NCBI RefSeq assembly: GCF_037392515.1
Contig: NC_090280.1
Coordinates: 19,778,618 to 19,842,617 of the forward strand
Length of the DNA: 64,000 nt
Source: Haliotis asinina
Lineage: Eukaryota > Mollusca > Gastropoda > Lepetellida > Haliotidae
Reading direction: 5' to 3'
The position numbers were made by a program, and so were the translations under genes. How positions within the stretch are numbered: position 1 is the first letter of the stretch; each line of letters begins with the position of its first letter. Below the pieces are notes generated by a model that had not been told where the DNA came from, made no database searches, and saw only the letters and a program-made list of their open reading frames with translations. Below, one piece after another: positions 1-64,000 of the stretch.

Positions 1-1430
1 CAGGCCTATGTTAAAGCCTTAACATTACGATCCCCTGAACGCCCAGCGGTACACCTTCACAGAGCTATGTCAGGGGTGATTTTTTGGATTGTTATTCGAA
101 TAACCTGCCAATATTTGGGAAAGTGTGCATCCATATGTTCACGCTGCGTTTGTACATTTGCAAAATTTGTTGTTAATGTGAACAGATAGGATAATATACC
201 AAGATAGGGTCACAAAAACATATGGTTTCCTGTCAAAGTTTAAATGCCGCGGACGCCGAAGCAAAGGTATTCACTGCTGATCTTTCTTACAGATAAAACC
301 AAAGTGTTGAGTCATTACACTTACCAATATGCTTGTACTGATCAAATAGTTTCAACTTCCATGTTAGCAATCAGAACTGAAGAGGAGTGTTTTCGATTCT
401 CGAAACCATAATAATCGTTTCTGTTTTGTTAACATATGAGAATAGAAAATTGTCTTTATAACTGTCGTAACATTAGAGATCTCATTCCTATTCCTTTAGT
501 TATTAAAACTTGCTAGAGGTGCATCATCAGTGATAATATGGCAGATGCTGCACATCGACAGTCATTTGTACATGAAGTAAACAGGATCTGACAAAGTACA
601 CAACCCCGTGGAACACCAGTGGCTGAGCACGTGTCAAAGCTTTAATAAAAGTAATATGCTAGTGCTTGAGGCGCACAGCGGTGATTAAGAAGACCAGTCA
701 GGATTTCGCCACATTTAGGAAAACAAATACTTTAAGATTTTTTATGAATAAAGTAGAACGCAAATATGTGTCCTGATATACGATGTACGTTATTTATAAC
801 TGGTATGTAAGGTACGTAGACATGTATGTCGCATGATGCCCGCCCTTTGATATAGCTTGCGGGGTGATGAACAATTATTCCAAACCAAACATTGTCAAGC
901 GCGGTTGCTGTTTCGTAAATGGGACACATTAAGTACTCAGTCTGTATAAATGCATTGCTGGTAATTCTCTGTCCGGATCCGGAAGCCGGATTTCCGGCTA
1001 AATTAGGAATTCGAATGTATATTTCGTTTCACGTAAATGTCATTTAACATGCAAGGTTTCCGGATATCTAAGGGTCCGGATAAAAGGGGTTGCACTTTAT
1101 GAGCAACGTCGTGGGGATTTCAGATGAAGAACAACATGGCGGAAGTAATACTCTCTCTCCAAATGACGTAGGGAGTTAGTGATGAATGGTGTAGGAAGAG
1201 ATCATGGTTTCGCGAGCAGTTGTATGCGTTCCTTGGGAAAAGGTTGATCTGATGGGGCGCTTTTTGTCTGGAATGATGGTTCCCGATCGTCATGATGAGG
1301 ATGTTCAGGTCTTATAAAGATCCGTACGCACCATGGTCTCGACATACAGTGTTCAGTCCAGAACGACAGCGACAGATCTGCAGGGACGAGACGATTTGTG
1401 GTGGGAATGCATGACATCAAGGTATGTTTA
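1..1430. other. Unassigned intergenic sequence
   Basis: AT-rich sequence with only short open frames on either strand. I see no splice-bounded exon, RNA gene or recognisable transposon. A short GC-richer patch around 970-1080 contains repeated 'tccggat' words, but I can attach no function to it. Confidence 0.5.
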
Positions 1431-1440
1431 TATCTCATAA

Positions 1441-1606
1441 GGCAATGTGGTAGCCTAGTGGTTCTAGCTTTCACTTGTCACGTCGAAATCCCGAGTTCGA
1501 TTCCTCACATGGACACAATCAATTTGTCAAACCCGTTTCCTTTGTCCCCCGCCGTGACATTGATGAAATATTGCTGAAGCGGCGTAAGGCTTAACTCACT
1601 CACTAT
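1441..1606 (+). mobile_element. tRNA-derived SINE
   Basis: It has a tRNA-like head with A-box-like 'tagcctagtggttctagc' and B-box-like 'gagttcgattcc'. A tail 'gacattgatgaaatattgctgaagcggcg' (in part) ends in 'aactcactcact'. Relatives occur at 5440, 15108, 16345 and 24015. The tail is the reverse complement of the GTGAGTGAGT / 'caatattccag' core seen elsewhere, so the two SINE types share a module. Confidence 0.7.
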
Positions 1607-1614
1607 TTGCTAAG

Positions 1615-1745
1615 TAGCAATGTTACAACTATATGGCGGGGGTCTGTAAATAAGCGGGTCTGGACCAGTCAATCTAGTGATTGGCATTTTTATGATCATC
1701 GATCTACGCAATATGAGCATGATGACATATATCTGCATCACATTT
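1615..1745 (+). mobile_element. GTGAGTGA-family SINE fragment
   Basis: It matches the core of the abundant SINE ('ggtctgtaaata', 'gagtctggaccag', 'atcatcgatctacgcaat'). It lacks the GTGAGTGAGT head and the 3' end and abuts the preceding tRNA-type SINE. Confidence 0.65.
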
Positions 1746-1913
1746 TCTACGGTTCTTTGATATCAAATATTCTAAATGATGGGACATGAGATAATAAATC
1801 ATTCGCAATAATTGCGTAATATTGCAGCCATCCGTTGATCGTACATATCGTTTCAAATCCAGAAATGGTTTCAGCTTTAATGCTATTTTTGTGCAGTGTA
1901 AGTAAACTTAGTC

Positions 1914-2610
1914 TCGGTATTATTCGTTACACTCCTCTACTGAGTCTAACAAACCATAGTAGGAGGTCGCTCCAAGTAACCTTTAAAGGGGCACTGATGC
2001 GGAGCGAATAATGTTTCTCGCCAACGGTCTAATTACGAAACCAAACTGCAAATTGGTCAGCGCCCGCTCCCTCGACCGTGACGGACAAAGGGATATGACC
2101 GGTCAATCAAATGCGAGACGGCCGAACTGATTTGACCAATCAGACAACGGTTATTGTTCAGGGTTTGGCGGGATTTACAAAATTCCCCAGTCACTGACAC
2201 TGATCCCCAAGAAACGAAAGTCCTCATAAAACACGGATATTTGTCAAATAGTATATAGGCTTAGGGCTTTCTGATTGCATGATTACCATTAGCCAATATT
2301 TCCGCAAGATGACATCCTTGAATATTGAGAAAAATAAATGGCTATTTTCAGCAACTGTTAACTAACTGTTGACAGTGTTGTAGCTTGCTCCATGAGCATC
2401 GCCCGTAAGCTATCGTGCGGAAAGTAGCATTCAGAATCGTTTGCGTACAAGACTTTTCGAGATAAATGTTCTGAAGTTTTGTGCGAATGTTCACTTTCGC
2501 GATTTGGTAAGCTGTGTTCGGACTGGTCAATCTCAACGGTTACCTGACGCAACCTCCTACTAGGGTTTGTTAGACTCAGCAGAGGAGTGTAACGAATAAT
2601 ACTGAGCTAT
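1914..2610. mobile_element. MITE with long terminal inverted repeats, copy 1
   Basis: The left end (about 1914-1985) and the reverse complement of the right end (about 2540-2610) share about 60-70 bp, including 'tattattcgttacactcctct' (in part), 'gagtctaacaaacc' and 'tagtaggaggt'. The interior has no credible coding frame. A second, inverted copy sits at 21.69-22.27 kb inside the carbonyl reductase gene. The length (about 700 bp) and absence of a transposase indicate a non-autonomous DNA transposon. The target-site duplication is not clear by eye. Confidence 0.75.
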
Positions 2611-2930
2611 GTTTCCTTAGACCGTATTTTCCTGTGGTTGGACAATAATCTTTGTTGTGTGTGCGTACAGGTTATGACTAGTGTTACTGATTTCAACAAA
2701 CTTGGAAGGATGCAAAGGATTGTTCCGTGACGATTAATTTCAATCTGTGGTTTGCATCTCTGTGTATATATATATAGTAGATTTTTAGATTAAAAATGTG
2801 TGTAGACTGAATATATTCCATCCGAAAAATACACCGGGAAAACTTGAGATCATATCGGAAAGAATAGTGTACTCACTCCAGCTCATAATGTTTGCTACTT
2901 TTTAGAGAAATATTATTTTTCCTGTTTTAG

Positions 2931-5900
2931 ATGTTTCGAGTGCTTATTTCATTCCTTTTGACAACGTTCGCTCTCGGTATGAAAACCTTCGACAAAAGGT
3001 GCGCATGCGCATCAGTCGACACTGAAATAGAAGTAAAATACGGATCGAAGGAAGACAGCTTTGGTTTACTGCAATCCCCAAATTGTCTCCCTTACCAAGG
3101 CAGACAGGAGGCCCTCCTTGACGGCAGAATTTACGCCAACGTGTCCTACTACGGTGAGGTGAGTAACATGTAACTACACGAAAGCTTAGTAGTACAAACC
3201 CGCCTTGATATTACTGGCTAAAGCGGTGTAAACCTAAACTCATTCACTCAACTAGGCAGTTGGCAGAGATATATACATTGTATGGATATAAATATATATG
3301 GAAACATATACAATGTTTAGACAATACTGAAACAAGCTCCGCGTGTGATACTTAGAAGTCCTTTTGTAATTATATCTTAGAGTAAGTTCTCTGGGATGTT
3401 TTAAATGTTATACATGTCAAGGAAAACCAATTTCTGTGGATAGTTAACTTCTTTATTGCAATGAGTGAGACGTTTCGATGTAGGCACCCATTGCAAAAAG
3501 AAATTGACTCTTCATAGTACATGGTTTTCCTATTTAGAGTTTCAAGTGAGGTAATGAGAAGGATTTAAGATCCTCCAATCAAACTTGTTACCACGGGCAC
3601 TACTTCCAGTCCGGTGCCGACTTCAGCCACAAAGACGATGACTGTTTAAACGTTTGGTATATATTTCAGCCAGCTTGGGTCTTAACATCCGACATCTACA
3701 TCCAAGACTGTTACGGTATGTGTACAGATGTGTTCCCTGTGGGTTACCTAACTTGGTATATTCATTCTGGAATAATGATGTAATACCGCGTGCTACAATG
3801 TAATACTGTGTAGTACTGTGTAGACCTGTGCGGTACCATGTAATACTGAATGTATTGTGCAAATACGAATCAGGTCGGTCGCAAGTCGGTTTTCGTCTCG
3901 GAGTTACGATTACGTTAGCGCTACTCCTTTAAAGTTAAAAAGTCTCGATTCATACGATTAAAGGTATCTTCCACAGCGCTGTAATAATCGCAAATGTGCA
4001 CCAATGTTGATGGAAGTTACGATTATCTAAACGTTCTGTTATTGCAAGTTCGTGTCAATGTATGAGAGCTATGATTTTCATGTGGTGTTCCTCGTCTCTT
4101 TGTCAGACTCATTTAACTGTGTCTGTGTAAAAGAAGACGTAGAAATACATGAGACACATGACACGAGTGGTATCCCCTTGACGACCTTGACCTCCGGCCA
4201 GTGCCGAAGAATTCGGGGAGATGTTTTCAAGTGCAGTAACGGAACTTTCGTACCTGTTCAACATGGCGGAAAGGTTCGTAATCCAGATCCATTAAAGGAT
4301 AAGGAAGAGTTTCAGTTAATATCACACCCTTCAGATGAAACCCATTTTCTCTATATAAATTTATTACTAATGTTACCGACCAGCAGTAGGTGAGTAAATG
4401 GCAACAGTGTGTATACACAATAGAGTCTGGGCCAAATAATCCAGTGATGAACATCATAAGCATCGATCTACACAACTAGGAATCGATGGCATTTGTCAAC
4501 CTAGTCTACGAGCCAGACCACCCGATCCCGTGAGTCGCCTCTCACGGCAAGCACTGGTAACTGAAGATCAATTCCAACCCGGACCCTCAAGGGTGTTCCG
4601 ACTAGCAGGTTTGACGTGACGTTTATTCAGGACCATCAGCTATCTTGAACGGTTGCCTGTATGACATCATACTCTCAGGGTATGGATCAGAACACACGGA
4701 GCATTGCTCCATAGAAGATACTTCGAGGGCTGGCGTCGTGAATGTAACAGACAGCTTCCTACTTCGTAATACAATTAACTAAAAACCAAGCTTCTTTCTG
4801 TCTAGTCATGCAGGTATGTTTAGGTATGGCTGTTAGTGGACGTCTTTATGTGTCCACTGGCTTCCTCACGTAGAAGTTGGGTAAGGGTGCGGATAACACT
4901 CTTAATCGCAATTACCTATCATGTATGACCTCTCGGTAGATTCCTTAATTGGCACACAAAAGAGAGATAAAACAAGAGTACAACCAAAACCCTAGTGCGT
5001 TGGTCGATGCTCAGTCTGTATTTCTCTCTCTGACCCGTGAAGGTCTGGGGTAGAATAGGCCTTCAGCAACCCATGCTTGCCATAAAATGCGACTATGCTT
5101 GTCGTAAGAGGAGACTAACGGGATCGGGTTGTCAGGGCCGCTGACTTGGTTGACACATGTCATCGGTTCCCAATTGTGCAGGTCGCTGCTCATGATGTTG
5201 ATCACTGTCTGTTCCAGACTCGATTATTTACAGACCTCCGTCAAATACGTGGAATATTGCCGAATATAATGTTAAACAACAAACAAACAATCAAAACCAT
5301 TTAACAAAATAAAAGGGACAAACACCTGCTATTGTTTTCCGTCTCCTCTTCAATGTCAACATGTAAGAACATGGGTCCAGTTGATTCCTGTAACCGTTGC
5401 TTATAAAATACATACCTGTTAGCTATCTGTACCAGGAGGCTGGGGTAGCCATGTGATTAAAACAGTCGTTTGTCATGCCGATGACGCGGGTTCGAATCCC
5501 AAAATGGTTGTAATATGTTAAGTCTATTCCTATTGTTCCTCGTCGTAATATTGCCGGAGTATTATTAAAAGCAGCGAAAAGCCATATCTTCGTGAGTAAT
5601 ATGTAGCCTTGCTGCTGTATTTACATAAAACAAGATTATTCATTACAAATATACCCTTTGTTAAACATATTTTCACAGATTGGGTGGATCAAGAAGGGGG
5701 AGATAACTTTCCATAAGGAATGCCTTCGGGACACGCAGCTCCCAGGGTGTCCAGTCATCATCAGCCGCACCGAGTGGGGGGCACGTCCTGCTCGCCTGGG
5801 GGTGGGGACTCTGGTGAAAACTCCTCAGTACGCCATCATTCACCATGGAGCTTCTGCCGGCTGCGACACAAAGGAAGACTGCGTGAGAATTATGCAGAGC

Positions 5901-7891
5901 TACCAGAATTTTCACCTGGATGGGCGTGGTAAGATCTGGTTCAGCCCAAAGGGTGTCAGCACCCCGTTCCCCAAAACAACCGTAACATTACGACAGTCGT
6001 AAGTCTTTGTTAAAGTATGCCAGTCACGATCCCTTTAGCGCTACGATGGTTTTGTGGAACGAGATCAAAATATCTAACATTAAAACCAAAACCATTAACA
6101 AACCGAAACATGATTGGCATTAACCAGTTCAGACAATAACATTATTCACCGATCAGACAGTGTTGATTAATATTTATATATCCACTTGAATGACTGGTTA
6201 TGGTATTAAGTTGCGCAGCTGGATGGGACCCAGTCAGCAGGAAACGAGATTGTTGTGTAATCACCGTTTTGACTTGTGACTGGATTCCGATCCACAAAAC
6301 GTTCGTAAACGTTCGATTCACAAACGCGTTTGAATATTCGTACGCCAATGATTAACTAGGGAGTTACGACAGATCGTAACGTTACGAACTTTTCATGGGT
6401 CGGGACCGAGAAGTACGCACAAATGTTGATGACGGAGAAAAAATACACACACAAGGAAAAAAATGGAAAAAATCATTCTAAATGAACCAAATGTGTATTC
6501 GATTGTGATTTATTTTAGCGTTTATCATAATTGTGTTTTGGAATTTGTGCTACTGTTTGGATACCATTTGTGGTTTATTGGTACGTTACACAGTCCTGTA
6601 CATATGCTGCTATGAGACGTGTACAATCATTAGGCTCAAAGTGTTAGCTTAATGGAGTAAACATGCTATTGTGTTTGCCATTCACAGACACGTGACATTA
6701 GCTGACAGGACGCAGATTGTCCGAGGACCCAGCGAATATACTCAAACTCTGAATGGATTGACAAGTCTAGTCCTGAAATCAAGCACTGATCTGGATTCCT
6801 TTAGATTTTATTTACCTGTCTGTAGTTGTGTTCGGAATACACGGTGAAAGCATTAAATGTGACAGTACAGGCGAACAATTCTACCAAGAAACCAGTTGTG
6901 TTTTCCCTTCATGTTGTTCGAGCGACAAAGTCCATGCGTGTTGTTTAAACATTTCACGTATATGTCTTATGTGGAGTTTGGTGTAAACTAATTACAACCC
7001 AATATACTAGGTGACATTTCAGTGAAAACCACATTAACTTGCATGGAGTCGCACGCGACACGAATCCTATGCATTCATGTGTTATGTCATATTTCCATTT
7101 TCCCGTCTCATGGAAAACGCACACTTACGAAAACAATGATGTCGATCCTGAAATACATACAAATGTAGAACAGTTATCGTTTTTCATTCTTCTCTTACTA
7201 GTAACAGTGCTTTCACAATCATTAACTACTTTACATTTCACAAAGCAGTAATTTGAATTGATAATGTGTTTTTGTTCATGTGCAGGTTGGTCTGACATCG
7301 GCTACAACTTTGCTATCGGCGATGACGGCAACGTGTACGAGGGACGTGGCTGGGACGCCGTGGGTGCACACACGGGGGGCTGCAATAGCAAGTCTATCGG
7401 TAAGCCACTGACAGTAACCAATCTCGCCATTTGGCATTCTGGTAAGGGAGTGGCACTGTATATTTGATCACACTGTTTTTCTTAATGCTCTTAATGATGG
7501 CAATGGGGTTGTACCCTTCCCAGTCACATACTGCGTAAAGTCTCATGTTTGACGCAGCAAAGCCATCTTCTGTCTGTGGGTAGACCAGTAGACACATGAT
7601 CATTTTACCTGGCACGACAACGTCAGTGTTAAAACATGATGTTTATGTTTTCTTCCTCCAGGAATCGCCTTCATCGGTAATTTCAACAACCAGGAGCCCA
7701 GTCAGGCAGCGCTTAACGCCTTGGAGAAGATGCTAGAGTGCGGCGTGCGCAACGGCAAACTAATGACGTCGTTCAGGCTACTAGGTCGTCGAGATGTGAC
7801 CATACGCTACTGGTCTGAATCTCCCGGAGACAAACTGTACGCCATTATACAGAAATGGAAGCACTACAACAATACGGACGCTTGTTTGTAA
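2931..7891 (+). CDS. PGRP: Peptidoglycan recognition protein with SH3b-like N-terminal region (six exons)
   Basis: Exons 2931-3158, 3610-3715, 4107-4273, 5679-5928, 7286-7399 and 7662-7891 join in frame across GT/AG introns (1095 nt, 364 aa). Residues 1-16 form a signal peptide, so the product is probably secreted. The Cys-rich middle (about 40-175) has SH3b-like features, '[13 protein letters not shown]' and '[10 protein letters not shown]'. The PGRP domain follows (about 185-355): '[10 protein letters not shown]', 'YAIIHHGAS', '[14 protein letters not shown]', '[14 protein letters not shown]', 'IGIAFIGNF'. The family binds peptidoglycan in innate immunity; amidase members use His-His-Cys zinc ligands plus Tyr. 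Here the first His and the Tyr remain. The later motif reads '[15 protein letters not shown]', with Arg for the usual His and Ser for the usual Cys, so hydrolysis is unlikely. An AG immediately before the ATG suggests an upstream noncoding exon. The PGRP call is firm; the SH3b assignment is moderate. Confidence 0.92.
4425..4612 (+). mobile_element. SINE fragment in PGRP intron 3
   Basis: Diverged 3' half of the GTGAGTGA-family SINE: 'gagtctgggcca', 'agcatcgatctacacaac', 'gaccacccgatcccgtgagt', ending with 'ccctcaagggtgttcc', equivalent to the usual 'ccttcacgggt' end. Confidence 0.65.
5000..5285 (-). mobile_element. GTGAGTGA-family SINE in PGRP intron 3
   Basis: Nearly full-length reverse-oriented copy. 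Read on the minus strand it runs from 'aatattccacgtatttgac' through 'cgggtctgtaaataatcg'-type sequence to 'cctattctaccccagacctt'. The flank 'gttaaacaacaaacaaac' is its A-rich side. Confidence 0.7.
5437..5605 (+). mobile_element. tRNA-derived SINE in PGRP intron 3
   Basis: tRNA-like head ('ggggtagccatgtgattaaa', B-box 'gggttcgaatccc') followed by the degenerate 'cgtcgtaatattgccgga' tail. It lies just upstream of exon 4. Confidence 0.65.
6115..6285 (+). repeat. Dispersed repeat, copy 1 (PGRP intron 4)
   Basis: 'gttcagacaataac', 'tgattaatatttatatatcca', 'gactggttat' and 'ggaaacgag..tgt.taatca' recur in the same order at 23.29 kb and 23.75-23.90 kb, where they are split by about 430 bp. No coding content. 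The rest of intron 4 (6290-7285) shows nothing recognisable. Confidence 0.5.
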
Positions 7892-8150
7892 TCTCACCGA
7901 AAACTTCAGCTTTTGAGATGGCACGCGTTTTATGTTTGTTTTTTTTTTCAAATCAAAGCATTGTTAACCCCCTTTAGTTGATAGAAAATGTTGTCAAATG
8001 TTTCACAGGCATCAGGGTTTGTCAGCAGAATGTTGGATTTTTTAACGTAGCACGCAGCAATTGTCCTGTTAAATAGCGGTTGTCTGTATATAATCGAATC
8101 TGGACCTGACAATCTGACTGCCCGATACCGATATCATTATCATATCAACA

Positions 8151-8292
8151 CAGTTCACTATGTGTTACGAGGGAGGTGTGCAGAGAAAGGGACAGCCGTG
8201 TTCGAGCAGCACGTGCACAAGTCAAAGTTATTGAGTCATTTAACTGGCTGTCCCTTACTTTGCACTTCTCCGTCGTAACAAATAGTGAACTG
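8151..8292. mobile_element. Small foldback MITE
   Basis: The 47-bp arms are near-perfect inverted copies: 'cagttcactatgtgttacga' at the left, and at the right a sequence whose reverse complement begins 'cagttcactatttgttacga'. About 45 bp separate them. It lies 260 bp downstream of the PGRP stop codon, possibly within its 3' UTR. Confidence 0.75.
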
Positions 8293-8561
8293 AGTCAATA
8301 GTTTAATGATATTTTGTTTAACAACTATTTTTTACTTCTCCGGCTTAAACTGGGCAAAAACCCGATACAGTTGATTTGATGTTTTGATTAAGATCAATGT
8401 TTCATTGAGTATTATATGTGTATTAGTTGGCGACTTAGACTGCCAACTTTAACCAGTCATTAGAACTACAAGGAGTAGTCTATATGAGCGGGATATTCTG
8501 ACATGCTTCAATCAACGAGTCTGACCATCCGGTCCAGTAAATGACCTCTCATTTTCAATGG

Positions 8562-8762
8562 GATTAGTGAGTGAGTGAGTTTAGCAATATCCCAGCTATA
8601 TGGCGGCGGTCTGTAAATAATCGAGTCTGGACCAGACAATCCAGTGACCAACATCAGTAGCGATCTGCGCAATTGGGAAGCGATGACCTGTGCCAACCAA
8701 GTCAGCGAGCCTGACCGCCCGATCCCGTTAGTCGCCTCTTACAAACAAGCATAGTCGCCTTC
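8562..8762 (+). mobile_element. GTGAGTGA-family SINE (partial)
   Basis: Begins 'gtgagtgagtgagtttagca' and continues with the standard core ('ggcggcggtctgtaaataat', 'cgagtctggaccagacaatc') and 'gatcccgttagtcgcctctt'. Truncated before the usual 3' end. Confidence 0.8.
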
Positions 8763-9165
8763 AATGAGATTAACAAGTGGAAACATATCTGTTTTTATTT
8801 CCTTCTCCGAACCCAAACCTTCCGCTCTTGAAACAAACAGACTGTACGTAATATTGATGATAATGTGTTTAGTGGTGATATATTATGGTAATAAGTAGTC
8901 AGTTGCAACAATGTCACTGATGCTTGTGGCATTAAGTAGATACTTTTACTCATCGCTGATAACTTAAATATATTCTTATCGCCTTCTCCAAACATTTTCT
9001 CCAAGCAGGACATGGTGACCACTTCAGATAAGAGTAATCTCTAGAAACAAACATGCTCCCTAAACTAATACTTATATAACACTTTACATAATATTAAACC
9101 AAAAAATTAAAGAAACACGAATGCTTTGAAGCAGTACATTCATCACGACGACCTATCGTAGCCAA

Positions 9166-9166
<1 letters not shown>
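8763..9166. other. Unassigned sequence between SINE and microsatellite
   Basis: AT-rich stretch without a convincing exon or repeat family. Confidence 0.4.
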
Positions 9167-9196
<30 letters not shown>

Positions 9197-9278
9197 CATA
9201 CATACATACATACATACATACATACAGACACACACACACACACACACACACATACATACATACATACATACATACACA
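9167..9278. repeat. (CATA)n / (CA)n microsatellite
   Basis: A long 'catacata' tetranucleotide run is interrupted by a (CA)n block and then resumes. It creates spurious open frames of repeated Cys/Met/Tyr/Val in several frames. Confidence 0.97.
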
Positions 9279-9384
9279 TAATGACAATGTCGCCGTTGTG
9301 TGCTAAAGAACGACGTTTGCCCACGTTCTTGATATTATTCAGCTTGACCTGAGCCACTCTACATATGCATGACCCGGGAGGTCA

Positions 9385-9505
9385 AACGGCTGGTCGAGAA
9401 GCTCGCTGCCTAAAAGCCCGAATAGTAAACATTAAACCGTCTGCAGTTAATTGCTTAAAGAAACGTGGCACATTGCTGACACTGAGATGTCAAACGTCGA
9501 CCTTG
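9385..9505 (-). pseudogene. HTH-like transposon-type peptide fragment, copy 1
   Basis: On the minus strand it encodes a peptide resembling 'FFKQLTADGLMFTIRAFRQR', closely matching the fragment at 12.41-12.61 kb. Recurrence of the same short peptide suggests a dispersed repeat derived from a transposon or multicopy protein. The domain identity is uncertain. Confidence 0.35.
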
Positions 9506-10009
9506 TCTCGGCTGTTCGGACATGTTCAAAATCACCTGACATGAATGCATCCCATCACAATAATAGACACAAGTTGTGACACGGTGACGCAATGCATTTA
9601 CTTCACTCGATCAGGTGAACAAGCTGAACAGCCTGTAGCCATGGTCGCATATTGCGCTAGACTGACCACTCAGTGTGGTGTAGGTTTATTACTGTTGTGA
9701 AGGGGCTTCTCATTGTTTTGACAGTGCTCATTCTTGGTCTTACTATTGTTCATCCATAAATTTCGAGTTTGTTTTCGCTTGGCATCTCCAGCAACTATGT
9801 CTTTGAAAAACAATAATATACCTATTCTCGATGAATTACACAAATGTTCGTTCCATTTTCAACTGTGTTAATGTTTTAGTACCAACATGTAGTTATTGTA
9901 TGTGAATTCAATAAAGTGCTCTTTAGCTCTTCTGTCGGTTATGCGGTTTGTTAAGTAACGCCTACATCAGGACTGCTGCTTTGTGAATAATGGAGCATGG
10001 AGTATTAGT

Positions 10010-10140
10010 TTGTTGATCGATCTACGCAACTGAGATACTTTGACATGAGTCAGCCAGGTCAATAAGTCTGACCACCTGATCCCGTTAGTCGCCTCTTACG
10101 ACAAGCATGGGATGCTGAAGACCATTTCACGGGTGCGCAT
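10010..10140 (+). mobile_element. SINE fragment
   Basis: Shows 'gatcgatctacgcaactgag', 'cgatcccgttagtcgcctct'-like sequence and 'acgacaagcatggg', matching the 3' half of the GTGAGTGA-family SINE. Confidence 0.6.
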
Positions 10141-10924
10141 GGGCCATTAGAACCTATGTTGATGTCACGTAATCATCCAAGTCACCAAACAGTGCTTGAA
10201 CTAGATAATGGTTTAGCTTCTCCAATGTGCGCTACGACAGCTATGTGAAAGTGCTTTGTAAAAAATATGCTGACGTGCAAAAGTAACTCTCTCCTTTGAA
10301 ACTGAAAATATTCAAAAGCAACAACAACCATGTAAAAAGTAAACGGTTTACTCTTTCAACAAATCTTGTACACGCGTCTTGAAAGCAAAATTTCGAAATC
10401 AAAACAAAAACACATGAAGATGCAAACATTAGGTGAGAAGAAGAGATTTCCCTAACCATAAGAACGCGAGAAACAGAATTAATGTAATAAGTGAAGTCCC
10501 TTGGCCTGGATGCATGCATTAACACGTCCTCCGACTGAAGTGGTCAAGCGTCAGGTGATGTCAGCGACGGTTTGTGGCAGCCACTTCACGTGGGTGAAAA
10601 AACTGGAGTGTGTTTCGTACACGAAAGTGTTAGCCAATCAGATTCCCGGACCTAGTTTTGACGACCTAGTTTTGTATACTTCCGGCACAGCAACTCGGTC
10701 TTTGGCGATTTAATAAAAAACAACAAGTGCATCCCCTCGAAAGGCCTGTGTACATGCCTCTCACACACATCAGAAATGTGGACAGAAGCTTCTGATACTC
10801 GCGAGACGTATAAATATATACGATATATTCAATGACGTGTGCGTAATTGTCCTGTTTTCGATCACGTCGCCGTGATTTGGTGATGCACCTTTATAAGTTA
10901 TATAGTAAGGGAGTTGGACAGTAA

Positions 10925-11531
10925 ACCGGGAGTTAGTTTATCGATTTTTCGGACCTGTGGGCGCCTGTGGTGGCATCTAAGTCGGAAGTCAGATTCTCTT
11001 TGACGACAACAAGGTCAGTCGTCTGGTCACCGCATATGCTACCCCAGACCGTGACACTATCTTCGAATTCACCATACAGCTCCGACTCATGTATACAACA
11101 ACGGGCTGTTGTTTCACCTCTCCACCAGTGTTGTTTCACCTCTCCTTCTGTCCACCCAAACTCTACCGTCGGGCCTCGATAACAGAATCTGCTTTCTCAT
11201 CAGTGACGTAGCTGCCAACGTCTCGACCTATCAGCGTAGTCTTACCTAACGATGTCTGTGCATTAGCAGTGCTCTCCAGTATGGTCGATGACATCTGATA
11301 CCATGAGCATGAAGTCTTCTTGTAACTGTCCATCGGCCCACGGGGTGACCTAGTGCGTTGGCGAAGTTTCCTGACCGTAACTAACGAGCAACTAAACGTT
11401 TCAGCAACTCGACCAGTTGTTACCTCAAACTGTCGCATTCCTATGGCAATCTCTCGTTCTGCTGAGCTTATTCTTTTGTGTTTTCTGGTAATGTCGCATG
11501 CAGTGGTTTTATACATTTTTTGCACGTGCAT
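10925..11531 (-). pseudogene. Decayed Tc1-like transposase relic
   Basis: Minus-strand frames resemble the two ends of a Tc1 transposase. The segment at 11530-11340 encodes a helix-turn-helix region with 'RISSAEREIAIGMRQFEV' and 'GRVAETFSCSLVTVRKLRQR'. The segment at 11139-10935 encodes 'HWWRGETTARCC' followed by 'SVTVWGSICGDQTTDLVVVK', resembling the catalytic-core beta strands around 'VMVWGGIS..GRTDLVV' in the family. The intervening sequence is deleted or shifted and the DDE acidic residues are not recoverable, so this is dead. Terminal repeats were not found. Confidence 0.65.
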
Positions 11532-11566
11532 CTTGCTTTACTGCACAACACGCAAATCCCATATAA

Positions 11567-11637
11567 CATACATACATACATACATACATACATACATACA
11601 TACATACATACATACATACATACATACATACATACAT
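11567..11637. repeat. (CATA)n microsatellite
   Basis: Pure CATA tetranucleotide tract directly beside the Tc1 relic. Confidence 0.97.
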
Positions 11638-11837
11638 TATTAGCCGATGGACACAACTGTACAGAGGACAAAGATAAACAGGAGACAGTGGAAACTAAAT
11701 GAAATAGTGGATAACTCAAATTTCTTTAGTGTTAGCAATTTATTGCGTGTAAAACTAAATGATGGGACAATGATCTTATGCGGTATGTCCTTTATCTTTT
11801 GGGAAAATCGATAAAACACAAAAAGAACAATGCACCG

Positions 11838-11930
11838 AGTGAGTTTAGTTTTACGCCGCCTTCAGCAATATTCCAGCAGTATCAAGGCGGGGCACATCAG
11901 AAGTGGGTAAAGAACACTGCAAGAGTGACA
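11838..11930 (+). mobile_element. SINE tail fragment
   Basis: 'gtgagtttagttttacgccg' and 'cagcaatattccagcagtat', then 'ggcggggcacatcagaa'. This is the reverse-oriented tail of the tRNA-derived SINE type. Confidence 0.65.
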
Positions 11931-12404
11931 GCTGATGATTTTTACTATTTGCATTCTTCCTTAAAGCCTAAAGTGACAGAAAAGTGTTTTAGTATTTCAT
12001 AATTTTCAACGTTGTCCTCTATTCACGTTTGAATAAAAAGTCACAAAAATGTTTTTAGGTACTTTAAATTACCGAAATCAGGAAGAATCCTAACATAGCA
12101 AGTTTACTGTTTATCGGAAATACAATATGTAATTTGTAGAAAAAATAGTAACTGTTTGTACAATCAGTGTCATCTTCATTTATGCAACTTAGCTTCGGAT
12201 ACACCACAACGCCCATCGGAATACGGATATCTGCGGCACATAGCATAGTTGACGCATCATACTTAGGATGCACTGATAAATTGATTAAATTCACTTTCTC
12301 CATGCATACAACAGGATTGCTGTGAAAAAAGAATTCTACCTAAAACAGGGTTTCTTTGTGAAACAGGAATACTAGTTTAAACAACCACATGACACGTTAG
12401 GAAA

Positions 12405-12615
12405 AACTAACTTCTAGCGTTCAAGCGAAACATTTTGATTGAATTGTCAGTTACTTTCAGAATTCGATTCACTGCTGCTGTTCGCTGTCTGAATGCCCGA
12501 ACAGGAAATATTAAACCATCTGTAGTTAATTGCTTAAAGAAAGTTAGGATATTGCTGACGATTTCTCGACTCTGAGATGTCAAATGGCAATTTACCTGTA
12601 TATTTTTATTCAAAT
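12405..12615 (-). pseudogene. HTH-like transposon-type peptide fragment, copy 2
   Basis: A minus-strand frame contains 'SREIVSNILTFFKQ' and 'GLIFPVRAFRQRTAAV', which looks like a small helical DNA-binding region of uncharacterised multicopy proteins. The same peptide is recognisable at 9.39-9.50 kb. There is no full gene here. Confidence 0.4.
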
Positions 12616-12822
12616 GCTTGTTTCTTATATTAAGTTACGAATAACAGACATACATCCAAAATTATTTATATATTTTAATATAATTTTACACTCACACTCA
12701 CAGCGTAACGCCGCCCACGTTCAATGGCCACACAAACATTCACAGCCTTGGGCCACCAACAAAAGTGGGGTTCAAGAGTTGCCTCCCTTTAACCTGGTCT
12801 CTTGGCGTTGATGAGATTGAGA

Positions 12823-15800
12823 ATGGCGGAGGCTGTCGTGACACGAGTCGCTGTGGTAAGAGCGGGAACACATGGGCTCTGTTTGGGATTTTGGTCTCGT
12901 GAACTGGTCCCGATCGGGTATACGTGTAACAGTTCCGTTTATCTGCTGAATATTGGATGTCATCTTCGTGGGAGACCGATCGAGCAGTGTTTTCATTTCC
13001 GAGTTGATACTAAATATAGAACTTTGATTTAATTCCGCAACATATCGCTTGACAGGCGAGTCCCTGCATGCGCACCACTCCAACTAGTCTCAGTTTACCC
13101 CTTTTCTCTCCTGTTAAAGACAAAGTTTAGTTTAAACTGTATTTAGCATCTGTCTATCTGGCATAATTTTTTGCAGGTGACAGGGGGCAACAAAGGTCTG
13201 GGTTTCGAGGTGGTCAAATCCCTGTGTCGACTCTTCAAAGGAGATGTTTTGTTGACAGGTAGGAAAAGCGTATACAAGTTAAAATACGCTCTGCTCGTTC
13301 AGTCCAGGCCTGCTTTGAATGCAAACTTATGTAAGATTCGTGAGAGGCATACCGGACTTGACATACGACAATATATTATCGATGTCAACATTTTGTTTTA
13401 TTCACAGTGAACATTTCTGTACTATTAATTGCGCCTTCACGAAGTGATGATAATAAAAAGCCAGGGAAAGTCCAGAAACGTGTTTAGAATAAAGAGGAAG
13501 TTGACATCCATCGATATTTTATGTCATAAACTTTGTGTAAGTTAATCTTTAAGAGGTCAAGCAATACGACAGATATTAATAGCGGTTTAACTGTGCCAGG
13601 ACCGTGTGTTCTACTTCCCAGACCGGTAGAGCAGGGATAATCTATATTAATCTCCCTGGGTACTGTACTCATGGTTACATGAACAGTCGCCCCCACAAAA
13701 TTGACGAAACTGGCCAACTGTGATATTATTTGAATACATCGGAGGCTGTTAAAACCGGCATCTGTCCGGCAAGTTGTCCACACCGGCATAAAAACTAACC
13801 TTTAACATGACTTTTAACGATATTATACGTGATATAGGAGTGGCAAATCGTTATGGAAAACTTCTTTATTGTACAATGACGACGTACGTTCAGTTGAGAT
13901 ACTTGGAAACGGTATGGGCACGCCGCTAGTAATAAGGTGATCATTCACAAAGAATTAACTTGCCATTTTTTTATACGCATATAAATACAACTGCCTCTCA
14001 AACGGTTCATTCTGAGAGAAAATATATTCGCGTGTTTATATTCTCCCATTTTAGACTGGACAAAATAAGTTAGGGATATTGGTATTTTTAGGATTGATAT
14101 TTCATCAGTGTGTCAGTGAATAAATATGCTATTATTCATAATCTTAACATTTACATTTACCCCTAACTATTTTTGTGCAGTATATATACAGTAAATATAT
14201 TTAAGTTGTTATCAAGGTCTGAATATGTGTGTTAGTGAAAATGTGTTTTCAATTCATAGCTGCGTTGCAGGGCGGTGGGATAGTCCATTTATCCATTTAT
14301 GCAATGCAAATCGAGAATCATTCGTTTAATATGGAGAGATCGATAATTAACTAAATATAGATCAATTGTCGATAAATATCGAGAAGAATCTGAAAGAAAA
14401 GAATAAATTTCACATCACTGACGAGTGGTGACATGTTTATGTTTGAATCATTAACAATGCAGAAAGTAGAAGCATTGCTTGAATAAAGACCAACCTTTGA
14501 ATGGTGTGCGAGTAAGTTTGATATTATATTATTTTCTATAACTCAAGTTAGGGGCCGTTCATCATTTATGACAAGGGGTGCCGGTGATGATTTTCAGAAG
14601 GGGTCACTCATTTTGTTCTGGGGAAGGAGTAGGGGTCATCAATTTTGGACTCATTATCTGAAGGGTGTGTGTGTGTCATTGAATTTGTACATGACAAGCT
14701 GGGGTTGGGGTGAGGGGTTGGGGTAGGGTGGTGGGCACTTACTTTGTACATTAATTCATTCATTCTTTTTAAGGGATGGGTGGATAGGGAACAAATCTCA
14801 TTCATGCAGCTCTATAAAAATCATCATCATCTTCACCCCCAGCCGTAAATTATGAATTATGGGGTCAACACAGTGTTCATATCGATAGTGATGAATAATA
14901 TTCCCTATCGACATTTCCGATTATCGTAATTTTACCCAGATCTAGTGTTGTTATGTAATTTCGAAATAAAGCAAGATGGTCTACAAGTGGTGTTAAAAAT
15001 TGTCTGACCACAAGGAACATAAGTTCTACATAAAACCATACACTCATTTGCGCATTAGAGGGGTATTTGACCATGATGAAGATGACCGGTATCTGACTTG
15101 GGCACGGGCAGTGGGGTAGCCCAGTGGTTAAAGCGTCCACCCGTCATGCTGAAGACCCGAGTTATATTCCTTCCATGGGTACAGTATGTGAAGCCCGTTT
15201 CTGGTGTCCCCGACAGAGATATTGCTGGAATATTGCAGAAAGAGTGATAAAACCATACTCAAACAGTCGCGCAAGCTTGACCAAGGGAGGTAACTCAGTG
15301 CCGGTCTTGCTCATCCCCCGAAGGTCTACACATATACCAGTTTGCCTGGCAATAGTACATCCGACTGAAACACTGCTTTGAGTGATGCGGAGCTTCACTT
15401 TTTCCTGCAGCGAGGAACGAGAGTCTGGGTCGAGCAGCGGTGGCTAGCCTGGAACAGACTGGTCTGAAGCCAAAGTTCTTTCAACTGGACATCACTGACC
15501 AAACAAGCATTGCATCCCTGGCTACACATCTCTCAAACACATATGGCGGACTGGATGTCCTGGTCAACAACGCTGGTATCATGTTTGGGGTAGGACTTCT
15601 ATAATATATTTTAGGGATACTGGCACTGTTAGGGGTTGCGTCCCTTACGCATGACAGGACATTATGATCGTTAGGATGTTCGACCTGCTTCAAGGCGTGC
15701 TCGTTGCTTCACCAAAGTGCCAGCTCAATATATATCCCTCAATATATATCCCTGAAATTCCTGATTCCAGGTTCCTGTTGGTCTGCATTCATGTACTTGT

Positions 15801-18800
15801 CAAATCATTTTGGGCATCACTTCGGGTTTTCATACCACAACAAACAGACACATCGTAAAAGAACTGGAATATTGTTTAAAGTGACTTTTAACTCAGTTCA
15901 CTCGCACACTGCATTGGACCATATATATCTTTCAGGGGCCAACAAGAGTTCCATTTGAAGAACAGGTCAAGGCGACGATGAAGGTCAACTTCTGGGCCAA
16001 TCTCAACGTGTGCAAAGCATTCTTTCCTCTCCTCCGACCCCATGCAAGGTAACGCGTGGTGTGTGTTTTTGTGTTTGTGTTTGCTTCTTGTTCAAGCTTC
16101 AGACAGCAATACTCCAGTTGTATCACTGGTAGCGTGAAAATGTAATCTTGTCTTGGGACAGTGGCACACCCTTCATGGTTGATGACAGAGAATATGCAAT
16201 GGGCAATTTCAATATTTCTGCGTCATTTCCCAAAACGATTGCTTCATTACAGCAGTTTGTCATAAATATACCTTACTATTGGATGTTTCGGAAAACGAGT
16301 AGTCAACACCCTTTCAGGCAAAGGTTGCAACATTCACAATGATCCATTTCTGTCTTAAAGTGTTCGCTCATCACGTCAAAGACACCGGTTCGATTCCCCA
16401 CATGGGTACAATGTGTCAAGCTCATTTCTGGTGTCCACCGCCATGTTGCTGGAATGTTGCTAAAGGCAGCTGGAACAGGCATCTGATTTGGGGTATTGTC
16501 TTAATGGCTACCCGTAGCATCTTGAACCGAACAATAGACCTGATACATAACAGGAATAATCTGATACACAGTTGAGAGTTTATCACTTTCCAGTACACAG
16601 GAAGCAACTTTTCCTCACCTGGATCGAAGTTCTCTAGTCTCTGACGGCGCATCGACGAGTAGCACTGCGTCCGGAAATCTCACCCTCTTTAGATATCTCC
16701 ACCTTTCCAAAATGTCATATTATTCGTGTGTCTAGTTCTCAGGCACATGTCTCACCATCAGGGAACATCTCACATATAGGCAGCCTATGTCTGACATACC
16801 TAGGATGTCTCTCACGTAAAGAATATTCAGCGACTTGAGTATCCCTCGTACCCTCATGATATGTCCCTTCTCAAAATACAGGGTGAAATGGGGTCTAAGA
16901 CGGAAGAATATTTCGCTCATATGACCACGTGCATGCGTGTGTATGTGTAGCTGCTTGAACTAGGTGGTTTTATAGTTTTAGGACACTGAAATACCATGCC
17001 GCAGTTAAACATGAATACCCTTTTCAGACACAGTATACTGGCACCAAGTCGACCAGTCCTTGTCCCCATTAATACCGAGCGCCAGACAGGGGCCAACAAG
17101 TACCATATTTTAACATCTGTTTGTATCACGCGGCCGGCGGTCGAATCCTCCCGTTCTCCTGGCGGACTCTCTAACTACTACACCACAGAGGTGGTTCCCA
17201 TCTCAAGAAGATTAAGTGTGGGAGAAACCACGACTACGAGGGTTTACAAGAGATTGTGAGCCCTGTGAGGAGGGATGTCCCGATTTTCAAGGTTCACAGT
17301 CTCTTGTAAACCCGAGCATGAGTGGTTTGTCCAACTCATCAACTTTTTTGTCTTAAGTATCTTTTTAAAATATTATATAACGATCGATATCACTTGACCC
17401 CGGTGCCTTATGATAGATCCCCATGGGGTACACGGTATAGCGAGGGCCGTGACCTGGCCGACTTGCATGAAAAGCTCGTTTACTCCACGTACGTACGTAT
17501 TCGTACGTGCGCTACCCGCAGCTCCCATCTTGTAAGGAACACGTGGTTTATACTGACGGACGATCTCTTCCTCACAGCGGTCCCTCGTAGCCTTGTGGTT
17601 ATATCCGCCAAGCTAGGAAGGGTGGCAGGTTTGCATCCAGGTGGCGCCACAATATGATGGAAGTTTTCAGTAGTTTACAATTCGCATCCCGGGAATTACA
17701 ATACTCATTCTAGGTATTTACAAATCACAAATTCTTGGATATCACACGATCCCAGACTTCCTCAATTTACATACTCCATGATCAATCCACAAGGGAACTG
17801 TTTATGCTGTGATTGGTCCTTACAGTAGTAAGACGTTCACGGTAGCCCAGAGTTCTTCTTCTTTGTTACAGGGTAGTGAACGTGACCAGCATGCTTGCAA
17901 GCTCGGCGCTGAATAGGTGCGCACAGGCCCTCAAAGAAAGATTTACCTCACCTGACATAACGCTGACTGAGCTTGAAAGCTTGATGGAGAAATTCGAAAA
18001 GTATGCCGTTTTGATGTAATTGATCATGCTTGTTGTAGGATGCGACTTGCGGGATCGAGTGGTGAGACTGGCTGACTCGGGTCCCAGTTGCGCAGATTGA
18101 TGCTTATGCGGTTGATCACTGGATAGCCTGGTTCAGACCCGATTATTTACCGAGCGCCGCCATTTATGTGGACTATTGCAGAGTGTGACGTTAAACAACC
18201 AACCAACCGACCGACCAAATCACGTTGGACTATTTGCAGACCCTCCACACACACACAGATACGCTTTTAAATCAGCTTTTCCTTTGGGCATATTTTCTTT
18301 CGGTTATTGTATAACGTTGTACTTGCAATATCCCAGCTAAACGGCGGCGGTCTGTTAAACATCGAACCTTGACCAGATGGTCCAGTGATTGACAACATCG
18401 GTATGGCTTCACACGACTACAGAAAGCCAACGACTGTGACCACCCAGTCTGGTTAGTCGCTTTTCAGGACGGGACAATTTACCGTTTATGAATATGATGA
18501 GCAAAGACGGGATACGTTGACACGCGATAAGCTGAATAAATTATCCATTTAAATGGTCGTTAATATCACCAAGTGTGGAGTCCTCTGTCCCGCATTTAGA
18601 AAGGCTTGCAGTTGACTCATCATTACAGCAGATGAAATAGTTGATGAATTGTTCGATACACTGTAACTGGACTTAGTGACGTTGAACAGACGTAATGTTG
18701 TAGTGACGGTATGTTGTACTAGCATTATATTGTACTGACGTTATCTTGTAACGGTGTTATGCTGTACTGACATTATGTTGTAGGAGCCTTATGTTGTACT

Positions 18801-21800
18801 AGCGTTATGTTGCACTGACGTAATGTTGTAGCGATGTTATCTTGTTGTGACGATATGCTACACTGACGTAATGTTGTACTGATGTTATGTTGTTGTGACG
18901 TTATGTTGTAGTGACGTTTCATCAGGGACCTACAGTCAGACGTGGCCAGAGACGGCGTACGGCGTGTCAAAAATAGGCATAACAACGATGTCGCTGATCC
19001 AGCAAAGAGTGTTGGATAGAGAAGGGAAAACTGACGTGGTTGTAAATGCGGTAGGTTGATTTTGATGACGATTGGATAAGTGACCATATCAGTATGTCTT
19101 ACACAACGTCTGTATATCCGTCACTATGCTGTTTTTCTGTCACAAGTGTGGTTTATAGTGTCTCAGTTTATAGTTGCGTCAATGTGTCAGAGCCTCTGAT
19201 AACGTGTCAGGGTTACTATGTTAGTGTATCTGTTACTCTGTGCATCTGTTACCATGTCAGAGCCTCTGTTACTGTGTCAGAGCATCCGTTGATATGCCAA
19301 AGCCTTTGATACTATGTCAGATCTCTACTAGTAGGTCAGAGCATCCGCTAGCAGGTTAGATCATCCGTGGCCATATCAGAGCCTATGTTGCTATGTCAGA
19401 GCATCCGTTGCTATGCCGAAGCCTCTGTTACTATGTCATATCATCTATGAGTAGGTCAGAATATTCGTTACTATGTCAGAGCATCCTCTATTATGCCAAA
19501 GCCTCAGTGACTATATCAGAGCACACATTGCTTTGTCAGAACATCCGTCTCTGTCAGAGGGTCTGCTGTTATGTCAGCGAATACATTACTATGTCAGAGC
19601 AAATGTTACTATATATATATATATATATCTGTTACTATGTCCGTAAATCCGTAACTATGCCACTACATCTGTCACTGTCCAAATACACCTGTTACTGTGT
19701 CAGTGAATTCGTTTCTGTCACTACTTCCGGTACTGTGTCACTTCATCTGCTTTTAGGGATATTTATTTTATATAGTCCTTCCGTCCATAATCATTTTGTT
19801 TCCGGAGCATAACTCAGAAACCGTTCAATATTTTTAGACCAAACTTGGTAGATATGATAATCTCAACCTATAGTTGTGCCTTTTGCTATTTACAGAGTTT
19901 TGGCATTTTTATTTATTTTTTTTTTTGTTTTTCCATGGAACATTTTGGTGTTAGTCCAATGGTGGGGTGGGCTTCGTTTCCGGAGCAGAACTCAAAAACC
20001 GTTCAATATTTTACTGCAAAACTTGATAGATATATCAGTCAGAACCTGAAGTGGTGCCTTTGGCTATATACAGGTTTTTGTGATATACTATTTTCTCGGT
20101 TTCCATGGAAATGATTCGGACTTTCCAGAGCATATCTCACAAAGTACCAAATATTTGTCAGCAAGACCTGGTAGATATATGTGGCAGACCCTAATGTGGT
20201 GCCTTTTGCTATTTACAGATTGTTTGTGATTTATAATTTTCTGGGTTTCCATGGAAACATTTCAGACTTAATCTCAAAATCGAGGAATGGGCACAACTCA
20301 AAAATACAAAAATTCTACATATCTTTCTGCAAAACTTGGTAGATATGTAGGGGAGACCCTAAAGTGGTGCCTTTTGCTATTTACAGATTTTTGTGATTTA
20401 TCATTTTCCCAGTTTCCATGGAAACGATTCTTACTTAGTCTCAAAATGGAGGGATGGGCTTTGTTTGCCGAGCACAACTTGAAAACTATTCAGTATCTTA
20501 CAGCAAATCTTGGCAGATATTTGAAGTAGACCACAAAGTGGTGCCCTTTGCTATGTACAATCTTTTGGCATTTTTATTTTTCCTGGTTTCCATGGAAACA
20601 ATTCTGACTTAGTCTCAAAATGGAGGGATGGGCTTCGTTTCCAGAGCACAACTGGAAAACCATGTGATGTCTTTCAACAGATCTTGGCAAATATATGAGA
20701 CAGATCTTGAAGTGGTGCCTTTTGCTGTTTACAGACATATGGCATTTATATTTTTCATGACTTCCATGGAAATGATTCAAACGTAATCTAAGAAAACATC
20801 AAGTACCTGTCAGATGATTTGTCCTTTCAAATATGTGGGGGCCGGGGGATATGTCGTCTTTTGATGACTCTTGTTGTTTTATTTCTTTATTTATTTTTTG
20901 TTTGTTTGTTTGCTTTGGCGTTGTGGCGTCATTCGGAGTATCTGTAACAATGTCATTTATCGTTAATCTCTGAACGCACCTGTTTGTTGCAGTGCTGTCC
21001 AGGATGGTGCAGAACAGATATGGGTGGTCAGAGTGCGCCCGACTCGGCTGAAGAGGGTATGTCTCGTCTTGCCTATCATTTATTTAAATAATCGTCTTCT
21101 GTCAAATTCGGTCACTTTTTTTCATGCACAATAGTGTAAATATTGCACGATGGTACATCTTATCACATATTACAGCAAACTATGAATCAAAACTGTGTGA
21201 AATATTTTGATTACTAAACCTTAAGCAACGTCTTTGTGTAAGGCCAGAACTGACTTGTACTTCTTAACTGGTAATTATGGATCAACAGCATGAGTATCTA
21301 TTGCGTAGATCGATGCTCATGTTGTTGATGACTGGATTGTGTGGACCCGATTAATGGACCCGATTATTTACAGACGACTGCCATATAGCTGGAATATTGC
21401 TGAATGCAGCGTTCAACACCAGTCCTACAAAAACATTTTTTGTCACTTTGCACAGTGACTCTGCATGAATATCTGCGTTTTTGGTTTGTTGGCAGTGTTG
21501 CCTTTGCAAAAGATTGCTACAATGCTGATCCTGTCTAAATCATATTACATCTCTAGTTTAGTGTGTCTTCATTGATGTTCTTGCATATCACTAACGTGCA
21601 AACCAACAAAAACCTAAACAAATCTCTATGTATTCCGAGAACTACTGATGTGGAATAGCTATCAAAATATCCAGTCTAAGTGAACTTATCCTCAGTACTT
21701 TTCGTTACATTCAACCACTGAGTCCTAACAAAACCTTATGGGAGGTCGCTTCAGGTAACCTTTGAGACTGACCAATCAGAACACAGCTTACCGCGAAAGT

Positions 21801-22944
21801 GTACATCCGCACATCCCTTATGAACTTTATATCTCGAAAAGGTTCTTACCCGAAGGATTCCGAATGCTATTTAGCGTACGATCGCTTCCGGGTTATGCAC
21901 ACGGCGTACGTACTGCCATGACAACGGTGAATAAACAGTCGCTGAAAATAGTGTTTTGACAATATTCAAGGATGTTAACTTGCGGAAATAATAGCTAATG
22001 GTAACCATGTCAATGGAAGCCCCAAAGCGTATATACTTCAGGTCAAATAACTGTGTTATATGCGGATGTTTTGTTTGTGGAGAGATCTGAATATTTTGAA
22101 AGTCCCTCCAATCCCTAAATAGTAGCCGTTGTCTGATTGGTTTAATCTATTTAACCGCGAATCGCATTTGATTGGACCGTCACTGGTCGCTCAAAGGTTA
22201 CGTGACGCCACTTTCTACTAGGTTTTGTTAGACTCAGTGGTGGAGTGTAACGAAATACACTGAGAGGAAGACTGTCAAAATATCACACTTTTATCTTTCT
22301 TTGCTCAGCTTGCACTGTAGCCATTATGGCATGTTAGGCATGTAAACAAATTAGCTTTTGAAAGTTACGTACGTTCAAGTGTACTTTCCATCTCAAAATA
22401 TTTTCTGTTTCTGTGTTTTGCAGAAAATTATGCTATAAATCAGATATTTCAAGTTTGAAAATGTGAATTGGAGGTTACTGACATCTTAATGTCTACAAAC
22501 AATTTCTGATTCTGCTGGAGTAGCAGTATCTGGAACCTAAGCTAAGATTGTGTGACTGTGAAACATATTTTGTAAAATATTATTATTAACTATGCTTTGC
22601 TATCAAAGTTATGGAGTTTGTGTAGCGTACCTGGTGTGACAGGCCACCGGCTGACCTGCAGAAATGGTTTGATGTTCAGTGCATAATCCATGTAGCGGTA
22701 TTCCTGAGACCTCGAGTTCATTTCTCAGATGGAGGTGCATTTATAAGGCTGTTATTTCACTTTAAACATAACTCGCTTTTGCGAATTAGTATCACCCTCA
22801 TAACAGAACGCTATATTTTGTTCTTTCGTAGGTGCAGACACCATTGTGTATCTAGCAACACTACCACCGGAAACGATGTCACCACGAGGGGAACTTGTAA
22901 CACACCGCAAGATCAAACCATGGACCAAAAAAAGAGCACTATGA
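12823..22944 (+). CDS. CBR1: Carbonyl reductase [NADPH] 1-like short-chain dehydrogenase/reductase (eight exons)
   Basis: Exons 12823-12855, 13177-13258, 15411-15589, 15936-16048, 17872-18000, 18912-19050, 20993-21056 and 22832-22944 join in frame (852 nt, 283 aa; human CBR1 has 277). The family reduces carbonyls such as quinones and prostaglandins with NADPH in the cytosol. Visible motifs are the cofactor loop 'VTGGNKGLGFEVV', 'FFQLDITD', 'VLVNNAGIMFG', the catalytic Ser region 'RVVNVTSMLASSAL', the active-site 'YGVSKIG' (YxxxK) and 'VNACCPGWCRTDMGG'. The long Ser-to-Tyr insertion typical of CBR1-type enzymes is present. The exon 6 acceptor at 18911 was chosen because it keeps the frame and gives family-like length; an in-frame alternative at 18936 would remove eight residues. 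An in-frame ATG also lies at 12802, but 12823 starts the protein at the usual distance from the beta-1 strand. Confidence 0.93.
14549..14872. repeat. Putative repeat with weak inverted ends (SDR intron 2)
   Basis: 'ggggccgttcatcatttatg' at the left and, inverted, 'accccataattcataattta' at the right flank a G-rich interior. The 'ggccgttcat.atttatgg' motif is a common animal repeat terminus; the assignment here is tentative. Confidence 0.4.
15108..15275 (+). mobile_element. tRNA-derived SINE (SDR intron 2)
   Basis: A-box-like 'ggggtagcccagtggttaaa', diverged B-box 'cgagttatattcc', then 'catgggtacagtatgtgaag' and the 'gatattgctggaatattgca' tail. It sits just upstream of exon 3. Confidence 0.75.
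16345..16480 (+). mobile_element. tRNA-derived SINE (SDR intron 4)
   Basis: B-box 'ccggttcgattcccc', 'catgggtacaatgtgtcaag', and the 'ttgctggaatgttgctaaag' tail. Same family as 15108. Confidence 0.75.
17128..17317. repeat. tRNA-like segment followed by foldback
   Basis: 17128-17185 read on the minus strand resembles a tRNA-derived head ('gttagagagtccgcc', 'ggattcgaccgcc'). Immediately after it, 'gagggtttacaagaga' (17238) and its inverted counterpart 'tctcttgtaaacccgag' (about 17300) form a hairpin with roughly 20-bp arms. Confidence 0.45.
17575..17655 (+). mobile_element. tRNA-like SINE head (SDR intron 4)
   Basis: 'cgtagccttgtggttatat' resembles an A box and 'gcaggtttgcatcc' a B box, with tRNA-like spacing. 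It is not a credible functional tRNA, since the acceptor stem does not close. Confidence 0.45.
18035..18205 (-). mobile_element. SINE (SDR intron 5)
   Basis: Reverse-oriented copy with 'cgggatcgagtggtgagact', 'ttgatcactggatagcctgg' and 'gattatttaccgagcgccgc', then 'gacgttaaacaacc'. It lies 35 bp past the exon 5 donor. Confidence 0.65.
18318..18470 (+). mobile_element. SINE fragment (SDR intron 5)
   Basis: 'aatatcccagctaaacggcg', 'gcggtctgttaaacatcgaa' and 'gaccagatggtccagtgatt' match the GTGAGTGA-family core in forward orientation, with considerable divergence. Confidence 0.6.
18685..18920 (+). repeat. Degenerate 15-20 bp tandem array abutting the exon 6 acceptor
   Basis: About a dozen imperfect units of the form 'ttatgttgtactgacg' lead directly into the chosen splice acceptor 'gttatgttgtag' of SDR exon 6. 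Several units carry the same TTGTAG before a purine. Confidence 0.75.
19150..19765 (+). repeat. Degenerate tandem array (SDR intron 6)
   Basis: Many imperfect copies of 'gttactatgtcagagcatcc' and variants, with an embedded (TA)n at about 19611-19628. Apparent open frames through it are repeats of Cys/Ser/Val/Thr and not coding. Confidence 0.8.
19798..20815 (+). repeat. Six-copy tandem repeat of about 147-175 bp (SDR intron 6)
   Basis: Six diverged monomers share 'ttccatggaa' (about 19931, 20101, 20248, 20414, 20589, 20763), 'gtggtgccttttgctattta' and 'acttggtagatat'. Monomer spacing is 147-175 bp. A related two-copy block exists at 58.70-59.05 kb. An open frame in some monomers is interrupted and not conserved. 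Confidence 0.85.
21293..21422 (-). mobile_element. SINE fragment (SDR intron 7)
   Basis: 'gtagatcgatgctcatgttg', 'gattatttacagacgactgc' and 'catatagctggaatattgct' are the reverse complement of the GTGAGTGA-family core. Confidence 0.75.
21692..22266. mobile_element. MITE with long terminal inverted repeats, copy 2 (SDR intron 7)
   Basis: Ends 'ctcagtacttttcgttacat' and, inverted, 'ctcagtgtatttcgttacac'. The interior contains 'gaacacagcttaccgcgaaa', matching copy 1 (1914-2610) in opposite orientation. No transposase. Confidence 0.75.
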
Positions 22945-24010
22945 AGCTGGTTATATTTTGTTGCACAATTTGCAGATTATACCTATATGTATACGACTGC
23001 AAATCATGACATGGTCTGCGAGGGCAACTGAGTTTGTGACATGATGTATATGAATGTAATACTATATCGCGGTCCGCTGAAGGTTCGCAGCCTTACGAGG
23101 TGTCGTAACTATATAGTTTATCGTACTCTTACTCATTGCTCGATGCTACGAACATCTGTTTCATGAAACAGCTAAATTTTCCTAAGTGTTTCAGTTAATG
23201 TGTTTACTGATCAGAGTATGCTAATCTAAAACGTGATATAATTAAGATATATAAGGAGATCTGCAATCATACCAACACATGAATCTCATTAATATGTTCA
23301 GACAATAACCTACTCTTCAGCCGATCCGAATCGTCTTGTGTGAAAGTTACAGATAGACATCACAAACAACTCTGGTAACACTGAATTCCAATTACTTGTT
23401 TCACACGAAAATGCTACTTACAAATGAATTTTAATTTAAAACTTTAATAGCACTGTATTTTTACATTTTTGTCGAGGTTTAGACAGCATACCTTAACTCA
23501 GAAATAACAGACGCCCCTGTTTGACGAGGTTGTAAAATCATTCAAATTGCAGGTGTTTTTTGCGGTCTTTCAGTGTAATTCTGTAACGCAGAATGAGGTT
23601 GTAATAATATCAATTCCGTACCAGTTTTCTTGCGGGGGGCCTATAACAGAGAATGCTGTACAGCGTGTTTGCCAAGATTAAATGGTGGGAAGTGTTAGAA
23701 TATACAAGTGCTTACATAGATATCAAAAAATACCGATTAAACGTATCAAATAATACTGATTGATATTTATGTATCCAGTTAAATAAATTCGTCTCTTCAT
23801 TCTGGACTGGTTATCGCAATAAAATGCACAGTAGGACGGAACCCATTAGAGAGGAAACGAGAGTGTTCTGTAATCAATGTTTTGACTTTATCACTTTTTT
23901 ATAATAAAAAAGACTGATGTTCGATATTTACGGCGATACATTTGTGAAACCCTTCTCCTCAACAAATTCAATAATGAAATATTAGATATGCAGTTCTGTG
24001 TTTATTAACA
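22945..24010. other. SDR 3' flank; dispersed repeat copy 2
   Basis: Probably begins with the SDR 3' UTR, though no convincing polyadenylation signal was found nearby. 'gttcagacaataacctact' (23298) and 23755-23900 match the dispersed repeat at 6115-6285, split here by about 430 bp. Otherwise nothing is recognisable. Confidence 0.45.
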
Positions 24011-24011
24011 T

Positions 24012-24220
24012 AAAACGGGCGGTATGGTAGCTCTCCGACTCGCTGAAGACCCGGATTCGATTGATTGACACATGTCATCGGTTCCCAATTGCACAGATCC
24101 ATGCTCATGTTGTTGATCACTGGATTGTAGTGTCCAGACTCGATTATTTACAGACCGCCGCCATATAGCTGGAATATTGCTGAGTGTGGCGTGAAACTAA
24201 CTGAATCACTCATCACCCGT
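24012..24220. mobile_element. Composite SINE
   Basis: It starts with a tRNA-type head ('ggtatggtagctctccgact', 'cggattcgattga') and switches at about 24062 to the reverse complement of the GTGAGTGA-family SINE ('gacacatgtcatcggttccc', 'ccatatagctggaatattgc'). This could be a recombinant element or two abutting insertions. Confidence 0.65.
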
Positions 24221-24504
24221 GTTGCCCAATATGCTGTTTCCCAGAAGTAGTATTGCAATACGTACCGTTTGAAAAGGGAATTATGACATTCTAGTAATAC
24301 TGTACTGTCCTTACATTTATGTACAAGATGGAATGGAGCCTTCAACCCGGTGACACGTACGGGAGATTCTGGAAAATGGGAACACAACATTTTAACTCAA
24401 CCAGAGGTAAACAGTTAAAGATTCGAATCACAAGAGAAACATTAGCTTTACGTTTTATCAATTCTTAAAACATGCTGCCACAGTTTGATTGCTTCCAGAT
24501 GCAC

Positions 24505-25245
24505 ACTACATTACAACTGCACATTCATGTAGAACTAAATCAGGAAGATTGAACACGTTCCTGATTTAATTCCTTAAAAGGTACTACTCTGTGATACATG
24601 TGGAATAATTTAAAGCATCAGTGTCGTTCTGTTACTTTCAAAATACAAATGAAACCTGAAGAGGCCCTTTGCTTTTCTCCACAAAGTAAGTGCCCAGATC
24701 AAACTGGCATTAGAAGAATTGTCCATGATGCCAACAGTTTTGTGTCGTAAATGTGTGATATACAGACGTTTCCTATGATACTCAATTTCCAAGGAAGTAT
24801 CATCCAGTTTGAACATCCGAATTCAATAAAATGTTTTCAAAAACATTCTGTACAGATCTTTTTTATGCCATAATATACAACACGCTCCGATACATCAATG
24901 GTTAAAACTTGAAAACGTTTGGTTTACCAAAATGACTTGTCTTTGCCATCGTAGGACAAAAAATCCCTTGCTGACGGGACACATACAAGATTTTAGAACA
25001 TGAGTTCATATCTCAAATGAGAAACGTGATTTCTTCTGTTACCTCCTTCATATCATCCAATGATAATTTGGCATGTGCGCAAAGGGAATAGGATGATTTA
25101 TAATTCTTAAATAATAATTATGAATGGAACTTCAAGGATTAACTGTGTAGTTGCAACTGGTAAATATTGCGATCCCATCGATGTAGGAACAGAATCCTTG
25201 TCCTCGTGTAAAAATATTCTTCCACTGTTTTCTTCTTTGCTGAAT
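24505..25245 (-). pseudogene. Propeller-gene pseudogene (copy D): third exon plus 3' UTR
   Basis: On the minus strand it is colinear with the third exon of the intact genes at 29.5 and 49.2 kb. The C-terminal part is readable ('MFKLDDTSLEIEYHRKRLYI'). An internal segment of roughly 190 bp is missing after 'gacacatacaagatttt', several frames are broken, and no PAN or linker exon follows. The 3' UTR match ('gaacacgttcctgatttaat') extends to 24505. It is the most diverged copy and so probably the oldest. A foldback element has inserted beside its upstream end. Confidence 0.8.
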
Positions 25246-25290
25246 ATAATATTTCCGAATTTGTACATGTGGAATATGTAGAGATGAATA

Positions 25291-25427
25291 CACGAGCGAG
25301 TGTGTCATATTGTTTTTACGAACGAGTGTCAGAAAATTCCGTATTTCCCGTGCGAGAGCGAGAGCGCGGGAAATATGGATTTTTCTGACACGTTTCGTAA
25401 AAACAATATGACACATTCGCGAGTGTG
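25291..25427. mobile_element. Foldback element
   Basis: Two arms of about 65 bp are inverted copies, meeting near 25355: 'cacgagcgagtgtgtcatat' pairs with 'gacacattcgcgagtgtg', and 'tgtttttacgaacgagtgtc' with 'gacacgtttcgtaaaaaca'. The GC-rich centre ('gcgagagcgagagcgcggg') forms the loop. Confidence 0.8.
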
Positions 25428-25429
25428 TT

Positions 25430-27180
25430 AATTTCTTTATTATCCATTTATATCTAACTTTTTATTTCTAAACAACAAAGTCAACGTCAAACGCTGTTGT
25501 CGCTTGACTTAAAGATCAAGGTCGCGTAGGAATTCAGTGATACGTCACAATGGACGTAAACCCCCTGTGTAATGCTACTAAATGAGGAGCGCGATATATT
25601 AACTAGCTACTCTTGCATGAGGACAAAAATACAAACACGTTTTGAATTAAAATTTAATCTTTATCATCTTAAGTAACTGTAAGAATTGTATAACTGTTAA
25701 TGAGAAAGTTATTCGTCGTGAGAAGCGTCACTTTTACCTTTTCTGGAAATCTCATATCAATAAACGCAGTGTGTGAAAAATTGTTTGTTTGTAACCTTTT
25801 GTATTTGATAGCATTTCATTGGTTTGTTCTCGTTGTAGCGAATATGTAGTAAATATGTAGTACAAAATTATGAATGAAAAAAAAGTAGTTCCACATTCCA
25901 ATGGGGTCATGGAAGTCATGGTCGGATAACTGACCGATGAAATTCGTTTTAGGGTTTATTACACGTGTGCAACATATGATTTTTATGTACTCGGTTATGT
26001 TTCACTGTACGGATAAGCATCTTCAGTATTGTTTATAGGCATTTCATGCAATAGAATAGAAATTATCGACGATGAAACAGTAGTTATACAAAACTGTCTC
26101 CTGAAACGAAAAATGGTGACCCAAGGTTAAAACAAACGGAAATTGGTGCTGCAGTTTGACTGGTCGGAATTGACAAACAGATACTTTTACTTTGACAATT
26201 CGACAAGGCTGGATTAGAAAACCGTCTTAGAGGATCATCCTCAATTTTCTTGTTGGAAGAGTGTTGCAACACTCTGATATGCTTTGTTGAGCTGTACCAC
26301 AGAAGCATAGGCCGGTGTAATAAGTGAAACTTAAAGCACGGCGATTTTTATTTCGGGTGTTTGACTAAATTGAATGTGTAACAAAGGGTACCTAAACTGG
26401 TGTAATCAGTGAGTGGCGTACACCGGTTTTCATGTATAAAAGACATACAGTGTCAGTTGCAAGATCCCACATTTAAGAAATTTGCATTTTGTAAAATTAG
26501 TGACACTTCGCCTGTCCTTGTCAGTTTCAACAGCTGTGCTGCGCTGCCCCCATGACGCATGCGCAGTGAATAGGTTCGCAGAGCTTGAAACAGTATGCAT
26601 GCCCGGAGTATGAGGTCATGACAGAAGTCTAATCTTGGTTGTGTACACAAACAAGTAAACTGATCTACTCGTAACATAAAAAACAAAACGAAACACACCC
26701 CACCCCACCCCCAAAACTGTTGATTGTGGTAAGCCTGTGTCACGCAGAAAGCTCAATGCCTGGTTTACTGACACCGGTATATCTGCCTGCCTGTTTGCTA
26801 AAGAAAATATGCAATACACAGCTTCAATCATCAACCACATGCAATTTGAACTTAACACCTATTAGGCTATAGGCCATAAACAAAATAAATTGATTTATGA
26901 CTCGTGCACCCGAGTCCTGTCTGTGCCACATCAAGTAATTAGGCAGGTGTGATACTTGTACTTTATGTCTTTGGGTTGCAAACAAACTACATCCATTTTT
27001 CTGCTGATGACTGCATCTGACGGAAACTGGTGCATGCTCTTGTCAGTTTCAAGTCCTGCTTTGTACTTGGAACAATGACAGTCTCCAGCCACGCAGTAGT
27101 TTGCAGCTCATGCATTCACAACCTTGAGAACATCACTCCAAGATGTTTTTTTCAAAGCATAAGAATCAGTTCGCGTCATT
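25430..27180. other. Unassigned sequence
   Basis: AT-rich, only short frames, no exon with family resemblance. A minus-strand C-rich patch near 26695-26712 is homopolymer-like. Confidence 0.4.
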
Positions 27181-27775
27181 GTGTTAGTAATCCCCTATGA
27201 ACCAGCAACATATAACACTGACAAGTCTAAAATATTCTAGATTATTATCAAAGAGCAAGATACAAAGATGATTCGCAATAGAGGTGCCTAGTACAATGTA
27301 TCTAAGTCAAATCTAAAGTAACGGGTCACATAATATCAACTCACCAAAGTCTTGCTTTTCAGTGAAACAGTTCTACTAAATCTTTCACAACGAGCTTTCT
27401 TGAATGCAAGTCAACGCTGGCGAAGAGGCAGACAGATGTAGGTAGGCTGAATGATGACACAACTCCAGTAAAAGTTCTTTGTTTCGTCAACACAACAACC
27501 AGCCTTTATATACACAGCCACTCATTCTTGAGCATTCCAGCGAAGTTTAGAATCTTGTGATCGGCCTCGTGTTTACCGACAGTCACACCAAAGGGAGGCA
27601 ACTCTAAAGCGATATCTTAAAGGCGTGCCGCTAAAACAGTATTACCGATCATACAAAATGTTACCCATATTAACTATCACTCAAAACGCTAAACATTGTC
27701 ACTCAATGATAGCTATCACTCCATTAATAATAATACATGTTACAGAAAATATGCTGTCACAACACTGTCGTAACA
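27181..27775 (-). mobile_element. LTR-like element (probable solo Gypsy-type LTR)
   Basis: Read on the minus strand it begins 'tgttacgacag', has a TATA-like 'tatataaaggctggttgt', and continues with 'tatgtgacccgttactttag'. The same order of motifs is present on the plus strand at 41.15-41.58 kb, directly upstream of a gag-like frame. Its 5' portion is also repeated at 37.98-38.12 kb. Ends are approximate and no clear target duplication was found. Confidence 0.6.
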
Positions 27776-27829
27776 ATTGACTGACTACGGTTACAACTTC
27801 TCTCACTCTCCTCTTTAGAAAAAAAATTA

Positions 27830-29512
27830 AGAGAGGTTTTGCTCCATTTTAAATAATGTAATAACCTTGTATTAAATACTTTTCCCTTGTATTTTATGCT
27901 TCTACACGCTTGCATCTATACGTTTGTATATACACAAGCGATGGTAGTATTTACCTTTTATACCAGTCTATCAACATGATGGAGGTGATAAATCGAACTG
28001 ATGAATGTCATGGACATATAATACACCGCAACCAGTTCACATTTTGAACAGCTTTGAAATGATAGCTTCGTAAAGTGTAGGCATGTGGGATGTGTATGGG
28101 CATATCTGCTCATCAAACTACTTGAACTACTCAAAGTCTAATTAATATTATATACTTCTTCCACATACGTTACTTGCTCACGTTCGAAGCAAGCGCACAG
28201 ATAGTTTGGGGATCCTACTGCAGATAAACTGATACATCTTCAGATTAACTGATACGTCATTTGTCCAGTGATCCATGTGATCATAACTTTGATATCGAAT
28301 CTTCTAAACCGGTTAAATTATAAATACTGCTGTCTGTTGATATGTATCATTGTGGGAACTGGACACATATCACGTATCTGGCACAGAAGCAATATGACCC
28401 AATGTCGGTACATGTTTAGCACAACTTTACTGTGCCTCCTTCTCTTCGTTTATTTCCAGACACTGGATCAAAAAGTGATCGTGAACCTGCAGTGTTTGTT
28501 TTCTAGAAACACTCTTAGCAATATTCTATTTATATTCCATTTACATGGCGGTGGCCAGTAAATATCCCGAGTCTTGGCCAGACAACCCAGTAATCTACAG
28601 CATGGGCATCAATCTGCACAACATGCGAAGGCATATGTCGTCCAAGTCAGGGAACCTGACCTCCTCGGGGAAGCATGGGTTGCTGACGACCAATTCCAAC
28701 CCTTCATCTTTACGGGGAATGTCCACAAGTGTATTGTATATCAGTATATTGCAGTAGGTTGATAGAAAGTGGCACTGATTGCACATGCAGATCCTATTTT
28801 CTGTATACTAAGGTCCCCAAAACAATCGAATGGGATGCCCCTGATAACAATCGTATTGTTTGTATGTTACTGATTAGGGCGCCAAGAATCACATGACTCG
28901 CTGAAGGGGGTTGAGGTGTGGTTTATTCAGAATTTATATCATATATGTAAGCTCCATTTGTGGAATAGAGCCTAATATATGATCCTGGTGATCTGGACCA
29001 TGTGTTCACATGTGACCTGTTTGATGTAAACTGATACCTGGGGACCTTCTTCCTTCTTGCCAAACTGTGCAGCTGTGCTATACTGAACTATTGTTAGATG
29101 AGTACATAGACTGGTGCATAGGAATTATGGAAATTTTTAATGTATCCAATTAGGAGCTATAAATTAGGATCATGTGATACAATATATTCCAAAATGTGAG
29201 AATACTCTTGATCCACGTGACTTGAAAATATGTCTAAATCTTCCAAGACAATACAACCTTTAAATCATGAAAGAATATTACATCACTCAATACCCGCACA
29301 GATGCCCGGGTTACCAACCCATCAGTCTACTCCACCATCCTTGTCAGTTCATAAATGTGATAATGTTTTGGGTTACTTCGAGTCACCCCCCTCTTTACAA
29401 CTGCACATTCAGTTAGAAAATATAACAGGACGTTTGAACACGTTAGTGGTTTAACTCATTAAAATGTAAATTTCTGTGATAAATGGGGAATAATTTAGAG
29501 GAAACATTAACG
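27830..29512. repeat. Segmental duplication unit 1, flank downstream of gene A
   Basis: Closely matches 38150-39230 plus 39830-40100 (unit 2) and 48180-49180 (unit 3). It contains an old GTGAGTGA-family SINE remnant (28540-28735). A 97-codon frame at 28268-28561 is shared among units but is best explained by DNA duplication. Confidence 0.8.
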
Positions 29513-29516
29513 CCTT

Positions 29517-32261
29517 CTAGGCACTTTCAGATTCTGGAGAATACATATAAAACCTGACGAAGTCATCTCTTCTTCTATTCCTACCATATGTCCAGATCAA
29601 ACTGAAACTTGTAGAATTGTCTATGACACCAAGATGAATCATTTTGTTCTGTATACATGTTACATATATCCGTTTCCTATGATACTGAATGTCCAAGGGA
29701 GTATCTTCAAGTTTAAACATAGGAACTGAATAAGGTGTTTTCAAACGCACTGAGTACAAAACTTTTTGTATATTATAATATAAAATACCTTCTGTTGGAT
29801 CAATGGTTAATACAGGGAAATATTGTTTGACTGTGAAAAATGACTTTTCTCTGCCTTCATACGACACAGAAAAAATACCTTTCCCACAGGACACATACAA
29901 TGTCTTATATCTTGGATATACCACAAGATTTCTATTAAAGTGATTTCGACATGATTTTATTATTTGATCGGTATTAGACCATTTCAGTGATATCTTTAAA
30001 ATGTTTCTTCTCCTAAGACTTAGAAAGATCAAACCCCAATTTTCGTCAATTGCAATTGAGTAGAAATTTTGTAAATTCGATTTCAGGACATGAGGTTGAA
30101 GATCATATGTCAAATAAGACAAAAGATTTCTTCTCTCATCACCAACATCTGTTCCAATGATAATGTGTCTTGATTCTGGCATGTATGCAAACGCTATAGG
30201 AAAATTTGGAACTCTTAAATATGTATGCAAGGATTTATTGTGTAGGTTCAACTGGCAAATATTTCTATTCCTTCGGCGCAGGAGCAGAATCCTTGTCTTC
30301 GTGTAATATTCTTCCAGTGTTTTCTTCTTTGCTGGAAAACAAAAGACACCATCAGTAGTCCTGTATTTGTTCCTGCATAATGTAGAAGGTAGACATTTTC
30401 AACACTTTTTCATGTGCTTTTAATGCAACAGAATGGAACTAGCAGTAGTTGTTATGAACTAATGTGAAAACAATTCATTAGACAACAAAATGTAAATCAA
30501 AATGTTTAAACGAATGGGATTTTAGGCTGCTACATGACTGGTTGAAAATCTTTTTCAAGTGGATACCGAATCTCAAACATCTTGAACTTGCAATGTTTTA
30601 CTAACTGGTGACACCGAGATGTTCTGGGCGCCTGTGATGTCGTACACTTTTAATTTATGTATTTTAAAGACGTCCTTTGTAATTAAAATGTGTACGTGTG
30701 TACATGAAATGTTCAAGCTATATGGCTGACACAATGCGATGCGACGTAAAACTTCAAGTCAACGTAACTGCAGAGATATATACAATTTGTATTCAAGTCG
30801 TGTACATAAAACGTAAGAAAGGTCAATGCAGCTACCGAAAACAGTGTACATGAAGCTGATGAGTTGTCAATTGCACATTATACTATTAGCCTCCAAAATT
30901 GAAAAAAAACATTTTCAAATGGCAGAAGTAGAGTTTGTTTACCAGTAGTGGGAGTAGTTACATTTGCACTGCTGCTAGAATTAGTCAAAGTAGTTGTCAC
31001 TCCAGTAGTGGAATAAGTGCTAGTTGTGGTTGCATCAGAGGTAGAGGAAGTAGCAATAGCTGTTGAGGCAGGGTCTCCGCTTTGACGAGTGGATTTGGAG
31101 GGAACAGGTGAATAGTACAAACATTTGAATTGCATTGCTCTGGTGAGTATAATGTGTGAACCATTTCGGCAGCTCTTAGAATGACCTTTAACCTGAAATA
31201 TATATAAAAAACTTCTTACCATATCTCCAACTAATATTTGTATAATATAATATATCATATAATATAATTTGTATAATATTTGCTAATAATAATTAATATG
31301 AATCTTAATGGATTCTTAAACAAGCGCCATCCAAAGATTATATATTCCCCCCTTCGTGGTAGTACTTCTTAACACGAGTAAAAGTGATGGAAACTACCGA
31401 TGTTTTGCGAATGCAAATCAATGGAAAGGAGATAACTCTGTTTTCCTTGCTCCGTCTACAAAATCTTGCGGTGACTACGAAAAGATTTGCCACTCACTCC
31501 GAAACATAAATATTGACAAAACGTTCAAATGTAGTCCCTGTGAATATAAGAAAGGGAACTACACCGCGGCGACTTCGCTAGGACAATACCTACGAGAAAT
31601 ACTGCAAAATGCAAGATTAGAATCGTTTGAGTCACACAGTTTTGCTGAAGTGTTGCCCTTCGGGCACAGGGACCGTAATCAAACGTCAACCCATGCCCCC
31701 TCGTGACTAGTGAACAATTTCTAATATATAAGTCCGAATATAAACAATGTGCAGTGACATTTCTAAAACAAAAGAATTTAACACTTGCGTCACAAAACCA
31801 TAAACACAAGCAGTTATTGAAATGGGGCTAACATGGCGGCTAGGCTTCTTTGTTTAGCGAATATATAGTCCCAAACTATCAATTACAAAATATACAGACT
31901 TACTTGATTCAAATTAGTGTGTAGCACAGGCGCCACATTATCCTAAACTGGTGTAACCAGTACAGGTGAACTGACTGTAAGCATTGGCTTATCAATGAAT
32001 CAATTTCAAGCCACTTACCCATGTGTTTTCTACACCCAACGGCGTCTCCTTTTTATCCTTGTCAATGTGACCACTACAAAGAAAGCACTTTAGTTCCAAC
32101 GCTGAAAACCTGAACGATGTGCAGCCCACATGGTGACGACACGCTTCCTTGCACATCTTTGGTCCTATCGGACTTTTATCTAGGAAAATCATTTCAAAAT
32201 ATGCAAATCCCAAAACATGTGCGATGACTCCATATTGCAACACGGTTTGAACACACGTCAT
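29517..32261 (-). CDS. PAN-like / Ser-Thr linker / beta-propeller protein, gene A (three exons)
   Basis: Minus-strand exons 32261-32019 (243 nt), 31192-30943 (250) and 30331-29517 (815) join in frame (1308 nt, 435 aa). Exon 1 starts with a hydrophobic stretch (a weak signal peptide candidate) and a PAN/apple-like Cys pattern, 'KMCKEACRHHVGCTSFRF' then 'LKCFLCSG'. Exon 2 adds two Cys and a linker rich in Thr and Ser, likely O-glycosylated. Exon 3 encodes repeats of about 40 residues such as 'NLVVYPRYKTLYVSC' and 'VLTIDPTEGILYYN', resembling LDLR class B (YWTD) blades with the YWTD motif degenerate. No membrane span is seen, so the product is probably extracellular. An in-frame stop upstream of the ATG, plus a frame difference there in gene B, supports this start. 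The function is unknown; a receptor-like binding role is inference. Domain names were assigned by eye. Confidence 0.82.
31356..31706 (+). other. Open frame antisense to gene A intron 1, function unsupported
   Basis: A 116-codon plus-strand frame inside intron 1 of gene A includes 'GNYRCFANANQWKGDNSVF' and 'FKCSPCEY'. The equivalent in gene B (50979-51185) is cut short by a frame change after the second motif. The two are also highly similar at DNA level, so conservation is uninformative. There is no clear splice context or start signal. I do not call it a gene. Confidence 0.2.
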
Positions 32262-32269
32262 TGTGAAGA

Positions 32270-33856
32270 CCTCTTTAAGATTGTGCTGCTACTGTTACAA
32301 TATGCAGCTAGTTATATCATGTGAGGCTGTCATGCGTTATTAATGTCCTGAGTATATGTATTTTCAGGGTGCTACACAACCAATGATGATCTACCCTTTG
32401 CTGTTAGCTTTCATTCGTACTGCGGCCCTTTGCTTTCAGTGCTAAAATCAGTGTTCCAGTAGTCAGGTCTCACTTTAAATTTGTTTATCAATATTGCTTC
32501 AGCTCCTGCCTTTGGTGTTCACAATTCATAACTTTGGACTCAAACATGTTCCTTTTACCATGATATCAAAGCGTGTATATTGACTCTGCATGGTTCTTGA
32601 TTTTCTTTAAAAAAAAATTTGAGGTTACAACATACAAGGCCAGAATAGAACTTTGAAAACGATTCTTGTCATGTAGAGAACGTGTCACAACGTGCACAAA
32701 TTTACACTTGAACCCTGTTTTATCCTGCTTATTCGGGTTATCAGTAGACTACCCGTTGTCTTTGGTTATGGTCAGTGCTACCAGTTAGGCAAGATATGTC
32801 CACCTATTCTCGAGTGCCTTGTGTCGTCACAAATTGATCGTGCTTCATAAACATCGTGCTTCTCGAAATCGTACAGTCGATTTTGTTCTTTTTAGAGATT
32901 TCTAGTTGACAACGGAAGGATCGTATCTTTTATGTGGTGATATTCAAATCGACCAGTTGAGTATCTTCTTGGCAGAGATTTTTGTTGACCACGGACGGAT
33001 TTTATCCCTTTTAATCAAAAGGAGGAAATCTATAACAGGTAACACGGGACCTTCGGAGATCAATAAGCACATTAAAGGAATTGAATTTTGCAAAGATCTT
33101 AATGCTAGGTGTTTCAGTTCTAATAAAAAAATGACTAATTTCAACATTCTTCGTTGGTCGAAACACCACCAAACCATGGGAAAGTAAGAATATCCTGACT
33201 GTAGATGCCCAGTGTGTGTATCCCATGTCGTCATGTTGTTTCAAAAGAGAATGTCTACCATCGATTTATTGATTTTATAATGAACTCACAGGTGTTCATT
33301 TTCATGTTTATTCCTAATGTTTTTATTTTTCTGGTGTGATATCCCATATATTTACTTAATGAAAGAAAGAATGCAGTGATGTCAACTTCTGTTTTGGAGT
33401 GTACACTCACTCCTGCATCCAGTAAATAAAATCTCGGAAGCAGATGGTTAATATGTACCAATTCATGACATGTTGGACTGGGACGCATGGTCATAGTTTC
33501 TTGTCTAAGTTTACTGTACGTTGCCGTACCCGCAACTAGGTGTTTGCACGTATTCGTGTGGCCCCCATCTGGTCATTTGTCAACGACTTCGTAGGGGTGT
33601 ACACCCAGCTTACCAGCAGCCAGCAAGGGATTAACTGGGATTAGAGGCTATGCATGAATGAGCATGCATTGCTGGTTGTTTCTTGTGTAATATCGTATTA
33701 GCGTCAGTCCAGGTGACCTATGCCAACTCAGCTCAGGTGAGTTGAACCGTGCTGTTTTCAGCGATTAGCATGGTCCAATGACATGGAACTTTTAAACAAT
33801 AACTGCTGGCAAACTGCGGACACCCCAACTAGGGACATCCATTTGTAGCCTCCTTT
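32270..33856. repeat. Segmental duplication unit 1, flank upstream of gene A
   Basis: Nearly colinear with 52180-53288 downstream on the map, except for about 460 bp (32513-32980) present only here; the first part is also repeated at 40830-41100. No exon was recognised. The block ends where the tetranucleotide-tailed LINE begins. Confidence 0.8.
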
Positions 33857-33893
<37 letters not shown>

Positions 33894-33982
33894 TATTCTT
33901 TATTTCCTCCAGTTGGATGAAGATTACAATGTGCAGTTATGATATGTTTACGTTAAATGATTACGATGGATGAGTGTTTCAA

Positions 33983-34702
33983 TCAGGAATGATCATATAC
34001 ATAGAAGTGTTTTAACAAGTATCGCCATTTCCTCATAAAACGGCTTACAATAATTATTACGTTTGCCCACACACCCCTTTCTAGTTCCATAATACATTCT
34101 ATTGGACATCCACCAAGTAGAAATGCAAGAAGAACATCGTCATCTTGATCCCAGATCTTTACAAAAGTATCTACATCCAAAATATCACATATAGAGTTAA
34201 AGAGTTCATTTCCGCCATTCATATTAATTGTACATGACATAAACACGTGCTTTGCAATATCATTGGCGACAGTTTTACAATAACACTCTCTTGAAACTAT
34301 TTCAGCTGATCCATAGAATACAAGTCTTGCAATGTCAGTGAACTGGTCATTCTTCTCTGTGGCTAGCATCCAGAGATAATGTTCCTTATTGGATCTTATA
34401 TTAACATATCTTGACAGACTTAGTCTGGAGTTAAGATGGACATAAAATAGATTGTCTCTATGAGATTTAATGGCATCGTTCACGGCCCTGGTCCGGCTTT
34501 CCTTATTAATAAATTGACTATTATTGACATAGTTTGCTAGTATATCGTTTAGGTTATACTTATGTACAAATTGTAGCATATTATATATCGGGGATATTCT
34601 ACTACATACGTTGCATGTAGAGCTATCCGAACATATGAACTGACCAAGGCGAACTAGAAACATTTCTTTAAAAACGTAGTCATACTTAGCATTACATAAC
34701 AA
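33983..34702 (-). pseudogene. LINE 1 C-terminal region
   Basis: A 239-codon frame that follows the reverse transcriptase of the same element. It contains a Cys/His-type arrangement ('ICSDSSTCNVCSR', 'AKHVFMSC') typical of LINE carboxy-terminal zinc-knuckle-like regions, and aromatic residues near its end. The frame is intact only because it is the least interrupted part of the element. Confidence 0.65.
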
Positions 34703-34750
34703 ACAGGTAGAGTGCTAAGTTTTTGAATGTCATTTAGAAGTGAAAATACA

Positions 34751-34898
34751 TAAGAATGAAGATTGTTATGGATATCGACTTCTTTATGAGAGAACACAAC
34801 GTTTCGGAGTTAATGCTCGGAGGAAGGAGTAAGCATTAACTCCGAAACGTTGTGTTCTCTCATAAAGAAGTTGATATCCATAAAAATCTTCATTCTTA
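34751..34898. repeat. Near-perfect palindrome (67-bp arms) inside LINE 1
   Basis: Arm 34751-34817 and arm 34832-34898 are inverted copies differing at about two positions, separated by a 14-bp loop. The arms contain 'gagaacacaacgtttcggag'. It interrupts the LINE reading frame. Confidence 0.92.
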
Positions 34899-35216
34899 GG
34901 TAGACTGCTCTTTTGTCTATGTAGTACTGTAATGGCATAATCCCAATGGCATCCAGTACAACAATACTGGGAGTGCGCTTGTGTAATCCCTGAACTTTTT
35001 TACAAAATTGTCGTTGTACAACTTCTAGCATTTCATACTCTTTAAGAGAAAGTTTGCCCCATACGTTGCATATACTAAGATTACCCTTTCCGAGATACGT
35101 GCTGCAGATATAGGATTAAGACCCCCAAAATGCAATCCATTTTTATGGTTAGTCTTCATGAGCACTTTTCACATGCAGATTTGGTACGTTCAAGTGATGG
35201 TTTGCCTGTACTTATA

Positions 35217-36513
35217 CAGTATGGTTCAAAATTATTGAGAATAGCTAAAGCATTTCATATTATTAAACGAGAACAAATCAGATGAAATTGAATGTATTGT
35301 GAAAGTGAACTGACCTTTTCATGTTGTGTAGGTAACAATTTAATATTTTATCAAGTCTCCTTGAGCTTCACGGCACAGTCTAAGACGGGTAGGCATACTT
35401 CCTATCAGAGAGGTTAGTGTCTCGTGAGTTATGCTGTCCCAGTATCGGACCACTTCTCTCTTCATGTCTTCAATTTTTGTCAACCCCTTTTGATTCACAC
35501 ATTCCTTCATCATCCCCCAAATGTTCTCAATGGGATTTAAGTCAGGACTATATGCAGGAAATGGTAATGCAGTCACATTTTTCTCCTGAAACCACTGCTT
35601 GGCATGTTTTGCGGTGTGTTTAGGATCATTATCTTGCTGCAAAATCCAGTCATTTCCATAAAACACATGTGCACTTGGAAGGAGAAAATTATCTTATATG
35701 TTAATGTAGCGTTGACTTGTCAGATTTCCCTCAAACACACACAGCGGGGTCGTTCCTAATAAGGATATCCCTCCCCATACATGAAACTTTGGGCTGTATT
35801 TAGGTCGTCGATACAACGGTGCTGACGCAGACTTTGTCCATATTTTCACATTATTGAGATATACCCATATTGAGCTTTCATCAGTGAAAATCACATTTTC
35901 CCAGTCAAAGTTTTCATGTGCCAAACACCACTCAACACGCCTGTCTTTATGTTCTTGTTTCATGAGAGGAGAAGGAATTCCAGTCTTTTTCTCCCATCCA
36001 AAATCAATCAAATTTCTTCTAACTGTAGATTTTGATACAGCTGTTGATCCCCTTTCTATCATTTCATACCTGATGTTGGAGATGCTTGCCCTTTGCTTTT
36101 TAGACGCTAAAATTCCCAGCCGGACGCGATCTGAGAAGTCCAATTTTCTGGGTCTCCCTGCTCCTTTCTGGTGCCCCAAATCCTTTCCCTCTTTAAAATT
36201 CTTCCTAATCCTATACACAGTAGAAAGAGGAGTTCCTGTTCTCTCTGCCAATGTATTTACATCATCAATTCCTTGATTACACAACTCAAAAATCAACCTT
36301 CTTTTATCTTCAGCAGACATTGTTGACAGTGCTGAGGAAAATGACGTCTGCTACAAATTCAGGGGAGGTAACTCTAATTGTACTATACTCAGTAGGCCAA
36401 GATGAGTTACCCCCCTTATACCATTACTTATTTTTAAGTACCAGTGAATCAGTTGAGGTGTTAGGATAGCTCAAAGTAAGAAGAAAAATTCTCAATAATT
36501 ATGAACCAGACTA
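35217..36513 (-). mobile_element. Tc1/mariner transposon nested in LINE 1
   Basis: About 1.3 kb, the usual Tc1 size. Terminal inverted repeats are left 'cagtatggttcaaaattatt' and right (inverted) 'tagtctggttcataattatt', both continuing 'gagaat'. TA dinucleotides flank both ends, as expected for this superfamily's TA target. Confidence 0.9.
35340..36320 (-). pseudogene. Tc1 transposase with one in-frame stop
   Basis: A single minus-strand frame of 327 codons, broken once by TAA near 35693 just after 'LTSQRYINI'. The N-terminal paired-type helix-turn-helix ('TGTPLSTVYRIRKNF', 'GAGRPRKL') is followed by the DDE core: 'VIFTDESSIW' (first Asp), 'WILQQDNDPKHTA' (second Asp) and 'SPDLNPIENIW' (Glu), with 34 residues between second Asp and Glu (DD34E). 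Everything except the stop looks healthy, so it was probably active recently. The host LINE is far more decayed. Confidence 0.9.
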
Positions 36514-37090
36514 TATATACGCCTGCATATTTAATGGATTTTTTGTGTGGAACATGCACATCACCAATTGATACATTATTGGATATAACGTTACCGTTTG
36601 AGCATTCAAAGTGTAGAACCGCACTCTTGCAGACATTGTATTGTAGCTGCCACATATGAGTATAATTTTCAGCGGTATTGAGGAGATTTTGCAGGCCTTT
36701 GGTAGAGGAACTCATCAAGGTAGTGTCGTCAGCAAGAAGTATTCCAGGGCATTTGCCCCATGGCAGGATTAAACCAGAGTCTGAATTCCCGAGTTCATAT
36801 AGGAGGTCATTAATGAATGATGTGAAAAGCCAGGCGGACATTACTCTACCTTAACCTACTCCTTGATTCACGGGGAATACATCCGAATTAAATCCCTCAA
36901 AGCATACAAATGATTTCATGGAGCTATAAGAGAGTCTTAGTATTCTCCATAGTTTACCCGTAATCCCAATATCATACAGTTTAATAAATAACCCATCAAG
37001 CCATACCCGATCAAATGCCTTTTCGTTATCTAGGAATGCACAATATACGGGCGACATCCTTTCACTGTAATATGCAATATTTTCTTTCAA
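36461..37090 (-). pseudogene. LINE 1 reverse transcriptase, central part
   Basis: Contains 'YCAFLDNEKAFDRVW' (RT motif with catalytic Asp), 'NQGVG' and, after a stop near 36850, 'LADDTTLMS' (the [F/Y]xDD catalytic box with Leu in first place). It continues to where the Tc1 element is inserted. Confidence 0.8.
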
Positions 37091-37135
37091 CGTAAGTACG
37101 GCCGTTTCAGCACCGTAGTGACGCCTAAATCCAAA

Positions 37136-37741
37136 TTACAGAGGATGGGGGAATTCTATCTTAGAATCTATCCACGACTCTATTCTGTTAAGGAGGAGTC
37201 TTTCAAAGAGTTTACTTAATACAGACGTCATGGCTATTCCTCTATAGTTGGCATGGTCATGTTTTGGTTTAGCGTGACCCTTGCGTATTGGAAGAATTTG
37301 TCCTAAAGAAAATGATTTAGGGATGTATTCAGACATAATAATGGCATTGAATAGTAAGGCAATATGATGCAGCAGCGATCTACCAGCCTTCATTATGTGC
37401 TCATTCACAATACCGTCAGGACCAGGCGACTTTCGTACTTTAAGTCGTTTTACTGTATAATGGATTTCGTCTTCAGTGTCTGGACATTGTAATGGCGACC
37501 CGGTGTCGTTATGTATATCATCTGTTGTTACAATATTCGCAGTTCGCTCATTCACATTCTGGGCATATACATAGTCACATTTTACATCCGGGCAAGGAGT
37601 AACTAGTGAATGAGAGTAACGTCCAAACAGACTGCAAATGTCCTTCCCCTTGTAACACGTTTGAGATTCATAGGTAAGTTTTTTCAGTATTATCCTTGTA
37701 GCGTTTGTAACGTTGTGTAATTGTAAAATAATCTTTAACAT
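37136..37741 (-). pseudogene. LINE 1 reverse transcriptase, N-terminal part
   Basis: Has 'KVRKSPGPDGIVNEHI' and 'NYRGIAMTSVLSKLFERLLL', standard non-LTR RT fingers motifs. A stop separates it from the central part at 37136. Confidence 0.85.
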
Positions 37742-37980
37742 CTACTTCTGCTGCTTCGTAGATTTCATCAAATCTGTTTTTAGATAACTGCCGTTTTGCA
37801 TGGCGATGTTTTTTTGACGAAAGAACCGTTTACTTTCCTTACATTTTGCATATGCAGCATCGTTTTTGTCTCTCACTTTCCCATTTGTAACCCACTGATT
37901 AGCATTTCTTTACGCAGATTATTAAGACCATCTTTCTTCCAGTAAGGTTTAAGATACGGTCTAAAGCGTGTGGAAGGAAT

Positions 37981-40100
37981 ACCGATCATACAAAATGTTA
38001 CCCATATTAACTATCACTCAAAACGCTAAACACTGTCACTCAGTGATAGCTATCACTCCATTAATAATAATACAAGTTACAGGTAATATGCTGTCACAAC
38101 ACTGTCGTAACAATTGACTGACCACGGTTACAACTTCTCTCACCCTCCGCTTTTGAAAAAAAAAACTTAAGAGAGGTTTTGCTCCATTTTAAAGAATGCA
38201 ATAGCCTTGTATTAAATACTTTTCCCTTGTATTTTATGCTTCTACACGCTTGCATCTATACGTTTGTATTAACAAAAGCAATGATAGTAGTTACGTTTAA
38301 TACCAGTATATGGACATGATGGAGGTGATAAATCGAACTGATGAATGTCATGGACATATAATACACCGCAACCAGTTCACATTTTGAACGGCTTTGAAAT
38401 GATAGCTTCGTAAAGTGTAGGCATGTGGGATGTGTATGGGCATATCTGCTCATCAAACTACTTGAACTACTCAAAGTCTAATTAATATTATATACTTCTT
38501 CCACATACATTACTTGCTCACGTTCGAAGCAAGCGCACAGATAGTTTGGGGATCCTACTGCAGATAAACTGATACATCTTCAGATTAACTGATACGTCAT
38601 TTGTACAGTGATCCATGTGATCATAACTTTGATATCGAATCTTCTAAACCGGTTAAATTATAAATACTGCTGTCTGTTGATGTGCATCATTGTGGGAACT
38701 GGACACATATCACGTATCTGGCACAGAAGCAATATGACCCAATGTCGGTACATGTTTAGCACAACTTTACTGTGCCTCCTTCTCTTCGTTTATTTCCACA
38801 AATTGGATCACAAAGCGATCGTGAACCTGCAGTGTTTATTTTCTAAAGACACTCTTAGCAATATTCTATTTATATTCCATTTACATGGCGGTGGCCTGTA
38901 AATATCCCGAGTCTTGGCCAGACAACCCAGTAATCAGCAGCATTGGCATCAGTCTGCACAACATGCGAAGGCACATGTCGTCCAAGTCAGATAACCTGAC
39001 CTCTTCAGGGAAGCATGGGTTGCTGACGACCAATTCCAACCCTTCATCGTTACGGGGAATGTCCACAAGTGTATTGTATATCAGTATATTGCAGCAGGTT
39101 GATAGCTAAAGTGTTGAACAGAAAGTGGCACTGATTACACATGCAGATCCTATTTTCTATATACTAAGGTCCCCAAAACAATTGAATGGGATGCCCCTGA
39201 TAACAATCGTATTGTTTGTATAGTTAGGAGCCCTTTCCTTTTTATGCAATACACTGCATATAGGTTATGTCGTTTTGTTAATGAAAGTATTAAGCACGAG
39301 AGAAAGTGATTTAACTTAAACCATACACAAGGACAAACCTTCTAACATTTCATCATATACACCGTAATCCGGATACATGTATATTATTGTACTGAACGTC
39401 GTTTCCCTTCGGGTTCAGGGAACGCACAAGACATCAAGGGAACAGTCACTGATATTATCGGAAAATTGTCATACTGTCCATACATGCCTGAAGTGGCTGA
39501 CAATATCTGTACCATACTTTTCAACAGGTTTTTTTTTCAAGATGTTTCACAATCAGTACTCTTTCTATTGTATTGTTAAGTGATTAATATTTGAAATATG
39601 CATGTCATATAACTTACAAAACCGTATTAACATTACAAATAATATCGTATCTTCTAGGGCTGAGATGGGTCCAACGTTTCTACCCCGGGGGCCCAGCTCT
39701 GTTACCCTACCCTGATACCTGTTATGTTAATTCCTGACATACTATTTGTAAGAAATGACAATATATTCCACAGCTCGAGGCTAAACCATCGATTTTTTCA
39801 ATGTTATAACCATATCGCAATTAAATCACGTGACTTGAAAATATGTCTAAATCTTCAAAGACAATACCTTTTTAATCATGAAAGAATATTCATCACTCAA
39901 TACCCGCACAGGTGCCCGGGTTACCAACCCATCAGTCTACTCCACCATCCTTGTCAGTTCATAAATGTGATGTTGATCTGGGTTACTTCCAACCACACAC
40001 CTCTTTACAACTGCACGTTCCGTTAGAAAATATAACAGGACGTTTGAACACGTTATTGATTTATTTCCTTAAAATGTAAATTTCTGTAAGAAATGGGGAG
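37981..40100. repeat. Segmental duplication unit 2, flank of pseudogene C
   Basis: 37981-38120 repeats the LTR 5' part at 27.64-27.78 kb. 38150-39230 repeats the gene A 3' flank, including the old SINE at 38880-39060. 39250-39830 is unit-specific and unassigned. 39830-40100 matches again just downstream of the coding exon. Confidence 0.8.
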
Positions 40101-40112
40101 TGAAACAAACAC

Positions 40113-40828
40113 CTAGACACTTTCAGATTCTGGAGAATACAAATAATACCTGAAGAGGTCATTTATTCTTCTATTCCTACTATATGTCCAGATCAAACTG
40201 AAACTTGAAAAATTGTCTATGACACCTAGTTGAATTGTTTTATTCTGCATACATGTTACATATATCCGTTTCCTGTGATACGCAAATTCCAAGGGAGTAT
40301 CCTGGAGTTTAAACATAGGAATTGAATCAAATGTTTTCAAGCTCATTGAGTACAGACCTTTTTCTATATTATAATGTAGAACGCCTTCCGTTGGATCAAT
40401 GGTAAATGGTAAATGCGGGGAAACGTTGTTTCACTTGAAAAAATGACTTTTCTTTGCCTTCATATGGCACAGAAAATATACCTTGCTCACAGGACACATA
40501 CAATATTTTGTATCTTGGATATACCACAAGATTTCTGTGAAAGTGATTTTTTGGTCCTTTTATTATTTTGTCGGCATCAGACAAGTTCAGGGATATCTTT
40601 AAAATGTTCCTTGTCCTAAGACTTAAAAAGATCAAACGGCAATTTTCGTCAACTGCAATTGAGTAGAAAGGATTTATTGTGTAGGTTCAACTGGCAAATA
40701 TTTTTATTCCAACGGCGCAGGAACAGAATCCTTGTCCTCATATAATTTTCTTCCAATGTTTTCTTCTTTCCTGGAAAGAAAACAAATAGCACCAATAATC
40801 CTGTATTTTACTTTCACAATGTAGAAGG
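40113..40828 (-). pseudogene. Propeller-gene pseudogene (copy C): third exon only
   Basis: Colinear with exon 3 of gene B and closer to it than to gene A (for example 'PMFKLQDTPLEFAYHRKRIY' is shared). An 8-bp duplication near 40403-40418 ('ggtaaatggtaaatg') shifts the frame. About 165 bp are deleted after 'gagtagaaa' near 40668. Just upstream of the exon (40828) the sequence jumps to the flank that in gene B lies beyond exon 1, so exons 1 and 2 (about 2.1 kb) are deleted. A polyadenylation signal (AATAAA on the minus strand at 40065-40060) is retained. Confidence 0.88.
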
Positions 40829-41151
40829 CCTCTTTAAGAGATTATGGTGCTACTGTTGCAATATGCCGCTAGTTATATCATGTGAGGCTGTCATTCGTTA
40901 TTAATGTCCTGAGTATACGCATTTTCAGGCTGCTACGACATTGTGCCCTTTGCTGTTAGTTTTCATTCATACTGCGGCCCTTTGCTTTCAGTGTAAAAAT
41001 CTCTCTACAAGATTTATAACAAGAGGCATGATTTCAGTGTTCCAGTAGCCAGGTCTCACTCGATCAATGTCTTCTTATCTTATCATAAATGCTCAGTATT
41101 TTATCGGCAGGCCTTAATGTAGTTCACTTGAGTTACGTCCTCTTGATTAAA

Positions 41152-41585
41152 TGTTATGATTAGTTATGCGTACTTCCGGGAGACTACTAGAAAATTCTAC
41201 AGTGATAGCGATGGTCATATGTGCTCGAACATTCACGACTCAATGACTATATATAAAGGCTGGTTGTCGTGTTGGACTGACCCACAGATTAAGTGGAGTA
41301 TATCAACCAGCCTCCGTCAGTGCTTGACCTACATAACCGCTGCCTGGTCGCTCGCCGTGTTACATTCAGTAAAACTGTGCCTCACTCTCACACCAAGACT
41401 TCGGTTAGTTGACATTATATTTGTGACCCATTACTTTAGAATTGACTCAGTTGTATGGTACATGAAACTTCCATTGTGTATCTTTTGTATCTTGCAGTTT
41501 ATCTAGTTTAATACAGAAGAATATTAAACAAATATCTTTTTGTTGTATTTTGCTGGTTCTCAGGGGATTTATTACACCTTTTGTC
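41152..41585 (+). mobile_element. Gypsy-type LTR
   Basis: Begins 'tgttatgattagttatgcg', has 'atatataaaggctggttgtc' as a TATA region, then 'gtgacccattactttagaat'. It matches the minus-strand LTR at 27.18-27.78 kb and is followed by a gag-like frame. The 3' boundary is approximate. Confidence 0.6.
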
Positions 41586-41713
41586 ACGGCAATTTTTAAC
41601 TGTGAAAAATTGGGGTCTCCTCTGGGATAGAATTCATTTGACATTTGAGACCATTTGTGAAATTTGTTTCAAATTTCTGCAATTTTGTAACAAGTTAATT
41701 GTGGACCCAGCAA

Positions 41714-42480
41714 ATGGTGTTTGAACTTGAGAAGTTTGTATTGTCCCCTGACCCTGAGACAATCAGTCAATTGCGCAGATTTCTTGCACATTTCTTCACA
41801 TCTCAAACTTGATACCAAACCTGCGATGAGGAAATTTCAAATTCTGAAAATTGTTTTGAATCTCTATTTTGATGAGGGAGTTTTTGAACATGATGTTTTG
41901 GAAATGGTGCCAGAGGAATGTTCAGATCAACTGGAAATGAAAAAAATAGAACTGAAAAGACTGGAAATAGAAATGGAAATGAAAAAGTTTCAAATGGAGA
42001 AGGAAATAGAAAGAGTGAGTGAGTTTAGTTTTACGCAGCACTCAGCAATATTCCAGCTATATGGCGGCGGTCTGTAAATAATCGAGTCTGGACCAGACAA
42101 TCCAGTGATCAACAACATGAACATCGATCTGCGCAATTGGGAACCGATGACATGTGTCAACCAAGTCAGCTAGTCTGACCATCCGATCCCGTTAGTCGCC
42201 TCTTACGACAAGCACAGTCGCTTTTTATGGCAAGCATGGGTTGCTGAAGGCCTATTCTACCCCTGGACCTTCACGGGTCAAAAATAGAAAGAGAGATGGA
42301 AAGGAATTAGAGTTGAAAAAAATGGACGTTGACAGAGAAATTGCACTGAAAAAGCTTGAAAACTCTTCTCTGCCTTTAGATTCTTCCTCTTTTGGCATTG
42401 CAAGGCATGCTAGGCTTGTACCGTCTTTTAATGAGAAAGGAGTAGACAAATATTTTCAACATCTTGATCTTGCCACCCGT
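41714..42480 (+). pseudogene. Gypsy-type gag fragment split by a SINE
   Basis: ATG at 41714 opens 'MVFELEKFVLSPDPETISQL', a Gypsy gag N-terminus pattern. After a frameshift near 41810 it continues with charged coiled-coil segments and, beyond the SINE insertion, 'VPSFNEKGVDKYFQHLDLAT', a typical gag motif. The rest of the element is replaced by the 5' end of LINE 2. Nonfunctional. Confidence 0.7.
42016..42281 (+). mobile_element. Full-length GTGAGTGA-family SINE with target duplication
   Basis: Runs from 'tgagtgagtttagttttacg' to 'ccttcacgggtc'. The 12-bp direct repeat 'aaatagaaagag' flanks it at 42004-42015 and 42282-42293, proving insertion into the gag fragment. This is the best reference copy for the family in the window. 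Confidence 0.93.
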
Positions 42481-42879
42481 GAACAGCCACCTCCTCGTGG
42501 TGGGTGCTGGGTAACGCTAAGAGCTGTTCACTCCCGTTGTGGACCCGTATCATTTGGAATTGATGTAATTTTGGCCTTGATTTTATTGTCTTAAACATTT
42601 TTGATTTTGAATTATTTTGTTTTGAACGTTGCCTTGAGTCTTCTGCCCAGAAGGCGATGGCTCATGGGCCAAACTGGTGCATTAATTATTCATAATTCTT
42701 CTACTGGAATATATCATCCGGGTATCCTTGGTGCTGTAAGTTGGCCACCCACTTGTTTTTAGCATTGTCCTTGTGGGTTGAGTGCTCGGATGATGAACCA
42801 TATGACACCAACCATGGCTTATGAAATTCCGTCTAAAATACAAAACGACCACTTGACATTGATCCTGTTGATACTGACC

Positions 42880-43619
42880 ACAGACCGTCTGCATCGATTG
42901 AGTATTGGCCACGATTTCTTGTGATTGAGACTCGTGACAAGACGCCATTAAAGCTGAACCCTTTTGCAGTATCTAAGGGTATTCAAGGTATTACTGGGGA
43001 TGGTAAGAACATTAGACGCTTACGTTCGGGTGCGCTGTTAGTCGAGTGTGGCAAGAAACAACAGTCAACTAATCTGTAAAGGTATCGTCAGAGATCGGGA
43101 TCGATTGTTTGATGATATGTTATAGCATCAGAAATTAAAGATCAAGGTGTGTTGTATGTAAAGCACTTTTCTACTCGAAAACACAATGAAATATTCCAAA
43201 CGAATGCCTATCTGTTTCCTTTTTCATCGCCAAAAGCTACTAAAACAGTGAAGACAGGTTACTGCAATATTCAAGCTGAAACCTACATCCCCAGCCTGCT
43301 ACGGTGTTTTAAATGCCAGAAATATGGATATGGTGTAACTACCTGCACATTGTCTGTTGTGTGTGCTCACTGTGGTGAGAAGGCACACACAAAAGAAGAT
43401 TGTTACACTTATTCTAGAAAATGCACCAACTGCTCAGGCAAAACAGTGTCCATTTTGAAAGAGCAAATGGCGATTAACAAAATAGAGTTTACCCAAAATA
43501 TCTCTTTTCCTGAGGCAAAGAAACTGGTGAAGAGATCTGACCTTCCAGAAAGTTATGTTACAGTAGCAAAATCACCATCTGAATCCAGCTTTAAAGTAAC
43601 AAAATCATCCACAGGATGA
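42880..43619 (+). pseudogene. LINE 2 ORF1, nucleic-acid-binding protein
   Basis: Frame pieces give 'YWPRFLVIETRDK', 'NPFAVSKGIQGITGDGKNIR' and 'LRSGALLVECGKKQQ', then zinc knuckles 'CFKCQKYGYGVTTC' (His replaced by Tyr) and 'CAHCGEKAHTKEDC' (intact CCHC), and a partial third. I-type ORF1 proteins bind element RNA. At least one stop or frameshift lies at about 43075-43150. Confidence 0.75.
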
Positions 43620-44499
43620 CAAGCTACCGGTACCTTGACTTGGGTCAGGTCCGACTCCCCACGGATTCTATACCCTGCTATATCATCCCAGACTGAGGAA
43701 TCGCTTCCTAGTACATCGAAGTCTTCTGATCATGAATCATCTTCACCGTCACGTCTCCGAGTCTCATTCAACAGCTGATAGACAACAAATTGTTAAAATT
43801 AAACCCAAACCTAAGTCTCACGCTTCAAAACAACAAAGTGGCAGAGCCCCAAAAGGGTCACGATGACCTCTGTGGAAGTGACCATTCTCCAACTTCACTA
43901 AAACCCCTAACTCCATCTGATGTTCCTCCATCATCACGGAGGAATTTTAAAAAGGCTAACTGGGCTTTATATTAAACACTGTGTGCTGAAAAACCTAAAC
44001 CTGAATGTTTTATTGACGTCCCTGATGCTATTAAATGCTTTTCTTAGGAATTGAATTCCATAGCTGATGAGTGTATACCAAAGTCCTCTGCAGTTCCATA
44101 TATCCCGAAACCATGGTTCAGTGAGGAAAAAGCAGAACATTATTTCCATCGCCATCCTATCGTGCATAATTCAAATAAATTTAAAATTCAAAATGCTAAA
44201 GCTCGGCGTACTTTTAAACAGAACAAACGCCAATCTTGGCAAAATTACGTATCCAAAATAAATTCTCGGAAACCCATGTCCAAGGTATAGAATATGGTCC
44301 AAAAGTTGAATGGTAAAGTACTAAATCTAGTGTCCATCATCTTAAAGATGGAGATCAATTACTTACGAATAAATCAGATATTGGAAATAAACTGGGTGAA
44401 ACCCTTGCTAATCTTCCTCCTCTAATTATGTACCTAAATTCCAGCAGTATCAAAAGAAAGAAGAAAAGAAAACTATTAACTTCAGTTCTGGTAATTGGG

Positions 44500-45330
44500 A
44501 AGACTATAATGAACTATTTTCTATTCATTAGCTCTTGATCAAGCCCACGATACTGCTACAGGAGCTGATAACATACATTATCAACTCCTGAAGCACTTAC
44601 CAGAATCCTGTCTTCAAACTCTGTTGACTATTTTTGATGATATTTGGACATCGGGTAACTTTCCTCCCTCATGGCGTGACGCCATAGTAGTACCAATACA
44701 TAAACCTGGACGTGATCATACCGATCCATCCAGTTATCCACCTGTTTCAGTAACTAGCTGTGTTTGCATGACCATGGAACGCATGATAAATAATCGACTT
44801 GTTTGGTACTTGGAAACTAATAACCTCATAACAGATATACAGTGTGGTTTCCGTGAACATAGAAGTAATGTCGATCACTAGAATCATTTGTTAAAAACAC
44901 GCTAATTAATAAATAACACGCTGTGTCTATCATGTTTGATCTCGAAAAAGCATATGACACTACGTGAAAATATGGCATTTTAAGAGATTTACATGACTTT
45001 GGCTTGTGAGGTCGTTTGCCTCAATTTATAGCCAACTTTTTAAATGACAGACAATTCCAGGTCCGACTGGTTTCTATCCTGTCTGATCAATACAATCAGG
45101 ATCAGGGTGTTCCGCAAGGCAGTGTTTTGTCAGTCACTCTTTTTAGCATCAAGACCAACAGTTCATCTAAAATTTTAAACAATTTAATAGATGGATCGTT
45201 ATTTGTGGATGATTTTAATATTTCTTGCAGTGGGAAAAATATGCATACTATTGAAAGGCAACTACAGTTCTGTTTAAATAAAATAGATAAATGGTGTCTT
45301 GAAAACGGCTTCAAATTTTCTAAATGAAAA
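44500..45330 (+). pseudogene. LINE 2 reverse transcriptase fragments
   Basis: 'FPPSWRDAIVVPIHKPGRDH', 'CGFREHRSNVDH', 'MFDLEKAYDT', 'GVPQGSVLSVTLF' and 'SLFVDDFNIS' follow the standard order of RT motifs, including the catalytic xxDD box (FVDD). Stops occur at about 44881, 44967 and 45327. Confidence 0.8.
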
Positions 45331-45696
45331 ACCAATTGTATACACTTCTGTCATACATACAAACAACATAAAGACCCAGAACTATTTCTAAGTGGTACCC
45401 CAATCTAAGTGGTCAAGGAGGCCAAGTTCTTGGGACTCATTTTCGATTCACATCTGACCTTTTTCCCGCATATATTAATCACTAAAAGCCAAATGCCTGA
45501 AGGCACTCGATTTATTAAAAGTTGTTTCTAATTCAAAATGGGGAGGGCATCAAACTACCCTTCTTCACTTATATAGATCACTGGTCCGATCCTTCTTCCG
45601 TCTCTTGGGCTCAGAATTAAGCCATTTCTTGCTGCTTCTAGTATTGAGCCGTAAAACATATCTCCTTCACGACTTCTTTCTTCTCCTCCTTGGCAA

Positions 45697-46353
45697 TTGG
45701 TTAGACCCCAAGTGGACCTGACATTAACAACATTTAAAAAATCAGAAACTAATGAATTACAATACAAACAAGAATATAATCTATTGAAACATAAATATAG
45801 CAATTATAAATCCATATTTACAGATGGGTCCAAGGACGATGGGGCAGTAGTTTGTGTCACTGTCATTGGATCCAGAACAACATCTTCCAGATTACCAGAC
45901 AACAGTTCTATTTTTACAGCTGAAGCTAACGCCATATTAACGGCTCTTAAATATATTGACAGACACCCTAAACGTAAACAGTGTATAATCTATTCCGACT
46001 CTCTTTCTTGCCTTCAGACTATTAAAATTATTTCTTGTAAACATCCACTTTTGATTGAAATTATTGAATTGTATAATAATCTTGCTACTGGTCAGTACAA
46101 CATCGTCTTTTGTTGGTTACCCAGCCACGTGAGCATTTCCGGTAATGTAATGGCTGATCTTGCTGTTAAGGCAGCACCCAGCAAATCTGTGACACCACTT
46201 CTTATTCCATACACTAATTACAAAGCTAGCATTACATCTTACATCCGTGATCTGATGCAGAAGAAGTGGGACACCCAAGTAGGTACAAATAAATTACATG
46301 AAATTAAAACCGTATATTGGTTACACCTACTTGGGCTGTCTGTCCAGATTTGA
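45697..46353 (+). pseudogene. LINE 2 RNase H domain
   Basis: An open frame of 218 codons with all four expected acidic residues: 'IFTDGSKDDG' (Asp), 'FTAEANAILTALKYI' (Glu), 'IIYSDSLSCLQT' (Asp) and 'SISGNVMADLAVKAA' (Asp). It also has 'CWLPSHVSISGN'. This domain degrades RNA in RNA-DNA hybrids during retrotransposition. A frameshift at about 46320 separates the downstream tail frame (46298-46612). Confidence 0.85.
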
Positions 46354-47235
46354 AGAGGTTATTTTACGACGATGTCGTATTGGCCATACTAGATATACCC
46401 ATTCATACCTTTTAAAAGGTGAGGATCTTCCGTTTTGTATCCCTTGTGATGAGAGAATCACGGTCAAGCGTATTTTGCTTGACTGTGTTGAATTCTCCAT
46501 CACAAGGGATAAGGATTTTACAGTTAAAACAATTAAGGATATTTTTACCAGCGTTAGGTCTAATTTAATCATTGTTTTTTTTAAAGAAATTGATTTTTTG
46601 GTTGAATTTTGAAAATGTTGTGTAAATAGATTTATTTTAATTATTAGAAGTTTGGATTAGTAACTTGAATTTTTGGTGGTTGAATTATTGTAAAATTATA
46701 GTCCTCCTGAGAGGGTACGTAAGTCAAAAAACATTCACAGTAAATTTAAACTTTCCACTCTTCTTAGTCGTAGCATATATGTATTTTTAATTTTTTGGCT
46801 AGATGCGTGTACATTGCTAACAGCTGAGGGGATGATGTAAATCCAACCACGCGTGTAGCAAAGGCATTGTAAGTCCTCCTGGTCATGGTCAGCAATCTAT
46901 AGCCTGAGTTTATATTGTATTGTCCGAATAGTGATGTTAGTTTTAACTGTCAACGCTAGTTTTAACACCATTTGTGATATTCTAGTTGTTTTACTGTCCT
47001 TCGTTAACAGATTTTATACTATACATATATTTCATTTCAGTATTAAATGTTCTCGTCACGATATGGCTTAAACATTGCCGATGTTTCACTCAGTCATTCA
47101 CTCTTTCGTTGGCGATCTGTAGTCTGTTTTTATACTGCACTGTCTATATAATGATATCAGTTTTAACTTTCCACACTACTTTAAATGCTAATTGTGATAT
47201 TTAAGTGGTTTTACTGTCCTTCGTTGACAGTAAGA

Positions 47236-47525
47236 AGACAGGACATTTGGTTATCAAAGCACACTCTACATGAAAATATATTGCCCAAGTATGAATAGAA
47301 GGCGACTACATCCACTGATTCAACTGTTGTTACTCACTTTCTTTTCTCACCTCCTCTTTTGTAAACCAAAATAAATTCTTTAAAAATCGGGGAACCTGAC
47401 TAGAATCAAGAATCACAGCATTTCAGTGAATATTCTCACTGCTACACCAGGTAAATTGAAACACAGACGTGGACTCTTAACAAGGGAAGCCAGTAGTTTA
47501 TTGGTATTGAGTCGTATTGGCCATG
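47236..47525. other. Unassigned spacer between LINE 2 and minisatellite
   Basis: No exon or known repeat recognised. 'cagtagtttattggtattga' directly precedes the array. Confidence 0.4.
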
Positions 47526-48116
47526 AACAACAGAAACCTAGCATCGGATATTGTCCAACAACAGAAACCTAGCATCAGATATTGTCCAACAACAGAAACC
47601 TAGCATCAGATATTGTCCAACAACAGAAACCTCGCATCAGATATTGTCCAACAACAGAAACCTAGCATCAGATATTGTCCAACAACAGAAACCTAGCATC
47701 AGATATTGTCCAACAACAGAAACCTAGCATCAGATATTGTCCAACAACAGAAACCTAGCATCAGATATTGTCCAACAACAGAAACCTAGCATCAGATATT
47801 GTCCAACAACAGAAACCTAGCATCAGATATTGTCCAACAACAGAAACCTCGCATCAGATATTGTCCAACAACAGAAACCTCGCATCAGATATTGTCCAAC
47901 AACAGAAACCTAGCATCAGATATTGTCCAACAACAGAAACCTAGCATCAGATATTGTCCAACAACAGAAACCTAGCATCAGATATTGTCCAACAACAGAA
48001 ACCTAGCATCAGATATTGTCCAACAACAGAAACCTAGCATCAGATATTGTCCAACAACAGAAACCTAGCATCAGATATTGTCCAACAACAGAAACCTAGC
48101 ATCAGCTATTGTCCAA
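47526..48116 (+). repeat. 31-bp minisatellite, 19 copies
   Basis: The 'attgtccaacaacagaaacc' phase recurs exactly every 31 bp from 47550 to 48108. Most units are identical; a few carry 'cctcgcatc' instead of 'cctagcatc' (for example near 47631, 47847 and 47878), and the first and last units differ ('cggata', 'cagcta'). There are no unique spacers, so it is not a CRISPR. Confidence 0.97.
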
Positions 48117-48179
48117 TTGTGCATTAGCAATACCAAAATTCCCCCTTCCTTCTTTTTCAAAGATGCTTGCAGACTAAAA

Positions 48180-49134
48180 TAGGTTTTGCTCCATTTTTTG
48201 AAACGAAGCGTAATAAACTTGTATTAAATACTTTTCCCTTGTATTTTATACTTCTACGCGCTTGCATCTATATCTTGGTATTAACAGAAGCAATGGTAGT
48301 ATTTACGTTTAATACCAGTATATTAACATACTGGACGAGATAAAATCGAACTGATGAATGTCATTGACATATAATACACCGCAACCAGTTCACATTTTGA
48401 ACAGCTTTGAAATGATAGCTTCGTAAAGTGTGGTCATGTGGGATGTGTATGGGCATATATGCCCATCAAACTACTTGAACTACTCAAAGTCTAATTAATA
48501 TTACATACTTCACATATATCACATATATCATTTTTGAAGCAAGCGCACAGATAGTTTGGGGATCTTACTGCAGATAAACTAATACATCTGCAGAAAAACT
48601 GATACATCTACAGATAAACTCATACATTATTTGTACAGTGATCCATGTGATCATATCTTTGATATCGCATCTTTTAAACTGCTTAAGTTATGTATACTGT
48701 TGTCTGTCTCTCTATGTGTATCATTGTGGGAACTGGACACATATCACGTATCTGGTACACAAGCAATATGACCCAATGTCGGTACATGTTTAGCACAACT
48801 TTACTGTGCCTCCTTCTCTTCGTTTATTTCCACACATTGGATCACAAAGCGATCGTGAACCTGCAGTGTTTGTTTTCTAAAGACACTCTTAGCAATATTC
48901 TATTTATATTCCATTTACATGGCGGTGGCCTTTGAATATCCCGAGTCTTGGCCAGACAACCCAGTAATCGGCAGCATTGGCATCAATCTGCACAACATGC
49001 GAAGGCATATGTCATCCAAGTCAGATAACCTGACCTCCTCGGGGAAGCATGGGTTGCTGACGACCAATCACACACCTCTTTACAACAGCACATTCCTTTA
49101 GAAAATATAACAGGACGTTTGAACACGTTACTGA
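48180..49134. repeat. Segmental duplication unit 3, flank downstream of gene B
   Basis: Matches 27830-29460 (unit 1) and 38160-40060 (unit 2), with deletions. It includes the old SINE remnant (48915-49065) and joins the gene B 3' UTR through a shortened segment. The LTR sequence found at the edge of units 1 and 2 is absent. Confidence 0.8.
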
Positions 49135-49140
49135 TTTATT
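49135..49140 (-). promoter_or_regulatory. Polyadenylation signal of gene B
   Basis: AATAAA on the minus strand, about 45 bp after the gene B stop codon. The same signal is kept in pseudogene C, whereas the corresponding place in gene A has changed ('ggtttaactcatt'). Confidence 0.6.
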
Positions 49141-49181
49141 TCCTTAAAATGTAAATTTCTGTAAGAAATGGAAACAAACAC

Positions 49182-52164
49182 CTAGACACTTTCAGATTCT
49201 GGAGAATACAAATAATACCTGAAGAGGTCATTTATTCTTCTACTCCTACTATATGTCCAGATCAAACTGAAACTTGAAAAATTGTCTATGACACCTAGTT
49301 GAATTGTTTTATTCTGCATACATGTTACATATATCCGTTTCCTGTGATACGCAAATTCCAAGGGAGTATCCTGGAGTTTAAACATAGGAATTGAATCAAA
49401 TGTTTTCAAGTTCATTGTGTACAGAATTTTTTCTATATTATAATGTAGAACGCCTTCCGTTGGATCAATGGTAAATGCGGGGAAACGTTGTTTCACTTTA
49501 GAAAATGACTTTTCTTTGCCTTCATATGACACAGAAAATATACCTTGCTCACAGGACACATACAATATTTTGTATCTTGGATATACCACAAGATTTCTGT
49601 GAAAGTGATTTTTTGGTCCTTTTATTATTTTGTCGGCATCAGACAAGTTCAGGGATATCTTTAAAATGTTCCTTGTCCTAAGACTTAAAAAGATCAAACG
49701 GCAATTTTCGTCAGCTGCAATTGAGTAGAAATCTTTTAAATTCGATTTTAGAACATGAGGTTGAAGATCATATGTCAAATAAGACCAAAGATTTCTTCCC
49801 TGATCACCAGCATTTGTTCCAATGATAATCTGTCTTGATTCTGGCAAGTATGCAAAAGCTATAGGAAAATTTGGAACTCTTAAATATGTATGTAAGGATT
49901 TATTGTGTAGGTTCAACTGGCAAATATTTTTATTCCAATGGCGCAGGAACAGAATCCTTGTCCTCATATAATTTTCTTCCAATGTTTTCTTCTTTCCTGG
50001 AAAGAAAACAAATAGCACCAATAATCCTGTATTTTACTTTCACAGTGTAGAAGGGAGACATTTACAACACTCATGCGCTTTCGATGCAACAGAATTGAAA
50101 CAGCAGTCGTTCTTATAAACTAATGTGAAAACAATTCATAAGATAACAAAATGTAGATCACATGTTTAAACGAATGGGATTTTAGGCTGGTTGAAAGTCT
50201 TTTTCATGGTGATATCGAATCTCAAACACCTTGAACTTGCAATGTTTTACTAACTAGTGACACTGAGTTGTTCCGGGCGCCTGTTATGTTGTACACTTTT
50301 AATTTATTCATTTTAAGGACGTCTTTTGTAATTAAAATGTGTACATGAAATGTTCATGCTGTTTGGCTGAAACAATGCCAGTGCGACGTAAAACTTCAAC
50401 TCAGCGTAACTGCAGAGATAAATTATACAATTCGTGTACAAAAAACGTAAGAAAAGTCAGTGCAGCTATCGAAAAAAGTGTACATAAAGCTGATGAGTTG
50501 TCACTTGCACATTATACTATTAGTCTCCAAAATTGAAAGAAATGTTTTCAAATGGCAGAAGTTTCTTTACCAGTAGTTGGAGTAGTTACTCTTGCACTGC
50601 TGCTAGAATTAGTCAATGTAGTTGTCACTCCGGTAGTGGAATAAGTGCTAGTTGTGGTTGCATCAGAGGTAGAGGAAGTAGCAATATCTGTTGAGGCAGG
50701 GTCTCCGCTTTGACGAGTGGGTTTGGAGGGAACAGGTGAATAGTACAAACATTTGAATTGCTTTGCTCTGGTGAGAATAATGTGTGAACCATTTCTGCAG
50801 TTCATAAAATGACCTTTAACCTGAAATATATATATCTTACTTTATCTCCAGCTAATATTTGTATGATATAATTTGTATAATATTTGTTAATAATAATTAA
50901 TATGAATCTTAATGGATTCTTAAACAAGCGTCATCCAAAGATTATATATCCCCCCCCCCCCACCCCCACCCCCCTTTCGTGGTAGTATTTCTTAACACGA
51001 GTAAATCTGATGGAAACTACCGATGTTTTGCGAATGCAAATCAATGGAAAGGAAATAACTCTGTTTTCCTTGCGCCGTCTTCAAAATCTTGCGGTGACTA
51101 CGAAAAGATTTGCCACTCACTCCGAAAAATAAATTTTGACAAAACATTCAAATGTAGTCCCTGTGAATATAAGACATGGAACTGAACCGCGGCGATACCT
51201 ACGAGAAATACTGCAAAATGCAAGATTCGAATCGTTTGAGTCACACAGGTTTGCTGAAGTGTTACCCTTCGAGCACAGGGACCATAATCAGACACTGAGA
51301 GTACGTCAACCCATGTCCCCTAGTGACTAGTGAACAATTTCTAATATATAAGTGCGAATATAAACAATGTGCAGTGACATTTTTCAGCAAAGCCTTTAAC
51401 ACTTGCGTCACAAAACCATAAACACAAGCAGTTATTGAAATGGGGCTAACATGGCGGCTAGGCTTCTTTGTTTAGCGAATATATAGTCCCAAACTATCAA
51501 TTACAAAATATACAGACTTACTTGATTCAAATTAGTGTGTAGCACAGGCGTCACATTATCCTAAACTGTTGTAACCAGTACAGGTGAACTGACTGTAAGC
51601 ATTGGCTTATCAAAGAATCAGTTTCAAGCCACTTACCCATGTGAGTGAGTGAGTGAGTTTAGGTTTACGTCGCACTTAGCAATATTCCAGCTATATGGCG
51701 ACGGTCTGTAAATAATCGAGTCTGGACCAGACAATCCAGTGATCAACAACATGAGCATCGATCTACGCAATTGGGAACCGATGACATGTGTCAACCAAGT
51801 CAACTAGTCTGACCACCCGATCCCGTTAGTCGCCTCTTACGACAAGCATAGTCACCTTTTATGGCAAGCATGGGTTGCTGAAGGCCTATTCTACCCCGGG
51901 ACCTTCACGGGTCCCACTTACCCATGTGTTTTCTACACCCAACGGCGTCTCCTTTTTATCCTTGTCAATGTGACCACTACAAAGAAAGCACTTTAGTTCC
52001 AACGCTGAAAACCTGAACGATGTGCAGCCCACATGGTGACGACACGCTTCCTTGCACATCTTTGGTCCTATCGGACTTTTATCTAAGAAAATCATTTCAA
52101 AATATGCAAATCCCAAAACATGTGCGATGACTCCATATTGCAACACGGTTTCAACACACGTCAT
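49182..52164 (-). CDS. PAN-like / Ser-Thr linker / beta-propeller protein, gene B (three exons)
   Basis: Exons 52164-51922, 50820-50571 and 49996-49182 have exactly the sizes of gene A (243, 250, 815 nt), the same phases and an uninterrupted 435-codon frame. Exon 1 differs from gene A by one residue (Glu for Gln at position 5). The linker differs at about seven positions, while the propeller differs at about 59 of 235. Blade motifs include 'PIAFAYLPESRQIIIG', 'IAADENCRLIFLSLRTRNIL', 'NLVVYPRYKILYVSC' and 'AFTIDPTEGVLHYN'. A SINE lies immediately after the exon 1 donor but leaves GTAAGT intact. Conserved frame and splice sites argue that both copies are functional. The role is unknown; secretion and ligand binding are inferred. 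Confidence 0.82.
51644..51913 (+). mobile_element. SINE inserted at the gene B exon 1 splice donor
   Basis: Full-length GTGAGTGA-family SINE flanked by the 15-bp direct repeat 'ccacttacccatgtg' (51629-51643 and 51914-51928). Gene A shows the empty site at 32011-32025. The repeat contains the end of exon 1 and its donor (minus strand ACATGG|GTAAGTGG). Confidence 0.95.
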
Positions 52165-52179
52165 TGTAAAGACCTCTTT

Positions 52180-53288
52180 AAGAGATTGTGGTGCTACTGT
52201 TACAATATGCAGTTAGTTATATCATGTGAGGCTGTCATGCGTAATTAATGTCCTGAGTATACGCATTTTCAGGCTGCTACACAGAAGATCAAAGGATATT
52301 CTGCCCTTTGCTTGCAGTGTTAAAAATCTCTCTACAATAATAACAAGGGAGATGATAGTCGTGTACCAGTAGTCAGGTCTCACTTTAAATTTGTTTATCA
52401 ATATTCCCTCAGCTCATGCCTTTTTGTTGACCACGGACGGATTTTATCCCTTTTAATCAAAAGGGGGAAATCCATAACAGGTAACACAGGACCTCCGGAG
52501 ATCAATAAGCACATTACCTTTTGCAAAGATCTAAATGTTAGTTGTTTCAGTTCTAATTAAAAAAAATTTCAACATTCGTCGTTGGTCGAAACACCACCAA
52601 ACCATGGGAAAGTAAGAATATCCTGACTGTAGATGCCCAGTGTGTGTATCCCATGTCGTCATGTTGTTTCAGAAGAGAATGTCTACCATCGATTTATTGA
52701 TTTTATAATGAACTCACAGGTGTTCATTTTCATGTATATTCCTAATGTTTTTATTTTTCTGGTGTGATATCCCATATATTTACTAAATCAAAGAAAGAAT
52801 GCAGTGATGTCAACTTCTGTTTTGGAGTGTACACTCACTCCTGCATCCAGTAAATAAAATCTCGGAAGCAGATGGTTAATATGTACCAATTCATGACATG
52901 TTGGACTGGGGACGCATGGTCACAGTTTCTTGTCTAAGTTTACTGTACGCTGCCGTACCCGCAACTAGGTGTTTGCACGTATTCGTGTGGCCCCCATCTG
53001 GTCATTTGTCAACGACTTCGTAGGGGTGTACACCCAGCTTACCAGCAGCCAGCAAGGGATTAACTGGGATTAGAGGCTATGCATGAATGAGCATGCATTG
53101 CTGGGTGTTTCTTGTGTAATATCGTATTAGCGTCAGTCCAGGTGACCTATGCCAACTCAGCTCAGGTGAGTTGAACCGTGCTGTTTTCAGCGATTAGCAT
53201 GGTCCAATGACATGGAACTTTTAAACAATAACTGCTGGCAAACTGCGGACACCCCAACTAGGGACATCCCTTCGTAGCCTCCTTTACA
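52180..53288. repeat. Segmental duplication unit 3, flank upstream of gene B
   Basis: Colinear with 32270-33856 apart from an indel of about 460 bp. It ends at 'cctcctttacag', exactly where the LINE 1 tail begins in unit 1, so this marks the pre-insertion sequence or the duplication edge. Confidence 0.8.
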
Positions 53289-53900
53289 GAGAGTTGCGTT
53301 CTCTACAGTAGGGGTTGTGACAACACGGAAAGAGTCTGCACTCAACGTTGACTCCAAGCTGAATAGGACTGATAGACACATTCCCTCTTTTACCTTCAGA
53401 AAGAAATGAACATCTTTAAAAAAAGAAACAGTTTATACTGTGATTAGATTGCACAATAAATGGGTATGCCATATGCACTTCAGTATATCTTTCTTCATGG
53501 TCAGCAACAGAACAGCAGCCGTGGATTTTGCAGGGAGCTTATGTCTGATGATTCAAAGGAACAACAAGGAAATATAATGCACTATTGCCTTATACATGTC
53601 CTGATAATCGGACATATTGCTTTCGTACCAGATGCGCAGTATCTGCATAGTTCCCACACTGATACGGATCGTGAGAAAGGAGTATTTATAATTTAACCGG
53701 TCTTACGTTAATGTATATCATTTCAGGGTTGGTTTGATGCAGTGTTGTAACGCATTTGAAGAAACCCTTTAGGATGAGTAAGTTTAAAGTGATTTTATCA
53801 GGCATTTACAACACTGGTGAAATTAGCAATTAAAGGTTCTGTACTGACACGCGAAACCCCCAAAGGGTGACCTTTATTGGGTACCCACAGGTGAGACAGT
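53289..53900. other. Unassigned sequence
   Basis: Only short frames; no repeat family or exon recognised. Confidence 0.4.
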
Positions 53901-53904
53901 GAGT

Positions 53905-53995
53905 GAGACAGTATGATTTTTCACCGCTTTTAGCAGTATTTCAGCAATATATCGGTGGGGGCATCAGACATGGTGATCACACAATGTACCCATGT
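53905..53995 (+). mobile_element. SINE tail fragment
   Basis: 'gtgagtgagacagtatgatt', 'agcagtatttcagcaatata' and 'cggtgggggcatcagaca' match the reverse-oriented tRNA-SINE tail also seen at 11838. Confidence 0.6.
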
Positions 53996-54449
53996 GACGA
54001 ATTTAGAAGTTGGTGTGATGAACAACCAGGAGAGTTCAAGACAGTTAACAATCTATCACTTGCTAAACAGCGGTGACAGAAGCTACACCGAAACGTCGCT
54101 CATATTGATATTAAAGAAGTATGATCCACAGAACGATCCTCGTCGTTCACCAAATCAGATGTTGAGTATGTGCGAAAGTACTCAGATATTGTCCAGGTAT
54201 TGTCGTGACTGGTGGATTGACAGCACCGGACCAAATATACCACCTAGGTGGCGTTGTGGTCGAACTGATGCGTTGAGCAAAACGGATCACGGTTCAGGAC
54301 ACCTTTCCGTTCAGCGACCAAAACACATTCCTCCATCAACACATTGGGCGCAACCCACATCAGATGGCCCTTTCATTGCCTTTTACGACCAGGAACTGGG
54401 TGCTGTGGACACATTGTACCCCGGGTCCACGCGGGGAAAGACCTATTAG
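53955..54449 (+). other. Uncharacterised 164-codon open frame
   Basis: The longest frame in the 53-61 kb interval. It begins inside the SINE fragment, so its first residues are certainly not genic. The remainder contains 'CRDWWIDSTGPNIPPRWRCG' and 'GPFIAFYDQELGAVDT'. I recognise no family and see no flanking exons. It could be a decayed transposon or a chance frame. Confidence 0.2.
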
Positions 54450-55760
54450 TTTTATAGAGGACTCACCACAAGGAGATTGCTCTACATGAGTGTCGTAGCG
54501 ATCGTGTTCAGCTTGGCTGAAATTCATTCAACATTTGATATTTAACAGTAATATCCAGTAAGGGGTCTATGTTTAAGACAATGAATATCCCCTTTGTCGA
54601 CTGGAAACGTCAGTCTTATTGCAGGGCCAAGATAGTCTGAAGTATGCACGACTGCATCATACCACCATGAAAATATAAAATTATCTATATTTCATATAAC
54701 TTCAGCATCATCTATTCCATTACCACAAGGAACAGGTGGGCAGTCCAGCCCTTTGTAGGTCAAAGAGAGGCACATCTGCGTGGTTATATGTTCAACTGAA
54801 GCACTTTGTTGGGCAGGTTTGGATGTGGGAAAACGAAGTGAACACAGACATTAAAGTTAAGGTACAGAGAATACTGAATGACAGACACCCATATACATCC
54901 GAGTAATATATCAGAGACACAGTTTCTCTGCTGTAAGATTCCCAAACGACCTGTGTGATTGCATCGAACATGATTAAATAATATATGTGCAAGAATAACG
55001 TCACATTAATTAGACTTTGAGTAGTTCAAGTAGTAGGGTAGACAGAGTACGTGCACACGTTTCACGTAAGGATGACTCTAAGCAGAACACTTGACATTAA
55101 ATATTGCTGTTAAGGAACCTGGCACAAAACGTGAAGAACATACACACATGACTGACTATCATCAGGGGACTAGGAGTAGTACCACGGACATACATAGCGT
55201 ATGGGCAAGTTTCGCGAAAAGATCATTAACGGGATATTCAAACGAGGGCTGGTTCCGGTGAGTTTTAAAGTGGTGCAAGTATAATACCTTCTCCATCAGC
55301 TCAACATCGCCATCATATCTACCATGAAATGTATTGATTATTTTTATTATTATTATTATTAATTTTTGCAACCATGAGGCCTCAATAAATAAAAAACCCA
55401 AGCTATCGTACACACACTGAAATCTTTGTGAACGATTCAAGTTTCAACGTGTTGCAAAAGTTTCACATGTAAATAGAGGCGCTGCGTAAATATTACTTGG
55501 AAACATGAGTATTGCATCATTTGAACGTTTCACAAAAGTCTACAGGACGAGTGAATGCAACCACCCTAGGAAAGAATCTAACTGGCTCTTTATTTTTCTG
55601 ACTGCATGAAGATGCGTGTGCTTAAGACGAATGACAACATCATGTGACAACGCTGTATGTCCTGACAATAGTAACACAATTGCATCTGCTAGAGACGAGT
55701 CATGAGAAAGAGGATGTTCAAAACATTCTAGAATTAGGTGTTCTCGCTCAGGTTTTGGGA
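54450..55760. other. Unassigned sequence
   Basis: No exon recognised. A short (TTA)n run lies at about 55340-55362. Confidence 0.4.
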
Positions 55761-55767
55761 TTTGGAA

Positions 55768-56130
55768 TGAATGAGTGAGGTAATATTTTACGTCACATCG
55801 GCAATATCTCAGCCATATCGTGACGAAAACAATTTATGTGAGAAAAATGAAAGCATTTTGAAGAATATAACCTGTCACGACAGACAGAAAAATACGAGGC
55901 TATCACAGATATGGATATAAAACTAGCAGTCTAGTAATTAATGCAGGCAATACTATATACAACACGGGCTATAAATCGCCAACAACTGAAGGTTGACCAC
56001 CATACTAGCTGGACAGTAAAACAGTAGCGCATGATAGATATAAACATAAAACTAGCATGTGAGATTAAAACAGTGTAATTAAAGAAGACAACAGTACACA
56101 ATAGAATAAGACGGGCTATAGGTCGCCAAC
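55768..56130. repeat. SINE fragment and imperfect tandem duplication
   Basis: 'gtgaggtaatattttacgtc' and 'ggcaatatctcagccatatc' (55776-55825) are a diverged SINE core. Two following segments each contain 'gatataaa', 'aaactagca' and the ending 'acgggctata.gtcgccaaca' (near 55970 and 56110), forming a duplication of about 140 bp. Confidence 0.5.
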
Positions 56131-56179
56131 AAATTTTGGATTTTCATGCTGCGAGGACATCTGTATAGAGGCGCCAATT

Positions 56180-56285
56180 TGAGCCAATGATGTGCAAGGA
56201 TGCGTGGCATTACACCATGTGACACATGTCTTACTGTTTCTCAGCTTTGGAACTGAGGTGCTTTCATTGTAGTGAACATGAAATT
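56180..56285 (+). pseudogene. Relic of the PAN-like exon, opposite orientation
   Basis: The plus-strand reading 'EPMMCKDAWHYTM', a stop, then 'SYCFSALELRCFHCSEHE' aligns with 'GPKMCKEACRHHVGCTSFRFSALELKCFLCSGH' (quoted in part) of genes A and B exon 1. It has an in-frame TGA and lost Cys positions. It indicates that the family once extended further and in the other orientation. Confidence 0.7.
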
Positions 56286-56537
56286 CATTTTGTTCACATG
56301 TATGGTGTCACTTATAATTATTCAGCCAGATTCATATCTCTTTCACAACCACATTCGCACAAAATTCATGTTTTATTTTACAGCATATCAGCAGCTATTA
56401 TGACCCAGATGTTGAATAAATTCAAGTTTCCATACAACTAATACCGAGCTAACATGTATGTTTTGCAATAGATAGTTCTGTTCTTGTTCTACTTGTTCTT
56501 TAATCGTAGAAACCTAGCCGTATTGTCACTTCCCTTT

Positions 56538-56612
56538 GAAGTGAGTGAGTGAGTTACGTTTCACCGCCACATTGGCAATATTTCAGCTATATCGTGGCGA
56601 GATCTTTTAATA
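56538..56612 (+). mobile_element. SINE fragment
   Basis: 'gtgagtgagtgagttacgtt', then 'ggcaatatttcagctatatc' and 'gtggcgaga'. Diverged copy truncated after the core. Confidence 0.6.
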
Positions 56613-58690
56613 ATTATATTGTAATATAAAACTTAGAAACTAAACATATCTGAACATTGAAATGGAAGATATGTATAGTATAAAAACCTGTCTAACAACT
56701 AGAACAACTAGAATATCACAATGACAACTAAAAAGTAGTATGAACAGTTAAAAGTAATTGCACTGTTTGGACAGTGTATTTTCACGTTCAGTAATTACCT
56801 TCTGTTGTGGTTTTATGAGTCATATGGTTTAGTGACAATCTCATTCAATGGACTTTGTAACTAGTGCGTATAAAGGATTCTTTCAGTTCATCTGTTTGGT
56901 CAGTCTTTCATACTACGAGGTGAAGTAAGGTGAAATTGACACTACATATATTTTATATGTAATAGCTCTATTCGCCGGGAAATGACGATGGAGGCTGTAT
57001 GGGGTTCAAGCTTTTTATTCTAGCTCTGGTGATCCAGCGTAAGCCGCTAGTATTCAATGCCCTGGAACATTTAGGGAATTCTTACATTTCAACAGATCAC
57101 ATTTAAGTTCAAGATCAACTTAGAACAGTCATTACAGATTCATGCAGATCATGCAGATTTAGGTTACAATGTACTTCATTTCATTTCTTAAGATACAAAT
57201 GCCTTAAGATACAAATACCCATTTAAAATATTACATGATATATAGTCTCACAATACATACAAAGAATAAAAGAAAAGTAACACAGCCTAGTATCATGCAC
57301 CGAAATTGATACACAAGCATGCACTCACGTCTATATGGTACACGGTCTATCGAGCACATGGCGACGCCCTTGCCTTCCATGACCACATGGCATACACGCT
57401 TCTGTCTGCAGTACACAAACAGCACAAAAATTCATTCAGTCACAAATCACCCTTGGAACCAGTAATGTGCAGAAAACTATACAATAAAGTAACATTATTT
57501 CATTTAAACAGTAACTAAGTTTATAACACTAATGCTAAAGCTTATTCAAAGCAAAATCAAATATTAACTTATTAACTACAAAAAGTTGTAATACAACTAC
57601 AGCTAAAGATGCAATAATATTCCACTAAGAATTGAATTATAATACCTGCTCTGCTCGCACTAACAAGCACTTAGAACATGTCATGCCAACACAACAAAAA
57701 GGCTCACCTGTCTATCTCTGTGTCCCAGTGTGAAGTGAAGGTTAATTTTTCAGGTGCAACATGCAGAACCAACTATTGGCTCATCAACCAATCAGAAATG
57801 AGCATAGCTGACCACGTGATAAACAATTTCCAGTGTCATGACCCGACCTGACCTGACATGACAACCCCTTGAACTATGATCCTTGACTGACAGCCTTCAC
57901 TATATACAGTGATCTCAAAATAAATGCATTTCTCTTGAAATGTTACCTTTTCCATCAAGATAGTTGATGAACTCCTTCACCACAAATGAACTGAATAATT
58001 TAAAGGAATACTGCCACCTAAAACCTTTTTTTGTGACCCATTTTCTTTATATATATTTTTTATTTGCATTTTATAACATATATTAAAATGACCTCAACCA
58101 CAACGTAATGACATACTAGAGTACCAAAAAGTCTCATAATACTCGTCAAACAAGACATAGGACACCGCATGTCACTTGTAAGGAAGGATACTTTCTGTGT
58201 GAAACAATGACAACACGAGTCCTTTATGAAAGTCAAAGAACAATGGGCCCAGGTAACCACTGACCCCACGAACAGTGCACTGTGTTATAGCATTAAATAA
58301 GGTAAACTGTAAACAATGTGCTTGAAGACACTTCCTTCAGCTCGGATATTAAAACTTGAGAATCCACCCTTGCAAACTGAGTATCATAGGAAAGATATGT
58401 GTGTAACATTTTCACAAAGAGGGAATACTGGAATAGTACACGTGTAGAACTAAATATGTGTGTGAATAAATATTGTTTTGACGAGTTTAAGACCTTTTTG
58501 TTTCTTCTCAGTGTATGCCAGAAAGTAGCAGCAAGAAGACAACGTCGTCAGTATCACCCGCTATGGCAAAATATCCTTCATGAATATCTCTATGATTGTA
58601 TCAAATGTCAAATGTTTGGGTGTGTATATAGCAAAGTGGAAAGAGAGTATTGAAAGGTTTCAAAGGTCTGATCCAGAAAGGAGCACTACC
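56613..58690. other. Unassigned sequence
   Basis: AT-rich, with short frames only. I recognise no exon, RNA gene or repeat family. Confidence 0.4.
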
Positions 58691-58694
58691 TCCA

Positions 58695-59100
58695 AATTCA
58701 GTTGAAACCAATATTGTTTCTATGGAAACACACAAGAAAACCCATTATATTCAGAAATCCAAAACTACCAAAAAGCACCAGTTCCCAACTGGACCTACCT
58801 ATGTGGGAAATTCGGTGATGAAACAGTGAACAGGTTTTAAATTCTGCTCCGGAAAACAGCAATAACACCAGTTTTAATTTGGTCAAAGTCAAACTTAGTG
58901 CCATGAAACAACGCCAAAAATATTTTATTCAGAAATCCAAAACTACCCTACAAGCACCAGTAGACCACCAGATATATGTGCCAAATTTGGTGATGATATA
59001 TTGAATGGTTGGAAATTTATGCTTCGGAAAACGCAAATATGCACGGACGGACGAAGTCCATTTTATTACCCTCCGCAAAACGCGTTGCGGGGAACAATGA
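58695..59100 (+). repeat. Two-copy diverged tandem repeat related to the 19.8-20.8 kb array
   Basis: Each copy has 'attcagaaatccaaaactac', 'aagcaccagt' and an ending 'tgctccggaaaac' or 'tgcttcggaaaac'; the first copy starts beside 'tctatggaaacac'. The block ends with 'cggacggacgaagtcc' and a GC-rich hairpin, 'ccgcaaaacgcgttgcgg'. The 'ccatggaaac ... ccggagcac' architecture resembles the array in SDR intron 6. Confidence 0.65.
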
Positions 59101-60985
59101 CATGTTTAACTAATGGAAATGTACTTATTTAGAGTCACTAGAAACACTCACTATTTCTAGTTATTTCTAGTATAGTTATTTGTATATGCTCAACCGCAAA
59201 AGTAACGCAAGTGCAATATAAAGAATATAATTTATGCATGCAATATTGAACATTATTACAAGAAATACAAACAGGGTCAGATAGACATAAGAACTGAGTG
59301 AAGTCATTTACTTGGCTACCAAAACTGACGACATCATTAAGTTTTCGAAAGGTGGAACAAATAATCTTTTTTTAGCTTTTATTAATCATTCTCTATCCAT
59401 ACGATACCTCATTTCACAATATATTGATTAATAATTTTACCACAGGAATTCAAAATGTTGGATTTCAAGGAAATGCTGAATTAGAAGTTTTGATTTTTTT
59501 TCAAATATCTCCCTTACGGAGCGACATTTAGTTTTTGCGTGAAGAGCTATATTTTACAGGCCTTTAAGCTGAAAAATGCAAAGCAAGGCTGAATCTTTTC
59601 CTTTTGTTGACATAATACTATTCCCGGCAAACTGTTTAGATCACACATTTTGCATATTAAGTGCATAAATACTTCAAAGGTCTTTGAGTGCGACAGGCCA
59701 GGAAAGCCACATTTCAAATACATGTACAGCCACATTTCCGACAGGTTAACTAATTAATGGATTGCGGTAACCGGTAAAGTAGTGTCCCCACTTTAATTGA
59801 CACTGAGTCAATCTTGTTTGTCTTTAATACATGTGAGTGACTTCTTGCACCGCACAAAATGGCTATGTTACCTACTCATGTTAGAAAATGTACGTGTCAT
59901 CCGACGGCCATATGAACAACGTTTGAAATCTGCGTGTCATCTGGCTGTCAGATTTACATGCATTTAAAACGGTGTTAAAACATACGAACAATCAACTCGC
60001 ATTTGCATGTATTTCACAGGTGTGTAAATCTGGCCATTGTTGTCACGTGCTTTCCAGCATATGTAACGTATGTAAATGCTGTGATTGTAGGACATGCATT
60101 TCAATACTTTTGAAATCTCGTATGACCAGGGTTAGGTTTGTCGTATATTTTGTACTCGCGTAAATGGCTGGTAATGGGTAAACACATTGACACTGCAGAG
60201 GTTCTGTAATATAACAGTCACATCGGGTTCGTTAGCGCATCCCATTGTGCCATAATGTAGTGAAATAATTAAGAACATATGGTGAAATGATTCACGTTTC
60301 TGAGCACCTCTGTTAACGTCCATGCCTTTCTTGACATATATTTGATGTCTGTTTAAACGGTTCAGATATTGGATGTATTGGCCAGAGCGACACGTGTGGT
60401 AGAGAGTGTGTGTCTGCAGGTGTGGCATGGGGTAGGCATAGGGTCGGTTGGTGACGATATGTCGGTGTTAGAATACTGATAAACCTTTCTGATCAGTAGG
60501 TTATATCGTCTATACTTTATGTAATGGAAATTGCATTACATTTTAAATAGCTGGCCTTTGGTACACTTCTTTGACGTGCGGAGACAGTGCTTATGTGCTT
60601 ATTAGTATGTGTTATTATTGTATATAATATACATATTAGTATATGATGTGGTGCTAATTATAGAAACAAAACATGTTGTATTCTGAATAAAATTATGAAG
60701 ACACATCTATTGTTTTGTTTAATACGGTAACGGGTTTGAATCACTAAGCATGTTTTAACCGGGAGCGTCACATTCGGTGTTCACGCAAACGTAACTATTG
60801 CCGGGATCCACATCAACTGAGGCTATCTGTTTCGGAAGTGTGGCTTTCCCGGCCTCTAATCGGATACTATAGTTGTTTTCACATGTATGGCACACGAATG
60901 CTACACTGCTCCATATGCATTTCAAATGAAATTGCTTTCGTTCATGCAGTGAGTCATGCTCGCTTTCTCCACGACATACGTTCCG
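59101..60985. other. Unassigned sequence
   Basis: No supported gene. A possible AATAAA (60687) and some Cys-containing minus-strand frames (60755-60997) were seen, but nothing identifies an exon. Confidence 0.35.
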
Positions 60986-60987
60986 AT

Positions 60988-61385
60988 AAGTCTCCACTAT
61001 ACCCTGGACACATCTACGGCATCTACATTTATTACCTCCCTTGGATGACTTTTAAGCCAAATAGGTGTCCAAATTGAGCGAACCAATCACAACTCACTTT
61101 CGCTTTTTAAATTATCTGACTGATTAAAATCGTCAACACAAACCATGCAGAGGTTCTCTGAAAGAGGTAGAAGGCGTTGTTGCATGTATATATTTTTTCT
61201 AAGGTTTCGTCTGTATGATTTCCCCCAAATATGAACAAACTTTCTTTGTTGACACTGGCAAGTTTGTTTGTAACGGCGGCTTAGCTGATTGGCTACTTTG
61301 AGATTTGTGGAACCAGCAAAGGGAGGTAATATAAAGTTTTTGGACCGACCCGTAAATGCATCGAGGGTATAGTGGAGACTTACCG
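60988..61385. mobile_element. Inverted-repeat element
   Basis: 'aagtctccactataccctgg' with 'attacctcccttgg' (60991-61046), and at 61320-61383 the inverted 'aagtctccactataccctcg' with 'attacctccctttg', bracket about 270 bp. Probably a non-autonomous DNA element; the arms are diverged. Confidence 0.6.
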
Positions 61386-61724
61386 GGAAAATGGACATAA
61401 AAGCTTAATTTCATTTCCAGACTGATGAATCTCTGGAGAGAGACTGTAACATCGATTTGAGAAAGGGCTGATATCTCCGGCATGTGTGGAAAAACCCTGA
61501 ACATACATACCTAAAAATTAGCATTGGGTACAATGTCCTTTCTCCAACAACTACCAACGAGCGATGTTTGCCTTCTGGTTTATTCCATGATAGATGTTGC
61601 ATCAGACTGCAGTGAGCATAAGAGAAAGAATTCTGGCACAGAAAGGACCAAACGTTCATAGGGATCTCAATATCAGCTGTGATTGGGAACATGGACATGT
61701 GGAGATATTAGCTGAGAAGGATGG

Positions 61725-62445
61725 ATGTGTTTACAATGTACTGGAGCAAATTCAGAAAATGTTACAACAGATATGTTTCTTTTACATCAAGAAGTGACCG
61801 TACACCAGATATCCATCAAAGTGAATGAAAAACATACAAGAGCAATGTGTGGTCATGATATTATCCTCAACTTGCACTCTAACCAGTCAAAAGGTGTTGC
61901 ATTTCTTTTAAACCGTAAAACAGACTATAAGATACATCAAGTATATAAACATTATTCTGGAAATTTCCTTTTACTAGACACCATACAGAATGACTGTAGA
62001 ATGTCAGTTGGTAATGTTTATGGCCCAAATTCTGATTCCCCAGACTTTTACAGAATTTGATAATGAGTCTTGTCTTCTTGGTGGTGATTTCAATATTTCT
62101 CTTAATCAAGATAAAGATGTTTGTAAGTACAAGAATGTTGATAACCCAGAGGCAAGAAACCTTTTCTTGGAATTAATAGGAGAACTCAATCTTATTGGTA
62201 TATGGCTTGATAGCAACCCAGGATGAAGACAGTACTCCTGACGAGGCACAAAACCGGTGAAGCAAGCCAGGCTAGACTTCTTTCTTATGTCAGAAATTCT
62301 TGGTAGAAACACATCTCAAGTGAAAATAACTAAAGGGTATCGAACAGATCACTCGCTAGATAGCTTCAACTTTCCTATGAAAGAACACACAAAAAGAACG
62401 CCTTACTGGAAATTTAATAACTCTTTTCTGCAGAACAAGACATAA
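61725..62445 (+). pseudogene. LINE 3 endonuclease remains
   Basis: Three frames cover an apurinic/apyrimidinic-type endonuclease: 'VGNVYGPNSDSPDFY', 'LLGGDFN' and 'RLDFFLMS', ending 'YRTDHSLDSFNF', where the family has Ser-Asp-His. At least two stops and one frameshift (62040-62225) break it. Confidence 0.75.
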
Positions 62446-63039
62446 GTTGTGAAAATTAGGAAACATATAAATTCAGTTAAGAAAGAATATCAGTCTGGAT
62501 AACCTTGATAATGTATGAAACGCAGATATAGTATTTTCCATAGATGATCATCTATTCTTAGAAACACTTCTTATGAATTAGAGGTAAATCAATATATATG
62601 CTTCCCTTAAGAAAAAATATTTGAATGAAATAGAAGAAAATCTTCAAAGAGATATAGAAAACCTAGAAAGCAATTATAGAGAACATGTGGTTAAAGAATT
62701 AGACAGTAAAAAGCAAGAATTGCAACAGTTACGTAAAAAAAGATTAGATGTCATGCTAGTAAGATCTAAAGCCAAATAAATAGATGAAGGAGAGTGTATC
62801 AGTAAATTTGTTTTTGTAACTTAGAGACTAGAAACTACATTAGTAAAAATGTGAAAGAATTAGAAACGCCAAATGGCAAACTAATTACTCATGAAAAGGA
62901 AATTATTAAACAAGCCACACGGTTCTATCTTGACCTATAGAACATCTTGTAAAAGATATAGATTTTAACGGTTTAATTAGTGAACAAGATATATGTAAAG
63001 TTAAGAATCCTGATACAATTGAAGGACCTATAACTAAAG

Positions 63040-63498
63040 ATGAACTTTTTTTCTGGATTGACATTGACGATTTCCTATTATGATCACTCAGTTTTAATTT
63101 TGAAACTGGTCACTTATCCATTACTCAAAAAACAGGGAATTATTACCTGCATAGCAAAGGCAGAAAAACTAAGGCAATTTATTAAAACCTGCTGCCCAGT
63201 CTTGATGAATTCTTCATATAAACTTGCGTCGTCAGTTATTGCAAATGGATTGAAAAGAGTCCTTCCTAAGATAATTAGTGAAGAGCAATCATGGTTTATG
63301 CCTGATAGATACATTGGAGAAAATATTCGTGTGATTTATGATTTACTTCTATACACAGAAGCCAAACAAATGCCAAGTATGGTAGTACTTGTAGACTTTG
63401 GAAAGGCTTTTGATTCAATATCCTGGTGTTTTATTTTTAAAACTTTGAACTTTCTTAGATTTGGAAAAAATATCTGTGAATGGGTGTCCATACTGTAG
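63040..63498 (+). pseudogene. LINE 3 reverse transcriptase N-terminal part
   Basis: Includes 'KAEKLRQFIKTCCPV', 'ASSVIANGLKRVLPKIISEE' and 'PSMVVLVDFGKAFDSISWCF'. A stop at 63496 interrupts the frame before the catalytic box at about 63690. Confidence 0.8.
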
Positions 63499-64000
63499 AG
63501 AGACATACAATCAAGTTCAAATGTAAATGGCGGAAGATGTCACCATGGATATCAATTCATTGGGGCTGCAGGTGATCCTCTGTTCCCCTATATATATTTT
63601 TTACTATGTGCAGAAATATTAACTAGTCATGCGAGAAAAAAAAATAAAGATATTAAAGGAATATGTATTGATGATCCTGAATATTTGATTACGCAGTACG
63701 CAGATGAGACTGAATTTGCCCTTGATGGCCCTAAAATCGTTTGATGCAGTAATAGATACTTTAAATATATATGCACAAATTGCAGGAGTTAAAATCAATT
63801 ATTTTAAATCAGAAGTTATTTGGATGGGAAGATGGTGACGATGACAAGATGGTCAAACTCAATTATGAAAGTAACATCTATGAAATTGAAGAAATCATCA
63901 AACGATGGTTGACAAGAACCATAACTCCACTCGTAAAAATTGCTATAATAAAGTTGCTGATCGTTTCCAAATTAAATTTCCTCTTTCTTACTCTTCCCAA

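Follow-up and report, generated by a model that had tools for sequence, protein, structure and literature searches.

YWTD (LDLR class B) propellers are known from LDLR, from LRP2, LRP4 and LRP6, and from nidogen; in the LDLR/LRP receptor family, the Ldl_recept_b repeats are flanked by EGF and LDLR-A modules. Tachylectin-2 is a propeller lectin with five blades. The Tachylectin-2-like proteins of corals exhibit rapid amino-acid change and positive selection, and a function in immune recognition has been proposed for them (abstract of PMC2880987). Expansions of LDLR-class-B and LRP1B/LRP4 genes are described for bivalves in passages of PMC8382680 and PMC9993606. The FREPs/FReDs of snails form a multigene family combining an N-terminal module, a coiled-coil spacer and a C-terminal recognition domain, according to passages of PMC7588048, which also mention one FREP with PAN/Apple. 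Here we compare with these systems a pair of genes, A and B, found in a window of 64,000 nucleotides of the Haliotis asinina genome (contig NC_090280.1); all positions below are those of the window unless a contig is given.

Genes A and B are two intact three-exon genes on the minus strand with exons of 243, 250 and 815 nt in both, GT-AG at every border and a product of 435 aa each, as a preliminary description of the window had stated. Exon 1 of gene A (52164-51922) contains the start codon, a hydrophobic signal-peptide-like N-terminus and the PAN core cysteines; its counterpart in gene B (32261-32019) is 99% identical. Exon 2 (gene A, 50820-50571; gene B, 31192-30943; 95% identity) leads in gene A from a C..G..II...C motif into an S/T-rich linker (about 50736-50571, and about 31108-30943 in gene B). 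Exon 3 (gene A, 49996-49182; gene B, 30331-29517; 87% DNA identity) includes the stop codon and encodes the predicted propeller. The hydrophobicity of the protein peaks in stretches that all lie near residues 7-28. Inspected by eye, the putative signal peptide of both genes looks weak, and the two products are probably secreted. With 59% S/T across 49 residues, the linker deserves the name mucin-like previously given to it in A and B. This feature is not family-wide, since exon 2 measures only 82-100 nt in the four paralogues for which both of its borders were found.

Exon 1 exhibits the PAN core pattern C-x3-C-x5-C-x11-C, the cysteine columns of which are invariant in 16 of 16 aligned PAN exons (C37, C41, C47 and C59, together with G46). 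The Pfam PAN_1 model scores 21.6 bits with exon 1 of gene A alone and 18.3 bits with the whole protein, against a curated cut-off of 21.4, and 13 of the 16 PAN exons match it at E-values up to 0.1. The structure model of this part is poor (pLDDT 57 overall, 72-77 at residues 31-60), and its best Foldseek match is not significant (E-value = 1.5); the top four chains belong to the Sarcocystis SML-2 lectin, which we take to be an apple-domain protein. The cysteine pattern and the borderline Pfam score support the reading of exon 1 as a PAN module, the fold being modelled without confidence. The window genes and several paralogues differ from PAN/apple domains in that the next exon adds the C..G..II...C piece.

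AlphaFold models exon 3 as a six-bladed YWTD-type propeller (pLDDT 85.4, pTM 0.84). DSSP assigns 24 strands of at least three residues to the model, i.e. six four-stranded blades, and a C-terminal strand closes the propeller. The best structural matches (Foldseek, VIA) are LDLR, ApoER2, nidogen, LRP4 and LRP6, with 9-16% sequence identity to the matched propeller structures. Searched alone against PDB sequences, exon 3 of gene A has no match at E-values up to 5. A profile built from 28 paralogues matches LRP2 (7e-59, in several stretches), LRP4 (2e-20), LRP6 (3e-12) and nidogen (1e-3); among the 58 matches listed, only nidogen's best stretch covers almost the whole length (14-261 of 264). The YWTD motif is degenerate by eye. 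Of the two profiles by which the preliminary description proposed to check its reading, PAN_1 is borderline as given above, and Ldl_recept_b matches neither gene A at E-values up to 5 (filters drop most matches above 0.1) nor any of the 28 propeller members at E-values up to 0.1. Pfam DUF5050 matches 12 of the 28 propellers weakly (best E-value = 4.7e-4; in one case the score was 16.2 bits, the cut-off being 27), and an NCBIfam search gave weak propeller-like and chance matches. The model and the sequence profile strongly suggest that exon 3 is a six-bladed YWTD-type propeller, as first described, with the same fold as those of LDLR, LRP2/4/6 and nidogen. In contrast to the LDLR/LRP receptors, Pfam finds neither EGF nor LDLR-A modules in the 435-aa gene A product.

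The two genes lie among decayed copies. A propeller pseudogene close to gene A (40771-40116, minus strand) exhibits an internal deletion and a frameshift and is 96% identical with gene A across 97 aligned residues; no PAN exon match is found upstream of it at E-values up to 1. An older propeller relic (25240-24622, minus strand) contains several stops, and a PAN-exon relic (56169-56279, plus strand) contains one. These are the two propeller pseudogenes and the PAN relic already listed in the preliminary description, all confirmed here, to which we add a propeller relic outside its coordinates (58211-58408, plus strand). The PAN-exon relic and this added relic are on the same strand; they perhaps represent a single decayed gene that runs opposite to A and B, with the propeller relic as its 3' end. 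Repeats of families D2 and D5 in the 3' flank of gene A (48343-49003, no strand assigned) are also present at 27990-28629 and 38330-38969; the copies are spaced by about 10 kb and mark a segmental duplication unit. In the 5' flank of gene A, repeats of families D6 and D7 (52565-53208, no strand assigned) exhibit 98-99% identity with 33137-33779, upstream of gene B. Relics next to intact duplicates bear out the suggested birth and death of copies.

Between A and B, the coding exons exhibit no indels against 19.4 expected from the indel/substitution ratio of the introns, and no stops against 6.1 expected from the substitution count. Both genes look constrained on this sequence comparison. The purifying signal is weak (overall dN/dS 0.68), exon 1 has only 2 differing sites and hence little information, and three propeller relics lie nearby, all of which would suit a dying branch whose open frames persist only through recent duplication and gene conversion; we give this a slim chance, given the missing indels and stops and the splice borders intact in both copies. 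The synonymous distance rises from 0.02 in exon 1 to 0.08 in exon 2 and 0.19 in exon 3, a gradient that suggests gene conversion in patches or a mosaic duplication. We do not read the divergence of exon 3 as a mark of selection acting only on the propeller, because the synonymous distance rises as well; the propellers are divergent, as had been noted, but in part simply through age.

The 1.14-Gb genome encodes the propeller in at least 127 places and the PAN exon of the A/B subtype in at least 58, both counts being lower bounds from merged hit tables with decayed copies included; five further propeller places were seen beyond the 127. At 30 of the 58 PAN places, a propeller on the same strand lies no more than 8 kb downstream, against a single one (1/58) with an opposite-strand propeller on either side. 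Two further pairs found by eye (C1:54661926, where the propeller has stops, and C14:47347819) bring the total to 32 of 58, on seven contigs. So many places rule out the pair as a local two-gene novelty, and the combination of a PAN module with a propeller is not confined to the window. A chance origin of the A/B exon pattern and of the PAN-propeller pairing is very unlikely, given the lack of indels and stops in A and B and the excess of same-strand over opposite-strand propellers. Other branches exhibit only 18-24% identity to gene A. The A/B intron phases (phase 0 and phase 1) recur in several of the readable paralogues, and the phases differ at some candidate splice sites of paralogues. The window pair forms a divergent branch (stem length 2.31) in a tree whose midpoint root and long branches make the order of the PAN and coiled-coil forms unreadable. 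In the sister class, a likely coiled coil precedes the propeller, and the heptad contrast exceeds that of every one of 60 shuffles in 12 of the 15 proteins (L016, L022 and L026 fail); S/T-rich stretches occur in this class too. Titles and the beginnings of abstracts of the open-licence papers listed disclosed no PAN plus YWTD-propeller family, which is weak evidence of absence.

Nidogen, which is among the closest folds and provides the near end-to-end profile match, brings to mind a structural adaptor of matrix or mucus: the propeller would hold a matrix partner, the PAN module and the glycosylated linker would join layers of mucus, shell or egg coat, and the expansion would reflect tissue-specific secretion rather than non-self recognition. 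The S/T-rich stretches and the basic propellers (pI 9.6-9.8) agree with such a function. Matrix adaptors are, however, usually few and conserved, and the number of propeller places and the divergence of the branches count against this reading, which we regard as rather unlikely. Probably secreted, fast-changing and recently duplicated genes in a free-spawning snail could also be a recognition family of the gametes, the seminal fluid or the egg coat. The genome does carry the egg-lysin family according to sequence matches, so such evolution occurs in this species, and a propeller frame of coiled-coil size (C14:27260053, 531 aa) is located about 0.34 Mb from lysin exons. Yet nothing ties the A/B family genes to the gonad, and neither the window pair nor the large propeller groups share a contig with the lysin exons; a reproductive function appears distinctly unlikely.

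In 17 paralogue pairs, dN/dS is 1.07 in the top-face loops, 0.52 in the bottom loops and 0.56 in the strands, the top-loop value being not significantly above 1 (P = 0.27). They derive from 18 pairs chosen by a greedy procedure among 48 propellers, 36 of which were used, out of at least 127; L076/L077 was dropped as a near-duplicate of L075/L078. The top loops exceed the bottom loops in 18 of 18 pairs and the strands in 17 (the exception being L032/L081); the pairs are not independent, three C12 pairs comparing near-copies (identities 0.93-0.996) and several C1 pairs sharing a clade, so the 18-pair sign test and chi-square overstate the case. Taken singly, 7 of 12 top loops exceed a dN/dS of 1, in no case significantly, and one of the bottom loops, A6-B6, stands at 1.87. 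An earlier comparison of four sets without a gap guard gave a top-loop excess in the same direction. Human-mouse LRP2 propellers exhibit the same tilt (top 0.333, bottom 0.204, strand 0.181; top against bottom P = 0.049), so it is, in part at least, a common property of YWTD propellers, and top-loop variability by itself is rejected as proof of diversifying selection.

We favor, at a probability of roughly 0.5, the interpretation that A and B are secreted recognition or adhesion glycoproteins of a large multigene family with a FREP-like organisation; the recognition, self/non-self or reproductive role suggested in the preliminary description is likewise inferential. The plan would be an exchangeable N-terminal module, a helical or mucin-like spacer and a C-terminal propeller head. 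The PAN module may serve in docking or oligomerisation, the S/T-rich linker may be an O-glycosylated stalk, and the top face (D-A and B-C loops, the peptide-ligand site of LRP6) may bind the partner. The family would be a set of extracellular molecules for recognition or adhesion, in which copies are turned over by tandem duplication, by gene conversion and by decay into pseudogenes. The likeness to FREPs/FReDs, as presented in the passages of PMC7588048, is that of a multigene family with N-terminal module, spacer and C-terminal head. FREPs/FReDs use fibrinogen with immunoglobulin domain(s), to neither of which the gene A product has a Pfam match, its head being a YWTD-type propeller. The Tachylectin-2-like proteins belong to a different propeller family, and the positive selection reported for corals in the abstract of PMC2880987 contrasts with top loops not significantly above 1 here. 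The bivalve expansions share the propeller-type label with the A/B family; the passages of PMC8382680 and PMC9993606 contain no PAN or coiled-coil architecture. More tentatively, and with the odds leaning against it, the whole family may form a large repertoire for innate recognition. Its free, diversifying head would be a YWTD-type propeller, a fold otherwise built into giant receptors and matrix proteins, combined with PAN, a coiled coil or no N-terminal part, again FREP-like, the window pair adding a mucin-like stalk.

That the Pfam LDLR-B model misses 28 of 28 members tested may be the reason why genes of this kind go unnamed or are assigned to LRP. Even without a recognition role, these genes document that a PAN module and a YWTD-type propeller occur together repeatedly. 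Should the proposed role be true, the genome would contain, in at least 127 places, a propeller-based recognition family parallel to the snail FREPs, and the top-face loops would offer a clear surface on which to test it.

Rebuilt gene models place the exons of gene A at window positions 52164-51922, 50820-50571 and 49996-49182, and those of gene B at 32261-32019, 31192-30943 and 30331-29517, all on the minus strand. Both exhibit exon lengths of 243, 250 and 815 nt (PAN exon, S/T-rich linker and six-bladed YWTD-type propeller, respectively), GT-AG borders, introns in phases 0 and 1, and a product of 435 residues. Translated searches of the window also identified a propeller pseudogene (40771-40116), an older propeller relic (25240-24622) and a PAN relic (56169-56279, plus strand). 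The preliminary description, which had listed two intact genes, two propeller relics and one PAN relic, was correct and even understated. A further propeller relic, absent from its list, lies at 58211-58408 on the plus strand, opposite to genes A and B, with the PAN relic about 1.9 kb upstream of it. These two plus-strand relics are perhaps the remains of one decayed gene. Flank repeats spaced about 10 kb apart suggest segmental tandem duplication in the window.

The coding exons of A and B differ at 121 sites and exhibit no indel, where 19.4 are predicted from the ratio in the introns (17 indels per 106 substitutions). None of the 121 changes creates a stop, against about 6.1 expected if changes were random. 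The overall dN/dS of 0.68 indicates that the two genes are under weak protein constraint. From exon 1 through exon 2 to exon 3, synonymous distance rises from 0.02 through 0.08 to 0.19, and intron identity falls from 0.95 (intron 1) to 0.88 (intron 2); we interpret this gradient as a sign that the 5' end recently underwent gene conversion or mosaic duplication.

Other elements were found in the window. A 267-bp repeat with a CTCACTCACT tail, similar to abalone short repeats, occurs at 51647-51913 and 42013-42279 (95% identity); the former copy sits in intron 1 of gene A, and the repeat is absent from intron 1 of gene B. A 31-bp minisatellite (47526-48116, about 19 copies, 98% match) lies about 1 kb beyond the 3' end of gene A. 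A Tc1/mariner-like transposase (35343-36350, minus strand) matches DDE_3 above the cut-off and transposase HTH models just below theirs. Pfam matches to reverse transcriptase/RNase H fragments are located at 36854-37135 (minus), 44513-46353 (plus) and 63034-63495 (plus), the RNase_H and last RVT_1 matches being above their cut-offs and the other two RVT_1 matches below. By eye, an open frame at 5607-5999 (plus) resembles, in one motif, a piece of a peptidoglycan recognition protein; Pfam gave no confirmation of this identity.

The 1.14-Gb genome was searched with four propeller and three PAN queries. The merged tables, excluding the last propeller search, hold at least 127 propeller places and at least 58 PAN places, decayed copies included. 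Of the 58 PAN places, 30 are followed within 8 kb by a propeller on their own strand, nine are preceded by one on that strand, as expected of tandem arrays, and one has a propeller on the opposite strand. Two more pairs, seen by eye in the last propeller search, bring the total to 32 of 58, spread over contigs C1, C2, C6, C7, C12, C13 and C14. The remaining 26 include a group of same-subtype PAN exons at C13:50440948-50578258 (50.44-50.58 Mb) with no propeller match nearby. Since some paired propellers contain stops (e.g. C6:46813634), these are counts of places and not of working genes.

The intron layout of the paralogues, with splice sites called from pattern only, recurs in part. Six paralogues (three on C6, one on C7, two on C13) show a phase-0 acceptor at the start of exon 2, and five (C6b, C7, C1:40 and two on C13) a phase-1 donor at its end. 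Exon 3 has a phase-1 acceptor in C6a, C6b, C6d and C1:54, and phase 1 is among several candidate phases in the C7 and two C13 genes. A phase-0 donor of exon 1 was found only in C6b and C1:40; the candidates in C6a and C1:54 are phase 1 only, and the splice-pattern search found none in C6d and C7. The acceptor candidates of exons 2 and 3 in C1:40 lack the expected phases. Where both borders were found (C6b, C7, two on C13), exon 2 is just 82-100 nt long, so that the long S/T linker in this exon was observed only in the window pair. The propeller exon of the C7 gene opens, by eye, with a moderately S/T-containing stretch.

A sister class of probable coiled-coil plus propeller proteins in single open frames is located at C1:61-85 Mb, C4:70.26 Mb, C16, C9 and elsewhere, with about 42 propeller places (counted by eye) in frames of at least 380 aa. 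The 15 frames that we read are 403-548 aa long. All but one (L022) begin with a signal peptide as judged by eye, and these proteins are probably secreted. Their N-terminal part is heptad-rich, 12 of the 15 scoring above all 60 shuffles, and S/T content in the 45 residues preceding the propeller is 16-49%. A phylogenetic tree groups 14 of the 15 in one starred clade, with L031 outside, and scatters the PAN-type propellers at deep positions. The stem leading to the window pair measures 2.31 changes per site, and long branches make the placement of the pair unsure.

The D-A and B-C loops were set as the top face of the propeller ahead of counting. In all 18 disjoint paralogue pairs, the top loops exceed the bottom loops in nonsynonymous change, with no difference in synonymous rates between the faces (P = 0.69). 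In 17 pairs, not fully independent and with one near-duplicate dropped, dN/dS is 1.07 for the top, 0.52 for the bottom and 0.56 for the strands; neither the top loops together (P = 0.27) nor any single loop significantly exceeds 1. A control with mammalian LRP2 propellers gave 0.333 (top), 0.204 (bottom) and 0.181 (strands) differences per residue (top versus bottom, P = 0.049; 475 residues, part of the protein). These figures and the partial dependence of the pairs weaken any strong conclusion on the top loops: the top face is on average unconstrained, and diversifying selection on it is possible. The peptide contacts of LRP6 given in PMC7585440 (E51/D52, L95, E115) fall, with an approximate residue offset, in or beside loops of the D-A/B-C type.

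The egg-lysin family yields six matches above the curated cut-off, all on C14 (exons at C14:26671878-26918244), and none in 14 control genomes; the family is not known outside abalone and related vetigastropods.

No combination of PAN and a YWTD-type propeller emerged from a limited literature search; the architecture is assembled from known modules. The organisation of the PAN or coiled-coil plus propeller family resembles that of snail FREPs, for which PMC7588048 describes a PAN/Apple-bearing member and coiled-coil spacers. Other reports describe positive selection on a coral tachylectin-2-like gene (PMC2880987) and expansion of LDLR-class-B and LRP1B/LRP4 groups in bivalves (PMC8382680, PMC9993606). 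The preliminary interpretation holds in part. Computation establishes the constrained genes, the recurrent architecture, the propeller fold and the family expansion; the recognition role that the preliminary interpretation proposed stays conditional. In the most likely reading, the PAN-propeller proteins would be secreted, the linker would serve as a glycosylated stalk, the top face of the propeller would bind a partner, and the role of the family would be one of recognition or adhesion.
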